Source of the DNA: Amphibalanus amphitrite
Lineage: Eukaryota; Arthropoda; Thecostraca; Balanomorpha; Balanidae
DNA length: 64,000 nt
NCBI RefSeq assembly: GCF_019059575.1
Contig: NW_024881561.1
Span: 310,001-374,000, forward strand
Direction: 5' to 3'
Under the pieces are notes generated by a model. The model saw only the letters and a list, made by a program, of their open reading frames with translations, did not search any database and was not told the origin of the DNA. Positions 1 to 64,000 of this stretch are shown piece by piece. Each line of letters opens with the position of its first letter. Position 1 is the first letter of the stretch. The position numbers and the translations under genes were made by a program.

Positions 1-1199
1 TTTTTGAGCGTGTCTGCACCATGCACAGTGTACGGTGCTAGCTTTCCACGCCACCCACAGTGCAGTTACACCGGCACTATCTGCTGATTTTCACCCGGTG
101 ACGTGAATTGACGATAACTTCTGCGGAGGCTACGCTGACGTTGCCGTTCAGGCTGAAGACAGGGCTCGGCCGCTTCATTGGCTTCGGCCGCTTCAGGTCT
201 GTGATCGCTGAAGAGACGATAGCTAGTATTTTCGACGAACGGAGATGGTCCATGGCGTTGCTTTGTTGGGGACCTGGACATGAGAGGTAGGTATGACGTC
301 CGTTTTACGTGAGGATATCGTTCATAAGGTGTTAAACCGCCTCAACGTTCCATTTAAAATATAATTGTATGCAAACGTCGAACGTGAGGATGTGTTGCAA
401 CGTTTTACCTGGCGATGTTCTTACGCATTAAATGAGATGATAACTCTCGGGCCCCACACGCACGGGTCAAGGCCACCGTTTGCCACTATAGTAGCGGTGA
501 TGAGTTTTACACCACCCGGCTGCTCCTGAATAACAGATTGTGCCGGCGAGGTCACCGGGTGGACCGGCCCCGGAGGACGTGGTCCTTCCTCTCTGTCCTG
601 CCCTCCTGGTTCTCAGACCGGCCCCCGGAGGACGTGGTCCTCTCTGCACCCCTGCCCTCCTGGTTCTCAGACCGGCCCGGAGTCGAGGCCAGCGGGCCAG
701 CATCCACAGGAAATACTCCGGCCGTCCTGCTCGGCGCGGCGGAAGGACGGCACGGAGACGACTGGAACTGCGGGAAGCCCGCGGCGGCGTCAGGGACCTC
801 TCTCCCCGTCCCTCCCTCCCCGCCGTGTGTGCGTCGGTTTCAGGGTGCAGCTGGACACCGCACGTCCGCGCAGCTGGCGGGGATGTGACGGCCGAGCGGA
901 AACTATCGCTAGTGCCAACGTGTGTGTGCGCTGAGCTGAGTCTGAATCAGACATTTCCGTTCTGTGGCAGAAAGGCCTCGAACCGATCTCCTGGTACGCA
1001 GCCTAAGATAGCTTCGGATAGACGGCACTCGTTTGCCGGCTCAGCCGATTATCGACTTGCTAGAGCCTGCCGTTTACGTGTGAGCGCCTTGCTTGGACAA
1101 TGTCAAACAATACGTAACTAAGACTTTATAGGTACTTAAGTTTCGTCAAAAGCACAGTCATAACGAATGTTAGGCTAAAGGTGAACAAACTGATATATT
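1..1199. other. Intergenic stretch, no gene supported
   Basis: I see no protein family, RNA gene or transposon terminus here. Open frames at 467-1121 lie in GC-rich DNA and look like chance. The one structure is the 54-bp tandem duplication listed separately. Confidence 0.6.
563..679. repeat. Tandem duplication, 54-bp unit, two copies
   Basis: ACCGGCCCC starts at 563, 617 and 671, giving an exact period of 54. The two units share GGAGGACGTGGTCCT and CCCTCCTGGTTCTCAG and differ at a few internal bases. Confidence 0.85.
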
Positions 1200-1429
1200 G
1201 GTACGGCCCTCCAGCAAAAGAGTGGTTGGTTAGCCTATGTCCTTTTGGTGTAATAATATTAAATGACAGGGACACCTCTGTGAAATGACTCAATAGAAAT
1301 GAGAAGAGGGTTCGTGCACACACTTCGGCAATGGTTTTCAACAGCCATTATACGTATTCATCAATGCAGATCGATTATTTTGATGTTGGCAACCAACCAG
1401 GCAACCACTAATACCTGGAGGGCCGTACC
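1200..1429. mobile_element. Small inverted-repeat element (MITE-like)
   Basis: GGTACGGCCCTCCAG at 1200-1214 is the exact reverse complement of CTGGAGGGCCGTACC at 1415-1429. Just inside, GAGTGGTTGGTT and AACCAACCAGGCAACCACT continue the pairing imperfectly. I cannot define a target duplication, so the superfamily is open. No coding capacity. Confidence 0.6.
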
Positions 1430-3221
1430 TAAACTCTATGAGTTGAGGTCGAGATTACAGCCAAGTCGATAGATGCAAAACAAAATTAGCTTGTTCATTG
1501 TTCGTGCGACCCGCCAATGATCTTGTTATTATCTCGGTGCAAAATACCTTTTAATTGGAAACACATTTTAACTGCTGATCGGCACGAGAAGTGCGTAGCT
1601 AGCTGCGAACAGCTGCGGAACATTCCTACCGCGGCAATCAACACATCTGTGACTAGGTCGCCAGCTGCCACAGTTTGTTCTCGCCTCTGTTGAGGAGCAC
1701 AATGGAACTGGGCCGCCCTTTAGGTAAGGCCGCGATCCACCTGGGTTGCGGCACGCGAGAAGGCACCGACGGCGAGGCCGCGTGCCACCGGCGCCAGTTT
1801 TGCAACGGACGGCTGCTCTCAGGACAGGGCTGGGCGGGGAGAGCACAGGTGCTCTGCGGCTGCGAGAAGGGTCAATTAGATCCTCGATACCGCTGCAGGT
1901 CTTCCAAATCGTCTGCAAATGAGGACCAGTTACCTCATTGCGCTGCAGGTAGGCATAACCGAGTGTATGTGTGGATTCTGTTTGATTTCTTATTTTGCTT
2001 GCATGCGATACGAGCATTTGCTTTGAGTTTTCCAGCGGTGTTTCGGGCTGCGTCCTCGAGCGATATCTTTCTCCTTATGGACCAGCGAAATGAGAACTGA
2101 AAAAACAACATCCATCCATCAACCCTGTCGCATCGTTTGGTTTCCGGCTAATTTCAGTCCCATTGCTCCATCCTTCCGGCCTTGTTCTGACAGTGCAGCG
2201 CGGCAGTTATAGTCCTGTGTCGCCGGCGGCAGGGTCAGGCCGGTCTCCATCCGACCCTGGCAGCCCCGCGACGGCCACTGCAGGCCTCGGTCAGCACACC
2301 GCCCCCGGCGCGAACGAGGCGCATCGCCGCGCCGCCAGGAACGCACTTTCACTGTCGGGGTCGGCGGCAGGCAAATGATATACCCACCGAGTATATAGAT
2401 AACCGGCCTGTGCCGATGGCCGGGACAGGCGGCGAGCGCTGCATCAATGTCGAACGCAGCCAAGGGCGGCATTGACACGTGTGAAAGATTCTCATCGAAT
2501 TAAGAAAATTAATGGCTGTGACAGCCAGGAAACAAAGAGTTCGTAATGGAATAACAGCCACATAGTCGTACCTCATGCATAAAACAACCCAAGGATACCC
2601 AATGATAATTTATTTTGTCTACCAAAGCGAAACATGGATCAAGTGAATTTGAAAACAACGAAGGGTTTTCTACAAATCTTCCGATGAGAAACAATCAAAC
2701 CCTTGTTGAGGCGGTGATTCAAGCCGACCTTACACCTGCGAAGCACACCTGTGTGCCTTGCGTCGCCGTCGTTCGACCACGCCTCAGCGCCGGTCGCCAG
2801 CCTGTTCCGCTCGTCAGCTCACATGTGCGCCCAAGGCGGGCGCAGGTCGGTAGTGGCTGGCCATAGGGCCTTGGGCTGGCCGGTGAGGCAGCAGTTCAGC
2901 AGGCGGTACGGCCCAGCGGCCGCGGCCCAGTCATCTGCGGGGAGGCCGGCGAAAACCAGCTCGAGCCAGACACGGCCGGAGCTCGGCCGAGGCCAGTGTT
3001 TATGACGAGCGCGATCGGCGGCGCCGGCGCAACTGGCGACGAATGGCGGAGGCGGCGGAGCCTTCACATCTCGCACGAAGGCCACCCAGGCACTCATATT
3101 GGCTGGTGTTAATCATGCAAACAACAGAGATCGTCGTGATGTTCGATCGTTTCGCCATTACGAAACGTTTTCAATGATTTGATGGTTGGTATGACCCAAA
3201 TGCAGCTGCAACATATGACTG
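1430..3221. other. Intergenic stretch, no gene supported
   Basis: It is mixed in composition, GC-rich at 1720-1880, 2210-2370 and 2740-3060. Overlapping frames on both strands resemble no known family and carry no splice-supported structure. Confidence 0.5.
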
Positions 3222-3292
3222 GACACCGGCAGTGGCGGCGGATTCGATTTTGGCGTGGGGGGGGGGGGGCAAGATCCCAGTCGAGATGATGT

Positions 3293-3553
3293 CATAGGCG
3301 GATCCAGAAAGACGTTTCCGACACTGTAGGGGACATACCCCCCGAAAAAGTGTCCCAAATCCAAAAACTCCTTGGATTCCGATTCCTTACGGATCTACTG
3401 CTGAACAGTATAAAGCAAAAAAATAAAAAATCCTGATAAAAGTGTTATTATTAGGAAACATAACGTACGCTTTGTCTATTTCGGGCGATGCAGGGGCCAG
3501 GGGAGGGAGAGTAAATATTTGCTTTAAATGCCCGCTCCCTGGATCCGCCAGTG
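3293..3553. mobile_element. hAT-like MITE nested in the 3.2-6.8 kb element
   Basis: Left end CATAGGCGGATCCAG and right end CTGGATCCGCCAGTG are near-perfect inverted repeats of the same CAnnGGCGG type as the host element. Flanks GATGATGT and GACAATGT agree at 6 of 8 bases, a decayed target duplication. Non-coding. Confidence 0.6.
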
Positions 3554-4439
3554 GACAATGTAACGCTTTTCGTATTGCTGTATTAGAAAAAAAGTTTCAA
3601 TGGGAAAAGTTGTGCCATAACCCGATCCCATATTAGATGTTGAAGAACGGTTTCAAACCTTTTGAAGTAGGCGAGCGCTTTCCTTCAACATGAGGTAACT
3701 CGTTAGCATTTCCTCTGTTCATTTTACGTTCGATTTCCGTTTAACCTTCCTTTAAAAAGTATTTCTGAGACAGATATCAACTAGCTCACAGCGGGAGGAG
3801 ACCGCTCAAACATTCAGAGACAGTCGGTCGCATCTAAACCTATTGGGACAGCGATCCGCCAGAAACCCTCCCCAAGGCAGTAGCTCGCCAACTAAGCCCA
3901 CCGAGACGGGCTGTCTCGATGGGTTTATACAGTTAGCCTACAGCAAGGCTTAACTAAGGCCCAAATGCTCGTCAAGCTGGGAACGGAGGGCTGAGGTGAG
4001 GGAGCGTGGCGGTGGGCTGGGGTGAAGGAACGATGGACTGAAACGAGAATCCAGAAGCTCTGGGTAGGGCGTTTCTTTTAGGGTGCGCTGACTGCGGTAA
4101 GGTCCAAATTATCACACCAAATTTTGCCACGACATCTACCGATTCAGGCACTCGAGAATCAGCGGCCAGTGATATCTGCAAGAGCATTTCCAACCCAGAT
4201 TCAGCCTGGTGTCAGGGTGCCTCAGGTGGCTTTAATTAAAGTTGCACATACCTCAGTGCAGCCAGTCTGTCGCCGAAACCATTCGGAACAGACTTCAACA
4301 AAAAGTGAGACAAGGTTAGTGCTATCGTTATAAAAGTGCCATTATAGCCTTGGGCCCCGTTGGCTTGACCCACCGGAAGGTGGTAGTTATCGGACGCTGC
4401 GGGGCATACTCATTTTTCCAAAATGCCTCAGATTTCGCT

Positions 4440-4599
4440 TTCGTGTTCATAGGCGGCGGAACGGGGAGGGCACCGGGGCACCGTGCCCCCCTTTGATTTT
4501 GGCATTTTAACGTTAGCGCTATGGGCGTTGCATGGAAAGAATGGAACCAAAAGTCGGCAGGCCCTTAATTGAAGGTGTTCCGCCGCTACTGTTCGTGTT
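4440..4599. mobile_element. 144-bp hAT-like MITE with perfect 8-bp target duplication
   Basis: The element is 4448-4591. CATAGGCGGCGGAAC at the left matches the reverse complement of GTTCCGCCGCTACTG at the right at 13 of 15 positions. TTCGTGTT flanks both sides (4440-4447, 4592-4599). The interior has a G-run and a GCACCGGGGCACCGTGC near-palindrome, as in the related copy at 12567-12822. Confidence 0.85.
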
Positions 4600-5415
4600 T
4601 GATGCTCTTTATTCTATAGTCAGCCTTTAGACAGAGGGGGGCCCACTAATGATCAGTGCCCTAACCCTCAAAAGTTTCCAACACTAATTTTTACTTTTTT
4701 ATAGTGAAAATTGAAATAAAGCGGATACTGAACTGTGAACATCCAGTTTTTACACTGGCCCCACACAAGCCTCCGAATGCCCAAAGCAGATCTCTGATGA
4801 CTGGCCTTTGGGTGTCATACCATACCGTGCATTGGTCAATGTCGTCAATGTGTACGACCTCGGCGTTTACCATTTTATGCGCTGGAAACTGTTGCGCTCG
4901 AAGAAATCAGGGGAGTGGCTTATTATGAGCGCTCATCAGTCCTAACTACCCGCAAGCGAATGGCTAGCCATTCCGTCTCCGCTCGCTTGCGATTTGGCAT
5001 TTATGTAGGTACAAAATAGAGGCAAACGACCACTGAAGGTATGAGTTGCGTCTCTTGCACACATCTATAAATCGAATCTGAAAAGACAAAAACAAAATGA
5101 TATAAAGCGGAAATGGTTAGCATTTACACATATTCAAAAGGCACCGTTGGACATGCTGTAGGAGCGCATAGCTGCAATATCAGGTTATGGAAATTTTCCT
5201 CATGTTTAGGGCACAATATGGAGGGGCAAGAATATACGTTTGCCCCTCCTCCAAAAGTTTCTTAGGGAACGATGCCTCCTCTGCCACCCCGTATCCGTCG
5301 CTCCTGAAGCGGTCACTGAAGGCCTGGGTTTCCGCTGCGTCACGTTGACGCTTATAAAGCCTCCAAAACTAGGTTGAAGATAGGAAAACTTCAATTGAAC
5401 GTGAACGCTTGCCAT

Positions 5416-6598
5416 TTAACCCGCGCGGGGCTGGGGGGGGTAACTTTTACCCCCCCTCGCGAATTTTTGCGATATCTCAAAAACGGCGGCGCGCAGCGCC
5501 GCCAAACTTTCAGTACCTTTTCTTACATCAATTGGACACCTTCCCTGAAAATTTGAGCGAAATCCGTCGGAAAATTTTTGAGAAATTGACGTTTTAGTGA
5601 CGTCATGTTCGCCATTTTCGCCTCAAAAACGGCAAAAGTTCAAACGCCGCTAACATCTTCATTTTTAAAGGAATCAAGACGTAACAAAAAAGGTTATACG
5701 TAATTTTACTTTGTCTATCAAATGGCTATCTCGGTTTTTTGAAAATTTTGGATTTTGGCCTAAATTTTTTCAAAAAACTGATTTTTTTGGGAAAATCATT
5801 ATAAAATCCAAAATTTTGAGTCTATCGAAAAAACCGGAATATATGTCAGAGAAGTCGTCTATGTACACCTACATACCAAATTTTAGAAGAATCGGTTCAA
5901 AAATGTGGGAGTTATTCAAAATTTTATGACGTCACGACACACATTTTTTTTAAATGACTTTTTTGGAAGTTCTAGACCTCGTACGGAAACAAAAATAGCA
6001 CCATTCGATTCGCCGTGAAAAACTGCATCAGATAGACACCTTTTTAGGCCTTAACAACCAACTTCAAAATTTGACCTCACTTGACCTGACCTTGACCTGA
6101 CCTCGACCTGAAATTCATCCAGAGGTGGTCCATATCACTAATTGAGTGTGCCTATTGAATTCTATGAGTAAAATGACCCATAAAACATGTGTCGCACATG
6201 CCCTTTTCTATATTTTGTTTTTGGTGACCTGACCTGACCTGACCTGACCTTGACCTTGACCTCTGAATGATATTGTATGCAACTAATATTGTCTTGGTAG
6301 CCTAAGAACACGTTTTGGGCGATCAGTCTCAGTCCATGACTCCATTCTTCGGCAACTACGGTGCAAGGCCGATACTGTAGAAACTTGCAATTTGTACCCT
6401 TGACCTGACCTTGACCTTGACCTCAAACTTTAAATTAAGTACATGTTTTTAGTAGTTCGTGATGAGAGCTTTCGATTGGCGTTTGAATTTTCCAAATCGG
6501 ACCATTAGTTCGGGAGATAACAGGGGGGGGGGGGTAAAATTTACCCCCCCCCCCAGCCCCGCGCGTTCGGCTGGAGACCCCAGCCCCGCGCGGGTTAA
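5416..6598 (+). mobile_element. E-family element, copy 1 (TTAA-flanked, non-autonomous)
   Basis: TTAA flanks both sides (5416-5419, 6595-6598). The first 15 bases, CCCGCGCGGGGCTGG, recur exactly as the reverse complement at the 3' end. After the word comes a G-run, GTAACTTTTAC and a C-run; the 3' end has the matching GTAAAATTTAC between G- and C-runs. The word block occurs twice at the 3' end, separated by TTCGGCTGGAGA. A perfect 8-bp-arm hairpin (GGCGGCGC-GCA-GCGCCGCC) sits at 5485-5503. Arrays of TGACCT words occupy 6062-6110, 6225-6265 and 6400-6425. TTAA plus a CCC start resembles piggyBac-type elements (known family trait); membership is inferred. No transposase frame. It inserted into the hAT-like element at 3230-6803. 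Confidence 0.85.
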
Positions 6599-6699
6599 GA
6601 AAGGCAACGTATGATAAAGTTATGGGCATCTGGTTACATCTTCAGATGATCGAACAGAATAATCAGGTACATGGTTTCTTGTCTAAGCTTTGTCACAAA

Positions 6700-6803
6700 T
6701 TATGGGGGGGGGGGGGCAAAAAGATACTTTTGCCCCCCCCCCACGAGTTTGCCAGAGGGGGCAGCTGCCCCCCTGCCCCCCCCCCCCGAATCCGCCGCCC
6801 CTG
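6700..6803. repeat. G-run/C-run hairpin cassettes at the right end of the hAT-like element
   Basis: GGGGGGCAAAAAGATACTTTTGCCCCCC forms a near-palindrome at about 6705-6742, followed by GGGGGCAGCTGCCCCC at about 6757-6772. A related GGGGCAAGAATATACGTTTGCCCC lies at about 5221-5245. Confidence 0.7.
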
Positions 6804-6811
6804 GACACCGG

Positions 6812-8040
6812 GGAAAGAAAATACGGAAGGCCGCCTTTCTCGTAGTTCAAACATTCAAGGGGTACACCCATTGTTTTCAGTTTTGTTTCTGTGCGCTTGT
6901 GCAAAGAAGTATAGGCTTCTTTGCGTACGTTCCAACTTCGGACTCTAAATTCTGGACTGCAGGAATTCGCCGATCGGAAAGTAGGTGTCTAAAGAGCAGG
7001 TCCAACGCAACAAGATCTGACGATCTGTTTAGCGGGGCTCTGTCCTTGTGAATCGTTCCATTCAAAATGTTCTGGACAAGCTTATGTCAAAATGCATTGC
7101 ATCCACAGTTCAGCAATGTTAATTGTTAAACACAATACAATATAAGCATCTTCATTACAAATGCAGTCGATGTCGACACAGGAGCACAAGCACATCTCCT
7201 TCGCTATCACGATCTATTAGCGCGAGCGGCGATCTGCAGCATCAGCTACGAAGATCGCGCTGCTGTGCCAACTCGTCACAAGGCCGGGCTGGTGATATTG
7301 ATAGACTGTTGCGCAATCAATGATCAGGTAGCTGTGCTAAATCAAGAGATCACCTTAGGGAACTGCAGTTTGGAGCTTGCAAGTCGCATGCACGCCTATT
7401 CAGATGCTTCTGCGATCCTTTATCACGATGCTAGGACGTCATCCAAGCTCTCATCATCGCTCATTAGGGCTGATAGTGACCTCAGAAGGCAACATTAGCC
7501 CATATCGACTGACGAACATCACATCTGTCATGGTCGCTGCTCTGTTCACCGGCGCGTGTACATCCTATAGTATGCCGTATATCGTTTGGCAAGGCGGGAG
7601 ACCACCGGCGCGAAGGACATCAGCAGCCAGCGGGGGTGCGGAATGGTGCAGGTGAACAATGATGGCTCATCTGTTCTGAGCTAACTAGAACAGCGTGCGA
7701 CTAGTCGGGACCAGCTTTACAGGATCGGATTCGGGACCGCCCTGTAACGTCACCCGGCGTACGGCCCTTCAGGCTGTACCTATCGTTAACAGATCTGTAA
7801 CCGCCCTGTAATGTCACCCGGCCCGGTCCTTGAGGCTGTTACCTATCGTTAACAGGTCCGGGGTCGTCTAATTAGGACAGATGTGTCAAAACTCGGTAGC
7901 TGAAATTGCATGAAGACGGTACTTTAGTAGGTAATGAGATGGAATGTTTTGCACGTTGAGGTTTCGATGAAAATGTGCAAACACGACAGTTGTATTCGGG
8001 AGAAAATCGCAACATGATAGAACTAGAAGGTACATATTTG
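6812..8040. other. Intergenic stretch, no gene supported
   Basis: No recognised coding or RNA gene. It contains the 64-bp tandem duplication at 7736-7862 and ends at the truncated LINE. Confidence 0.5.
7736..7862. repeat. Tandem duplication, about 64-bp unit, two copies
   Basis: ACCGCCCTGTAA starts at 7736 and again at 7800. Both units continue through GTCACCCGGC, a variable CCTT.AGGCTG and TACCTATCGTTAACAG. Confidence 0.8.
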
Positions 8041-9401
8041 TACCTTCTAGAACCAGGGGTATTGACCACCCCTGGTTCAAAGCCTACCTAACAGATAGAT
8101 GCCAATATGTACGAGGCTGTAGTGATGTTACAGGCCTTGTCTCATCGGGTGTTCCACAAGGAAGTGTCCTGGGTCCTTTACTGTTTAACATATATGTGAA
8201 CGATTTGCCTACTGTCGCTCCTGAGCCAGGTTCCATGATTCAATATGCTGATGATACCCAGGTGCTAGTGTCTGGATCACCTCACGACCTGGTTGATATG
8301 GTCGATCGTCTTCAGGTTTTGCTTAAAAAGTTAAGGACTTGGTTCTCACAAAATCACCTATCACTGAATGTTGCTAAATCACAGGTTATTGTTTTTGGCT
8401 CCAAGGTTATCTTGAAACGGATCGACCTGAAGAGCATACAAATATTTGATACCGTCGTGCCTATCAAACGGTCCGTGATCAGTTTGGGTGTGACACTTGA
8501 CAGCTGTCTCACATGGAGCAACCACATTGACACAATTACGGGCAAATGTATCGGCATGCTAATCCGTTTGAGTCAGCTGCGCCACATGATGCCTTTAAAA
8601 ACTATTGTCCTACTGATAAACTCGTTAGTTTTGCCGCATATGCGTTTCTGTGTTTCAGTGTGGGGAAACTGCAGTATGACTCAAGCAAAAAGAATAGCTA
8701 AGATTGTTAAATTTGCCAGGCGAATCGCGGGTCGCGAAGGCAAAAGTGTGGCATGGCGTGTTGATCTTGCCACGGAATATAAAATTGCTGCTCTTAATAT
8801 TGTCCGCCAATGTCTGCTTTTTCCTGAAAGTACAACGCCTCTCGTTTCGACGCTTTTTATGACACGACAATCTGAACGTAACACAAGACAATCAGAGAAC
8901 CTTGATCTTGTTGCCCCAAGAACGGAATTCATGAAAAATTTTCTTTCTTACCAAGGCTCTAAGCTTTGGAACAGCTTGCCCCCTCAAGTGAGGAACGCCT
9001 CAAAGAATGAAGTAATAAAGTACATTCTAACTAAGGCAGACATTGACAAGCCATGATTATCGGTCATATGCTCGTACTTATACAATGTATCGTTTCAACG
9101 TGTGCAATTGCCAGTGTTTCATTTGATGTCACTCGCCAGTCACTGCACTTTACGTTTGAGGACTACTTCTTTGTATCAGGAGAATATTGATATGGTGGCA
9201 GTTTGAGTCTGTTCATGTAACGTGCATGTAGCCTGTAGGTAACATGCATAGGTAATAGGTATGTTCATACGTGGATCATGTAAAGTGTTGTGTACCTGGT
9301 GAACTGTATGTATGTACCTACCTCGTGCCTATTTTCACCGTAACGCCCACGTTTCTGTGGTTGGTGAAAATAAATGAAATAATAATAATAATAATAATAA
9401 T
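8033..9401 (+). mobile_element. 5'-truncated non-LTR retrotransposon (CR1/L2/jockey-like)
   Basis: A reverse transcriptase frame (8073-9056) is followed by about 300 bp of 3' untranslated sequence ending in an (AAT)n microsatellite at 9376-9401. Short-repeat tails are usual in CR1/L2-type LINEs. The 5' edge sits next to a palindrome, AGAAGGTAC..GTACCTTCT (about 8027-8050). The endonuclease and the N-terminal reverse transcriptase blocks are missing, as expected from incomplete reverse transcription. I see no target duplication. Confidence 0.85.
8073..9056 (+). pseudogene. LINE reverse transcriptase, C-terminal fragment
   Basis: This is the C-terminal part of an ORF2-type protein that copies LINE RNA at the nicked target. 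The frame is continuous for 327 codons. It starts at WFKAYLTDR, runs through the GVPQGSVLGPLLFNIYVNDL block (about 8145-8210) and reaches the catalytic YADD at 8244-8255, then the LNVAKSQVIVFGSK block. The C-terminal thumb and LPPQVRNA-type region follow, ending at TGA 9054-9056. The frame runs upstream of the GTG at 8196, so there is no genuine start codon. Full-length LINE ORF2 proteins are about 900-1000 residues, so two-thirds are missing. No internal stop or frameshift is seen, so the copy is fairly young. It is not expected to be functional without its endonuclease. Confidence 0.88.
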
Positions 9402-10336
9402 TTTTGGGTGATAAGTTTCCAGTTCATGATGCAGTCTATTGTTAGCTCTTCGCTTCTAACGCCCCAGAGTGATCACGCATTTGTTGATCCCATTGTAAAT
9501 ATGCGTCAACAAACCAAGCCCCGCCGCGGCACAGCGAGGATCCGCGCCTACGTCCGCCTAGTAACAGGGCAGCCCCCTCCCTCGCCCCCCCCCCCCCCGC
9601 GTGGTCTCTGCTCCGGCTGCGTCTGCGTGTCCGGTGTTTTTGCTGCAGTTGCGAGGCAAATCTCTGGCACAGAGTCCAAAACATAAACAGAGGATGACGC
9701 GTCCCCCGTCTTTGATGCTTTCCACAGAGCGGTAGGCGGGCGCGAGGCTCACTCAGCGCCGCCGGCCAGCGCCCGCAGTTTGTTACCAGGCGAACTGGGG
9801 CCCTTTCACCACATCGAGGCGGCCCTCGGGGGTGACGGTCTGTTTTGGCCACGCTGCTCCATATACACGATACCGCCATTCCGTGATTTCCCCACAAAAG
9901 TGTATCGCGATCACGGCCGACCAAATACTACTGGCATGTGACGGTGCGATCGCATGTTGTCGGCGATGTGCTGTTAGATTCACTATCTACCGGGGTACGA
10001 AGGCAGCTCTACCGAGCGAAACACAACGGTATCGGAGCTATATCCTGGACGGCTCGGGTCCCAGGGTCCGCCGACACACGGCGAGCATTATAAACTCAAG
10101 ACAGCATGGAATTGGACACTTGGCCAGCCCCCGGGCTGGCCGTTTGACCACCCGAACCAAAGCGTCGGGCTGATTCGGAGCTCAGCTGCAGCAGCTGGTG
10201 ACATAACCAAGATGAACTGCTGATCTCTGATTTCTTATGAAATGCGATCTGTTGGCAAAACAAGCTAATAATTCCGACCAGTCGCAATTGTGCCATCATA
10301 ATTGCAATTAGGTCTTGGGATTCAGGGCACATGTAT
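9402..10336. other. Intergenic stretch, no gene supported
   Basis: GC-rich from about 9520 to 9800, with a C-run at 9585-9598. A perfect GGCCAGCCC/GGGCTGGCC hairpin lies at about 10122-10141. No recognised gene. Confidence 0.5.
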
Positions 10337-10456
10337 CAGTAGGTCTACAAAAAAAGTCTCCGCCGTAAGCGGGTCACCAGTGGGCAGTTAGCGCCTGAGC
10401 GCTACTCGGGCGCCACCTGCCCGGATACGGAGAGGACTTATTTTGTAGACCTACTG
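10337..10456. mobile_element. 120-bp foldback MITE
   Basis: CAGTAGGTCTACAAAA opens the element and its reverse complement, with one change, closes it. The arms extend through AAGTC and the interior GGGCAGTTAGCGCC / GGGCGCCACCTGCCC pairs again, so almost the whole element can fold. TA lies just outside the right end and one base away on the left. Superfamily is uncertain. Confidence 0.75.
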
Positions 10457-11049
10457 TACCGTCGTGTCAGCCCATTTCCCTAACCACTCGTGTTTCGCTC
10501 CAAGTGTTGTTTATAAGGATTCTCTGCACGGCCCGCACCGCACTGGCCAGTCGCACAGCCCCCAGCCCACGCTTCCCAATTGCTGCAGCCGGCGGCACCC
10601 ACTATCCAAGTATCCATCCCACGGCGCGGCGCGGCCTTCCGGTTTCGCGTGCCGCCGTCACCGAGGCTGGTCCGCATCCCTATATGTATCCAGGTGGTCG
10701 TAGCGACATGGCGTGCCTCCGTGGGACAGCCGGCACACCCCGGTAGCAGCCGGTGGGACACGTGTGTATCCGACTGTCAGCCGCAGACTGCAGCCGCCGA
10801 CCGGCCCGGCAGTCCACGTCCTGATCATATAACGGAGCCCAGACCGTGCAGGAAAGTCGCCTCCCAGTGCCTGAATGCCTATCTTTAACCGTTATAAGCA
10901 ACTCATAGACGTACTTAGTCTGAACGCCAATTGCAAATGTGGGCATATTTGCTTGCATTTTGCTTTGCCATAGCCAAATACCCAGCAGTCGGTCTATCGG
11001 ACACTTGCCCTTCAGTCAAAGACCATACAATTTGGCAAAGGTCGTTGAC

Positions 11050-11535
11050 TTAAAGGGACCCTCCCACCTTAACATTAGATTTGAGTTGAGATAGCCAAAA
11101 TGGGGTCCCTGGCTCACAATTACCGGTTTCGGCACTCACAACATCGAGAAATGCCTTAAATCGGAAATATTGAATTTCAAAATTGCAGCATTTTGATTCA
11201 GAGGGGCTAATGCTTAGGAATACCCCTCTGAATGTGTGACGTCAGCGCAAATATCTAACGATTTTTAAATGTTTGACTAAAACGTTTTGTAGCACGCGGT
11301 GGTATATGCTATTTGCGCGCAACATCTGCCGCAAACGCCGCACTTCTAAAATCAAGTCGCTAGAAACAGCGGAGATCCCAAAAAAGTAAACAAAAGTAAA
11401 AGTCTAATATCTTGAAAACCGGTGAATATTTTTCGGTGAAATTTGGTAGATATTCGTTTTCGCTCTTTCTGAACCGAGCGACATCACTTTCATGCCAATT
11501 CATGAACTTTTTTGAAGGTGGGAGGGTCCCTTTAA
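11050..11535. mobile_element. TTAA-flanked MITE with AGGGACC termini
   Basis: The element is 11054-11531. AGGGACCCTCCCACCTT at the left is matched by AAGGTGGGAGGGTCCCT at the right, and TTAA abuts both ends. TTAA targets are characteristic of piggyBac-type transposases (known), and the assignment is inferred. Non-coding. The element at 51021-51568 has the same layout with AGGAAATAG ends. Confidence 0.8.
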
Positions 11536-11543
11536 ATGTCATG

Positions 11544-11598
11544 TCATCAATATTCTGCTGGGGGTGGGGGATACCCACCCCCAGCAGAATATTGATGA
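11544..11598. repeat. Perfect 25-bp-arm palindrome
   Basis: TCATCAATATTCTGCTGGGG and onward is mirrored exactly through ATATTGATGA, with GGATA as the 5-base centre. It lies 8 bp beyond the TTAA flank of the preceding MITE. It could be a hairpin RNA, a tiny foldback element or a former excision product. Confidence 0.85.
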
Positions 11599-11754
11599 CT
11601 CCAACATTCAACAAGTATCACAGCGTCATGACATGCTGGGCAACTGAAGCCTATATCGCACCTTTCGTGGCGCTTAGCAAAGCCGGCCGTCTATCTGCGT
11701 AATACTAAACGTCCGTGGGATAGGAAGATTTTGCGCCGGCGGCTAAAAGATAGC

Positions 11755-12324
11755 CAACACGATAGAGCACTTCATGGGCCGGATAAATCCGTTATCCACG
11801 GATAAATCCGCGGACCGGATAGGATTGGATTCTAAATTTGTTGAAAAAGAACGGATATGGGCGGGCCGGATTTGGGAATTGAAGGTTGAACCCGGATCAA
11901 AACGGATCAAAATTTTAACATTCAACATTGAAGTTAAAAATTAACCTAATGTGTTAAGCGGCAGCAGAGGTTTGATTAAAGTAATAGGCATCATTTTATG
12001 ACACTCACTTGTCACAAGACTTGTCTTCAAGTGGATAATGTATGCAATGTATGCATGGTTTTTGGAACCATGATGGTCTATGAGATGTATGGCTGTCTGG
12101 TCCCTTAGATTGAATTTGTTAGTCCAGTTTTGGGTGAAACCAGTTATTGGTGAAACGGATTATTACGGATATTTTTTGGAAGTTTGGCTGCAATACGGGC
12201 CATGGGTGGGCCGGATTCTGATATTCAAAGAAAGGCGGATAATGGGCGGATCTGGATATGACTTGCCGGATATGGGCCGGGCCGGATCCTAAAAAGCCTA
12301 TCCGTGAAGTGCTCTACAACACGA
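11755..12324. mobile_element. hAT-like MITE with perfect 8-bp target duplication and GGAT-word interior
   Basis: The element is 11763-12316. TAGAGCACTTCA begins it and TGAAGTGCTCTA ends it. CAACACGA is repeated exactly outside both ends (11755-11762, 12317-12324). Near both ends the interior is built from CGGAT/ATCCG and GGGCCGG words, most of them probably transposase-binding or structural repeats. No coding capacity. Confidence 0.88.
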
Positions 12325-12558
12325 GTCCAGACGGCAGACACATGAGTCAAATATTGACAGGCTTTAGGACATTAGCCAAACGCCGGCCCTGCCTCGCATG
12401 ACTTCTACTCAAAGCTATTATTCAGAGGTCGACAAAATTCATGGAGTTTCTCCGACTACCTGCCAATTTTCTCCAGGCTTTTCTTCGCGATTGTGAGAAA
12501 TGATGAATTTGGATACCTATCCACGCAACCCAAAACACTGGCATACGGCAGTCATAAG

Positions 12559-12830
12559 CTCTTGTTCAGGGGCGCGGGAACTACTTTCCGACTGAGGGGG
12601 CACACCATAATAGAGATCAACCTAGGGTACCCCCAAATCTAGTTTTCTTGCCGGTTTTAGGCCACTTATTTTTCACCCCTCGGCTTTTTCAACAAAAAAG
12701 AAAACATTTGCAAAAAAAGTGTGGTATTCCGTCTCAAAGCTGTGGGGGCACCGCCCCCACGGCCCCAGAGTTGGGGAGGCAAGCTGCCCCCACTGCCCCC
12801 CCCCCCGGCTCCCGCGCCTATGCTCTTGTT
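12559..12830. mobile_element. hAT-like MITE with perfect 8-bp target duplication
   Basis: The element is 12567-12822. CAGGGGCGCGGGAAC and the reverse complement of GGCTCCCGCGCCTATG form the inverted termini. CTCTTGTT lies exactly outside both ends (12559-12566, 12823-12830). The interior holds GTGGGGGCACCGCCCCCAC and GGGGCAAGCTGCCCC-like palindromes, tying it to the copies at 4448-4591 and 3230-6803. Confidence 0.88.
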
Positions 12831-13129
12831 ACACTGCCAAATTTTGGTACACGAATGTGCACGAATATGCAGGTCATCCTATGTCGCGGACCGATTCGGG
12901 ATCTTTCTTCCCCGGTCTTGGCATTTCGCAGACCATTCGGTGTCCACCGCGCGACTTTTACGGCTCGTCACGACCGCCACAAATTTTTCATGAAAAAGGA
13001 AAATTTCGTGGCCGTTCTCCGAACTTGTGATAAACGAATATAATCACCAAACAGTCGCCGAGTCGGCGCCGACATATCGCTGCGTGCGCCGACTTGTTGC
13101 CAAGGTATCGCCGACTATTCGCCACAGAT

Positions 13130-13176
13130 GAGTGCCAATGATGTAAAATACAATACAATATAATACAATACAATAC
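13130..13176 (+). mobile_element. LINE 3' terminus with (AATAC)n tail
   Basis: GAGTGCCAATGATGTAAAAT followed by an (AATAC)n tract repeats the 3' end of the LINE fragment at 15664-15703. This copy is truncated to almost nothing but its tail. Sequence upstream (13040-13129) is not clearly related. Confidence 0.7.
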
Positions 13177-13366
13177 GCGCACGCAGTCCTCTGCCGACTG
13201 AAACCCGTGTGTGTTTTGCTCCTGCGTGTCCCCCCCCCCAACCCCTACCTTCCCCGCGGCCAGCGCCGGCTTCCTGCCCTCCTGCCCCGCCTCTCATCTC
13301 CCCTTTTTCCTAGTCCCCCTACCCACTCCCTCCCTCCCTCACCGCGCGTCGCTGTCGGGCCCTTAG

Positions 13367-13549
13367 CAGGGGTCGGCAACCTACGGCCCGCGGGCCGGAT
13401 CCGGCCCGCGGCTGGCATCAGTAACTAACATTGTGTTCCGGTCCGTTGCTCCTGCGCGTGATTGTAACAAATTGTGACCATGCTCCGGCCCGCCGGTTGC
13501 TTCCAAATCACATATAAGGCCCCCATCCAAAAAAGGTTGCCGACCCCTG
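13367..13549. mobile_element. hAT-type MITE with CAGGGGTCGGCAACC termini
   Basis: CAGGGGTCGGCAACCT opens and AGGTTGCCGACCCCTG closes the element. This terminus is typical of widespread hAT non-autonomous families. The flanks GCCCTTAG and CCTTAGCG share CCTTAG, a shifted or mutated 8-bp duplication. A CGGCCCGCGGGCCGGATCC tract follows the left end. Confidence 0.85.
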
Positions 13550-15135
13550 CCTTAGCGTCTTTGCCGCTAAGGTGGCTATTTCCCGTTATTGAGACTTTTC
13601 CTTGTATTTGAAGAAATTCCTTCAGATTCGCAATAAACATCGCAAGAATTAGCGACCATTATTGATAAATCTCAACTATTTTTCTCTTGTCTCAAGAGTT
13701 TGGCAGCTGAAGAAAACAAAGCGGTCGACAAAAACACCACTTTCTCCGACTGCCAATAAGAGCGATATTTGGTTATGGATTGGTAGGGAAACCGACCTAA
13801 TAGGCACAGGGTTGCTTCTGACCGGATCAGACCAGCTCTGACTAGGGAGAAAGTGGAGAAATGGTAGAAAACTGTCATCACTAATTTGTTACTCGTGCTG
13901 TTGTTAGTCGATGACATAGGTGTATGGATGTAACAATGCTGGCTTTGCTAATCTTAGAATTTCTTCCATGTTCCATGATATTTTCTTCTTTATGTGATTT
14001 TCGCTCGCTTATTTTTCTCTGACTAGGGTCAGATGGTCAGAGATTTTATCGACCTCTGCGTCCGGAGCTTCAGGTTATGAATTCAGAGACATAACCTGCC
14101 TGACTTGTTTTTCCGATTGCAATCTCTCCGTATCCGCATTTAGCCGGCAGCAACAAACAGAAGCGACCGTCACGGCTCATGTCACGGTGGGTATATCGCT
14201 GTGTGACGTCAAGGGCGTCACGGTAGCGGTAGAAAACCGGGTGAAAACGGTCTGGAGCGGATCGTCTGCCGTCAGCGGAGCTCGGCGGCGTCATTAGGGC
14301 CGCCTGGAGCCGGGTGAGCGTGACCCCGGTGCGCCAGAGGTTGCGTGATTCCCCGCTCCGGTGACGCTCAGAAGAAAGGAATGCAGCGCGCGCGCATAGG
14401 GGAGAGCTAATGCACGGCCCAGCCTCGGGGAGAGTGCGACAGGGGTGCTGTTCAGTGTATCCCGCTGCTTTCGCTGCATGCTGCCGCCCAAATCAAGGTC
14501 GGTGCAGAAGGAGACAGCATAATATGATGGTGCGGCATAACTGATAGCTCCCACCTCTTATCCCATCGATCATCCACCCAACTGACTGATTGTTCAGGCC
14601 AGGGACGGTGGAGCAGCAGGTAAACAGTGGACGGTCCCAGCAGCTGGCACTGGCTACTGGGTAGTCACTGGATATATCAGCTGAGTTGAGCGGCTGGCCG
14701 GTCCCGGCCGAGGACTGCTGAGTGGTAATTGGCGAGCCCGGGCGCGGCACGGGCCGGGGGGTCACGCCTCGCAGGCCGACCGGTGCCGTAAGGAGCAGGG
14801 GCCACAGTGGAGCTGCTGGTTAATTAGCGTGCTGCCAGGGACGGGGACAGTGACCCCACCCCGCTCCCCCTGCAGACCGGCCGCTGCAAATATGCGCCGG
14901 TACAGGACGTGCCGTTATCCAGACAAGGCCCAGACATGGTCAGTTCTGTAACTGATAGAAAGAATCTATGATATGCATTCATCCTGTTGCTGTCCATGTA
15001 ACCTTGGCTACTGATGTTAGCCAACCATGCCATGGAGCTGAATGTGCAGGAAAGTCCACTATAGACCGGCGACTTCACATTTACATACGACGACTGCAGA
15101 ACGACAAAGTGCGACAACGACGACGACGACAACGA
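13550..15135. other. Intergenic stretch, no gene supported
   Basis: AT-rich to about 14060, then GC-rich. Open frames are unremarkable and overlap on both strands. Confidence 0.5.
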
Positions 15136-15703
15136 CTACAGAAAGTGCAAAACTTTGCTGCCAGAGTGATATCTGGCAGACGGAAGTATGATCATGTGTC
15201 CGACGTGATTAGGAATTTGGAGTGGCTCCCCGTCAGTGCGTTGATTGACATGAACGACGTGTGTCTGCTACACGGGGTGATTAGAAGGGGTGAGCCTGAG
15301 GTACTACGACAGGACATATCGTACAACAGAGATGTTTCCGAGCGCCAGACTAGGCAGTCCGGTCATTTACATGTACCACGTGTTCGAACCAGCCTTGGCC
15401 AAAGAACTTTTAAGCAGCGAGCGTGTAAACTGTACAACGAACATGTCATAGGAACGGAGCTTCAGGTCATGTCTGGTCCGCGCTTTAAGAAAGGTATTCA
15501 AAGCCACCTATTCAGATAGATGGATAGGCGACGATACAAACATTTTAGCTGTGCTTATATAGTTTTAGTGTGCTTTTATACTCTTGCAGGTTTAACTGTT
15601 TATGTGTCTTTTTAACGCGCTTACTGTTTTGACGAGGGCTCGGAATAGCCACCATGAGTGGAAGAGTGCCAATGATGTAAAATACAAATACAAATACAAA
15701 TAC
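15136..15703 (+). pseudogene. LINE reverse transcriptase, extreme C-terminus plus 3' tail
   Basis: The frame 15136-15519 encodes LQKVQNFAARVISG, then NLEWLPVSALIDMNDVCLLH, then LYNEHVIGTEL and a terminal IQSHLF. This order is the thumb/C-terminal region of CR1/RTEX-type LINE ORF2 proteins (known family pattern). The open frame continues upstream to 14968, but that part shows no homology and includes an arginine-rich run from CGACGACGA repeats, so I exclude it. A 3' untranslated region follows and ends at 15703 in an (AAATAC)3 tail. The catalytic core is absent and the fragment cannot work alone. It belongs to the same family as the tail at 13130-13176 and is distinct from the LINE at 8 kb. 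Confidence 0.82.
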
Positions 15704-16992
15704 GGTCGGCCGCCTTAGCACAAAGGCTCCCGAGGTCCGCGAGGTGGTAGAAGTCAGACGGATATTTGTGGCAAGGAAACAGTTTATCCTCAGCTGCTCA
15801 GCATGGACGTGACAGAATGAAAATAACGTCAGATATCCTTCATATCGAGTCGACTTTCCTTCTTTTTGCATGCTTACAACACAGCGGCTACTAGCTGCAG
15901 TTCGTGCATATATACGAAAGCGGAAAGTCTATAAGAAAATGGTTGCCTGCTGTTGGAAAAAAACACGACGACGACTAAGTTGCACTGGCAACACGAACTT
16001 TGTGAGTGCTATGAAAATCAATTTTGCAAAAATATTGAAGCACCTATTGGACAATGAAATATTGGACTATATTGAAATATGAAGCAATATTGGACAATGA
16101 AAATCAATGCAAGCTTCATAAGCCGTGAAAATTATTGAGCGGAGATCTAAAGCCGAGTGATGAAAATATATCCAACTTATACAGTATTTTCACTTAAAAG
16201 TGGCAAAACGGGTACCTCCTATATTTTAGAAATTAAGTGTAAACGCATGTCCGTAGCGCAGAGTGGAGCCCCTCGAGTTTGTGGGAGCATTTGACCATGT
16301 GGATTGTGGATGACATCACCTCGTGCCCGGCGGAGTCTCCTCATCGGTGACTGATGGCGAACATGAAACCGCGGTGCCGCCGTAAAACAATTACGCCGCT
16401 ATTTACGATAATAACGCGGAGAACAATGGCCGTTGATGGCTTGCCGGCTCTGTGTGTGTTCAGACCGCGACAGGCTCGTGCTGGAGCGGTCGACGGCCGG
16501 CGGAGGAGCGGCGGTGGTCCCTCCCCCACAGTCAGCAGCGTACGTACGTCCATCCCGACTCTATAAGGACATCGCGCCGCTCCCTGCTAGGATACCGGCC
16601 ACCTCCGGCGGCGGACCCGCTGGCACCTCCTCCTCCCCCTGAGGATACTTTCCGCCTCCACCAAGGATGCTTCCCATCCTCACCGTCACCGAAGCGGAGC
16701 GGATGGTCCACCCCTCCCCTGAGCGCGGCGCCTGCCGGCGGAGGACGCGCCATGACCTCACAGGAGCCCCGCATTCTGGACCGAGGTCAGCGGGACGGAC
16801 AGCGATCGTAGAATACTGAGAAACGACTCACGTCCGGTGCTACCGTACTGCCAGCCTGCCGTCCTCGGTGGCGAAGGAGGACCGGTACAGGACCTATGGG
16901 ATTCAGTGCCATCCATTCACATGGATTGCCTATAATTAGCTCCCTATGGCCATCGGCGCTGATCCGCGAGCTCGAAGCTTATCTTCAGCAGG
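15704..16992. other. Intergenic stretch, no gene supported
   Basis: AT-rich with repeated ATTGGACAATGAAA words at 16045-16110, then GC-rich at 16420-16870. I recognise no gene. Confidence 0.5.
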
Positions 16993-17322
16993 GAGGGGAC
17001 TAGGGCTGATAATCCCGGGACTTTTTGGCAATCCCGGGATCCCGGGATTTTAGAAATGCAATCCCGGGATATCCCGGGATCCCGGGATTGAGCAGTTTTT
17101 ATTTTAACCTGTCTACAAAGCAGAATTTTCTTGCAATATCGTATGTATATGGCGCATCCTTACCATCATAAACACAATACCAGGCATACACCTTCACCCC
17201 GAACAAATATAAGAGCATGAATGACATTGATCATTGTATTTCTTGTTTATATTTCGAGTCAGGATACAGTAGACGTGCCTACGGATTGTGGTCGTCTGAC
17301 CAGCAGCATGTCCTGGTCACAT

Positions 17323-18408
17323 TCACTTGTTACGGTAGTAGCACTTGAGGAAGCAAAGTGCATCAACGACTTCGTCGCCGAGACTCGACCGCACTTTTGT
17401 GACGATATTCCCGACAGTGGAAAACACTCGTTCCGATTCAACGCTCGTAGGAACTATGCCCTTCAGCCAGTTGTAGGACAGCGCTACCATGCCTGTCCTT
17501 CCTGAGATAGGTAAATTTTCCAATTCTTTCCTTATGGCCTTCGTCATCATCAGAGAAGATTGCGAAAAGTTAATCCCAGACGGGCATGAACTGGTGCCTT
17601 GCTCTGGAGCTCTAACCTCATCTAGAGCTTGTTGAAGCATCGACTGAAGAGACGGCGCTGATTCAGGATCATCAGCGTCCATCACTTCTGTATCTACACC
17701 TACTTCGGTATCATGCATCTGTTCTCCCAATCTTTCCATCATGTGGACTTTCCATCATCAGTCCTGTGCTTCCTTGCGAGAGGCACTAGGAAAAATATCT
17801 TTCCAGTCTCTGTCTGCCGACATTTTGTTATGGAGCGATTGTAGGACTTTAGCCGCACGTGACCGTCTCTGTCGGATGCACTGTTTCAACGCATCAGACA
17901 GTTTACATGCAATCGCGCAGTCCTCCTTGTCAAGCGCGCTTAACATAAACTTTAGAGCAGCTTCAGCCTCCAATAGTCCACTTTCTCACCTGCATAGCGC
18001 TTCTGCTCCGAGTTTCATGATTCTCAGGCAGCGAATGAGCGCAGGTATGGCGGCGTATTCATAATCATCGATCATTTTCATACGTTTGTCTCCTATGTCA
18101 ATGAGTGCTTTGTGGACAGATGCTTTGAGGTTATCAAATCGTTCTAGCATGTCATACAAACTATTCCATCGGGTTTTACAGTCTAGCACTAGCATCAGTT
18201 CCTGCCCACGCTCCTCTCTGACGTATTTCTGAAGGACTTAATTTCGTACGGGCGATTTTCTAAACCAGCGGACAATGTTTCTAATGCTTTTAACGACTGG
18301 AGAGAGCGAACTATGTAGTTCGTGGTGACCAGTAGCACCAGTAGTGTTTTCTTCCACGTTGTCGTCCTCATCCTCGTCATCACCGTCGGATTCATCTGAC
18401 GAGTTCAC
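17323..18408 (-). pseudogene. hAT transposase, exon 2 (C-terminal half with dimerisation domain; four in-frame stops)
   Basis: An acceptor, CTTGCAG|GTGAAC, lies at 18409/18408 and the phase agrees with exon 1. A 362-codon frame follows without any frameshift. It opens with an acidic stretch (DESDGDDEDEDD), then SLSPVVKSIRNIVRWFRKSP and the CKTRWNSLYDMLERF block. It ends with the hAT C-terminal dimerisation domain: PTSVESERVFSTVGNIVTKV then RSSLGDEVVDALCFLK. Family members place a catalytic glutamate in or near this last block. Four stops interrupt the single frame: TAA at 18238-18240, TGA at 17986-17988, and TGA TGA at 17758-17760 and 17755-17757. All lie within otherwise conserved sequence, so the gene is a recent pseudogene. 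The alternative, stop-codon readthrough, is unlikely given the additional frameshift in exon 1. Confidence 0.9.
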
Positions 18409-18529
18409 CTGCAAGGCGACAATATCCTTACCTTATTAATCTATATAAGATGTACATATATTAAGGGGTCATCCTGCTGTGTTGGCTCCTCGGATTATTT
18501 GTAGATGAAGATTTACGACTCTTTATGCT

Positions 18530-20516
18530 TTAACCCGCGCCCTGCTGGGGGGGTGTTTGAACACCCCCCCTTGTGGTTTTTCGCAAATATCTCAAAAACG
18601 GCGGCGCGGAGCGCCGCCGTTTTTAGTACACCTTATCATACATCAATTCTACACATATTGTGAAAATTTCAGACCAAGGTCATTCAAGGTCAGGGCACCA
18701 GGTCACTTGAAGTGACCTCACCTCATAAAAAGTTTCAATGTCTGTCATAGCTACACCGAGTGACCGATCGCTTTGAAACTTTCAGCGATTGCTAAGAGCA
18801 ATACCATGAACAAAATGTATATCTCAGAATTTTGATCTCGATGACCTAAGGTCAGGTCAATTTTGCGACCTCCCCATTTATAAGTCAATGGGAGAATTCA
18901 GGTATTGAAACGTTGAGTTGAGCATTGTTGATAAGATTATCAGGAGTATGAAAAATAACCTCTTGCTCATATCTGAAGGAATTAAAAAATTAAAGACCAA
19001 TATATATTCGGGCGTGGCCCTTCCTCAGTGGTACAGTGTTACAATGGAACAAGAGAGACGTATGTGACACACATGAGACTAAATACATTATTTTGAATAA
19101 AATCACTCACAGATATTTTGCATGCGCTTCCAAAATAGGTGTCGATCTAGATTTACTTGGCAGGAAAATGAATGGTTGCATGAAACAAATTAATACAGTT
19201 CGATATGATAGGGATACGCTTGGTCTAAACCTTGTTATACATATTGCCAACATTTACACACATTACGTCGCAAGCTTCCACAAATCAGCGTCTTGTTCAC
19301 AGTACATATGAGTATGATACCTATTCAACATACTACCACACCTTAACATTGATCGTATAACATTGCTAAGTAGTACATTGCTAGGTTTAGACCAAGCGTA
19401 TCCCTATCATATCGAACTGTATTAATTTGTTTCATGCAACCATTCATTTTCCTGCCAAGTAAATCTAGATCGACACCGATTTTGGAAGCGCATGCAAAAT
19501 ATCTGTGAGTGATTTTATTCAAAATAATGTATTTAGTCTCATGTGTGTCACATACGTCTCTCTTGTTCCATTGTAACACTGTACCACTGAGGAAGGGCCA
19601 CGCCCGAATATATATTGGTCTTTAATTTTTTAATTCCTTCAGATATGAGCAAGAGGTTATTTTTCATACTCCTGATAATCAATGGGAGAAAATTGAAATG
19701 CGCCTCTTTTGGACGAAAGATATTATAAACACTCCCAAACACTGAATTACAAGTGGTTTAGACACACTGAACATGAAAATGGTGTCCGTGACCCCTGTTT
19801 ATGCCCTGAGGTCATCTTAGGTCACGAAAGGTATCTAACAGTTTTTCGCAAATAACTTTTGATAGAGGCATGCTAGAGCGATGAAAACGCCTTAGATGTG
19901 TTCAGCTCGACGATACGGATCGACTGATATGCAACATGACCCTTTCCGGTCAGGTCATGACCTTGACCTGAGGTCAAATTTTCAAGTTGACCTTTCAAGG
20001 TCAAGTTATAGTCCATTCAATGCGTCTTGACGAGAGAAACACGATGCCGGTAAAAGTAAGCTCGTACAAGGCTTGGGTCAAAAGTTATTGTAGAAAAACT
20101 GTTTCCGAAAAAATCGGCTATTTTGCAGTTTTTGCCCCCTGCAGGCAAAACCGTTGACGTTAGGTCAAATCTGAGGGAAATACTCAGAAAGGGCGTTAAT
20201 AGGGCTATCGAATGCGCTTTTCCGCGGCGCTGTAGCTCTATTGGTTCCCGAGTTATGCGTTGGCTTCTTGGAAATTGTCGACATTCGACCTGGAAATCGG
20301 CGAAAGTTTGCCTTCAATGACCTCTGGTGACCTGACCTTTGACCTGACCAAAAAATTGACCGAAGTGATTTCCTCATTAATTTTTACGCTCTTTCGAACG
20401 CCGCCTTCCGCGTATCGCTACGTGGCCCAGGAGCCGAGTTAGAAGGGGGGGGGGGTGTTCAAACACCCCCCCAGCAGGGCGTGGAAATCCAGGACCCCCA
20501 GCCGGGCGCGGGTTAA
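18530..20516 (+). mobile_element. E-family element, copy 2 (inside the hAT intron)
   Basis: TTAA abuts both ends (18530-18533, 20513-20516). The 5' end reads CCCGCGCCCTGCTGGGGG, then TGTTTGAACA inside G/C-runs. The 3' end has the exact complement TGTTCAAACA, then an inner word block AGCAGGGCG (perfect match to the 5' word) and an outer block ending GGGCGCGGG (one mismatch). The GC hairpin is at 18600-18618 (loop GGA). TGACCT/AGGTCA words occur throughout. A 782-bp palindromic insertion (18897-19678) enlarges it; without that it is about 1.2 kb, as in copies 1 and 5. Body sequence aligns best with copy 4, for example GACCTAAGGTCAGGTCAATT followed by CGACCTCCCCATT. Confidence 0.88.
18885..19690. 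mobile_element. Large palindromic (foldback) insertion with 12-bp direct repeats
   Basis: Arms of about 298 bp (18935-19232 and 19383-19680) are inverted and almost identical; I saw about one mismatch around A/C at 19136. They flank a loop of about 150 bp. TCAATGGGAGAA lies on both sides (18885-18896, 19679-19690), and E copy 4 has a similar uninterrupted site near 42751. The insertion is therefore about 18897-19678, with 38 bp outside the left arm. Both arms contain the same long open frame (19036-19311 plus; 19343-19579 minus) whose product I do not recognise. Confidence 0.85.
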
Positions 20517-20733
20517 GGAGAGTAATTGCGCGATGCGGATGAAACTGAGCTCGATGCTCTTAAGCCTTGTTCTCTGGGTGAAATGTTGTTTGTTCTTTGA
20601 CTCTTATGAAGTGAAATCGCACAGTAAATGATACGAACTTTGGTGCACAATTTTCTACCATTTCGTCACTGTTATTCTATTTTCACGCTAGGTGCCTATA
20701 TCAGATGTATGCATAATTGTATACTAAGCTCAC

Positions 20734-21629
20734 CTGGTTAGGTCCACCACCACCACGGTCGTCATCTGCTTGTTCAGAGGTCTGCCCGGCGTCACCCGAG
20801 TACAGAGCGTCGACAACGGCGAGGTGAACACCGTGTGCGAAGCAGAGTTGGTGCTCACATGGCAGTGACTTCCCGAATTTCACCATCACCGAAGCTCCGT
20901 CGGTTGTGACGCAGGTGACGTGCTTACTGAGTTCAAGGCCAAATTCTGCCAGCTTGCCCTGCAGAAGATCCAGACATTTCTCTGCTGGCATCGATCCGTG
21001 ACAACGCGCGACACCGAGACCCCACATGTTACCTTCGCAGTGGACAGTCACGCTCATATAGCGACGGTTTTTCAGGGACGTATACTCGTCGATCGTAAGT
21101 GAGAACCGTTTGCCATTTGACAATTCTTCGGCCAGCTTCGCCTTCACGTCACACTTCAGGCGAGCACAGTGTTTGAGGACACGCCGGCGGATCGTGTTGT
21201 GATGGGTTGGAAGGTTTTTATATCCTTTAGCAGCCAAAAGTCCGCGTAGGTCCGGTGAGGTACAGAAAACTGTAAAAGGTATCCCATCTCTCGCGCACAT
21301 TTAGCTAGGATAGCATCCAGGTCGTCGTCCGTTTTGGAAACATAGTAGCAATCTAAGGTCTTCATTCCTTTTACATGCGGTGCCGTGGTTTTAGCGCTCT
21401 CACCTTGACCTTCGCCGGACACGTTTTGCGGCGTCTCTCTGGATCGGGATGGTCCAGCAACACTCATACCACCATGCTTGCTCCTGAGGTGGACGTGAAG
21501 TCCTTTGGTGGAACCTCCAGATATTTTCAGTACCTTTTTACAAAGACGACACTTTGCTGTGTGGCCATCTTGACTTCTTAGATAATGTTCCCACACCGCA
21601 CTGCCTTTAAATTCAGCAAAATCCGACAT
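20734..21629 (-). pseudogene. hAT transposase, exon 1 (BED zinc finger and first catalytic residues; frameshifted)
   Basis: The start ATG is at 21627-21629. A BED-type zinc finger follows at residues 11-52 (W13; C27-x2-C30; H47-x4-H52), a DNA-binding fold common at the N-terminus of hAT transposases. After residue 109 (AK) the frame shifts at 21300-21303, apparently by loss of one A in a short A-run. Homology resumes at MCARDGIPF in the next frame. That part carries the RNase H-like core: SLTIDEYT with a candidate first catalytic D at 21088-21090, CVTTDGAS with the second D at 20899-20901, and the CxxH motif (CFAH) of hAT proteins. The exon ends GGGGPNQ at a good donor, CAG|GTGAGC (20734/20733). 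With one base restored the exon length is a multiple of three. Confidence 0.88.
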
Positions 21630-22237
21630 TTTGGCAAAGTTAGCTATAGCTTATCACAAAGGCACGTAATTAATAATTATTCACTAACGGTAACCATGCC
21701 CAGGGCGCCCGGCCAGCCTCATGGATCGTCCAGCCACGGGGCACTGACAGTAACTGAGCCACCAGACGTGCTCCCACAGTCACACAGAGAAGACGGCCGA
21801 CCTCCACCCACTCGATGGACTCGAATTCGATAGTCGGCATAGTATGTCATCGTGCAAAATGATCTGTTAAACCGAGTACGCGAGGGACGTCGCGGGGAGC
21901 GAGAGATGAGCCGAGAGAGAGCTCGTCTCTCGCCACATTGTGAAGGCTGAGACGGTGTGAAACAATGTAAATTAGGTATATATATGTAACCAATACTTGT
22001 GCATAACGACTTTGCACGGCGTAAGTAAGATCTTTGGACATAAAACTGCACTGTAATGCGTTGTTACTCACTTACCTTTTTTACATACCTACTATCAGCT
22101 ACACTTTATGAACGATGTTTCTGTACGGAAAATATCGGGATCCCGAAATCCCGATGCTTCAAATCCCGGGATTCGGGATTAATACAATCCCGGGATCCCG
22201 GGATCCCGATCCCGGGATTATCAGCCCTAGAGGGGAC

Positions 22238-24176
22238 TACACGTGTCGCACATATGTAGGCGAGGAGGGGTTTCCGACTTTTCATATAGTGCCTATAGTT
22301 TGTCAATATATAGTTTAACGAGTTGCCCTATGGTGACACCGCATCGTGCACGCATGTTTTTATAAGAGAAGTGCACATTGTACAACAAAACATCAGAATA
22401 TGAGTCATCCATCGAATCGCGAGAGCACTTGATATAGGAAGTGCCACTGCGGGTGGATGCCAAACGAAATATTGACAAATCCGTCACGAAGCTAGCAGAA
22501 CTTATAAGATATTCCTAGAGAGCCATTGTGTCGCGCAAAACTACATAGAATTTCGAATGGTACCATGTGCGATCCGTATCCCGAACAGCATCTTATATCA
22601 TTATAAAGTCAAGTAAGCGACAAATCGTCTCTCATCCTACCTCAAGTGAATATAATTAAATCTCGAGTTTCCAAGGCTCGAGACACACCTGTGTCACAAT
22701 GTCTGAGGTATCTCATTAACACTCTGCCCGTCCTTAGCTCAGTCAGCCGGGTAATGACAGTCTCCGAGCCAAGGATGGGCCGCGGCCTCAGTTAAAGGAC
22801 GGCGGAAACGCCAGGAGGCGACAAAAACGATTAGAACTGCGTCTGGGCAGCAATGTTCCCCACCCTTCCGACCTTGGATCCCTCATTAATAGCCATTTAA
22901 CTCCATCGCTGGTCGCTGTCCACCGCGGCCGCTTTCCCAAATACCGCTTCATACCTCACTAGTCACTAGCGTCATCGCGTGACGGGTAATCAGCGTAATT
23001 AGCGTAGCGCGGAACTGCCTCCGGGCACAGACAGCCACAGTCTCTTTGACAACAGATGACGACAGACGGGGACACGGCTGTTTTTTTTTTTAGCTATGCG
23101 GTTGAACACGGCTGATGAACACGGCAGTGCAGATGAATTTGTCCGGGTATGGATCCGGGCGCACAAATATTCAACTTAAATTACATCCTTGATCTTTCAT
23201 AGGTATTCCATTCCCTGGTAATTGGTAATATGCCAATATGGCATAAACTTATAGTTTTGTGACTGAGCCTCATTATTTTCAAACCCTGTTCCCGCAATTT
23301 TAGTGGGTCTCATAAAGGCATCATGAGCTTGTAGAAAATAAGTGTTTTGGCGAAAAGCAGACTTGGGATTGGAACGAATCCCATAACGTTGTGTTGTGAC
23401 GGATGAAATTATGGAGCGGAAGACATCACTTCCTGGTCCGTGCTTAGTGTTCACTGGGAAAAGACGTCGTCATCCAGTGTCCACCATGACCACGCTCCCT
23501 GCAGCTCCCTGGTCAGTACCGAGCCGAACAGGTACGGCCGACGCGGCGGGTCAAGGCAGGTCCGTGCCCGTGTCCGCGCCAGGGCCGCCGGGTCCGGACA
23601 GGACACCGTGTCCGGTGTCCGCCGTCCGCCCGGTGCACACTGGGCCGATCGCCAGGTCTAGCACGACATGGGTAAAAAATCGAACTTTGTGGATGTGCAA
23701 TGAAACCTATACCAATTTGTTCAAAAATGATCATACTACATTGCTGTGGTCTTTGTTTTCCAACACAATTGCTATTTCATGGCGAAAACTCAGCTTAAAC
23801 ACGAGCTTCGGAATCGTTTGGACCGAACTCGTCCCCCGCACTCTTCGACAACGTATCTTTGATCCACGAAAACAATCACAATTTGAGGAGGAATTCCACA
23901 TTTATATACATCAAACGATAGCTCCGGGTTTGCAGAACACACATAACCACATGAAAATGGCGAACTCTTACTTGGTTATGATGTATTGGCACCGCAAAGA
24001 TTTAAAGACGAAAATATAATTTCACATAATTGATGTCACACACAAATAGACTTTTAAAAAAAGTACCGCAGAGTACCGCTTCGAAAATCTCGCGACATGT
24101 CAATGAGTCATTGCACTACAAGATACAACAGTCATTTTTTGCGACTTTTTGCGACTTTGGATGTAGCAGCCAAACA
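22238..24176. other. Intergenic stretch, no gene supported
   Basis: AT-rich flanks around a GC-rich tract (23500-23660). A TTAGCTCAGTC at 22734-22744 resembles a tRNA A box, but no B box or cloverleaf follows. No gene recognised. Confidence 0.5.
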
Positions 24177-24511
24177 TCAACCTGCGCCGGACCGGTGCTC
24201 GGCGTCAAACGCGCCGGGCCGGGAGGTGTTGATTGAACACTCCCCCTTCTAACTCGGCTCTTGGGCCACATAGCGACACGTAGTAAGTGGCATTCGAAAG
24301 AGCGCCCAAAATTCCAGATGAAGTAATTAGTCATTTCTAGGTCAGGTCAAAGGTCACGTCACCAGAGGTCATCGAAGGTAAAATGTTGCATATATCAACA
24401 TTTCTCGAAAACCGGCCCTTACCTCAGGGACCAATAGAGCTACATCATCGCGGAAAAGTGCATTCAATTGCTCTTTTAGCGGTCTTTCTGAAATAAGCCC
24501 TCAGATTTGGC
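24177..24511 (-). mobile_element. E-family fragment, copy 6 (3' part, reverse orientation)
   Basis: Read on the minus strand this is the 3' end of an E element close to copy 2. It has an outer block CCGGTCCGGCGCAGG, a spacer, an inner block CCCGGCCCGGCGCG and TGTTCAATCAACA between short G/C-runs. The CGAGTTAGAAGGGG junction and the TTTTCCGCGATGATGTAGCTC region of copy 2 follow. It stops where another E terminus begins at 24512. Confidence 0.65.
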
Positions 24512-25395
24512 TTACCCTCGCCCCTAGTGGTGTTTTTCCAGCCGCGAACGTATAGAAGGGGTCTGTGGGACCCCCCCCGCCGTTTCGCCCCTGATCGAGC
24601 TAGAGCTTCGCGGAAAAGACGAGCGTGTTGCCCGTGACAAGAGGAAGCTGATGATACTCAATTGTAAGTTCCTAGGTCATCGGTTGACCTTCCAGGTCAG
24701 GTCAATGATCCAAAAGTCGGGAAAATCGGGACCTGTTAGAACGTCGTAAAGGGTGGCTGCTATGGTTTTTTTGGGTGCTGATCACGAATATAATGTTATT
24801 TACGATCATAGATGATGTCTTCATACATTTAGGCCAGGTCGGGCCAGGTCAGGTCAGGTCAACCAGTAAGGGTTTTGCCGGGTATTTGCAGTAGGTGGCA
24901 ACCGCCTCTGACAGCTTTGTACCATGTTACGAAGGCACCAAAGCTACATAGTAAATGCTCAAATGGTTGCTAGATTCGAATTCAGCTCCAAAAACTAGCC
25001 TAGAAACATGTAAAACTCGAAAAAAGTGAACCAAGGTCATCAAAGGTCCATGACCTTACCTGACCTTCTGGTGACCTTGACACCCGCCCTAATGCATGGG
25101 AGCAACATATTATCCCATGTTTGAACGCTTTAAACCAAGAAAAGACTGCAAACCCGCGGCTAATGCGAGCCGACATACGCCGAATCGCGATTCCGGCCAA
25201 ACATGGTCTCGAAAGAAGGTCACAGGTCAAAGATCATTAAGGTCAGGTTAATGAAATTTTCAGGTTAGCTATAAAAGTAGTTATCGCGAGGGTAGGTACT
25301 GAAAGTTTCGTTGCGATCGGTCGCTTTTTACGCGAATTACTCGCGAAAAACCAAGGGTTCCGTTCGAAGATTCAGGCCCTGTCGCGCTAGAATGG
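24512..25395 (-). mobile_element. E-family element, copy 8 (reverse orientation, degenerate 5' end)
   Basis: Its minus-strand 3' end reads GGGGGTCCCACAGACCCC, a spacer, and CTAGGGGCGAGGG followed by TAA. Long AGGTCA-word stretches follow (24670-25260), and the conserved AACTTTCAGTACC and CGCGAATT signatures of the E 5' region appear at about 25292-25350 in reverse. The 5' terminal word is no longer clear, so the 25395 edge is approximate. It appears to have landed in copy 6. Confidence 0.6.
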
Positions 25396-27467
25396 CATAT
25401 CGGCCCACTGTGCGGTGATGGCGGGTATAGGGTGGGCCGTTGAGAAACCGGCGACCGGATGACGCAATGGGCCGACTCAGGAGGCAGGGTCGAACGGTGC
25501 CCCGTTGGTCAAGAGATGTCCTCTGTCCTTCACATTGAGGGGTGTGGTGTCAGCGGGGCCAAATTGCCCATCGTCGGCGGACAAAGTCCATTTGCTCCGA
25601 CTTGTAATCCATAAACCATAGTCCCATAAATGCAGTACCTATGCCTCAGACTGTCTAGTTTTTCGTCCTTCGGCGGATCGGTTCAGGAATCACTCGGCAC
25701 GTCGTTTACAGCCGTCTTCAAAGCGTGGCCTTGTGTCCGCCGTGACGCCGTCCGCGGTGACATTAGCTGGCCGTGTTTTTCTATGTCTTACAATACGAGT
25801 CGTGACCATGTGCGGTTAGGTTACGTGCGAAGAATGTTTTCGACACGACTGGTTTCAGTGGCGCTGGGAGGCATGGTCTGCTTTTATGATTTATGGAGCA
25901 TCTCTGGGCCTGATATCAGCGTGAGGCAGGACAGGAATGGATTGGACCGGTGCCGATCGGGGACAATACGCAACTCTGACGGACTCCTGTTGGGAATTAG
26001 ATGAGAATCGGCCGGCGATAGTCGCCTTTGTTCTATTTCTTCAGCCGTGCATCACCGGTCTGTGTTTCTTAACCGGTTTATTAGCTCAATATGGAGTTCT
26101 TTAATTCTGTATTCTTCATTAGCCTTTATCCATGCATCCACACTCACTTGGTCATTTGCTTTTTGCTTTTTGGTACTGATAGGTATCCAAGCTTGACGTG
26201 TCCACTGTCCAAGTTAGCTGGCTGACCTGTCCAGTCCAATGCCGTATTTAGACACAGACAGGCGACAGCTCTGTTGAGTCCCTGCACTTGGAGAGACAGT
26301 TCTGCTTGTTCGCTTTAGGCTCTACTTGGTACACTTAAGGCTCTACTTGGTACTTTACCTCCTCATAGACTGCATAAGCCGTAGCTTATCATTGGCATGA
26401 ATACCAATGATGAGAATAAATGTAGGTCGAAGCGATCTTCACCTTCCCCGAGGCACTGACTGGGACTCCGTTCAGGTCTTCACTGTCAATGCGGTGATGT
26501 CTGATGAATGAACCTCTACCGAGCCTGTCATCACTGAGTGCTGCGGGACCTATTGTACGGCGGAGCCGACATTCCATTTCAGAACTCACACATCTCAGAG
26601 CCGAGGTCGTCTGAAGACAGCCATTAGACGTCTGGGATTAGGATGACTTCCTTTCACCGCTTGTCTCTTAAATGACATGGTTTGCGGGTCTTTTGGATAC
26701 GCCGGATTGTTGAAGCATTCTCCGTTAGGTATGTTATACGCCCCTTTGAAACCACTGAATCTTGCAAAATCAGCTAAATGAGGGAAATGCACAATAAATA
26801 TCTAGCAAGGTAGACCACACAGAAAAACGTCGATGCCACACTGAAGTAAAACAGGCGCATTCATTCATCAAATGTTGATCACGCCGCAATTTTATTCGTC
26901 GTGTAATGCAGTTGCACATTGAAAATGAAGTTCCAACTAGGTGAATCAGGAACTAACAAAACATAGATCATATTGTTCCGAGGAGGCAGCCGTTCGGATA
27001 ACGCAGGCGGTGAACCAGATCATCGGGGCGCCAGTTCGCCCCGTCTCGCCATTCGCTCCGTCTAGCCAGCCGGAGCCCCGTGCCCAGGGCTGCCATTGCT
27101 CGCTGGCCGGAGCTGCAGGGCGCAGACTCGCCCATTTCTCTTCGACAGGCCTGGCTCGCCGGCCGGAGTGCCGTCTCGCCGGTCAGGTCCCAACCTCGCC
27201 CACGGCGTCAGTCAGTGACCCCAGTTCCAGTTCCGGCCGGCGGGCGCCGCGCCGGGTAACGGCGGAGGCGGTCCATGCACAGACGCCGTGTACGCCTTCC
27301 GGTGGGGCGAGGGCTCACCTGTATAGACCGTAGCAGGCCAAACTCCACACCACCAGCAGCACGAATTGGCGGCGCAGGAGCTTGGCCGACGGCAGGCAGA
27401 GGGCCATCGCTGCGGCAGGCAGAGAGACGCGGACCTGACACAGAGATATTGGTCACCAGACAGACAA
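25396..27467. other. Intergenic stretch, no gene supported
   Basis: No recognised gene or element. GGCTCTACTTGGTAC is repeated at about 26317 and 26340. The tract 27000-27430 is GC-rich. Confidence 0.5.
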
Positions 27468-27497
27468 ACACATAGATAGACAGGCAGACAGACTGTC

Positions 27498-27561
<64 letters not shown>

Positions 27562-27614
27562 TGATTGTCAAACAGTCAGACAGACAGACTGATTGTCAGA
27601 CAGTCAGACAGACG
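27468..27614. repeat. (CAGA)n microsatellite
   Basis: Nearly pure CAGA repeats from about 27494 to 27560, with interrupted copies to either side (GTCAGACAG, TGATTGTCA). Confidence 0.95.
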
Positions 27615-27970
27615 TGGGTTTAATCTAGGCGTGGGAGGATCATGGAAGACTGGACACGAACCAGCATTTGCAAACGCTGATTTGGGTGATCAGGAAATAG
27701 CTTGCTTGGTGAGAAACAGATCTGTGAAACCTGATTGTATTAGCTGGAACACATGACAGTGAAAATCTTAAGAGGTTCCTAAGTTTCCGCATTCGTCGAG
27801 GTACTCCAAGAATTGTCATGCACTACCGGAACTGGCTTGTGCTAGGTTGTTGCTCTGATGTGCAATCAATCGAGCAACCCTTCATCGAGATTTAGTTGAT
27901 CTTTCATGTATTAGCAATGTGGACATTGTATGCAATGTTATCAATGTTGTCCATGCTGATGGCATGGACT

Positions 27971-27997
27971 TAATCACGACTTTGCAAGTCGTGATTA
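27971..27997. repeat. 12-bp-arm hairpin
   Basis: TAATCACGACTT, TGC, AAGTCGTGATTA: perfect arms with a 3-base loop. Function unknown. Confidence 0.8.
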
Positions 27998-28038
27998 TCT
28001 TAACCAATTGTAGCTCTTGCGTCTCAACCAGCCAATCA

Positions 28039-28131
28039 TCCGTGCCCCTCTGATAACCACCCGTGCCCCTCTGATCAGCTGATCAACTCTCTGATCAGCT
28101 GAGCTCCCCGTGCCCCTCTGATCAGCTGATC
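28039..28131. repeat. Short tandem repeat, CCGTGCCCCTCTGAT(CAGCTGAT)
   Basis: Three copies of CCGTGCCCCTCTGAT occur, interleaved with CTGATCAGCTGATC palindromes. Confidence 0.8.
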
Positions 28132-28139
28132 GTCTCACG

Positions 28140-30780
28140 CGGCTCAGCTTGCGGTCACGCCTGTGTTAGCGGGTACCGGCGGTGTCGCGGTCGGTCGGCC
28201 GGTCGGTCGGCCGTGTATCACTCGGGTGGCGTGTGTCTGCCCCGAGCTGCACACTGCACACCCAGCCGTCCTGAACACGGTGCCGGTACTCCGGTATCTC
28301 GTGCACGCCATTTCGAGTGACTGGCGCGGGCCCAATAACGGCTCCCGTGCATAGCAAACGGCTCGCTCGCTCTCTCCCGTACGTACGGCAGTGCACGAGC
28401 TCAGCGACTGTGTCACTAGTAAAGCAGAACCAGAAACCGCCACCGTTAGGCTACCCGCGCGAAATTGGTGCCATTTGACAATCTGAGCTGAGAGGGTTTC
28501 GCATTAATCATGGTAAACTTTCCGGTAAAGTGCACTAAAAACGATCTGTAACCTAATAATATTCATGATCTATCGGCGTTCTTATGATCTATCGGCGTCG
28601 GCAGATTACGTTGTTATTGAACTACTATACCTACATCATATTTTTTGTGATTTTTTCTTTTCTTCACGTTTTTCTTCGAGTTGCGAGCTTCAGATATCGT
28701 CAGCTTTCACGATATATTTGGACAATTTACCAATGCAAAAAATGAACAATATGCAAGTTAGGACTAGAAAGTCCCAAATCCAATGCAAGGAGGAACGATG
28801 ATAAAAGCGTCCCTTCCTATGCAAACTAAGAGTAGCTTATCCGGCCATCTGTCACAAGTCCAGTATTAATTGCCTTTAACTAGCCAACCAATTCATCGCA
28901 TTCTTGAAACTCTTTTATCATTTATGTGATTAAAGATACGCAATCATCGTTAAAGTGCCCTAAAATCCAATGTCACAAGAGCGCGTTACCAGGCCGAACA
29001 AATGCAGGGTAATTAAAATACTACATATATTCATCAATAGAGAACTCAGTGTCCTTTTTCTAGCAACCTCCATTTATATCTTCTTATTTATTTGTGCAGC
29101 AAATTGCGGGCCATTATCAATACTGGAAATCTGATGAATAACTGATGTGACTCTAATTTCAAGAACTTCGGCGTATTAGCATATAAACGAAATAGGGATA
29201 CAGCACTCATACCGGGGCACGGATGTGGTGTACTTGTGATACCGGAACAAGGCACACGCTGCCAGCTAAGGCGGGCGGGAGGAACGGTGGCGGGCGGGAA
29301 GAACGGTTTACGGGATACGGGATCGACAACAAACGCGGCACAAGCACGAAAAACACCTCACGACCATTCCAAACAAACCAGTCATCCACTTTTGGGAAAT
29401 GTGGGGAGAAATGGTCTTTGTGCTGGGATTATTGGTATGTTTTGTGACTCTGCACTTACATATGGAATTTGGGAATAGCTCCTGCCTTGAAAAATAATTG
29501 AATTAGGCACATAACAGCGAAACTCAGGAGCTCTATCGACTCAATTCGCTTATATCAAGTGCTGTTTTCCTAGACGTTTTGTTAACGTCTTTGATGAAAG
29601 GTAATCTCTTCATTTATCACCGGATCAAGTATTGGAAATATTTATTGCTCAAGCTGCAAAAGTACCTGGAGGATAACATATGATGCTGCATTTCTCCCTA
29701 ATAGTTGTAAGGGCAATTGGATTCTGCTGCAGTGCTTACCACTCTGATTGGGTTCGACTTGAGCAAAGGCGTGACCTTAATTCGGGACATTCAACGACTC
29801 TAGCAAATACTCTCGTTAAACGACAGAAAATGTCCTTTCACTTTACGTTAAAACACAAAGCTAAAAACAGTTAAAATAAAAAAAATGTCCAATGATGCAA
29901 TGATGCAGTATTTGCTCGATTTACCGGTAAGTTAAAAATCGACTCGAGTGAGGACATTATTCTTAAATGTCATTCATGGCTGCGTTGGTTATGTATCTTT
30001 CGCAAGACATGCTGACGTCCTTAAAATACATATTTTGGTTTTTTGTTTTTATTTTTATTTGCTAATTATTGACTGAAATGATCAAACCCAAGGTCTACCC
30101 TACCTATATTTCGGTTCTTATGGATAACTTTAAAAAAAATACGATGTTAACAATTTTATGTAAGCAAAACTATATAGCTCTTTGCCCGTGCTCAATTTCC
30201 TTACACTGATTTAAGTACTCCCTAGTTAACGTATAGGAATAGGTTAGCCATGCAATTGGTTGAAAACATGAATGTGCGTGCCTTTACTACACAAAACAGC
30301 ACTGTCAATAGGTACAAATGAAGCGCAAATTAGAATAAATCCGCAGGAAAATAAAGTTTAGTAGACCCAAACCTCCGGCATTCTTACCTGTTGCGGAGAC
30401 TACAATCCAAGCACAAGCCGCTAACTTGTCGCGGCGGGAAGGTCTGTGGTGTGCAGACGCCTTCCCCACAGTGTCACCGTGCAACCCGTGCAATCTCCAC
30501 ACGAGCTGTCACGTGCGGACCGGGCCAGGCTCGCCTGCTGCCTACCTCGCTCTCGAGTCGAGCCCGCTCGACTGACTGCCTGCCTCCGCGGCCGGTCCGC
30601 GCACTGTCTGCCGACGTACGCTCCTGTGACGTCACTGACTGACCGGGACACGGCGTCACGGTCAAGGTCGTCTTATGGGGCGGTGAGAGTGGTCCAGACC
30701 GACTGTACTAGTCGTGAAGGGCAGGGGCAGACGAACGAGACGGACCGACGAGGTGACATTGACGGTATGGGCACGAGGGA
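28140..30780. other. Intergenic stretch, no gene supported
   Basis: GC-rich at 28140-28450 with a (GGTC)n tract near 28186-28212, then AT-rich to 30360, then GC-rich again. No gene family or transposon terminus recognised. Confidence 0.5.
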
Positions 30781-30799
30781 GGACGGATGACAGGTAAAT

Positions 30800-31370
30800 A
30801 CATACGAGACAGGACTGGGACGGGACGCGGAATGACGGCATGAGACCGGAGGGACGGAACAGGACGAGACAGGAGGGACGGGACAGGACGGGACGGGAGG
30901 GTAGGACAGGACGGACGGGAGCGGAACGGAAGGGACGGGACAGGACGGGACGGGAGGGACGGGAGGGTGGAACAGGACGGGACGGGAGGGTGGAACAGGA
31001 CGGGACGGGAGGGTGGAACAGGAGGGACGGGACAGGACGGGACGGGAGGGTGGAACAGGACCGGACGGGATGGTGGAACAGGACGGGACGGGAGGGGTGG
31101 AACAGGACCGGATGGGAGGGACGGGACAGGACGGGACGGGACGAACAGGATGGACGACTAGACGGAGAGACGTGTCGCGGATGGGCGGATAGGCACACAG
31201 ACGGGTGGTATACAGTCACATGTAGACGGGACGAGGTAGGAGAAAGGGACGATAATGGAGGAGAGGACGATACGGGAGGACGGGACGAAACGGGAGGAAG
31301 GGACGGTACGGGAGGAAGGGACGGTATACTGGAGGAAGGGACGAGACGGGAGGCAGGGATGGGAAAATAA
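30800..31370. repeat. G-rich minisatellite (GGGACGGGACAGGAC-type)
   Basis: Irregular repeats of GGGACGGGAGGGTGGAACA and GGACAGGACGGGAC run along the plus strand, interrupted at about 31150-31240. The long minus-strand serine/proline frame over this region is a product of the repeat. Confidence 0.9.
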
Positions 31371-31535
31371 CTAGCCGAATGAAGCGGGCTAGGAAGGACA
31401 GATGGGACAATTAAGATGGAATCGACCTGCGACCGTAGAGCCATGGTGGCTAGACAATGAACATACCAATAACTACCGAGAAAATAGCCAGGCAGGGCTC
31501 TCTCACGAGAAGTATGTCGATTGGCATTGAGATAA

Positions 31536-34008
31536 CATATGACCAGTAAAACGCCTTTTGGGCGAAGAACGAGCGAGCGAGATAGTGAGCCCTGCACGTG
31601 CGGAAGGGCGAGAGGGTACTTCCAACGGGCTTGTGCAAAGCACCCTTCTAACCGGTCGCTAGCGGTGTGCCAAATTTGAACGCAATCAGCCCAGCCACTC
31701 CTGAGATCTGGGAGCGGCATTCTGCACGTGCGCACGTGCAAACGGGGTCCAAAATGACTTTTGCACGGCACCCTACTAACCGGTCCCCAACCGTGTACCA
31801 AATTTGAGCGCAATCGGCCTAGCCATTCTCGAGATCTGGAAACGCCCCCTGCACGTGCGCACGTGCAGTAGCACCCTAACCGCAACACATGGGAATGCAT
31901 TGCCTGGTGAGTGCCTACCTGTATGCCAAGTTTCAGCGAAATCGCCCCAGTAATTACCGAGTTACTGAAATGGGAACAAATTTGGCACCTCTTCTTTTTG
32001 TATTTTGCACGTGCAGTGGGGGTCACTCACATAGATCAATAGTATCCGACCTTTGGTAGAAGGGATGCAGCTACACTATAAAAATGACCGCAAGACAATC
32101 GCTTAAGCCGCTGCTGAGATATGGGCCTCTCAAATTCATTACTTTTGCTAATCTGCTGGAACACCCTTGACTTTTCACGTGGCACGTGCCACGACGGTCA
32201 CTGAGATGTATCAAAAGTAGTCAATTACGGGGTAGAAGGGATGCGGCTACCCAGCAAAAAAGACTGCAGGCCAATCGGTCCAGCGGTTGCTGAGATATAA
32301 GCCTCTCAAAAGCGTTACAGGTCGGGCCGGGCCGGGCCGGGCCGGGCCGCTCATACTGAGATTTTTCCGTTATATTGACCAGTATAACGCCTTTTGGGGC
32401 GACTAACGGAGCGAGCGAGAGGGTGGGCCTTGCACGTGCAAAATTGCGAGGGGGTACCTCCAACTGACTTATGCACGGCACCCTACTAACCGGTCTCTAG
32501 CGACGTGCCAAATTTGGGCACAATCGGCCCAGCCGTTCTCGAGATCTGGAATCGGCACCCTGCACGTGCGCACGTGCAAAATGGGTCCCAACTGACTTGT
32601 GCACGGCACCCTACTAAACGGTCCCTAACTGTGTACCAAATTTGAGCGCAATCGGTCGAGCCGTTCTCGAGATCTGGAAACGACCCCTGCACGTGCGCAC
32701 GCGCAGCAGCACCCCAACTCTGGCACATGGATATGCAGTGCCTAGTGGGTGCCTACCTACATGCCAACTTTCAGCGCAATCGGCCAAGTAGTTACCGAGA
32801 TATTGCAACAATTACAAAACGGACACACCTTCGTTTTGCACGTGGCACGTGCATAAGGGGTCACCCACATGCATCAGGAATAGTCTAATACTTGGTAGAA
32901 GAAATGAAGCTACCCTACAAAAATTACCGCGTGTAAATCGGTCAAGTGGTTGCTGAGATATAGGGTAAGGGCGGGTAAGAGTACGCGGGCGATAAGAGTA
33001 CGCATCAGCTGTTTCGGTTGCTTAGCAACGCGGGTTTGTCGAGTTCATGAAGTGACATGAAGCCGCCAGTGCGTGCTTGTCACCAACGGAACGTGGGCGT
33101 TGAGCGGCGACGCTGTTGAGTTTAAGGCGATGAATATTATTTTCGAGCGTTATGATATTATTACGGTATGGTACAATAATTTTGATACTTGGCAGTTGAG
33201 ATAAGGTACGTTTCCGTGATTGTTGTGGGAAACTTGTGAGGTTATCTGGGGAAATACTGTGCAGTGCAATATTCTGTTTGCGAAGTTTTGCACAACGTTT
33301 CGGGGTTGTTTTGTGCGCGAATTGCATGTACGGTAAGAGGACGCACTGTTCAGGAGGGTAAGAGTACGCAGAATTATACATTAAATCGTATATACAGAAA
33401 TATAAAATTATTAATCTATCGCTCAATGACGTTTGTTTTGTAGGTATATCATCAATGGAGCATTGTGATGCAGATGCGTACCCGAAATTCTTCCAAATAC
33501 CTACGAGTTATTCTCCCTTTTGATTGTGCATTTTTTTAAGAAACACACGACATGATTATTTCCTGATTTATAGACTTGAAAGATTTATTTTATGTTTTTC
33601 TTTTTGGATACTAGAATTAACTTAAATGCCTTCTGAGTTTGAAGTTAAGCATTTGGACAGAACAAGCTGCATAGGTGTGTGTTCATATGGTTGCGTACTC
33701 CACCCGCCTGGCGTGCGTACTCTTACACACCCCGTATGGTAAGAGTACGCAACTGTAGCGGTTCAGAAAATGTCAGTTTTAGACCACTTCCGTTTACGCT
33801 GAAGGATCGTTGCCCCATGGGTTGATGACTAATTCAATTAACTTTAATATTCCCTCTTTGCGATTTCTTTCTTTCAAATATTAAACAAATGAGAGCAAGA
33901 AATCCACTAAGTGCGTACTCTTATACGACTTCACCCTAAGCCTCGCAAAAGCGTGACCACGGCCGGCCGGCCGGCCGGCCGGCCGCTTATACTCAGAAAT
34001 TTCCGTTA
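31536..34008. repeat. Higher-order repeat, two copies, punctuated by GCACGTGC palindromes
   Basis: Copy A (31536-32373) and copy B (32374-34008, split by the insertion at 32963-33936) both start GACCAGTA.AACGCCTTTTGG and end at a GGCC-rich tract followed by ATTTCCGTTA or ATTTTTCCGTTA. Inside, subunits of about 100-170 bp repeat CACCCTACTAACCGGTC, ACCAAATTTGAGCGCAATCG and a GAGATCTGGAA or GAGATAT block. Subunits are separated by GCACGTGCGCACGTGC or single GCACGTGC. Copy B lacks one subunit present in copy A near 32100-32290. No coding signal. Confidence 0.88.
32961..33938. mobile_element. TA-flanked element 'M1' with GTAAGAGTACGCA phrase repeats
   Basis: The element is 32963-33936. GGGTAAGGGCGGGTAAGAG starts it; the reverse complement of the right end reads GGGTGAAGTCGTATAAGAGT. 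TA lies at both junctions. The uninterrupted version of the same site exists at 32291-32310 in the other repeat copy, GAGATATAAGCCTCTC, so the insertion and TA duplication are directly visible. The phrase GTAAGAGTACGCA or its complement recurs about eight times. TA targets fit Tc1/mariner-type transposases; no transposase is present. Confidence 0.88.
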
Positions 34009-34085
34009 ACCTAAGGAAAGACTACGCTCGCTTCGCTCGCTCCGTAAAAAGACTTCGCTTCGCTCGCTGCGCTCGCTCGCTCGTA
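33960..34085. repeat. (GGCC)n and CGCTCGCTT-type short repeats
   Basis: (GGCC)n at about 33961-33984 occupies the position of (GGGCC)n at 32320-32349 in the other copy of the higher-order repeat. Repeats of TTCGCTCGCT follow at 34026-34082. Confidence 0.85.
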
Positions 34086-37000
34086 ATCAATAATGGATGA
34101 AACAGTTTCCAAATTTGACAGCGGGCTGTGGAATGAAAAATGCTGCTATATCTTTAACTTTTATCTGTATCTATCTCTTGACCTGAGCTCAGACCCGCCC
34201 GATCGCTAGCTGAAAGGTTCCTGACAATTGGGCGTACATACGGGAAGGTATCTGAAATGAATGGCTTCTGTCGCCCGCACGTGATGTCCCAATTGACAAG
34301 AGAAATGCAATGCGCACCACGATATTATGTCATCATTTTATACGGCAGAGCTCGTTCTGAACAAGTTTATTACGCATCAAGTGTGCAACGCTCAGTCATT
34401 TTGATGAGCCACAAGACAATACAAAGAGGACGCAAGAACAGTGAAACACGCAGCTGTGAGCAATTAACGTGAGTCCCGACCCGACAACCAACGCCCGCCA
34501 GTGAGTGTCTTTGCACCCATCGACATTCATTGGCCATTAAAATGCTGCAAGTCCAACTCCCCTTTACCTACCCATCAATGTCATTTCCACACTTATTCAT
34601 GCATTACTTACCCACACAGTAAAACATCACCATTACGAGCCCATTGAAACACCTGTCCGCTGATATTTACTTGCGCCATTACGAGCTGCATTGTCCAATA
34701 CCTTCTCGGGTCAAACCATTGTCGTCCCGTGGCACGCAACTGGCGGGCTCCCCTACCGCCGCTGGCGGGGCTCGCTCGCTCTACATGGGAACATCGTCCG
34801 TGTGCCGAAACTGGGCGAGAACAGACCCTGGGAGCGAGAACGGCACGCGTGACCAGCGTTCCCGGCCGGGGGCGGAGCCGTGGCGGCGGGTTCGGTGGCG
34901 CTGTGTCGGTACAGCCGTCTCCGGCCGTCTGTGGTGGCCGCGGTGCCGACAGACGTCCGACGCAGCTCCGTCCAGGTGACCTATAGCTCCGGGCCAGGGA
35001 AGTCGGGCGGCGGCGGTCAGTCCCAGTCCGGCGCTGACGCTCCGCTCCCATCCTCGCGGCTGGAGGGCAGCGGGGGCGGCGGCGGTCAGCGGAGAGGGGG
35101 GGGGGGGGGGCGGGGGCGGTCAGCGGGGGGGGGACACCCTTTGTCGCAAGAACACCACCCATAGAGACAGCAGCCAGCCCCAGTTCGAACCCCCCATGCA
35201 GCGAGTAGTTGCGAAATGCGGCGTGAATCTTGCGGCGCGGCGAGTTGTGATGTTCAGATCCAGTTCAGGGCCGGGACGGCTGGTCGGACCGTCCCAGGGG
35301 CGTGGTGAGATGATGGGCGCAAACGGCCCTCTGCACGGCTACCGATCAGCAGGCAGATACACCCGATCACAGCAGATCGGCCCGACCTCTGCACGGCCGG
35401 CGGCGGCTACCGACCAGCAGGAAGATACGCACGAGCACAGCAAATCAGTCCGGCTGCGGACGGTAACGGGCTGTGTAAATATCAGACGGTCGGTGTGGCG
35501 TAATCTCCGTGCCGATTGTTAACTGATGGAGTACGTAGACGGATAAGACGATTAGCACCTCATGACTTGCCGCTGGCTACTGATTAGTGATCGGCGAATG
35601 CAGACTGTAAGGTCGAGTGATTCAAGCCAGCTGTTAAACGTCTGAAGAAGTTTAACGAATTTCACCGTTAGGTGTTATAAGACAAGTGCTGAATTATTTC
35701 TGTGATTGATTGATCTATGAATTTAGTCCAGTTCGCTGCTAAGCAGGCTCGTTGCGCATCATCAGAGACCATCCACCCGATCACTTTGCCCACGCGCTTT
35801 TTCAGCGGCGTTAGCTTATAGGTCGCAAAAATTGACGGCACGGTCCCATTGGACTCTTCATCACTAAAGCCGCCCGGGCCTCAAATCACTTTTAGTTTCA
35901 ACCGTATAGAACCACTTAGAATCTAGGTTTGCTTTCAATAACAGACAATGCGGCATGCATTGGCTGGTTATGGTTTAGAAGAGTCAGAGATTTTGGTTTT
36001 CTCACATTGTTTTTGTATTGCCATTGTCTGTGGTTATGGTTTCCTACATCCATCATTGACAAGTTTGCAGGAATTTGTGTGTCTAACTGAAGGGTGATTC
36101 ATGCTTATTTTATGGTCTGCGATGATTGAGATTTTAGTCAGCTAGTTGACCAGCCAGTACAAACACAGTAACAAACAAAAGTAAAGTTGACTAACTCACC
36201 TTTAACTCCAACCAAAACGTCGAAGTGCCATTATTCACATCCTTTTAATTCCATATCTGGGTCTAGGTGCGGTAGGTAGAGGTAGAATAAAGGATATTAT
36301 GTACATTACCATCTTCCTTGAGCATCTCAGCAAAGGGCATTCAGCTAAAACATTGTTTATGTTCTCATTAATTAAGAAAGGAAAACGGCGGAGTGTATAA
36401 CGTTTTTTTTTCTTCTGGGACAAGTATAGGTAACTGGGCAGAGTGGCCGCCCACGACATAACCGTGTGGAAACTGTCACAGCACCGAGTGCGAAACTCCT
36501 CAACAGACACGTGTGAATCATTACACGCGGAAAGTGCCGGTGGGGTAATAACTGTTGCAGTCGCGCTTGCACGCCGGGCATTGCGTGCGAATATTGCTTG
36601 TGTTTACATGTGAAGTAAATGTCTGATGCCCGCGCGAAGTCGCTGCATCACGGTCACACGGGTCGTCAGCGCCCGGGATTTCAGCTCCTCGGCTTGTCAG
36701 TCATCCTGCGCAAAACGGCTATGATATGCCAGAGATTGACGGACGCCCATAGCACCCTTCTAGTGGCAAGGGAGCGTAATGTCCCCTAAATGCCCATTTT
36801 GGTCAGCATTCCAATCAACTGAGAGATTGTGAGGGATTGGACATCCATTCGACAATTGCTTTTCCAAACCATGTAATGTAAGAAACACAGGTGATTCATG
36901 TGCGCGCCTGAGGATCCTACTTTGAGCCGTTTCTTATATTTAGGCCGGAGCATGGTGTCAGACAGTGGTGGCCTGCGAACTGTTCCTATTTGACCGATTC

Positions 37001-37090
37001 CCAGGGAGCGCTGCTGTGCGGCTCTATATTTTATGACCGCTACCGCTCCCACGGCAGCCGTACTACCTCAATCCACTCCTCAGGGTGAGG
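34086..37090. other. Intergenic stretch, no gene supported
   Basis: GC-rich at 34720-35450, including long G-runs, then AT-rich. No family recognised in overlapping frames on both strands. Confidence 0.5.
35046..35142 (+). repeat. G-run cluster
   Basis: Several G-runs of 4-14 occur with short spacers (GGAGGGCAGCGGGGGCGGCGG onward), a pattern able to form G-quadruplexes. Confidence 0.75.
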
Positions 37091-37096
37091 GCACAC

Positions 37097-37460
37097 GACA
37101 GGCAGGCGAGCAGAGGGCGCCACGGCTGGGGGCGCCCTCTAAGCACCTCGTGCTGACACAATGCGCCACGGGGTGGACCAGAGGGCGCCACGAGGAACGC
37201 TCTCTCAACGTATCGGCTATCGCAGCCCCTACAGGGTGGACCAGAGGGCGCCACAGCTGGGGGCGCCCTCTGAGCACCTCGTGCTCTCACATCCTACTAC
37301 ATACAGGGTGGACTAGAGGGCGCCACAGTCAGGGCACTCACTGTCACTAGCTGAGCCACACTGCAAAGCCGGCAGGCAGAGCTCCACAGGTTGACACATC
37401 CTCTCAGACAGTCACGGAGCCCACACAGGACGCAGGTCAGAGGGCGCCACAGTCAGGGGC
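37097..37460. repeat. Tandem/dispersed repeat of AGAGGGCGCCAC units
   Basis: CAGAGGGCGCCAC recurs at about 37109, 37179, 37240, 37313 and 37439, several times preceded by GGGTGGAC. It is paired with GGGGCGCCCTCTnAGCACCT, so units are internally inverted. Confidence 0.85.
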
Positions 37461-37904
37461 GATCTCCCAGCACCTGATCCTGCAGCAAGCACGCGCGGAG
37501 GGGCTCCATCCACGGCGCCCAGGGAGCGCCACAGGAGCTGCCAGCAGACCGGGCGCCACCTGCACCATCACACCGCTCAGACGGCTGCGGCTGCGCTCAG
37601 CAACAGTTCAGCTGTGGCAGACCTCGGCGACATCTTCTGAGGGGAGCTGCTGATTTCAAACCCAATTACCTGAGAAAATGACGTTGCCGGTGCCAGTGCT
37701 GGCACACATGGAGGCAGGTAAAGGTAGGCGCCAGGCGAGGCGCAGAGCCGACTGGGTGCAGACTGCATTCGACACCTTGGCTTCAACTATTATACACCAA
37801 AGCGCAGCTCCCCACCAGGGCCTTTGACTGACGTTCTACAAGTGCGTCAGAGGACGCCACTGAGGCTTCGCTCGTACCTTATGTTGTGCAGACTGCAGAC
37901 TTCA

Positions 37905-38320
37905 TTCGCAAGATGGCTTACTCGAGGGCAGCGCTTTTCGAGGAGCGCTGTGGCCCGAAGGTTTGAACTTTGAATTGTGAAAAACGCCCGCCCACCGCAA
38001 AACGCAAACACCGCAAAACGCGCAAAACGCACGCCCGAAACGCCAACGCAAAGGTCGCAAAAAATAAACAAACGCCCGCCCGCCGCAAACCGCAAATAAA
38101 AAAAAACGCAAAAACACCGCAAAACAATAAAACCGCCCGCATCGCCCGCCCGCTAACGCTAACCGAAAACGCCTAAAAATCGCCCGCCCGCCGCAAAAAA
38201 AAAAAAAAAACACCGCAAAAAACGAAAAAGCGGCCGCCAACCGCAAACAAATTTAACACCGCAAACGACGCAAAAAAAGAAAACCGCCCGCATCGAACGC
38301 CCGTTCGCAAGATGGCTTAC
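37905..38320. repeat. A/C-only low-complexity insert between 17-bp direct repeats
   Basis: TTCGCAAGATGGCTTAC occurs at 37905-37921 and 38304-38320. Between them lies a short hairpin-containing leader (CAGCGCTTTTCGAGGAGCGCTG), then about 310 bp almost lacking G-free exceptions and T: runs of CGCCCGCCCGCCGCAAAA. A 17-bp duplication is the size produced by LINE-type insertion, but no retroelement sequence is visible. Confidence 0.75.
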
Positions 38321-38687
38321 GATAGACGTTTGCCTGTGCCATCAAATTGCCGTTATCATAACGTACCAATTACCGACCATACCTACAATCTGCAAAACTG
38401 TAAAAAGAAAAAAAAGATATTTAGGTCTAACAGTGCCAAAAATAAATGTAGAAAGAAGTGACGTTGCACGAGTACGCCCACGGTCTAAGCCATCTTTTTA
38501 TGGGTGGACGGACACTATGTCGTACGACTCAACGAATTCGATTTAGACGAAGGTCTGCGACCGAAATATCATCAATTCACCAATAAATAATCATTTTCAT
38601 TCATTTCGTCATTTTCCGAGGAGAAGGTCATATATTCTAATGATATTTCCTACTTTTATCATGCTCCTCGCGGCAGCTCGATTTTAT

Positions 38688-39872
38688 TAGGGAAGAGTGG
38701 GGTAAGATGCCCAGGGTGGGAAAGACGCCCCACCCCCTCTAGCGGCGAAACAAAGAATCGGACCTGGAAATTAATGTTCTTAGCATAAAGCGGAAACCTG
38801 ACTTGTTAACTGCACAAAAAATTGCGACGCTCATTTGGGCAACGGCTGGCTGATGACTGCATGTTTTTTATTTGCTGCTTTCAAAAAATATTTTGGTGTC
38901 AAAACATTGTAAATATCAAAGAAGGTAAATAATTTTTGCGTCCCTTGCTATAGTCGTGATACATTACCATGCGTGTACTGTGTCCCAAACAGTTTGTTTC
39001 AGGGTGTAGTTTTATGGCTAACAAATTGTACTGATTTAATGTTACTTCGGTACCTTGGGGTAAGATGCCCCCAGGCCCCCTGTCCTGATGGGGAAAGAAG
39101 CCCCCTAAATCCGTAGGCTGTCCTTCAAACAGCCCGTCAAATCATTTATTACATACTTGTGATGTAGACAAAAGCCGATCTGGGACTACTGAGAGTCCAG
39201 TACGGTCGGGTGCTCCCCATGCCGGTCTCTCGGCCCACATAGCGACTTTTTGGGCGGCATCTGACTCTGAGAGCCCTCACGACGGCCTCTGTGGGCCCCA
39301 TTATTGGCTCCAGGGCCCCTCACGACATCCTTTGAGGGCTCCCACGTTGGCCCCACGGGCCGCGCTGGCATCGGAGGTCCCCACGATGGGCTCGAGGGCC
39401 CTCAAGCATCATGAAGACCTATAAGAGCCCCACAGTGGTCTCCGAACGCCACCACGGAGGCTTGTTTGGCCGCGCTGGACTATGATGGCCCTAACGATGA
39501 CCTCTGAAGCCCCTTACGACTACTTTTGCGGGCCCTTATGATGACGTTTGGTGTCTACTGCAGGCTCGAAGGGACTACTAATTCGTTCATGCGATTCACG
39601 TGCCCATTTATGTCACTTATAGTGCAGGGGGCATCTTTCCCAACGTCAGGGGGCGTCTTTCCCACCCTGTGGGGTAAGATGCCCCCTTTCACTTCTTCAG
39701 GAAAATGCTTAATAGCAAAAAAGTTATAATATTTCAGGCACGAAAGTGTAATATTTTTGGAGAAAAATGATGTCGGCTTCCGTTGAAACTCCAAGTTTTT
39801 GCTTTCCCATCGTCATTTTCGAATAATATATGACATAGCGAAACCCTGGGTATCTTTCCCCACTCTCCCCTA
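38688..39872. mobile_element. TA-flanked element 'M2' with GGGGTAAGATGCCC phrase repeats
   Basis: The element is 38690-39870 between TA dinucleotides. GGGAAGAGTGGGGTAAGATG opens it; the complement of the right end is GGGGAGAGTGGGGAAAGATA, with both continuing CCCAGGGT. GGGGTAAGATGCCCCC and GGGAAAGACGCCCC variants recur inside (38725, 39057, 39090, 39637, 39670). A minisatellite occupies 39222-39560. No transposase frame. Confidence 0.85.
39222..39560. repeat. Degenerate minisatellite, about 30-50-bp unit
   Basis: GAGGGCCCTCACGACGGCCTCTG-like units recur about nine times with variation (GAGAGCCCTCACGACGG, GGGCCCCTCACGACATC, GAGGGCCCTCAAGCATC). Confidence 0.75.
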
Positions 39873-39929
39873 CTTTAAGTTCACTTAACTTTTAAGAATA
39901 TTTTGACTTCACTTTAATAGCTAACAAAG

Positions 39930-40245
39930 TATATCATTCGATGCGCACGAACGTCCTGAGTTCATTAGTGCTTTTATTTTTGCTCTATCTTTACTAGGTT
40001 AAAAGTTATAAGCGAAAAATGACATGTTTTAGCGATTTTTTTTTGCACTTTTACCCCTCCCTAAAAAGCCTATATATTGACTAAGAGTCACCAAATTTTC
40101 ACGGGGGCGAGATCTCCTATGGGCCCACCTATCATGTAAATTTGACGTTTTTAAGCGCCATAGGAACCAATCGCCAGGGGGGTCGTACCAACCCTCCCCC
40201 TCGCCGTCCGTGTTAAGGAAAAGGCCCTCGCCTGGCGAGGGCTAA
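39930..40245 (+). mobile_element. E-family fragment, copy 7 (5'-truncated)
   Basis: ATCATTCGATGCGCACGA through AAAAGTTATAAGCGAAAAATGAC aligns with copy 4 at 43076-43160. The 3' end has GGGGGGTCGTACCAACCCTCCCCC, an inner block, a spacer, and GCCTGGCGAGGG followed by CTAA (40242-40245), the full 3' architecture of the family. The 5' part is missing. Confidence 0.75.
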
Positions 40246-40471
40246 TAAATCTGATGAGGCAGCGCTCAGATCCTCAGCTCATAACTGTATCAATCATCAT
40301 GAACGATTGGACAATGACAAAGACATGTCTTTAAGAAGGTTCCGACGTCATCACGTCATATTTCAATGGTCACAAACGTGGATACTTTACTTGGTATTGA
40401 GAGAGCTAGCACGCGAGCCGCCTAATCCTGATAATTTGATGAGACAGTAGATATTTTTGTGAGAAGAGTTT

Positions 40472-41384
40472 TTAACCCTCGCCCGCACATGGGGGGGGGG
40501 GGGTGGTTGCCACCCCCCCAGGCAGTCTTTCTGCTCTGCACTCAACATTTTTAGAGCTAGAAGGCTGATTTTTCGTATAGCTGCTCGTCTATCCTTCCTT
40601 GATGTCCACTGAAAATTTCAAGTTTCTGTGATTTTTGGTTTCGGAGATATGACCTTGTTTTTCAGGTCATGTCATGACCCAAATGGCCAATTCTCAACAT
40701 CTTGCGTTTGCCATGGGCCTTGTGAGCTTTTGACACTCTGATTTCGGCCTTTTTTGCCAGTCTTACCTCCCACCTATCATGGAACATGTTGTTCGACGAC
40801 GTACAGGGGTCAAGGTCAGGGTCAAGGTCAACCTAGGTCATCTAAGTTAATTGCGTTTTAGGCAAGCGGAATTTACTTTTTGTGAAGTTTTTTGACTGCA
40901 TTTTTGGTAAAAGCTTCTCAGATCATGATTTCATGTGATATGGACCCAAAAACAATCGGTGCACACATCAGTATACACATAGACACACACAGACATACAA
41001 ACACATATAATTGACCTTGACCTAACTTGACCTGAAATGACCTCAGCAGCAAAATTCTGGTCGGATAGTGTGACAAAGAGGTTCTAGCTGGCTTGGCACT
41101 AGAAAACAGCATCGTCATCGGTATTTGATAAGCAGCGCACTTGATATCCAACGGTGACCCAAAACAGCAACATGTTTTAGTTTGACCTGACCTGGAAGGT
41201 CAATGACTGACCTGAGAAGGTAAAACTGGGTATCATTGGATTCGTCTCTTCCCAAAGAATCTTTTTGGTCTTTACTGCTAAGCTCTATCTCCAACAGGAA
41301 CGAAATGGCGCGGGGGGGGGGGTGGCAACCACCCCCCCATGTGCGTTCTAGGATGGGAAAATGGCATGTGCGGGCGAGGGCTAA
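40472..41384 (+). mobile_element. E-family element, copy 3
   Basis: Flanks are TTAA (40472-40475) and CTAA (41381-41384). The 5' end CCCTCGCCCGCACATG is an exact inverted match to the last 16 bases. TGGTTGCCA within the 5' G/C-runs has the exact complement TGGCAACCA at the 3' end. The inner 3' word block is a perfect second copy. It lacks the standard GC hairpin, carrying a different stem at that place, and it has AGGTCA-word clusters at 40803-40840 and 41015-41045. Confidence 0.87.
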
Positions 41385-42392
41385 ATTGGATTCAGTTCAG
41401 ACCACTCTACGAGAGCTGACAGCGGTGGTAAAAGAGAAAACCTCAGCGGCACCACAATAGAGCAGGGGAACCTTGTGGTTTGACCCCTGGCGGAGAACAG
41501 CTGCCCCATCAACGGACGGTCACGAAAGACGGGCATTTTACGATGCCACTATGTATATTAAAAAGGCGGCGGAAGAAGAAGATAGTCACAGTGTATTTAA
41601 CGTTGTTCAAATGATATCTAATATATTTATTTTCGTCATTTTGTGGTGAGTCAATGCCTGGTATTAAAAAGTGTGAATGTAGGTACCCCTACCCACATTC
41701 CGAAAATTGAAAAAATTATCAACTGCCAAATGCATTCATCGCATAAATGCCATGGTAACTACGGGAAGGCATATTGAGTCAAATGCACTTCAAAATCACC
41801 TAGATGATTACATTCACATTTATCACTACCCACAACGCCAGTATGTTTTAGGGCCTCGGCCGGTGCCAATGAATGCATGCTGACATGTGAATTAGGTACC
41901 TAAGCACGAATCTGTTTTGCTCGTATGCTCGTATCGCTCGGCGCTCGCACTCAGCTCGTGGGTAGGAAGTCCACAGCAGAAGTAATGTGGGGTTCAGGGG
42001 TTTCAGTCATGGGTATGCCCGGCTTCTGAAGCTTAGGAACGATTAGCCCTTGGATTAGCCAGACTACAATGAAGCTGCGAATGTAGCTTACATGTATCGT
42101 CGCCATTGCAGCTATAATTTTGTCTATTGGCGCCTTCTTTTCGATCAATCCGCATGGAAAAATCGCCAGTTAAAGCTATTTCCGTTGAGTAAAGGAAAGG
42201 ACAAACTTTGATAGGAATTTCTAGTATAACTTCTAGAAAACCTACCATATGCAAGCTGGTTTAGCAGCCGGAATTCAGTTCTAACTAGAATATGGTAGCA
42301 CTTATTGTAGGCGCGCCCGTAACATCTCTAAAATTTCTTCAAAAAACAACTAGCAAGAGGTCGACAGGCAGGTAAATATATTTCAGTAGCTA
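41385..42392. other. Intergenic stretch, no gene supported
   Basis: AT-rich between E copies 3 and 4. No terminus or gene recognised. Confidence 0.5.
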
Positions 42393-43389
42393 TTAACAAG
42401 CGCACCGACGGGGGCGGATATCCGCCCCCCTGAGGTTTTTCGCGGATAGCGGGAAAACCGCGGCGCGTAGCGCCGCGAAATTTAGTACGACTATTCTCTC
42501 ATCAATTTTACACATGGTGTGCAAGTTTGAACCTCCTAACTTTGAAGGTCAGGTCACCAGGTCACTTTGAATGACCCAACCTCAAGTCACTTTTTTGCAA
42601 CTTTGTCACCATGCCAGAGCTACAGTAGATGTCGGAGGCCTTTGAAAGTCGCAGGATCTTATTAGGTCATTAGTAGCTACAATTTGTATATCTCGGAATT
42701 TTGATGTCGGTGACCTAAGGTCAGGTCAATTTCGCGACCTCCCCATTATAAGTCAATGGGGGAAAAATCAACTCCCTGTTTTTACCACTAAAACGGGTCG
42801 GAATGGCCCCATATACCATACATGACTTCATATACGATCAACCTTCACTACATTGAGGTCTGTTTTGCTGTTGGGCAGCTGTAAGGTCATGTGACGTCAT
42901 CAAAGGTCACCAGCGGTTTTTTGCCGATAACTCCGTACAGGAACAAGATACAGCCGCGCGGATGGTCTCATTGTGTTCAGCTCGTCAAGACGCATCGAAT
43001 GATATGCATGATGACCTCGAGGTCACGTGACCTGAGGTCAACCTTTGACCTTGACTTTTTGAGGTCAACATATATATCATTCGATGCGGATTGACGAGAG
43101 GATCACGATGCTGCCCTTAGTTTGTTCCTATCTTGACTAATTCGAAAGTTATTCGAGAAAAACTCTCCATATCTAGCGCCGCCATTTTGACTTTTTCGAC
43201 CCCTGTGACGTCATCTTTGACCTGACCTGAAAATGACCTTTGTAAAAATTGTAGACCATGTCCGTGCGTATCCGATGCCGTTTACCGCTTGTCGCTATCT
43301 TGCTTCGTTCTCGAGATCTTAGGGGGGGGCGGTCATCCCCCCCCCGTCGGTGCGAAGTTGGCGCAGACCCCCGTCGGTGCGCGGGTTAA
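42393..43389 (+). mobile_element. E-family element, copy 4
   Basis: TTAA flanks both ends (42393-42396, 43386-43389). The 5' word GCGCACCGACGGGGG is repeated as complement twice at the 3' end: the inner copy is exact, the outer differs only at the terminal CAA/CCC. CGGATATCCG inside the 5' runs faces GCGGTCATCCCC. A variant hairpin (CGCGGCGC-GTA-GCGCCGCG) at 42459-42477 keeps full pairing despite base changes from copies 1, 2 and 5. The body aligns with copy 2. Confidence 0.87.
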
Positions 43390-43445
43390 TTGTTGTTAGC
43401 ATAAATAGTTAAGCCATCATACTTCAGTCCCGATAAAACACGCGG

Positions 43446-43510
43446 CGCTTCCGGGATGCGAACCCACGACCTACGGATCCGATCCGAGACTACCGACAGC
43501 GCTTATAATG
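43446..43510 (-). repeat. tRNA-like sequence (SINE head or tRNA pseudogene)
   Basis: On the minus strand GGTTCGCATCC (43454-43464) matches a polymerase III B box, preceded by TCGGATCCGTAGGTCGTG and an A-box-like AGCGCTGTCGGTAG. The arms do not form a good cloverleaf, so I do not call a functional tRNA. No SINE tail was found. Confidence 0.5.
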
Positions 43511-46500
43511 GGGACCGGGCGCCGCCGCCCGTAGAGACGAAGCGCGGCTGCTGGTTTTCCGGATCTGCAGATAAATCTTGACCCTATACGCGGTAGAAGA
43601 TCGGCCGAGTTTCGTGATAAATGGTAGATAAATTTTCGAAAGACAAAGACAATTCTTCGGTCTATCATCTGAGACCAAGAACCGTAAATGTCTTCAAATG
43701 TTTATCGAGATATGGCTCACCGAAAACAGGCCATTCAACACGTAAACCCTAAGGCTAGTAGGAAATATACGCTGCGGAGCAGCATTGCCGCCAACGAAGT
43801 CCGGTGGGGCTTCATCTTCAGGTACACGTGTTAGCTATGTTTCGTCTGGTTTCGTCCCCCATTCAGATGCAGGGATGGAGCGACAAAGGGAGAGTAGCGG
43901 AGGGGCCACCTGGAGAGGAGGGGAGGAGGACGGGAGCGGCAGGTGCCCACCGGCCGATTGGGGCGGGAGGAGGGGCTCTGACGTCACAGAGATACGGAGG
44001 GGGACAGATAGAGAGGAGGGAGGGAGGGAGGGAACGTTGTTGATTTGGTACACCAACATTCTTTGGATCGTGTTCCCCTGCAGAACTGCTCTGAAAATGG
44101 TTGTGGTAGAAGTGGGGAGTTTCGCTAACAAGCAGCACGAATCTGGGAGTGGTTTCGGAATATTCCGCCGGCGTGGGAGTGCAGGAGTTGCAATATGTCT
44201 TAGTCGCTGTCCCTTACTGACTGGGCGGGCGGATGTGAATGGTACATACCGCCGCCGCTGTTCGTAACGCTCCCCGCCCCAGGGCGATGTTTCGGGCGGG
44301 CCGCGGACGCCCCACCGACGCTGCGCTACTGCTGTCATTCTCCCGCAGCCGATATTTCGGCCCGTGTCTGGTTCGCATGCATCTGAAGGTCTCGGCTTTG
44401 TTATGCGGAATAACTTACAGCTTGTCAACGATATCGTTACAACACGCGTTTCGCCTACCTACAGCATCTATTCGTGACTGATTTCGTGTTCAAGACCGGC
44501 TGTTGCATTTGATGCCTTGGTCCTTGTTGGTAGGTGCGTTAATTGATAAAACCCTGCTAGAATATCGGCATTGAAGCGTAAACTCGTGACTAATCAGATA
44601 TAAGTCAGCCACCAATCACCGAGCATCACAACGCACACGCCCTCTGAACATGACGAGCCTGTGCTGACCTGATGGTCTGATATCGTCCAACCAGTGCAGT
44701 GTGTACTGTGTAGTGTGTGTACTGTGTGTACACAGTCCAGTGGTATGGTGTGACATCACACAGGTGATGACACGCTCCCAGCCGCCGATCGGGTGACTCA
44801 GCGAGGCGGGGCGGGGCGCGCGCCCGTTCCGCCTCAGGTAGCGGCCCGGGGCTCCCCGTCGCCGCGACCTTGCGTGCTAACGGGCCACGCGTGTCGGCCC
44901 CGTAGTACGCCACTGCTTACTACGTGTCGGAAGGCGCCGGCTCCGATCGAGGGCTGGCGTGGGACCGATCGGCAAGGGCGCACAGACGCCGGTGCTTGGA
45001 TAGGTCCGCTGTTGAAAGTGTTTTTGTCAATTGGCTTAGCTCCAGTTGTTAGTTATCGTTCTTCGGAAAGGAAGAAAATTGCTTACTTTTATGTTCGTGT
45101 AGTTTCAAATAAGCTTGAAATGAATACTCTAGACGTAATAAATAGGATGGCAAAGGATGTCGCTGCAGGAAATAACGAAAATAATACGAGTCATTCTGAT
45201 GAAAAAGTTTACGGAATCTGGCGTGTGTGGCTGACCTTGCTCGGACGAGTCCAAGGGGCCAATTTCGGTGTAATGACGACCGGCATCTCGGCTGACCAGC
45301 AGCTGTTGTTGATCTACCGCGCCATCCAGCTGTACAGCAGCCCAATCAGCCGTCAGCGATATGTGTGTTTGTGAGCGGCCAGTCTGTTCTGCCGCCCGCC
45401 CTGGGAGGTCACGCCGCTCGTAATGCTACTCAGAGGCGGTCCGGCATTGGAGGGGTCAATTTCGAAAATCTGAGGGCCGCACGTAACGAAAATGGAGCAC
45501 TAAATACCGCAGCGAGACCGCGCAAACGTTATGTTATTGCAGATTAGTGCTGTATAAAGCTTCTGCTAGCTCCATTAACGATCATAGCGGGCAGCTATGC
45601 GGTCAAACGGTGCATGCTTTGTTAGAGGGAGGCGGGCACAGTTGTGACTCCCAGGCAGATGTGTGGTTATAACGACAAGCGGCACAATCAAGGCAAGCGT
45701 GGATAAACGACACACTTAACTGCTCAAATACAGATAAGAAACAATGTTTACTGAACAGTTCACCTGCTGCATCTGTTCACCTGCATGTAGAAAAACAAGG
45801 GTAGGAAACAGGAATTAATATCGGCACCCACGCACCAGCTCGGGATTTGGTTTTCAGGCGCACTGGGCACTCGCCCATCTCTATCCCCGAAACCCAAGAG
45901 CGGGCACTTCGGAGACCGAAGACGCACCCTCTAATGACCGCAGTCACCCCAGTGGTCGAAGTGTCGTTTTCCGGTAACGTCAGTGACCCCAGCAGCGTCC
46001 CCGGTGACCTCCGAGGTGACAGTAGCTGGGCCGCGCCCCTCTGATTGGCCCATCGCTCAGCACGCGGCGCAGTGCACACCTGACGGCCACTCCGCGGCGC
46101 CCCTGTCGCCCCGGCGGGCGGCGGGCGGGCGCTGGGCGGCGCCGGCGCTCTGTCATTAGACGCCGGGGCGCGCGACACGCGCACTACAGAGGGCCCGCCT
46201 CACCCCTGACCGGGCCATTACCGGCTGAGACGGCCGGCATTAGCGGCGAATGAGACGGCCGGCCGCCCGGCGGTTTTAGCGGCGGTCACAGACCCCGCGA
46301 CCACCGGGGATGTGGTGACAAGTGGTGGTGGTGTCACCGCCGAGCAACTGCCAACTGGTGCCCTTGGTCGGACACGTGCGACACGAGGGGTCATCAGAGG
46401 TCGTCATAAGACACCGCTCCCCACTCTTGTTCCAGGCACTGGCGCCACAAATCAAGTCCTGTAAACTCGCAAATCTAGAGCCAAGCAGCGAAGTTTGGCA

Positions 46501-46813
46501 GTATCGATCGTATACATCGATCGACTGTATGTATAAGAAACAGATAGGGGAGCTTGTAATGCACATCGCACGTCACTGGCACGTCCGTCTAGGTGCAGAT
46601 ATTTTTCGTTCGACACTAACTGGCTTTTAACGATGAAATGCAATCATACACGCTCCTTATACCACAAGCGCTTGGCACGCTGCAGGTTATAACCAATGAG
46701 CAACATTGTTTTTAGCATAAATCCGAACGGTTTTTCGAATGTATCTGGAATGTGTTTCTAACTAAATAGTTCTATAGAATTTCAAACGGTTGCCAGATGA
46801 ACATTAGAATGAC
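43511..46813. other. Intergenic stretch, no gene supported
   Basis: GC-rich at 43780-44350, 44770-44980 and 45840-46280, otherwise AT-rich. Open frames on both strands resemble no family. A (GAGG)n-like patch lies at about 44009-44032. Confidence 0.5.
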
Positions 46814-47989
46814 TTAGCCCTCGCCCCGTTGGGGGGGGGGGCATTTTGGCCCTCCTGTGGTTTTTCCTGAAAAGCAAGAAAACGGCGGCGCGCAGCGCCG
46901 CCAAATTTTCAGTACCTTTCCGGGCATCAATTTGACACCTTCACACCAAATTTCAAGTCTTAGGTCACCTTAGGTCAGGAGTTATTGAGGTCAAACTGAG
47001 GTCATGTTCGAGCAAAAATGAGCAAAAAACATGCAATCTTGAAACGCTCACCAAATCTACAGTTATCAAGCAATTTCAAAGTTCTTTATATGGTCTAGTA
47101 GACAAAAAGCGGCGCTACAAAACTGCTATCTCGGATTTTCAAAATTTTTGGTTTTTGACCAAAAAAATCAAAAAATTGATTTTTTTGAAAAACTTTGAAA
47201 AAATCCAAAAAATTTCCGAATTTCGAAAAAACCGGAATATATGTGATAGTCCCAGCGCTCTTCTATATAGATACCAAATTTCAGATCGATATCTCGTTTT
47301 TTGGCCAAGTTATAGCGAAAAAACTGTTCAAAAATGATGACGTCAAATTTTTGAACTCAATTTTTAGCGATTCTAGACGACGTACGGCAAAACAAAGACC
47401 ACCATTGAACTCCCCGTGACAAGCTGTATCGATTCGATACCCATTTTATGCAAAAATATTAACTTTGAAATTTGACCTAATTTGACCTGACCTTGACCTG
47501 ACCTTGACCTGACCTTGACCAAAACGTGATCTAAGCTGGCCCCAAAGGCTGCCTGACCCATATAATCGCATTTGTCATGTAAAATGGACCATAAAACATG
47601 TATCACACGACACTTTCATATTGTGACCCCCCGTGACCTGACCTCTGTGACCTGACCTGGTATCAGTGACCTCAAATAGCAAAATATGTGTTTGAAGAAC
47701 ATTTCCCCATCGATGATTTTCAATGAAATGCATTTTACTCGATTTTACAACGCATTTCTTGAAGTGCCTGTAAACGGTGAAAATTGGACCTTTGACCTGA
47801 CCTGTGACGTCATCGGTTTGACCTAGGTCAATAAAATTGGGTCACAAGGTAGTTCCCCGTTGGGGCTATCCAACGCCGTTTACCGCTTGTCGCCATGTTG
47901 CGTGGTTCTCGAGATCTTAGGGGGGGGCAAAATGGCCCCCCCCCCAACCAGGCGCGTTGCTCGGCAGAGCCCAACGGGGCGCGGGTTAG
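46814..47989 (+). mobile_element. E-family element, copy 5
   Basis: TTAG flanks both ends (46814-46817, 47986-47989). CCCTCGCCCCGTTGGG at the 5' end matches the outer 3' block at 15 of 16. GGCATTTTGGCC faces GGCAAAATGGCC. The inner 3' block (AACCAGGCGCG) has drifted. The GC hairpin (46884-46902) is identical to copy 1. The body aligns with copy 1: CAGTACCTTTC, ACCGGAATATATGT and CCGTGACAAGCTG regions. TGACCT words cluster at 47475-47520 and 47630-47680. Confidence 0.87.
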
Positions 47990-50403
<2,414 letters not shown>

Positions 50404-50889
50404 CAGGGATGCGGAGCCGTGGAAATTTCAGACGGCTCCGGATCCGGCTCCGGAGAAAAAAATCGGCTCCGGCTCCGAGTAAAATGTCATATGGCGGCTC
50501 CGGCTCCAGCTCCGGCTCCGAGTAAAATGGCCCGGCTCCGCCGACTCCGGCTCCGGCTACGGCTCCGGCTCCTATTCAGTACATCCCCTATGCGATTGAT
50601 TAAATACGGGTGGAAGAAAAAAGGCGGTTGGATTGGTGCACGTTGCTTCTGTATTTGCATGACAAGGCTATTTTGAATACCACACATTTTACTGCCTTGT
50701 ACTGTCAAACCGAACTAGGTCAATTTTTTTCCTCTTAAAAAAGAGCCGGAGTCGCCCCCTTTTTTGACGGCTCCGGCTCCGGCTCCGGCTCCGGGGTATG
50801 CTGTTTCACGGCTCCGGCTCCGGCTCCGGGCAAAATATGCCGGCTCCGGCGGCTCCGGCTCCAGCTCCGGCTCCGGCTCCGCACCCCTG
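50404..50889. mobile_element. hAT-like MITE built from GGCTCC hexamers
   Basis: CAGGGATGCGGAGCCG at the left matches the complement of the right end, CAGGGGTGCGGAGCCGG. Both arms are long (GGCTCC)n arrays (about 50435-50575 and 50768-50880) around a unique centre. Flanks CTTAGAAG and CTTGGTAT agree at 5 of 8, so the duplication has decayed or is not real. Confidence 0.72.
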
Positions 50890-51016
50890 CTTGGTATTGT
50901 CAGGGTTGCATTCTGCCCATGCGCACGTCCACTGTGCATGGTCCACAGACCACAGTCTAGTTTCAGGGCCAACTTTTGCCATGACTCGTCCCTCGAATTC
51001 GCCCATGATGATTTGC

Positions 51017-51572
51017 TTAAAGGAAATAGTTCACTTTTTAACATGGGTTTTGAACTGGAATAGCAGTTCCGTAGCTTGGGCTGAGACGAGCATAAATCAG
51101 GAGCTTTTACAGCCCAACGATCACCCTAGGCAAAGATATTCTATTTCTCGTCCCGAAAAAGGTGTCTTGCGTTGAGGATGTGTGCCTTGCATATATTTCC
51201 ATCCAGTATGAAAAGAGCATGGGTCCCGAAAATTCTTCAGAAACTAGAGAAATTATCTACGAGAACTCTAGAGAAATTCTCGTACTGATCAATTAGGACA
51301 TTCAGGGGAACATTATCAGATCGAGCAGATCGCCCAAATGCCGGTGGCTGCGATAATTTTTCTGTTTCTGAAGAATTTTCGGGACCCATGCTCTTTTCAT
51401 ACTGGATCGCGTGTGCCTTACAGAAACTGAAAAGTTCTTCCTATATCAAAATATAGAAAAAAAATCTTTTGTTATAAAAAGGTTTTATTTTCTTTGCTGA
51501 TTATTTTGAACATAAAAAATAATAAATCGTTGCAAAAATAATAATTTCGTGAAAGTGAACTATTTCCTTTAA
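51017..51572. mobile_element. TTAA-flanked MITE with AGGAAATAG termini
   Basis: The element is 51021-51568. AGGAAATAGTTCACTTT and AAAGTGAACTATTTCCT are inverted termini with TTAA at both junctions (51017-51020, 51569-51572). It contains the foldback insertion at 51189-51410. Confidence 0.85.
51180..51419. mobile_element. Foldback MITE with 44-bp arms and 9-bp target duplication
   Basis: ATCCAGTATGAAAAGAGCAT starts a 44-bp arm (51201-51244) that is matched exactly by the inverted arm at 51364-51407. GTGTGCCTT occurs at 51180-51188 and 51411-51419. Nine-base duplications and long arms suggest a Mutator-like element (inference). Confidence 0.82.
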
Positions 51573-54500
51573 ACAAAATGTTAATGTTGTCTATGTTTAT
51601 GTTTATTGTATAAAAAAAACACCAACATGTCGAATGATTTTGCCAGGTTGAAATCATTCGACGGATCATTTAAGCTCATCGACGGCACGGGTACCTACTC
51701 GGTCATTTTGTCCCTCCTTTTTTCAGTGCAGTAAGTTGAATACTCCGCTTAAACGTTCTAACTCTACCTCATGAGCCAGAGGAACTTCAAAGGGCATACA
51801 AATAAGTGATGGCTCTTTTAAAGCTTTTAAGCAAGTTGTCGAAATTTTCCTCAGGCCAACATTTCAGTAGCTCACAGTGCAGGCCAGTATCAATGGGAGA
51901 AACACATCAGCCCACGCTTTCTTTGTGAGCTCGGACCATTTCTTCAGTCCATCGGCATCATATACCATATCTTGTAGTCTCAATCCACAATGACGACCGT
52001 TTTTTAAAGGAAACCAGTAAATAATTGTAAAAACTTCCGGAGATCCGCGCATCTCCACCGCAATAATAACGCAGCAAGCGGCCCTCGCGCCGCGCGCCGT
52101 GTCTGAATCGACTCATGAGACATCTGGCGGCAGAACCTGGTACTGCTTATTGCGCGAAGCCCCATTGCACGTTACCCAATGCCCACACCACGTCCAGCAA
52201 ACTTTGTCTTTTCAAAAAGGCGCCGCCTATTTCACTCTTTAGCAGCATAATATAACAAGACAAGTCGATTTGTTGAGTGCCTGATGTAACGACATTCCTT
52301 CCCAACAATGATAAGCCGCAGACGATTCTTTTTCTCTTCATATTTGCTGTTTTTGCACGTTGACCAAACGAATTTCGAAAGCCGGCCCACATGTTCCCCG
52401 TCAATTATCACAAACGTTTCTGGTAACAGCTCTATATCTCTGACCGATCCTCAGTGATATCAGTCTACGCCGGCATATCCCTAAGTGGATAAAATAGTTT
52501 GATAGCTGTAATCAGTGGAAACCGGCCGTCCCTGATAACTGGGTCATCCGGCGGCGGCCACATCCCCCAGACACGCCTGGAATGTCCCGCTAAACACCCA
52601 CCAGCTGATGGGCACCAGCACGCGAGCGCCGTGTCATTGCGCTCCTCAGCGGCGGCGCAGCTCGCTGGGAGCGGTCACCGACGGCCGGCCGGTCAGCTGG
52701 GGTCGCCGCCAATCCATCACTCCCCGCTCCGGGAGTGGCCCGACCGCGGCGCGACCCGTCACCTCCGTCAGCCCCGACCCGTCACCTCTGTCAGTCCCGA
52801 CCCGTCACGTCTGGTCGGGTAGTGTGGTACGGTCCGTCCCGCCCACTCTCCCCTGTTTGTTCCGGGGGCGCCCGGCTCCCTGGTGCGCTGCGGGGGGCCA
52901 CTCGGGAGGTTAGGGAGGGGCCGGGTGAGGGACGGGGGTCGGCCGGCCCCCTGTGCCCCCGGCTGACCAGCCCGCGGCCCGGCCCGGCTCGGCGGTCCTT
53001 GTGGACGGCAGGTGATCCGAGTCCACCTGTCGGCGCGTGCAGCCGCCGCGCGGCGATGTTTTTATCGGCGGCGAGCGGCGGCGCGGGCGCGGCGGGCGGC
53101 GCGCCGCGGCGAGCGGCACCCACCTGCCGGCCGCGGTGGCCCAGTTTCTGGTATGCCGGTGCGCGCGCGCCGGCCGGCCCTCCAAGGCCGCCCCCTAATT
53201 GGCCGCTCGGCGACCAGTCTGCAGGTGACGCCGCCACCTCTGGCGGTCGGCAAACAGCCGTCTGGGCGGCCCACCGCGCTCCGCCGGCGCCTGCACGACA
53301 GCCGGGACCGACCCGCAGCTCCTCGGCATCATGACACCACCTGCCGCCGTCCAGGCTCCCTCCGCCGCCGCCCGTCTGCGCCGCTGTCCTCCGCCACCAC
53401 ACGTCTGCACCGCTGCTGGAGAAACGGAGAGCTTCTCCAGCGCTACAGGAACGAGTTGACAGCTCCCGTTCTGCACACCTATCCGTGCTTCTATCCTCAG
53501 GATACTGAAATCCTTCTCCTCCACGCCGCAACCCCCCTCCGGGCTGGACAGGCAACTTTATCTCATGCGGGCTGCTCCCATGGAGCGGCACCGCTGCTCC
53601 TGAGGGAGCGCACCCCGTAGCCGGGTGCAGTGAGTGCCTTGGGGCTGGGTGGCCTGTCTTCGGACGGGCTCAGCCCCGGCGACTCACTAGGGTGCCTGCC
53701 CAGACCAATGTCTCCCCCTAATTCCTATCATCCTTCCGGCTCTGCAATGGTCTTGTCGACCGAAAGGGCCTAACCCAACAAAACAAAAAACAATCCCGTT
53801 CTGCAGAACGAGCTACGAACTCCCAGCGCTACTGGACACTGAACATACTACAATTTCGCTACTGGATAGACTACACACTGAAAACAATTTAACCCAAGGC
53901 TGGCGAGTAAACCGGTGTTTCGCGGGTACCCCTATCCGCAACCATTTTTAACCACCCTCCCAGGAGTACAGTAAGGTCCCATTGCAGTGTAGCCGTATCT
54001 GCCTCAGCGGTTATATCCGCTCAGAGCAGGTATGACTAAAAGGGGTTACCCTCCACGCCTACCCTTCGCCGACCAAGTCACGAGGGCCAAAAAAACTCCC
54101 ACGTTCGACCATATTTGAGGGAAATTATCTATATTATGACAATCTCACACCTAGAAAACATCGGTGAGAAAGTTTCACGTCGATGGGAACGGTCAAATCG
54201 AATTCCCATAGAAAATTCGACATGGCCCAGTCATCGGAAGTCGTACAGACCGCCCGAGATCAAAAAGATGTCTCGCGACTGCATTCGTGACCTATATAAG
54301 AATCAAAATGGTCTCACTTGGTAGTTTCGGAAGAAAAGGCGTTGCCAATCGTCCCGTGATGAATATTGCAGAGGTTTTAAAGATGCACCCTAACAATTGT
54401 ACTTTCGCCCCCACTTGAAACCGCCAAACAATGTGCCAATATATCATTGGTGCAAAAAAAAAGTTAAAAAATTGCTGTAATTCAAAACTGTATGAGACAA

Positions 54501-54860
54501 CGCCATCTAGTTGTGCCAGTAGATCCAACTCCTTCAGGGCAGGTTATGTAAAGGTTCGCCATCCACGGATACGCGTTTACGATATCTCGAGTAGTTCCAA
54601 CTCTTTCAGTGAGGGCTATGCCAATGACTCGACACCCGCGGGGACAATATCCGGTGCTGAGTAGCTACCTTACTGCAGACTGTGGGTACGGTGCATATTT
54701 ACGAGTAATAAGGCAGGCAAGTCTGCTTACCCTCTAGCTAGAATCTGGACATGGCGAGTTAATACACATATACCACCCGCAGAGCAACGCTTAATTCGCC
54801 AGCTTCGGGTAAAATTGTTTTCAGTGCAGAGCGTCCAGCGCTAAAGCCGAGCAACAGCTG
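51573..54860. other. Intergenic stretch, no gene supported
   Basis: AT-rich to 52500; strongly GC-rich at 52530-53620, where long frames occur on both strands and none resembles a protein family. TCCAACTC.TTCAG units are repeated at about 54525 and 54597. A CpG-island or distal promoter role cannot be excluded for the GC-rich block. Confidence 0.5.
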
Positions 54861-55400
54861 CACAGCTCCCACCGATACTGGACAGACTGACAGCTACCAC
54901 CGCTGCTACTGGACAGACTGACAGCTACCACCACTACTGGACAGACTGATAGCTACCGCTGCTGGTGGACAGACTGGCAGCTCCCACCGCTGCTACTGGG
55001 CAGACTGACAGCTACCACCGCTGCTACTGGACAGACTGATAGCTACCACCGCTGCTGGTGGACAGACTGACAGCTACCACCGCTGCTGGTGGACAGACTG
55101 GCAGCTCCCGCCCCCACTGGACGGAACCTCTGACAGCTCCCTGCTCCCGTCTCTTATGCTGGGCAGGCTGACAGCCCCTGTGTCCACTGATAGACAGACT
55201 GACAGTTCCCGTCTCTACTGGTTGTCAGACTGACAGTTCCCGTCTCCACTGGTGGTCAGACTGACAGCGCCCGTCTCTACTGGATGGACAAAGTGGCAGC
55301 TCCCGTTGCTACTGGTCGCTTGGACTGACAGCTCTCAGAATGAGCTAACAGCTCTCGTCTGCACTGAACGAACTGACAGTCCTTGCCGTTATTGCATTAG
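54861..55400. repeat. Minisatellite, ACTGGACAGACTGACAGCTACC-type unit
   Basis: Fifteen or so degenerate units of about 30-40 bp carry ACAGACTGACAGCT plus ACCACCGCTGCTACTGG. Scattered related fragments extend back to about 53450. Confidence 0.9.
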
Positions 55401-55506
55401 TTGACGGCTCTTGTTTTAAGGCGTTGGGTGCCCCTAGAAGTCCTCATGACGCACAGCTCTCTCAACTACTGCACTGGCGAGACTGATGAATCAGAGGAAA
55501 TTCCAT

Positions 55507-55777
55507 ATTAGCCGTTTTCACGACGGGCCACATGGCGAATGCATCTAATTTGACCAACTCTGCACCTTATATCTTTTTATAACAAATGTCTTCGTATCGT
55601 GAATTTATTTCAGTGTTTCAATCGAAAACAATGTCTGATCACTGATGATATGAACAATAAGGTATCTGTGCAACCCAAACTGATAACTTTTAAGAAACAC
55701 AATGAACCTAACTTCACCAAATCTGCATCTAATATACACCAAATGTGCACCAGATGGCCGTCGTGAACACGGCTAAT
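55507..55777. mobile_element. Inverted-repeat MITE, ATTAGCCGTGTTCACGACGG termini
   Basis: ATTAGCCGTTTTCACGACGG (55507) faces CCGTCGTGAACACGGCTAAT (ending 55777), followed inward by GGCCACATGG and CCAGATGG. Target duplication unclear. Non-coding. Confidence 0.72.
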
Positions 55778-56596
55778 GCCTACTCTTGTATGTTTCCGTG
55801 GAAATGCTCAAAAGCGATATGCTTTAAAAGCTGAGATGTGATAACAAAAAGGCACGGATGCGGCATAGCTGGCTTCTATGAGCGCTAGATGCTTATTTCG
55901 AGATATATTTGGAGCACTGCAGTACCTACATACAACGCAAGGATAATTGCTGGCTCATGAGATGACAAGGAAATGTATACCTACAAGACTAACAAAATTC
56001 TTGTAGCTTGTTTGGAAGGCTGATGTTCAGTCACAATGGCGCAAATATGATCATCACCAATGCTCATTGTTCGGTGAGCAATTGGCATCCGTCACCGTTT
56101 ACTAATTCAGGCTGGGAGAACGTGCCGATATTAAGGGCAAAAATGGTCGCATGAACCAGACAGTTGCAATGGACAACGGCACAAGAAGCAACAACACGCT
56201 TCGTTATTGTCCGTCCCCAGTCCCCTTGGACTGGCGTTGAGCAGCTGTCCCTCCCCCTCCCCTCCACCGGGCTTCCCCTGTGTCCTGCGGGGCCCAGCAG
56301 TTTCGTCAACACGTGTCACCTTTCGTCAGCAGGTGGGCCATGGTGGGCCGGGCGGCGCGGGGCAGCCGTCGGCCGCGTGCCGCCCCACCTGCCGCCTCGT
56401 GCCGGCCCCGACACTGCCCCCTATTCTCTGTTTGTTCCCCTGTGTTGTCCTTTAGTCTGCTGAATGTCCCCCGATGGGGCCTCATCGGCCTCTTTTTTGT
56501 TCCCTCTTACCCGTCATCAACTATTCTCTTTAGTAAGTTCAATGCCTATCTGAAAGCAATGCAACTGTTCTGGTCGCTTAGGAAGGTCGAGTAATA

Positions 56597-57534
56597 TAGG
56601 GGAAGCGGGGGTAGCACCGCCATGTGGGAAACACCGCCATCCTCTCTATCGGCAAAACTCTGAATTGTAAATGTAAACACACGCCATTTCGGTGTCCGAA
56701 CGGAAACGGGACGCCGCGTGAGGTAGGTTTCGCTAAGATTTATTTGATTTTGAGATCGCAATTGTCCATTTTGTGAATTTCAAACCATCGTTGTAATCAT
56801 TTGGCATGTTTTAGCAGCAAGTAAGTGGTCATTTCAAGTCAAAATGTCTTGATTTTTACGTTAAATTTGAGGGCATGAAGTGCTCTTCGTTTAGAAAGGA
56901 ATTACAGAAGAATCGCGTCCCGGCTTGTTTTGCTGTCGAGTGTCGGGGCGTTGTCGGTCCATGACTGTGTGTGGGGTAACACCGCCATGCTCGGCGGTGC
57001 TACCCCAAGGGGTGGCAAAATGGATAAAGCCGCAATGATGATTCACTCAGCTCGGAGAAGAGCTTTAGTTAGGCCGCAAACGTCGTCTGTTTTTTAACCT
57101 CACGTTTGACTTCACTGGATGTTTCGAAATAAACGTGAATTTGTCATGCTTTGTATGCATATTGTCCGCAACAAACAGTCTGATCTGTGACAAACTAACA
57201 ACCAACTCTTGTGTGTCTTATATGAGTTTGAGTTACTATTTCAGACAGCAGTAACGCTTCCAAGGGTGGCTGTTGCACCGTAAGGCCGATCTGTGGATAA
57301 CATCGCCATCAGTGGCGGTGCTACCCGCACATTTTTTGGAGGACGGAAAATGCAGGACTTGTTTTCAATGTCTGTAAAGTAGCGAAATTTTATAATGGAG
57401 CGCTAGAAACTATGCCAACATGTAGGAAAACATTCCTACTTTCACATGAATGCAAAAGAGCTTCGTTTTTACTACGCATATCAGCTCGGTGAGCAGAAAT
57501 GCTTAAGGTGGCGGTGCTCCCCCCGCTTCCCCTA
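56597..57534. mobile_element. TA-flanked element 'M3' with GGTAGCACCGCCA phrase repeats
   Basis: The element is 56599-57532 between TA dinucleotides. GGGGAAGCGGGGGTAGCACC begins it and the complement of the right end is GGGGAAGCGGGGGGAGCACC. GGTAACACCGCCATG, CGGCGGTGCTACCCC, GATAACATCGCCATC and GTGGCGGTGCTACCC recur inside. Non-coding. Confidence 0.87.
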
Positions 57535-58387
57535 CATAGGCATAGGCCAACAACGTTGCTCAAACCTATTTTAGGCATAAAACAGCGTGAAAATACCTGT
57601 CGAGAAGTGACGAACGAATAGGTACTTTGATAAGGAAAGCTTGTGGGAACAAAGTTTCGTCGTTTACCAATGTTTGGTCTGTAATTAAGCCATAACAGAA
57701 GAACAGAAGGTCAAAAATAAGGTTTTAATATTCTTATTAAAACTACGGATCCTGAGAATACAATAACTTTGTGATGCATGAATCATTATTGATGATATTA
57801 CATCTATCTGCAATGACTAAGCTCAGGACCAACAACATAAACATGAGTGACGATAATGTGAAGAGAAGCGGGTTACTGTAAATTTAATACCTACGTGCTT
57901 ACCTACTGGAAGGAAAATGGAAATCTTAACAGGTAGTAAATATTTTCGTAGGGCAAAGGCTTCTTAAACACCAGATTTTCCATGCATTATCGTCAACCAT
58001 AAAGATAAGAATTATGAGATATATTTGAGCTTTTAAGATTTAGTCTGTCCCTTTGCTGACGCTCGTGTACTACAATCACCGTCACAAAAGTGAAAACGCA
58101 GGACATTGAAGATTGAAGACCGCCGGTTGGCTTATCGCGTCTCGGTGGCGGCCGCTCTGATCACGCCCGCATGAGGCACGCTTCACGTGCCGGTTATCAG
58201 TCCGTCAGTCTGCCGGCCACCTCATCTGTTCCGAGAGCGCCTCGAGGGGCAGGTGGCGGCCCCCGGCCCCGGCGGAGCCCCGGCAGAGCCCCGGCGCCGG
58301 GCAGGTGTCTGCCGCCGCACTCCGCATGGCCTCCACCACCCCCGGCGGCCAGATTTTCTCCCAGATTCGACATCTGCAGCGCGGCGG

Positions 58388-58418
<31 letters not shown>

Positions 58419-60187
58419 CTGGTGGTGCCGGCGAACACGTGCCCCCGGCAGGCACCACCAGCACCCGGCTCTCTGGTATTGTCCGCCGCCGGCGGGGCTG
58501 TTACGAGCTCTGCTGCCAAAACAGGCGACAGAACGGTCACCTGCCGCCGGGACGGGTCGGTTTGAGTCGATGGCGGAATGGGGGACAATACTGGGAGAGT
58601 GAAACTGACGTATTGAGTTGTTCTCTGGTTTACGACGGTTTCCTTGTCTCGGGTACCCAGCCGGCGGCGGTCGGCGCGGCGGTGCCGCCGGCGGTTGTCC
58701 CATCCTCTCCCGATCCCCTCCCGCAGGCCTTCGTCAGCAGCAGCAGCTGCAGCACCAGCAGCACCGGCACCAGCAGCAGCAGCAGCAGCGGCAGCCGCCG
58801 TGCCCACCTGCCGTACCTCCAGGAACAGCGCCGCCCCATAATGGATTTGTAGCGCGCCGAGGTCACCCCAGTGGCCACATGTTACCCCTTTCGGCGCCCT
58901 TCCGCCGCATTAGCTCGGATGATGGTGCCGCCGGCCGGCAGACCGCAAATGGACCGCATGGTCCCCGGTCGGTGGACAGCGGCCGGTGCGGTGGTCTGGG
59001 CTGGTCCGCGGGCACCCTCCGTCCCCCGTCTGCCACCCACCGGCGGCTCTCACTGCAGCGGCCCTCCCCATCTTACGGTGACAGCAGGACGGCGCGGCGG
59101 CCGCGGCACCTCCACCGCGCTGGTCCTGTCAGAGAGCAGACGCGGGGCAGCCGTCCCTGCAACGGCCGGAAGGCGGCCGGGACTGTGTTCATTCAAATGC
59201 CACGCAGGGGACCCACGTGCTGAGTGTAGGACACCACTTGGAGTAACAAAAATAAAATTAGTTTTTCCTTAAAGGTGACTAGACACTTTTAGAATGTGAT
59301 ATTACATGCTAAATCGTCGTGTGGGTGAATGTATAGATTCATAAGTCGGACACAAAAGAAGGGTAGCGCAAAACATAAAGCTGAGGAATCCAATGTTCAT
59401 TTCACATATTCTGAGGAAAGGTGAGGACTACCTGACTGTCCTATGAACAACTAAGCAAGCATGCCCGATCGCGGAGCCTCCTTGATGTGAAGTACCGTTT
59501 GTTGACTTTGTTTACTGTGTCAACTGCATCGTACCATGAAAATAATGCATACACATGACCCCCTGAAAATCGCCTCATGGTACGGCTTTGCGGTTGAGGA
59601 ACAAGCGAATAAAGCGCGAATAAAGCTGTCTCAGTGGCTATTTGGTGGCAAAGCTCACCAAAAGGCTCCGTCGAGAAGCTGTTTTTGTGTGCTGAGCGGA
59701 TTATGCATGGCATAGTTTCTACTTTGCCTAAAGTGCCTGCCTTCGGTGTCTAACCACTAACCGGTGCAGTGGTTTAGAGTCATAGAATAAAGAACAAATG
59801 AAGAAATAAGTGTGTCCGAAACATTTCCACAAGAAATGCTCGTTGATGGCGTTCCGGACCAATGTGACGTAGCTCCCAGTCATGTCGGGATTGGAGCAAG
59901 GAACGGAAATACCGTGAGAGGGATGACTGGCCGAGCATCAGCCGATACGACGACGGAGCAGGGTCTCCCCGACGCCTTTAGTAGTGGAAGATTATTTATG
60001 TCATTAAAAATTGGCACCGATGAATGAGTGCAAGTACTTTAGCCCGAATTGTTATCAAGGTGTTGGATTGAAGCCATGATATAAGGAGTTCAGAATAGAG
60101 CATATTTAATTGCCATCAGTAGGCCCCGGCCAGTATGTTACGAGAGCTATACGCTCGTAGTCACCTCCTGTTCGGACCTGGAACGCC
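57535..60187. other. Intergenic stretch, no gene supported
   Basis: AT-rich to 58110, GC-rich at 58140-59230, then mixed. The GC-rich block contains (CAGA)n at 58390-58419 and a CAG-rich tract at 58735-58800, which generate glutamine- or alanine-rich frames. No gene family recognised. Confidence 0.5.
58735..58800 (+). repeat. CAG-rich trinucleotide tract
   Basis: Interrupted CAG repeats (CAGCAGCAGCAGCTGCAGCAC onward) lie within a GC-rich block. Confidence 0.85.
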
Positions 60188-60355
60188 GGCGCAGACCGCG
60201 GTCAGACACGGCTCGACTGTCTGTCTCGGTGGTCTGAGACGCCGGCACAGACTACGACCAGGCACGGCTCACTGCCGGTCTCTGTGGTCTGCGACACTGG
60301 CACAGACCGCGGTCCGGCCCGACACGGCTCGTCGGTCCGTCTCTGCGGACCTGTG
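60188..60355. repeat. Tandem repeat, about 56-bp unit, three copies
   Basis: GGCRCAGACnnCG starts at 60188, 60244 and 60299. Each unit continues through a CACGGCTC box and a GTCTCnGTGGTCTG-like box. Confidence 0.82.
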
Positions 60356-61212
60356 ACAGACAGTGCGGCGCGGAGAGGTGTGACCTCGGAGCGAGGGTCA
60401 CCACGGCGCACCTGTCCATGGGCGTCCCAGCCCGGCCAGTGTCGCGGGCGGCGCCCTTTGTGCCCTGCCGGTCCGCGGCGCCCTCAGCCGGCGCCCCGAG
60501 CCGCCGCCGTCCGGAAGGGCTCCATTCAGCCGGGGCCGAGTTCTAACCCTCTCCCGGCCGGTGCCGGCGCGGCCTTTCTGCCGAGCTGCTATTTTGGGGC
60601 GATTTAAACCGGCCCGGGTGCGCTCACACAAAGGGTGGACGCCCGGGAGAGACGGGCAGATCGAGGACGGCCCATGGAGAGACCGTCCGCCGTGACATAT
60701 AACCCACCCGCCTCCGTCTCCGGGGCTGCTGGAGGCCGGAGACGAGGCGGAGACGAGAGACGACCGCTCGGGCGAGAGACGAGAGCCAGCGCACAGGAAC
60801 CAGCCAAAACGTCGCGGCCGTCAGCCAAGGCAAGAGAATCAACTGATCTTAAGATCATGAGCGAAAAGATAAAGATAAGAGATTAGGCGACCCACGGCTA
60901 ATTGAGGACACCAAACCCAGCCCCTCGGTCCCTCATGGTTCGACCACCGCGCCTGGTCTGACCGAGGGACCGGGCACGGGCCGAAGAGGGCCGGAGAGGA
61001 CCGTCCGGGGCCGGACGGGCCGCCGAGGCACAGGTGCAGTGCGGCGCCCTGTCCGCGCCCGGTCAGCCCATTAGTGGCCGCCGTAATTGAGGCGGCATCC
61101 GGACGGCGACATCAGGTGAGCGGCCAGCGCCGCTGCACCATTACACGCTGCGGGGGGCGCCGCACGTGGCCGCCGCCCGCCCCGCCTGTGGTCCGCCTGC
61201 CGTCTCGGCTGC

Positions 61213-61465
61213 TGGGGGTCACCATTTGGGTCATAGGTCACTGGGAGGGAGGACTGGAAGCACGTGTTAGGTCACACGGGTCAGTGGGAGGGAAAGGGGA
61301 GCACGTGGGTCAAAGATCAGAATAAAGGAGGTAGAGCAAGTGGCGGGTTACCCAGGCAGCGGGAGGGAGGGTGTACGGACAATTGGTGGGTCAGAGGTCA
61401 TTGAGAGGGAGGGTGCAGGCACGTGGCCGGTCACACGGGTTACGGGTCAATGATGGGTGTGGTGG
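61213..61465. repeat. Degenerate tandem repeat, GGTCA..GGGAGGGA..CACGTG units
   Basis: Four units of about 60-70 bp combine GGGTCAnnGGTCA-type words with GGGAGGGA and CACGTG or a variant. Confidence 0.7.
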
Positions 61466-63421
61466 GATGAGTCACGCAGGGTTGTATACCAATCAAGTCG
61501 ATTGAATTGATTGATTTGATTCAACGCGTATTTTGAGTTGATTGGATTGAGTCGATTGACTTTTCGAGATGACTGGTTGACTGACTCGTTTGACTTTAGC
61601 GACTGGTTGACTGATTTGATTCCCGAAAATTAGAGTGACTCGTATGATTGAGTCGATTGAATGGAAAGTTCAAATAAGTTTTAGTTGACGAAAAATAATG
61701 ACACCAATTGATGACATCAAAGATCACAAAACTACACTGAAAACTGCTTGTCATCACAACTGCAATATGGGGTAGATGGCCAAATAAAGAACAGGGCCTA
61801 AACATGAACAGCCAACTTTGACTTTCAACTGCAATAACTGCTCCAGTCCTGTGATAGAACCTGGCGATGCACCTACCTACCTTTCTGCACTCAGCTAAGT
61901 CAGCAGGAAACTTTTTTTTTAATCCAGATGATAAAGTGCAAGGCCCTATACTAATAAAGTGTGATTAATTAATAATTCACATCTCCACATCTCCTCAGAA
62001 ACAACCCACTGAACTTGCCACTGAACTCTATAAATATCTGAAATCCCTACAAAAATAACTGAAACAAAAGCGCCGTTTTCGTCTCTCTAATTACGTTTAC
62101 GTCTAATTAATAGCTAATTTGCTGCATTGTTTAATTTGCAGCAGAACGTTTGTTGATCCTTTTCTCCTGAGAGCCTAAGCATAACATATTTAATATATTT
62201 CATTTTCCTTAAAATATTTTACCGAATATTATTAAGTGGTTTTATTTCAAATGAAATAATAATTAAAACGAAATTGGTGTTGTACAACCGATTTATTTTA
62301 TGATGTTCTGCCATACAACATGATAATCAATGACGTCATCTTACCAAAAAATCAAAAGACGTATAATAAGGATTTATAAAAGCTTAGCACACTTATTGGC
62401 AAAACCAAGGCGGCAAAACGTTTTCTTTGTTTTTTCGCAGTCGCACCGTGCCGTTTTCGCGTTTTAATTTTCCGTTCCTACTTCCTTTGTCCTTAACTTA
62501 TCCTGTGGTTCCAGAGTCCCTGTCCTTTCCATTTCCTTTTAAATATATTTTTAATGCTCATCCCTATCCCCCAGTCCTAACAGTTTCAAATTGTATTGCA
62601 ATAAAATGTTTTGAATTCTTCACATATAACCTATCTACCTTCGTTGGTACTGTTGGTAGCCAGTGACACATCTAGACACATCTAGGCAGGTAAGTAGGTA
62701 CCTACCTGCTTTCCTGCTGTCTTCATAAAGCATACCTAATGAAGTTGTCAAATTTGTAGCACATTTTCAACACTTTCATATGGTGTCAGTGTGGCATGAA
62801 ACCTAGCTAGGTTCATTATGTTCAGGGTTCAATTCAGAAGAGCTCCGCATAACTCATATAAGAGACAGACGGGGGCTTTACATGGGGTAGATGGCCTGAT
62901 GACTTAGCTGGAATATGACCAAAATTAAATTGACAACTTTTAGGTGAAAGGTGGTGATTTGGGTTAATGGGCGTTTGTTGAAGTCAACTACTGGGTTATT
63001 TTGCACCCATTAAATGAAACTTCTGCTCCAATTCTACCCATTGAACCTCAATATCATGATCCACCTGTCCATCACTAGGTATCCTTCCTTATTGCATAGA
63101 AACTTTGAATGACATGGCAATTTATAATTTTTAATGACAATATTTTTATGTTTTTTTCTGTAGGTAGGTAGGTAGGTAGGTAGGTAGGTAGGTACACCAG
63201 ACTGCTATGGACACTTTTCCAAGTTGGTGGGGCAAAAAACCTAATGTATATCCTGGTTTGAGTCGTTTGATTGAGTTGATTGATTCCTTTCATTGTCGCG
63301 TTTGAGTCGATTGAATCAATTCCCGAAAACTGCTCTGACTTGATTGATTTGATTGGTTTCCCAAATTTGTCGTGATTGAATTGATTGCTATTGATTGAGT
63401 CGTATACAACCCTGGATGAGT
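61465..63421. mobile_element. hAT-like element with AGGGTTGTATAC termini and GATT-word ends
   Basis: AGGGTTGTATAC (61478) faces GTATACAACCCT (ending 63413). GGATGAGT lies at 61465-61472, five bases from the left terminus, and at 63414-63421 directly at the right; if it is the target duplication, the left end has extra bases. Both ends are crowded with ATTGATT, GAGTCGATTGA and ATTCCCGAAAA words. The AT-rich interior has no transposase frame. Confidence 0.72.
63161..63195. repeat. (GTAG)n microsatellite
   Basis: GTAGGTAGGTAGGTAG run inside the hAT-like element. Confidence 0.95.
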
Positions 63422-63903
63422 GTTGGCCTAACAGTCACTGCAAGGGATGGTTATGGAAAATTGTGGGATATGAGGATTATACAGAGAGAAGTATTGGAAC
63501 GATGGAAAGTTGGATGGGTTATAGACAAGCGTAAGTTCGCGCAAGTGGGATATTGTATTAGTCGGGCTGACGAGAAACATGCCACTTGATGACCTGTGAC
63601 TCATTCGTTTCATAAAGTTGCATCGGCGGAAGCGTCTCATTATTCCGGGACTTCATAGACTCGCACGTGACTGACGATAGATTCGGCCAAGAATGGAAAA
63701 TTCAATGGGAAATTCATTGGCACTGTAAAGCGTGCACTGTACTATCATGCACTGTAAAACGTGTAGCATTCAATATTATCGGGAACGCTTCGTGACGCTC
63801 CTCGGACGAGACGCCTGCGCCAAGGTCGGCCTCACCAAAAAGCGAATTATCTCTGAAGTGAACGAGGATAATTGATAAAACGTTGTAGAACATTACGCAA
63901 TCA

Positions 63904-64000
63904 GGGGAGAGTGGTGCAAAGCGGCCACCCTAACGCTTTTAACGATGCTGAAGTTCGATTTTTAAGCTTGGAAGGATTCTTTTCATACCGATGTGATCCT
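63904..64000. mobile_element. Possible start of a fourth M-type element (cut by window end)
   Basis: GGGGAGAGTGGTGCAAAGCG continuing GCCACCC has the same G-rich opening plus phrase layout as M2 and M3. The other end is outside the window, so this is tentative. Confidence 0.45.

Follow-up and report, generated by a model that had tools for sequence, protein, structure and literature searches.

Overall, the best explanation for the repeated elements described here, and a highly probable one, is a clan of piggyBac-type MITEs whose paired ends would be read by transposases and whose new subfamilies would arise by two routes. The elements, here called the E family, are non-autonomous piggyBac-type elements (MITEs). 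They were analyzed in a stretch of 64,000 nucleotides of the barnacle Amphibalanus amphitrite (contig NW_024881561.1, positions 310,001 to 374,000), the whole of which is referred to as the window, and across the genome assembly.

Copies in the window and their piggyBac character

The preliminary description had reported five full copies with a common end layout, and all five were found at the positions collected in Table 1. Common to the families is a left end made of a CCC tip, word 1, and a palindrome, and a right end made of a CCC tip, an outer word 1, a spacer, a second (inner) word 1, and a palindrome, with the right-end parts in complement. The palindrome is a near-palindromic word 2 between a G-run and a C-run. 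Copy 2 reaches 1987 bp because a foldback is nested inside it. A GC hairpin was sought in copy 3 (W3), and none was found.

Each copy had also been said to match itself. This was confirmed for all five copies: the left word 1 best fits the right-end words of its own copy, and the true left/right pairing was the sole one of 120 permutations that reached the observed word-1 score. The words are specific to subfamilies, however, and not to single copies as had been claimed; the same words occur at thousands of places. For copy 1, the best 40 of 2148 candidates, copy 1 included, comprised 39 other places with 98% identity over its first 585 bp.

Table 1. Positions of E-type elements and their parts in the window
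Feature	Positions	Strand	Remarks
Copy 1, family A, non-autonomous	5416..6598	+	TTAA/TTAA flanks
Copy 1 left palindrome (G-run, word 2, C-run)	5433..5456	+	
Copy 1 right palindrome	6523..6554	-	inner and outer word 1 beyond, as far as 6594
Copy 2, family B, broken by nested foldback	18530..20516	+	TTAA/TTAA
Nested foldback within copy 2	18935..19680	.	two 298-bp perfect arms; outside the E element proper
Family S, another family, degraded	24512..25260	-	right end about 24512-24579; AGGTCA clusters up to about 25245
Family R, another E-type family, right end	40177..40245	+	flank TTAG, read from tip
Copy 3 (W3), word CCGCACATGG	40472..41384	+	TTAA/CTAA
Copy 4, family G	42393..43389	+	TTAA/TTAA; left tip degraded to CAAGCGC
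Copy 5, family J	46814..47989	+	TTAG/TTAG
Copy 5 left palindrome	46831..46852	+	
Copy 5 right palindrome	47920..47945	-	

The piggyBac reading of these elements was supported by their TTAA sites, their CCC tips, the piggyBac layout of their ends, and the E-type ends of an autonomous piggyBac element (see below). TTAA stood on both sides in 20 of 24 machine-paired elements, a count in which most loci had been searched with the left TTAA in the pattern, family A supplied 14 of the 24 (among them L001, which is window copy 1), two pairings were visibly false (L020, and L022 at 665), and the majority of B copies escaped detection; the others had TTAG or CTAA on one or both sides. Use of such non-TTAA sites (CTAA/TTAG) by piggyBac has been reported, according to the accessible part of PMC6651600, which cites Li et al. 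The CCC tip belongs to the genome search patterns and hence is partly there by construction; in the window copies, independently of these patterns, it was present at four of five left ends and all five right ends. The longest ATG-to-stop open reading frame measured 43 to 89 aa when one element was taken from each of ten families. Thus, the elements lack a transposase gene and occupy thousands of places, as MITEs do. Kolobok elements also target TTAA, but they were set aside in view of the CCC tips and of the piggyBac transposase of the autonomous relative.

End words, their pairing and an autonomous relative

Across the 807.6-Mb assembly, a strict left-end pattern matched at 3540 and 3512 places on the two strands (about 7,000, not deduplicated), compared with 0 in a reversed control. 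The right-end pattern gave 10,812 forward matches and 0 in its reversed control; its reverse-strand figure of 42,328 is inflated by multiple end points. Among the matches listed, there were at least six left-end families (A to F) and at least about a dozen right-end families. On contig C1, a sample of 44 of 65 left-end rows and 68 distinct right ends yielded 27 pairs at element length. The left word was identical (9/9) to the inner right word of its own element in 24 of these 27 pairs, whereas shuffled partners gave a mean of 12.7 and a maximum of 21 identical pairs in 2000 shuffles.

The two right-end words were offset by 27 bp in 50 of the 68 right ends and by 26 to 28 bp in 65 of them. The T. 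ni piggyBac right-end sequence also gives a word offset of 27; no copy of it was found in collections of viral contigs and plasmids. The accessible part of the structure paper on that element fits this offset without stating the figure (PMC7351741). Asymmetric ends with a palindromic internal repeat and a duplicated right segment, as found here, agree with the description there: compared with the left end, the T. ni right end has an inserted stretch and a duplicated sequence, the core domain contacts bp 7 to 16, and a dimer of the C-terminal zinc domain sits on a palindrome at bp 17 to 33. The same text calls the asymmetry enigmatic. In the 35 of 44 left ends that were measurable, the G-run was 6 to 15 long (the GG of the word included), and the palindrome center moved with it from bp 24 to bp 33.5, lying near bp 25 where G-runs were short. 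This variability sits awkwardly with rigidly phased binding.

Agreement between the words depended on position. Among 66 right ends with an offset of 26 to 28 bp, outer and inner word 1 agreed at position 6 in 65 and at position 7 in 64, compared with 41 at position 4 and 44 at position 1. Between family representatives, positions 6 and 7 agreed in 29% and 36%, respectively, some of the twelve groups compared being mutated copies and not families. Left and outer words agreed at each position in 9 to 11 of 11 families, with B represented by the outer word that ranks second in frequency (the most frequent one differs at position 4); for left and inner words, the counts were 6 and 7 of 11 at positions 1 and 2 and 9 to 11 from position 3 on. 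Within family B, the left and inner words are fixed and the outer word is variable. Transposase specificity would be the natural reading of which positions stay matched. Recognition by a protein is preferred because conversion would level all positions, whereas recognition need not; conversion through end pairing would fit these data poorly.

PF13843 matched 116 times in the genome, often within open frames of about 600 aa, and flanks were read for 40 of these matches. Most of the 40 loci had ordinary piggyBac ends or no end within the stretch read. Transposases with visible ordinary ends (of the TTAACCCATTA.., TTAACCCTTTATC.., and TTAACCCAGATCT.. types) are hence not the source of E ends, and E-type ends adjoining transposase frames in L050, L072, and L077 were excluded by orientation as the ends of those elements. 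Two loci, L069 and L070, were 99.1% identical over 3578 bp, with the identity stopping at an E-type right end, and a left end of the same type lay 403 bp upstream of L070. Judging from these sequences, they belong to P, an autonomous piggyBac element of about 3980 bp with E-type ends. The first 403 bp of P recurred in C44, immediately upstream of L069, and in C42, about 1.9 kb ahead of the PF13843 match there. The L070 frame has a stop near its start and the L069 frame departs from it near its end; a 646-aa version is present in NCBI. One transposase frame of the genome was 98% identical to an A. amphitrite protein in NCBI, and the L066 frame contained another protein of that species unchanged, as judged by eye. 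The L070 frame matched the T. ni piggyBac transposase (6x67) at 9e-79, zinc domain included, and piggyBat (9c0f) at 1e-30.

With the 403 bp as the query, the best 40 of 1959 candidates were all 97 to 100% identical over 391 to 403 bases. A PF13843 match lay at the expected distance in three of those 40 (C1173, C44:1064412, and C42), and the remaining places are probably deletion derivatives. A search for a piggyBac-type transposase with such termini, suggested in the preliminary description, thus led to P with its E-type ends; a transposase between ends with A-J family words was found at none of the 40 loci, out of 116, whose flanks were read. The end words of P are unmatched, with AACGCTTAGG on the left and AACGACCAGG on the right differing at three bases; elsewhere, the common form of its left end is AACGCCTAGG. 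Word 2 of P is also unequal between the ends, and the same holds for word 2 of M and O. Strict word pairing has a counterexample in P, and matching is not obligatory because the words of P and word 2 of M and O are unmatched. The original statement on matched words holds within each window copy but is not universal.

Bodies, module exchange and the AGGTCA ladder

By their bodies, families A, D, and J group together, as do B, E, F, and G. The bodies of copies 1 and 5 and of copies 2 and 4 had been considered alignable, which was borne out with other copies of families A and B in place of those in the window: A and J were 66% identical over 666 bp, and B and G were 67.6% identical over 765 bp. 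Global alignment of distant bodies gave 0.70 to 0.77, close to shuffled controls (0.69 to 0.72), and for that reason their homology was judged by BLAST only. The bodies of D and J are 93% identical; word-1 positions 4 and 6 differ between them in all three word copies, and the inner word shows further differences. The bodies of B and E are 86% identical, with a T..A to C..G change in the outer palindrome bases of both ends.

Family G combines a B/E-like body with J/D-like sequence in the 60 bp that precede the right palindrome. In end-anchored pairwise comparisons, this right flank agreed with J at 50/58 (z 20) and with D at 49/58 (z 16), whereas it agreed with B at 34/54 (z 1.7) and with E at 38/54 (z 4.8). 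It can be the product of an exchange, or an ancestral flank that G, D, and J have retained and B/E have lost. The flank before the right palindrome also disagrees between A and J, whose bodies are related.

Families G and O are the one clear case of module exchange. The evidence for O is one full copy in L037, flanked by TTAA at either end and bearing the ends CCCTATTCCTGGCGG, and one left end in L072. Its body core is identical to that of G, the family of window copy 4, at 573 of 590 positions (97.1%), and the end pairs differ. A second G copy, in the flank of L006, agrees and is as close to the window copy as O is. Outside the core, the left 300 bp of O and G compare at 0.63 to 0.70 and roughly the last 65 bp also differ; O begins with about 115 bp that resemble family M (79%). 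The same body thus occurs between two end pairs, and word 1 is matched within each pair. Most simply, a body tract would have moved into an element with other ends, with one break at the right G-run. Three mechanisms had been offered for the paired change of ends. Exchange of modules now has this direct case and, in the right flank of G, a weaker one; a switch of transposase specificity would remain the natural reading of the matched positions, and conversion is poorly supported.

Most bodies, though not all families, carry many conserved AGGTCA sites in clusters about 170 bp apart. AGGTCA is a nuclear-receptor half-site, and TCAAGGTCA, a frequent form of it here, is presumably an FTZ-F1/SF-1-type site. 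Counted on either strand, there were 13 to 21 sites per copy (15.1 per kb) in each of the 34 complete copies counted, nearly all of which belong to families A and B. Dinucleotide shuffles of nine copies gave 0.45 to 0.73 per element, and six ordinary piggyBac elements of the same genome had 0 to 4 per 2.7 to 3.3 kb. Between B and E, 19 of 20 sites were kept, compared with 39% of other hexamers, and between D and J, 19 of 20 compared with 63%. The corresponding figures were 11 of 16 compared with 13% for A and J and 11 of 20 compared with 11% for B and G, two comparisons in which the aligner may help the figure.

In B, the clusters lie near 170, 325, 501, 653, 845, and 1012 bp from the left tip. 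D and J are without the second and third of these steps, A is without the first three, and G has one extra; in eight families, the last cluster lies about 160 to 190 bp from the right tip. For one element per lineage (B, J, W3, and P), picked after the spacing was noticed, the best period was 174 bp, and 0 of 3000 random placements reached its score. A second set (O and S), which is non-independent in that the O body is common to B/G and S is partly related to W3, peaked at 172 bp (P = 0.008 for any period and 0.00025 for 170 to 176 bp). Counter-cases to the ladder also occur. Family M has no AGGTCA site, and M, R, and the L052 family have none or almost none near the end; gaps are 96 bp in the L024 left-end family, and another family has two sites only, 55 bp apart.

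Competing explanations and relation to known systems

If the ends are read by transposases, each would be a predicted landing site composed of the conserved CCC tip, word 1, and the palindrome. Word 1, at about bp 9 to 15, would correspond in position to the 'green' repeat of T. ni piggyBac, and the word 2 palindrome to the dimer site of the C-terminal zinc domain. A right end with word 1 twice, mostly 27 bp apart, would yield an asymmetric left/right pair such as piggyBac uses. The words would stay paired within a subfamily because the same transposase has to recognize both ends. New subfamilies may form when words shift along with transposase specificity (D/J and B/E) or when an element with another end pair receives a body tract, with conversion or template switching as the probable route (G and O). 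The AGGTCA ladder, with steps of about 170 bp, may in part explain why bodies are kept, perhaps as host-factor sites or as a chromatin phasing signal.

The families could instead be ordinary MITE subfamilies with ordinary terminal inverted repeats, several of which happen to be sampled once each in the window. We regard this as possible but lean against it. The occurrence of the words at thousands of places and the 98% likeness of family A copies agree with it, as does the existence of coral CMITEs with differing TIRs around one conserved interior, according to the accessible part of PMC2872659. It does not sit well with the different end pairs of G and O around a 97% identical body core, with the D/J-like right flank on the B/E-like body of G, or with a right-end word duplication at about 27 bp across families. 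Equalization of the ends by conversion, through foldback pairing of inverted ends and independently of a transposase, appears improbable. Inverted ends with strong palindromes make such pairing possible, and the agreement of left and outer right words in 9 to 11 of 11 families per position (B again by its second commonest outer word) is in line with it; however, matching within right ends is position-specific (65/66 and 64/66 at positions 6 and 7, compared with 41/66 at position 4 and 44/66 at position 1), the outer word of B varies beside fixed left and inner words, and the two ends are unequal in P, M, and O. The strong palindromes that G-run, word 2, and C-run form at both ends might also be replication structures of a single-stranded or hairpin-replicating system (rolling circle or foldback), which is very hard to believe given the TTAA flanks, the CCC tips, and the DDE piggyBac transposase encoded by the autonomous relative. 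The piggyBac zinc-domain site is itself palindromic, as the structure paper describes in the portion available (PMC7351741).

As to the ladder, it may be the relic of an old tandem repeat and not an array of selected sites, which we take seriously without holding it to be the probable answer. The 5' region of P is a true 187-bp tandem repeat with AGGTCA within it. With AGGTCA masked, the best self-similarity among 200 lags fell at 181 for W3 (z 3.0) and at 160 for G (z 2.9), and a single unit pair of A reached z 3.8; these masked signals may be weak traces of repeat homology. Against a relic stand mean unit-to-unit z values of -0.1 to 0.6 in A, B, E, G, J, and W3, also masked, and the retention of 19 of 20 sites between B and E beside 39% of other hexamers. 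A bolder reading, which we put forward as speculative and on the whole unlikely, is that the body is a selected chromatin cassette. Its AGGTCA clusters (often TCAAGGTCA), at about nucleosome spacing and in register with both tips, would recruit a host receptor or phase nucleosomes, and the ends would thereby be exposed and brought together. Such cassettes would pass between the end pairs of different transposases, ends and body would evolve as separate modules, and, extrapolating from the 7,000 or so left ends, a host-factor array of AGGTCA sites, numbering in the tens of thousands, would have been spread through the barnacle genome.

Under the preferred reading of transposase-read paired ends, more than 10 natural families with different words and the same duplicated right end, mostly at 27 bp, point to a fixed geometry of two transposase dimers. 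They also form a natural data set on specificity-setting bases, which would include word-1 positions 6 and 7 and the outer palindrome bases. The G/O pair resembles a naturally occurring domain swap, with one body and two end pairs. If the AGGTCA ladder is functional, it would be a rare case of a non-coding transposon interior under selection for a host DNA-binding factor.

Among the titles and opening lines of abstracts listed in searches of open-access literature, no report was found of a 27-bp right-end rule across families, of a swap like that of G and O, or of an AGGTCA ladder in MITEs. The rice elements mPing and mPong are of PIF/Harbinger, a different superfamily. In a likeness to the E family, their interiors and ends make separate contributions, mobility improves in a chimera that bears the other end, and internal nucleosomes have been proposed to bring the ends together; unlike the case here, the chimeras are artificial and no common promoting motif was found, as far as the available part of PMC9921582 goes. 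That ends can be less conserved than bodies has been known since 2010 from the CMITEs of the coral Acropora, which by their description are piggyBac-type MITEs with TTAA and an interior more conserved between families than the TIRs (PMC2872659, accessible part). Unlike the E family, CMITEs are about 100 bp long, their criterion is a common interior of about 75 bp, and that part of the source mentions neither a duplicated right-end word nor AGGTCA arrays.

PiggyBat of Myotis lucifugus resembles the E ends in having a GCGGGA motif with an imperfect palindrome as a dimer site and asymmetric ends, but its left end has three sites of this kind and its right end lacks a palindrome of this kind, according to the accessible parts of PMC11707139 and PMC13405395. 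The P protein is closer to the transposase of T. ni piggyBac, to which it is related with the zinc domain included. The E ends, too, resemble those of T. ni piggyBac (LE35/RE63), with TTAA, a CCC tip, a left repeat followed by a palindrome, and a right repeat duplicated before the palindrome, as given in the available portion of PMC7351741; the palindrome center near bp 25 in E left ends with short G-runs is a further likeness. Unlike in T. ni piggyBac, the E palindromes are set in G/C homopolymers, the words vary among more than 10 families, and the elements are mostly non-coding.

AGGTCA hexamers in E-type bodies

Counted in the window, AGGTCA hexamers were dense in all five copies of the E-type non-autonomous piggyBac-type elements (e.g., 5416-6598), with 13 to 20 per copy, and expectation was greatly exceeded. 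The hexamers are kept from family to family, and their clusters are spaced approximately 170 bp apart. The 5' part of P, the autonomous piggyBac element with E-type ends, is a tandem repeat with a unit of 187 bp (L079:398-800 and L070:1-1016, two stretches of the same genome), which contains AGGTCA and TGACGTCA motifs.

Related and nested elements

Two additional related families, R and S, are represented in the window by ends and bodies; AGGTCA clusters are present in S, and R is almost devoid of the hexamer. A degraded right end at ~24200-24260 resembles family C. The GGGGGCAGCTGCCCCC-type hairpins apparently constitute a separate repeat family. The inverted arms of the foldback (2 × 298 bp) are perfect and separated by 150 nt.

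Features located in the window
Feature	Position	Location
Nested foldback element	18935-19680	Within copy 2
Family R, related to E-type elements	40177-40245	Window
Family S, related to E-type elements	~24512-25260	Window
G-run/C-run hairpin sequences, GGGGGCAGCTGCCCCC type	6702-6800 and 5220-5330	Window

A piggyBac transposase family with ordinary ends

Elsewhere in the genome, L052-L062 represent a piggyBac transposase family with open frames of 604 aa and ends of ordinary type (11 rows, scores nearly identical), which is apparently very young. One such element is hosted by a family D element in L058.
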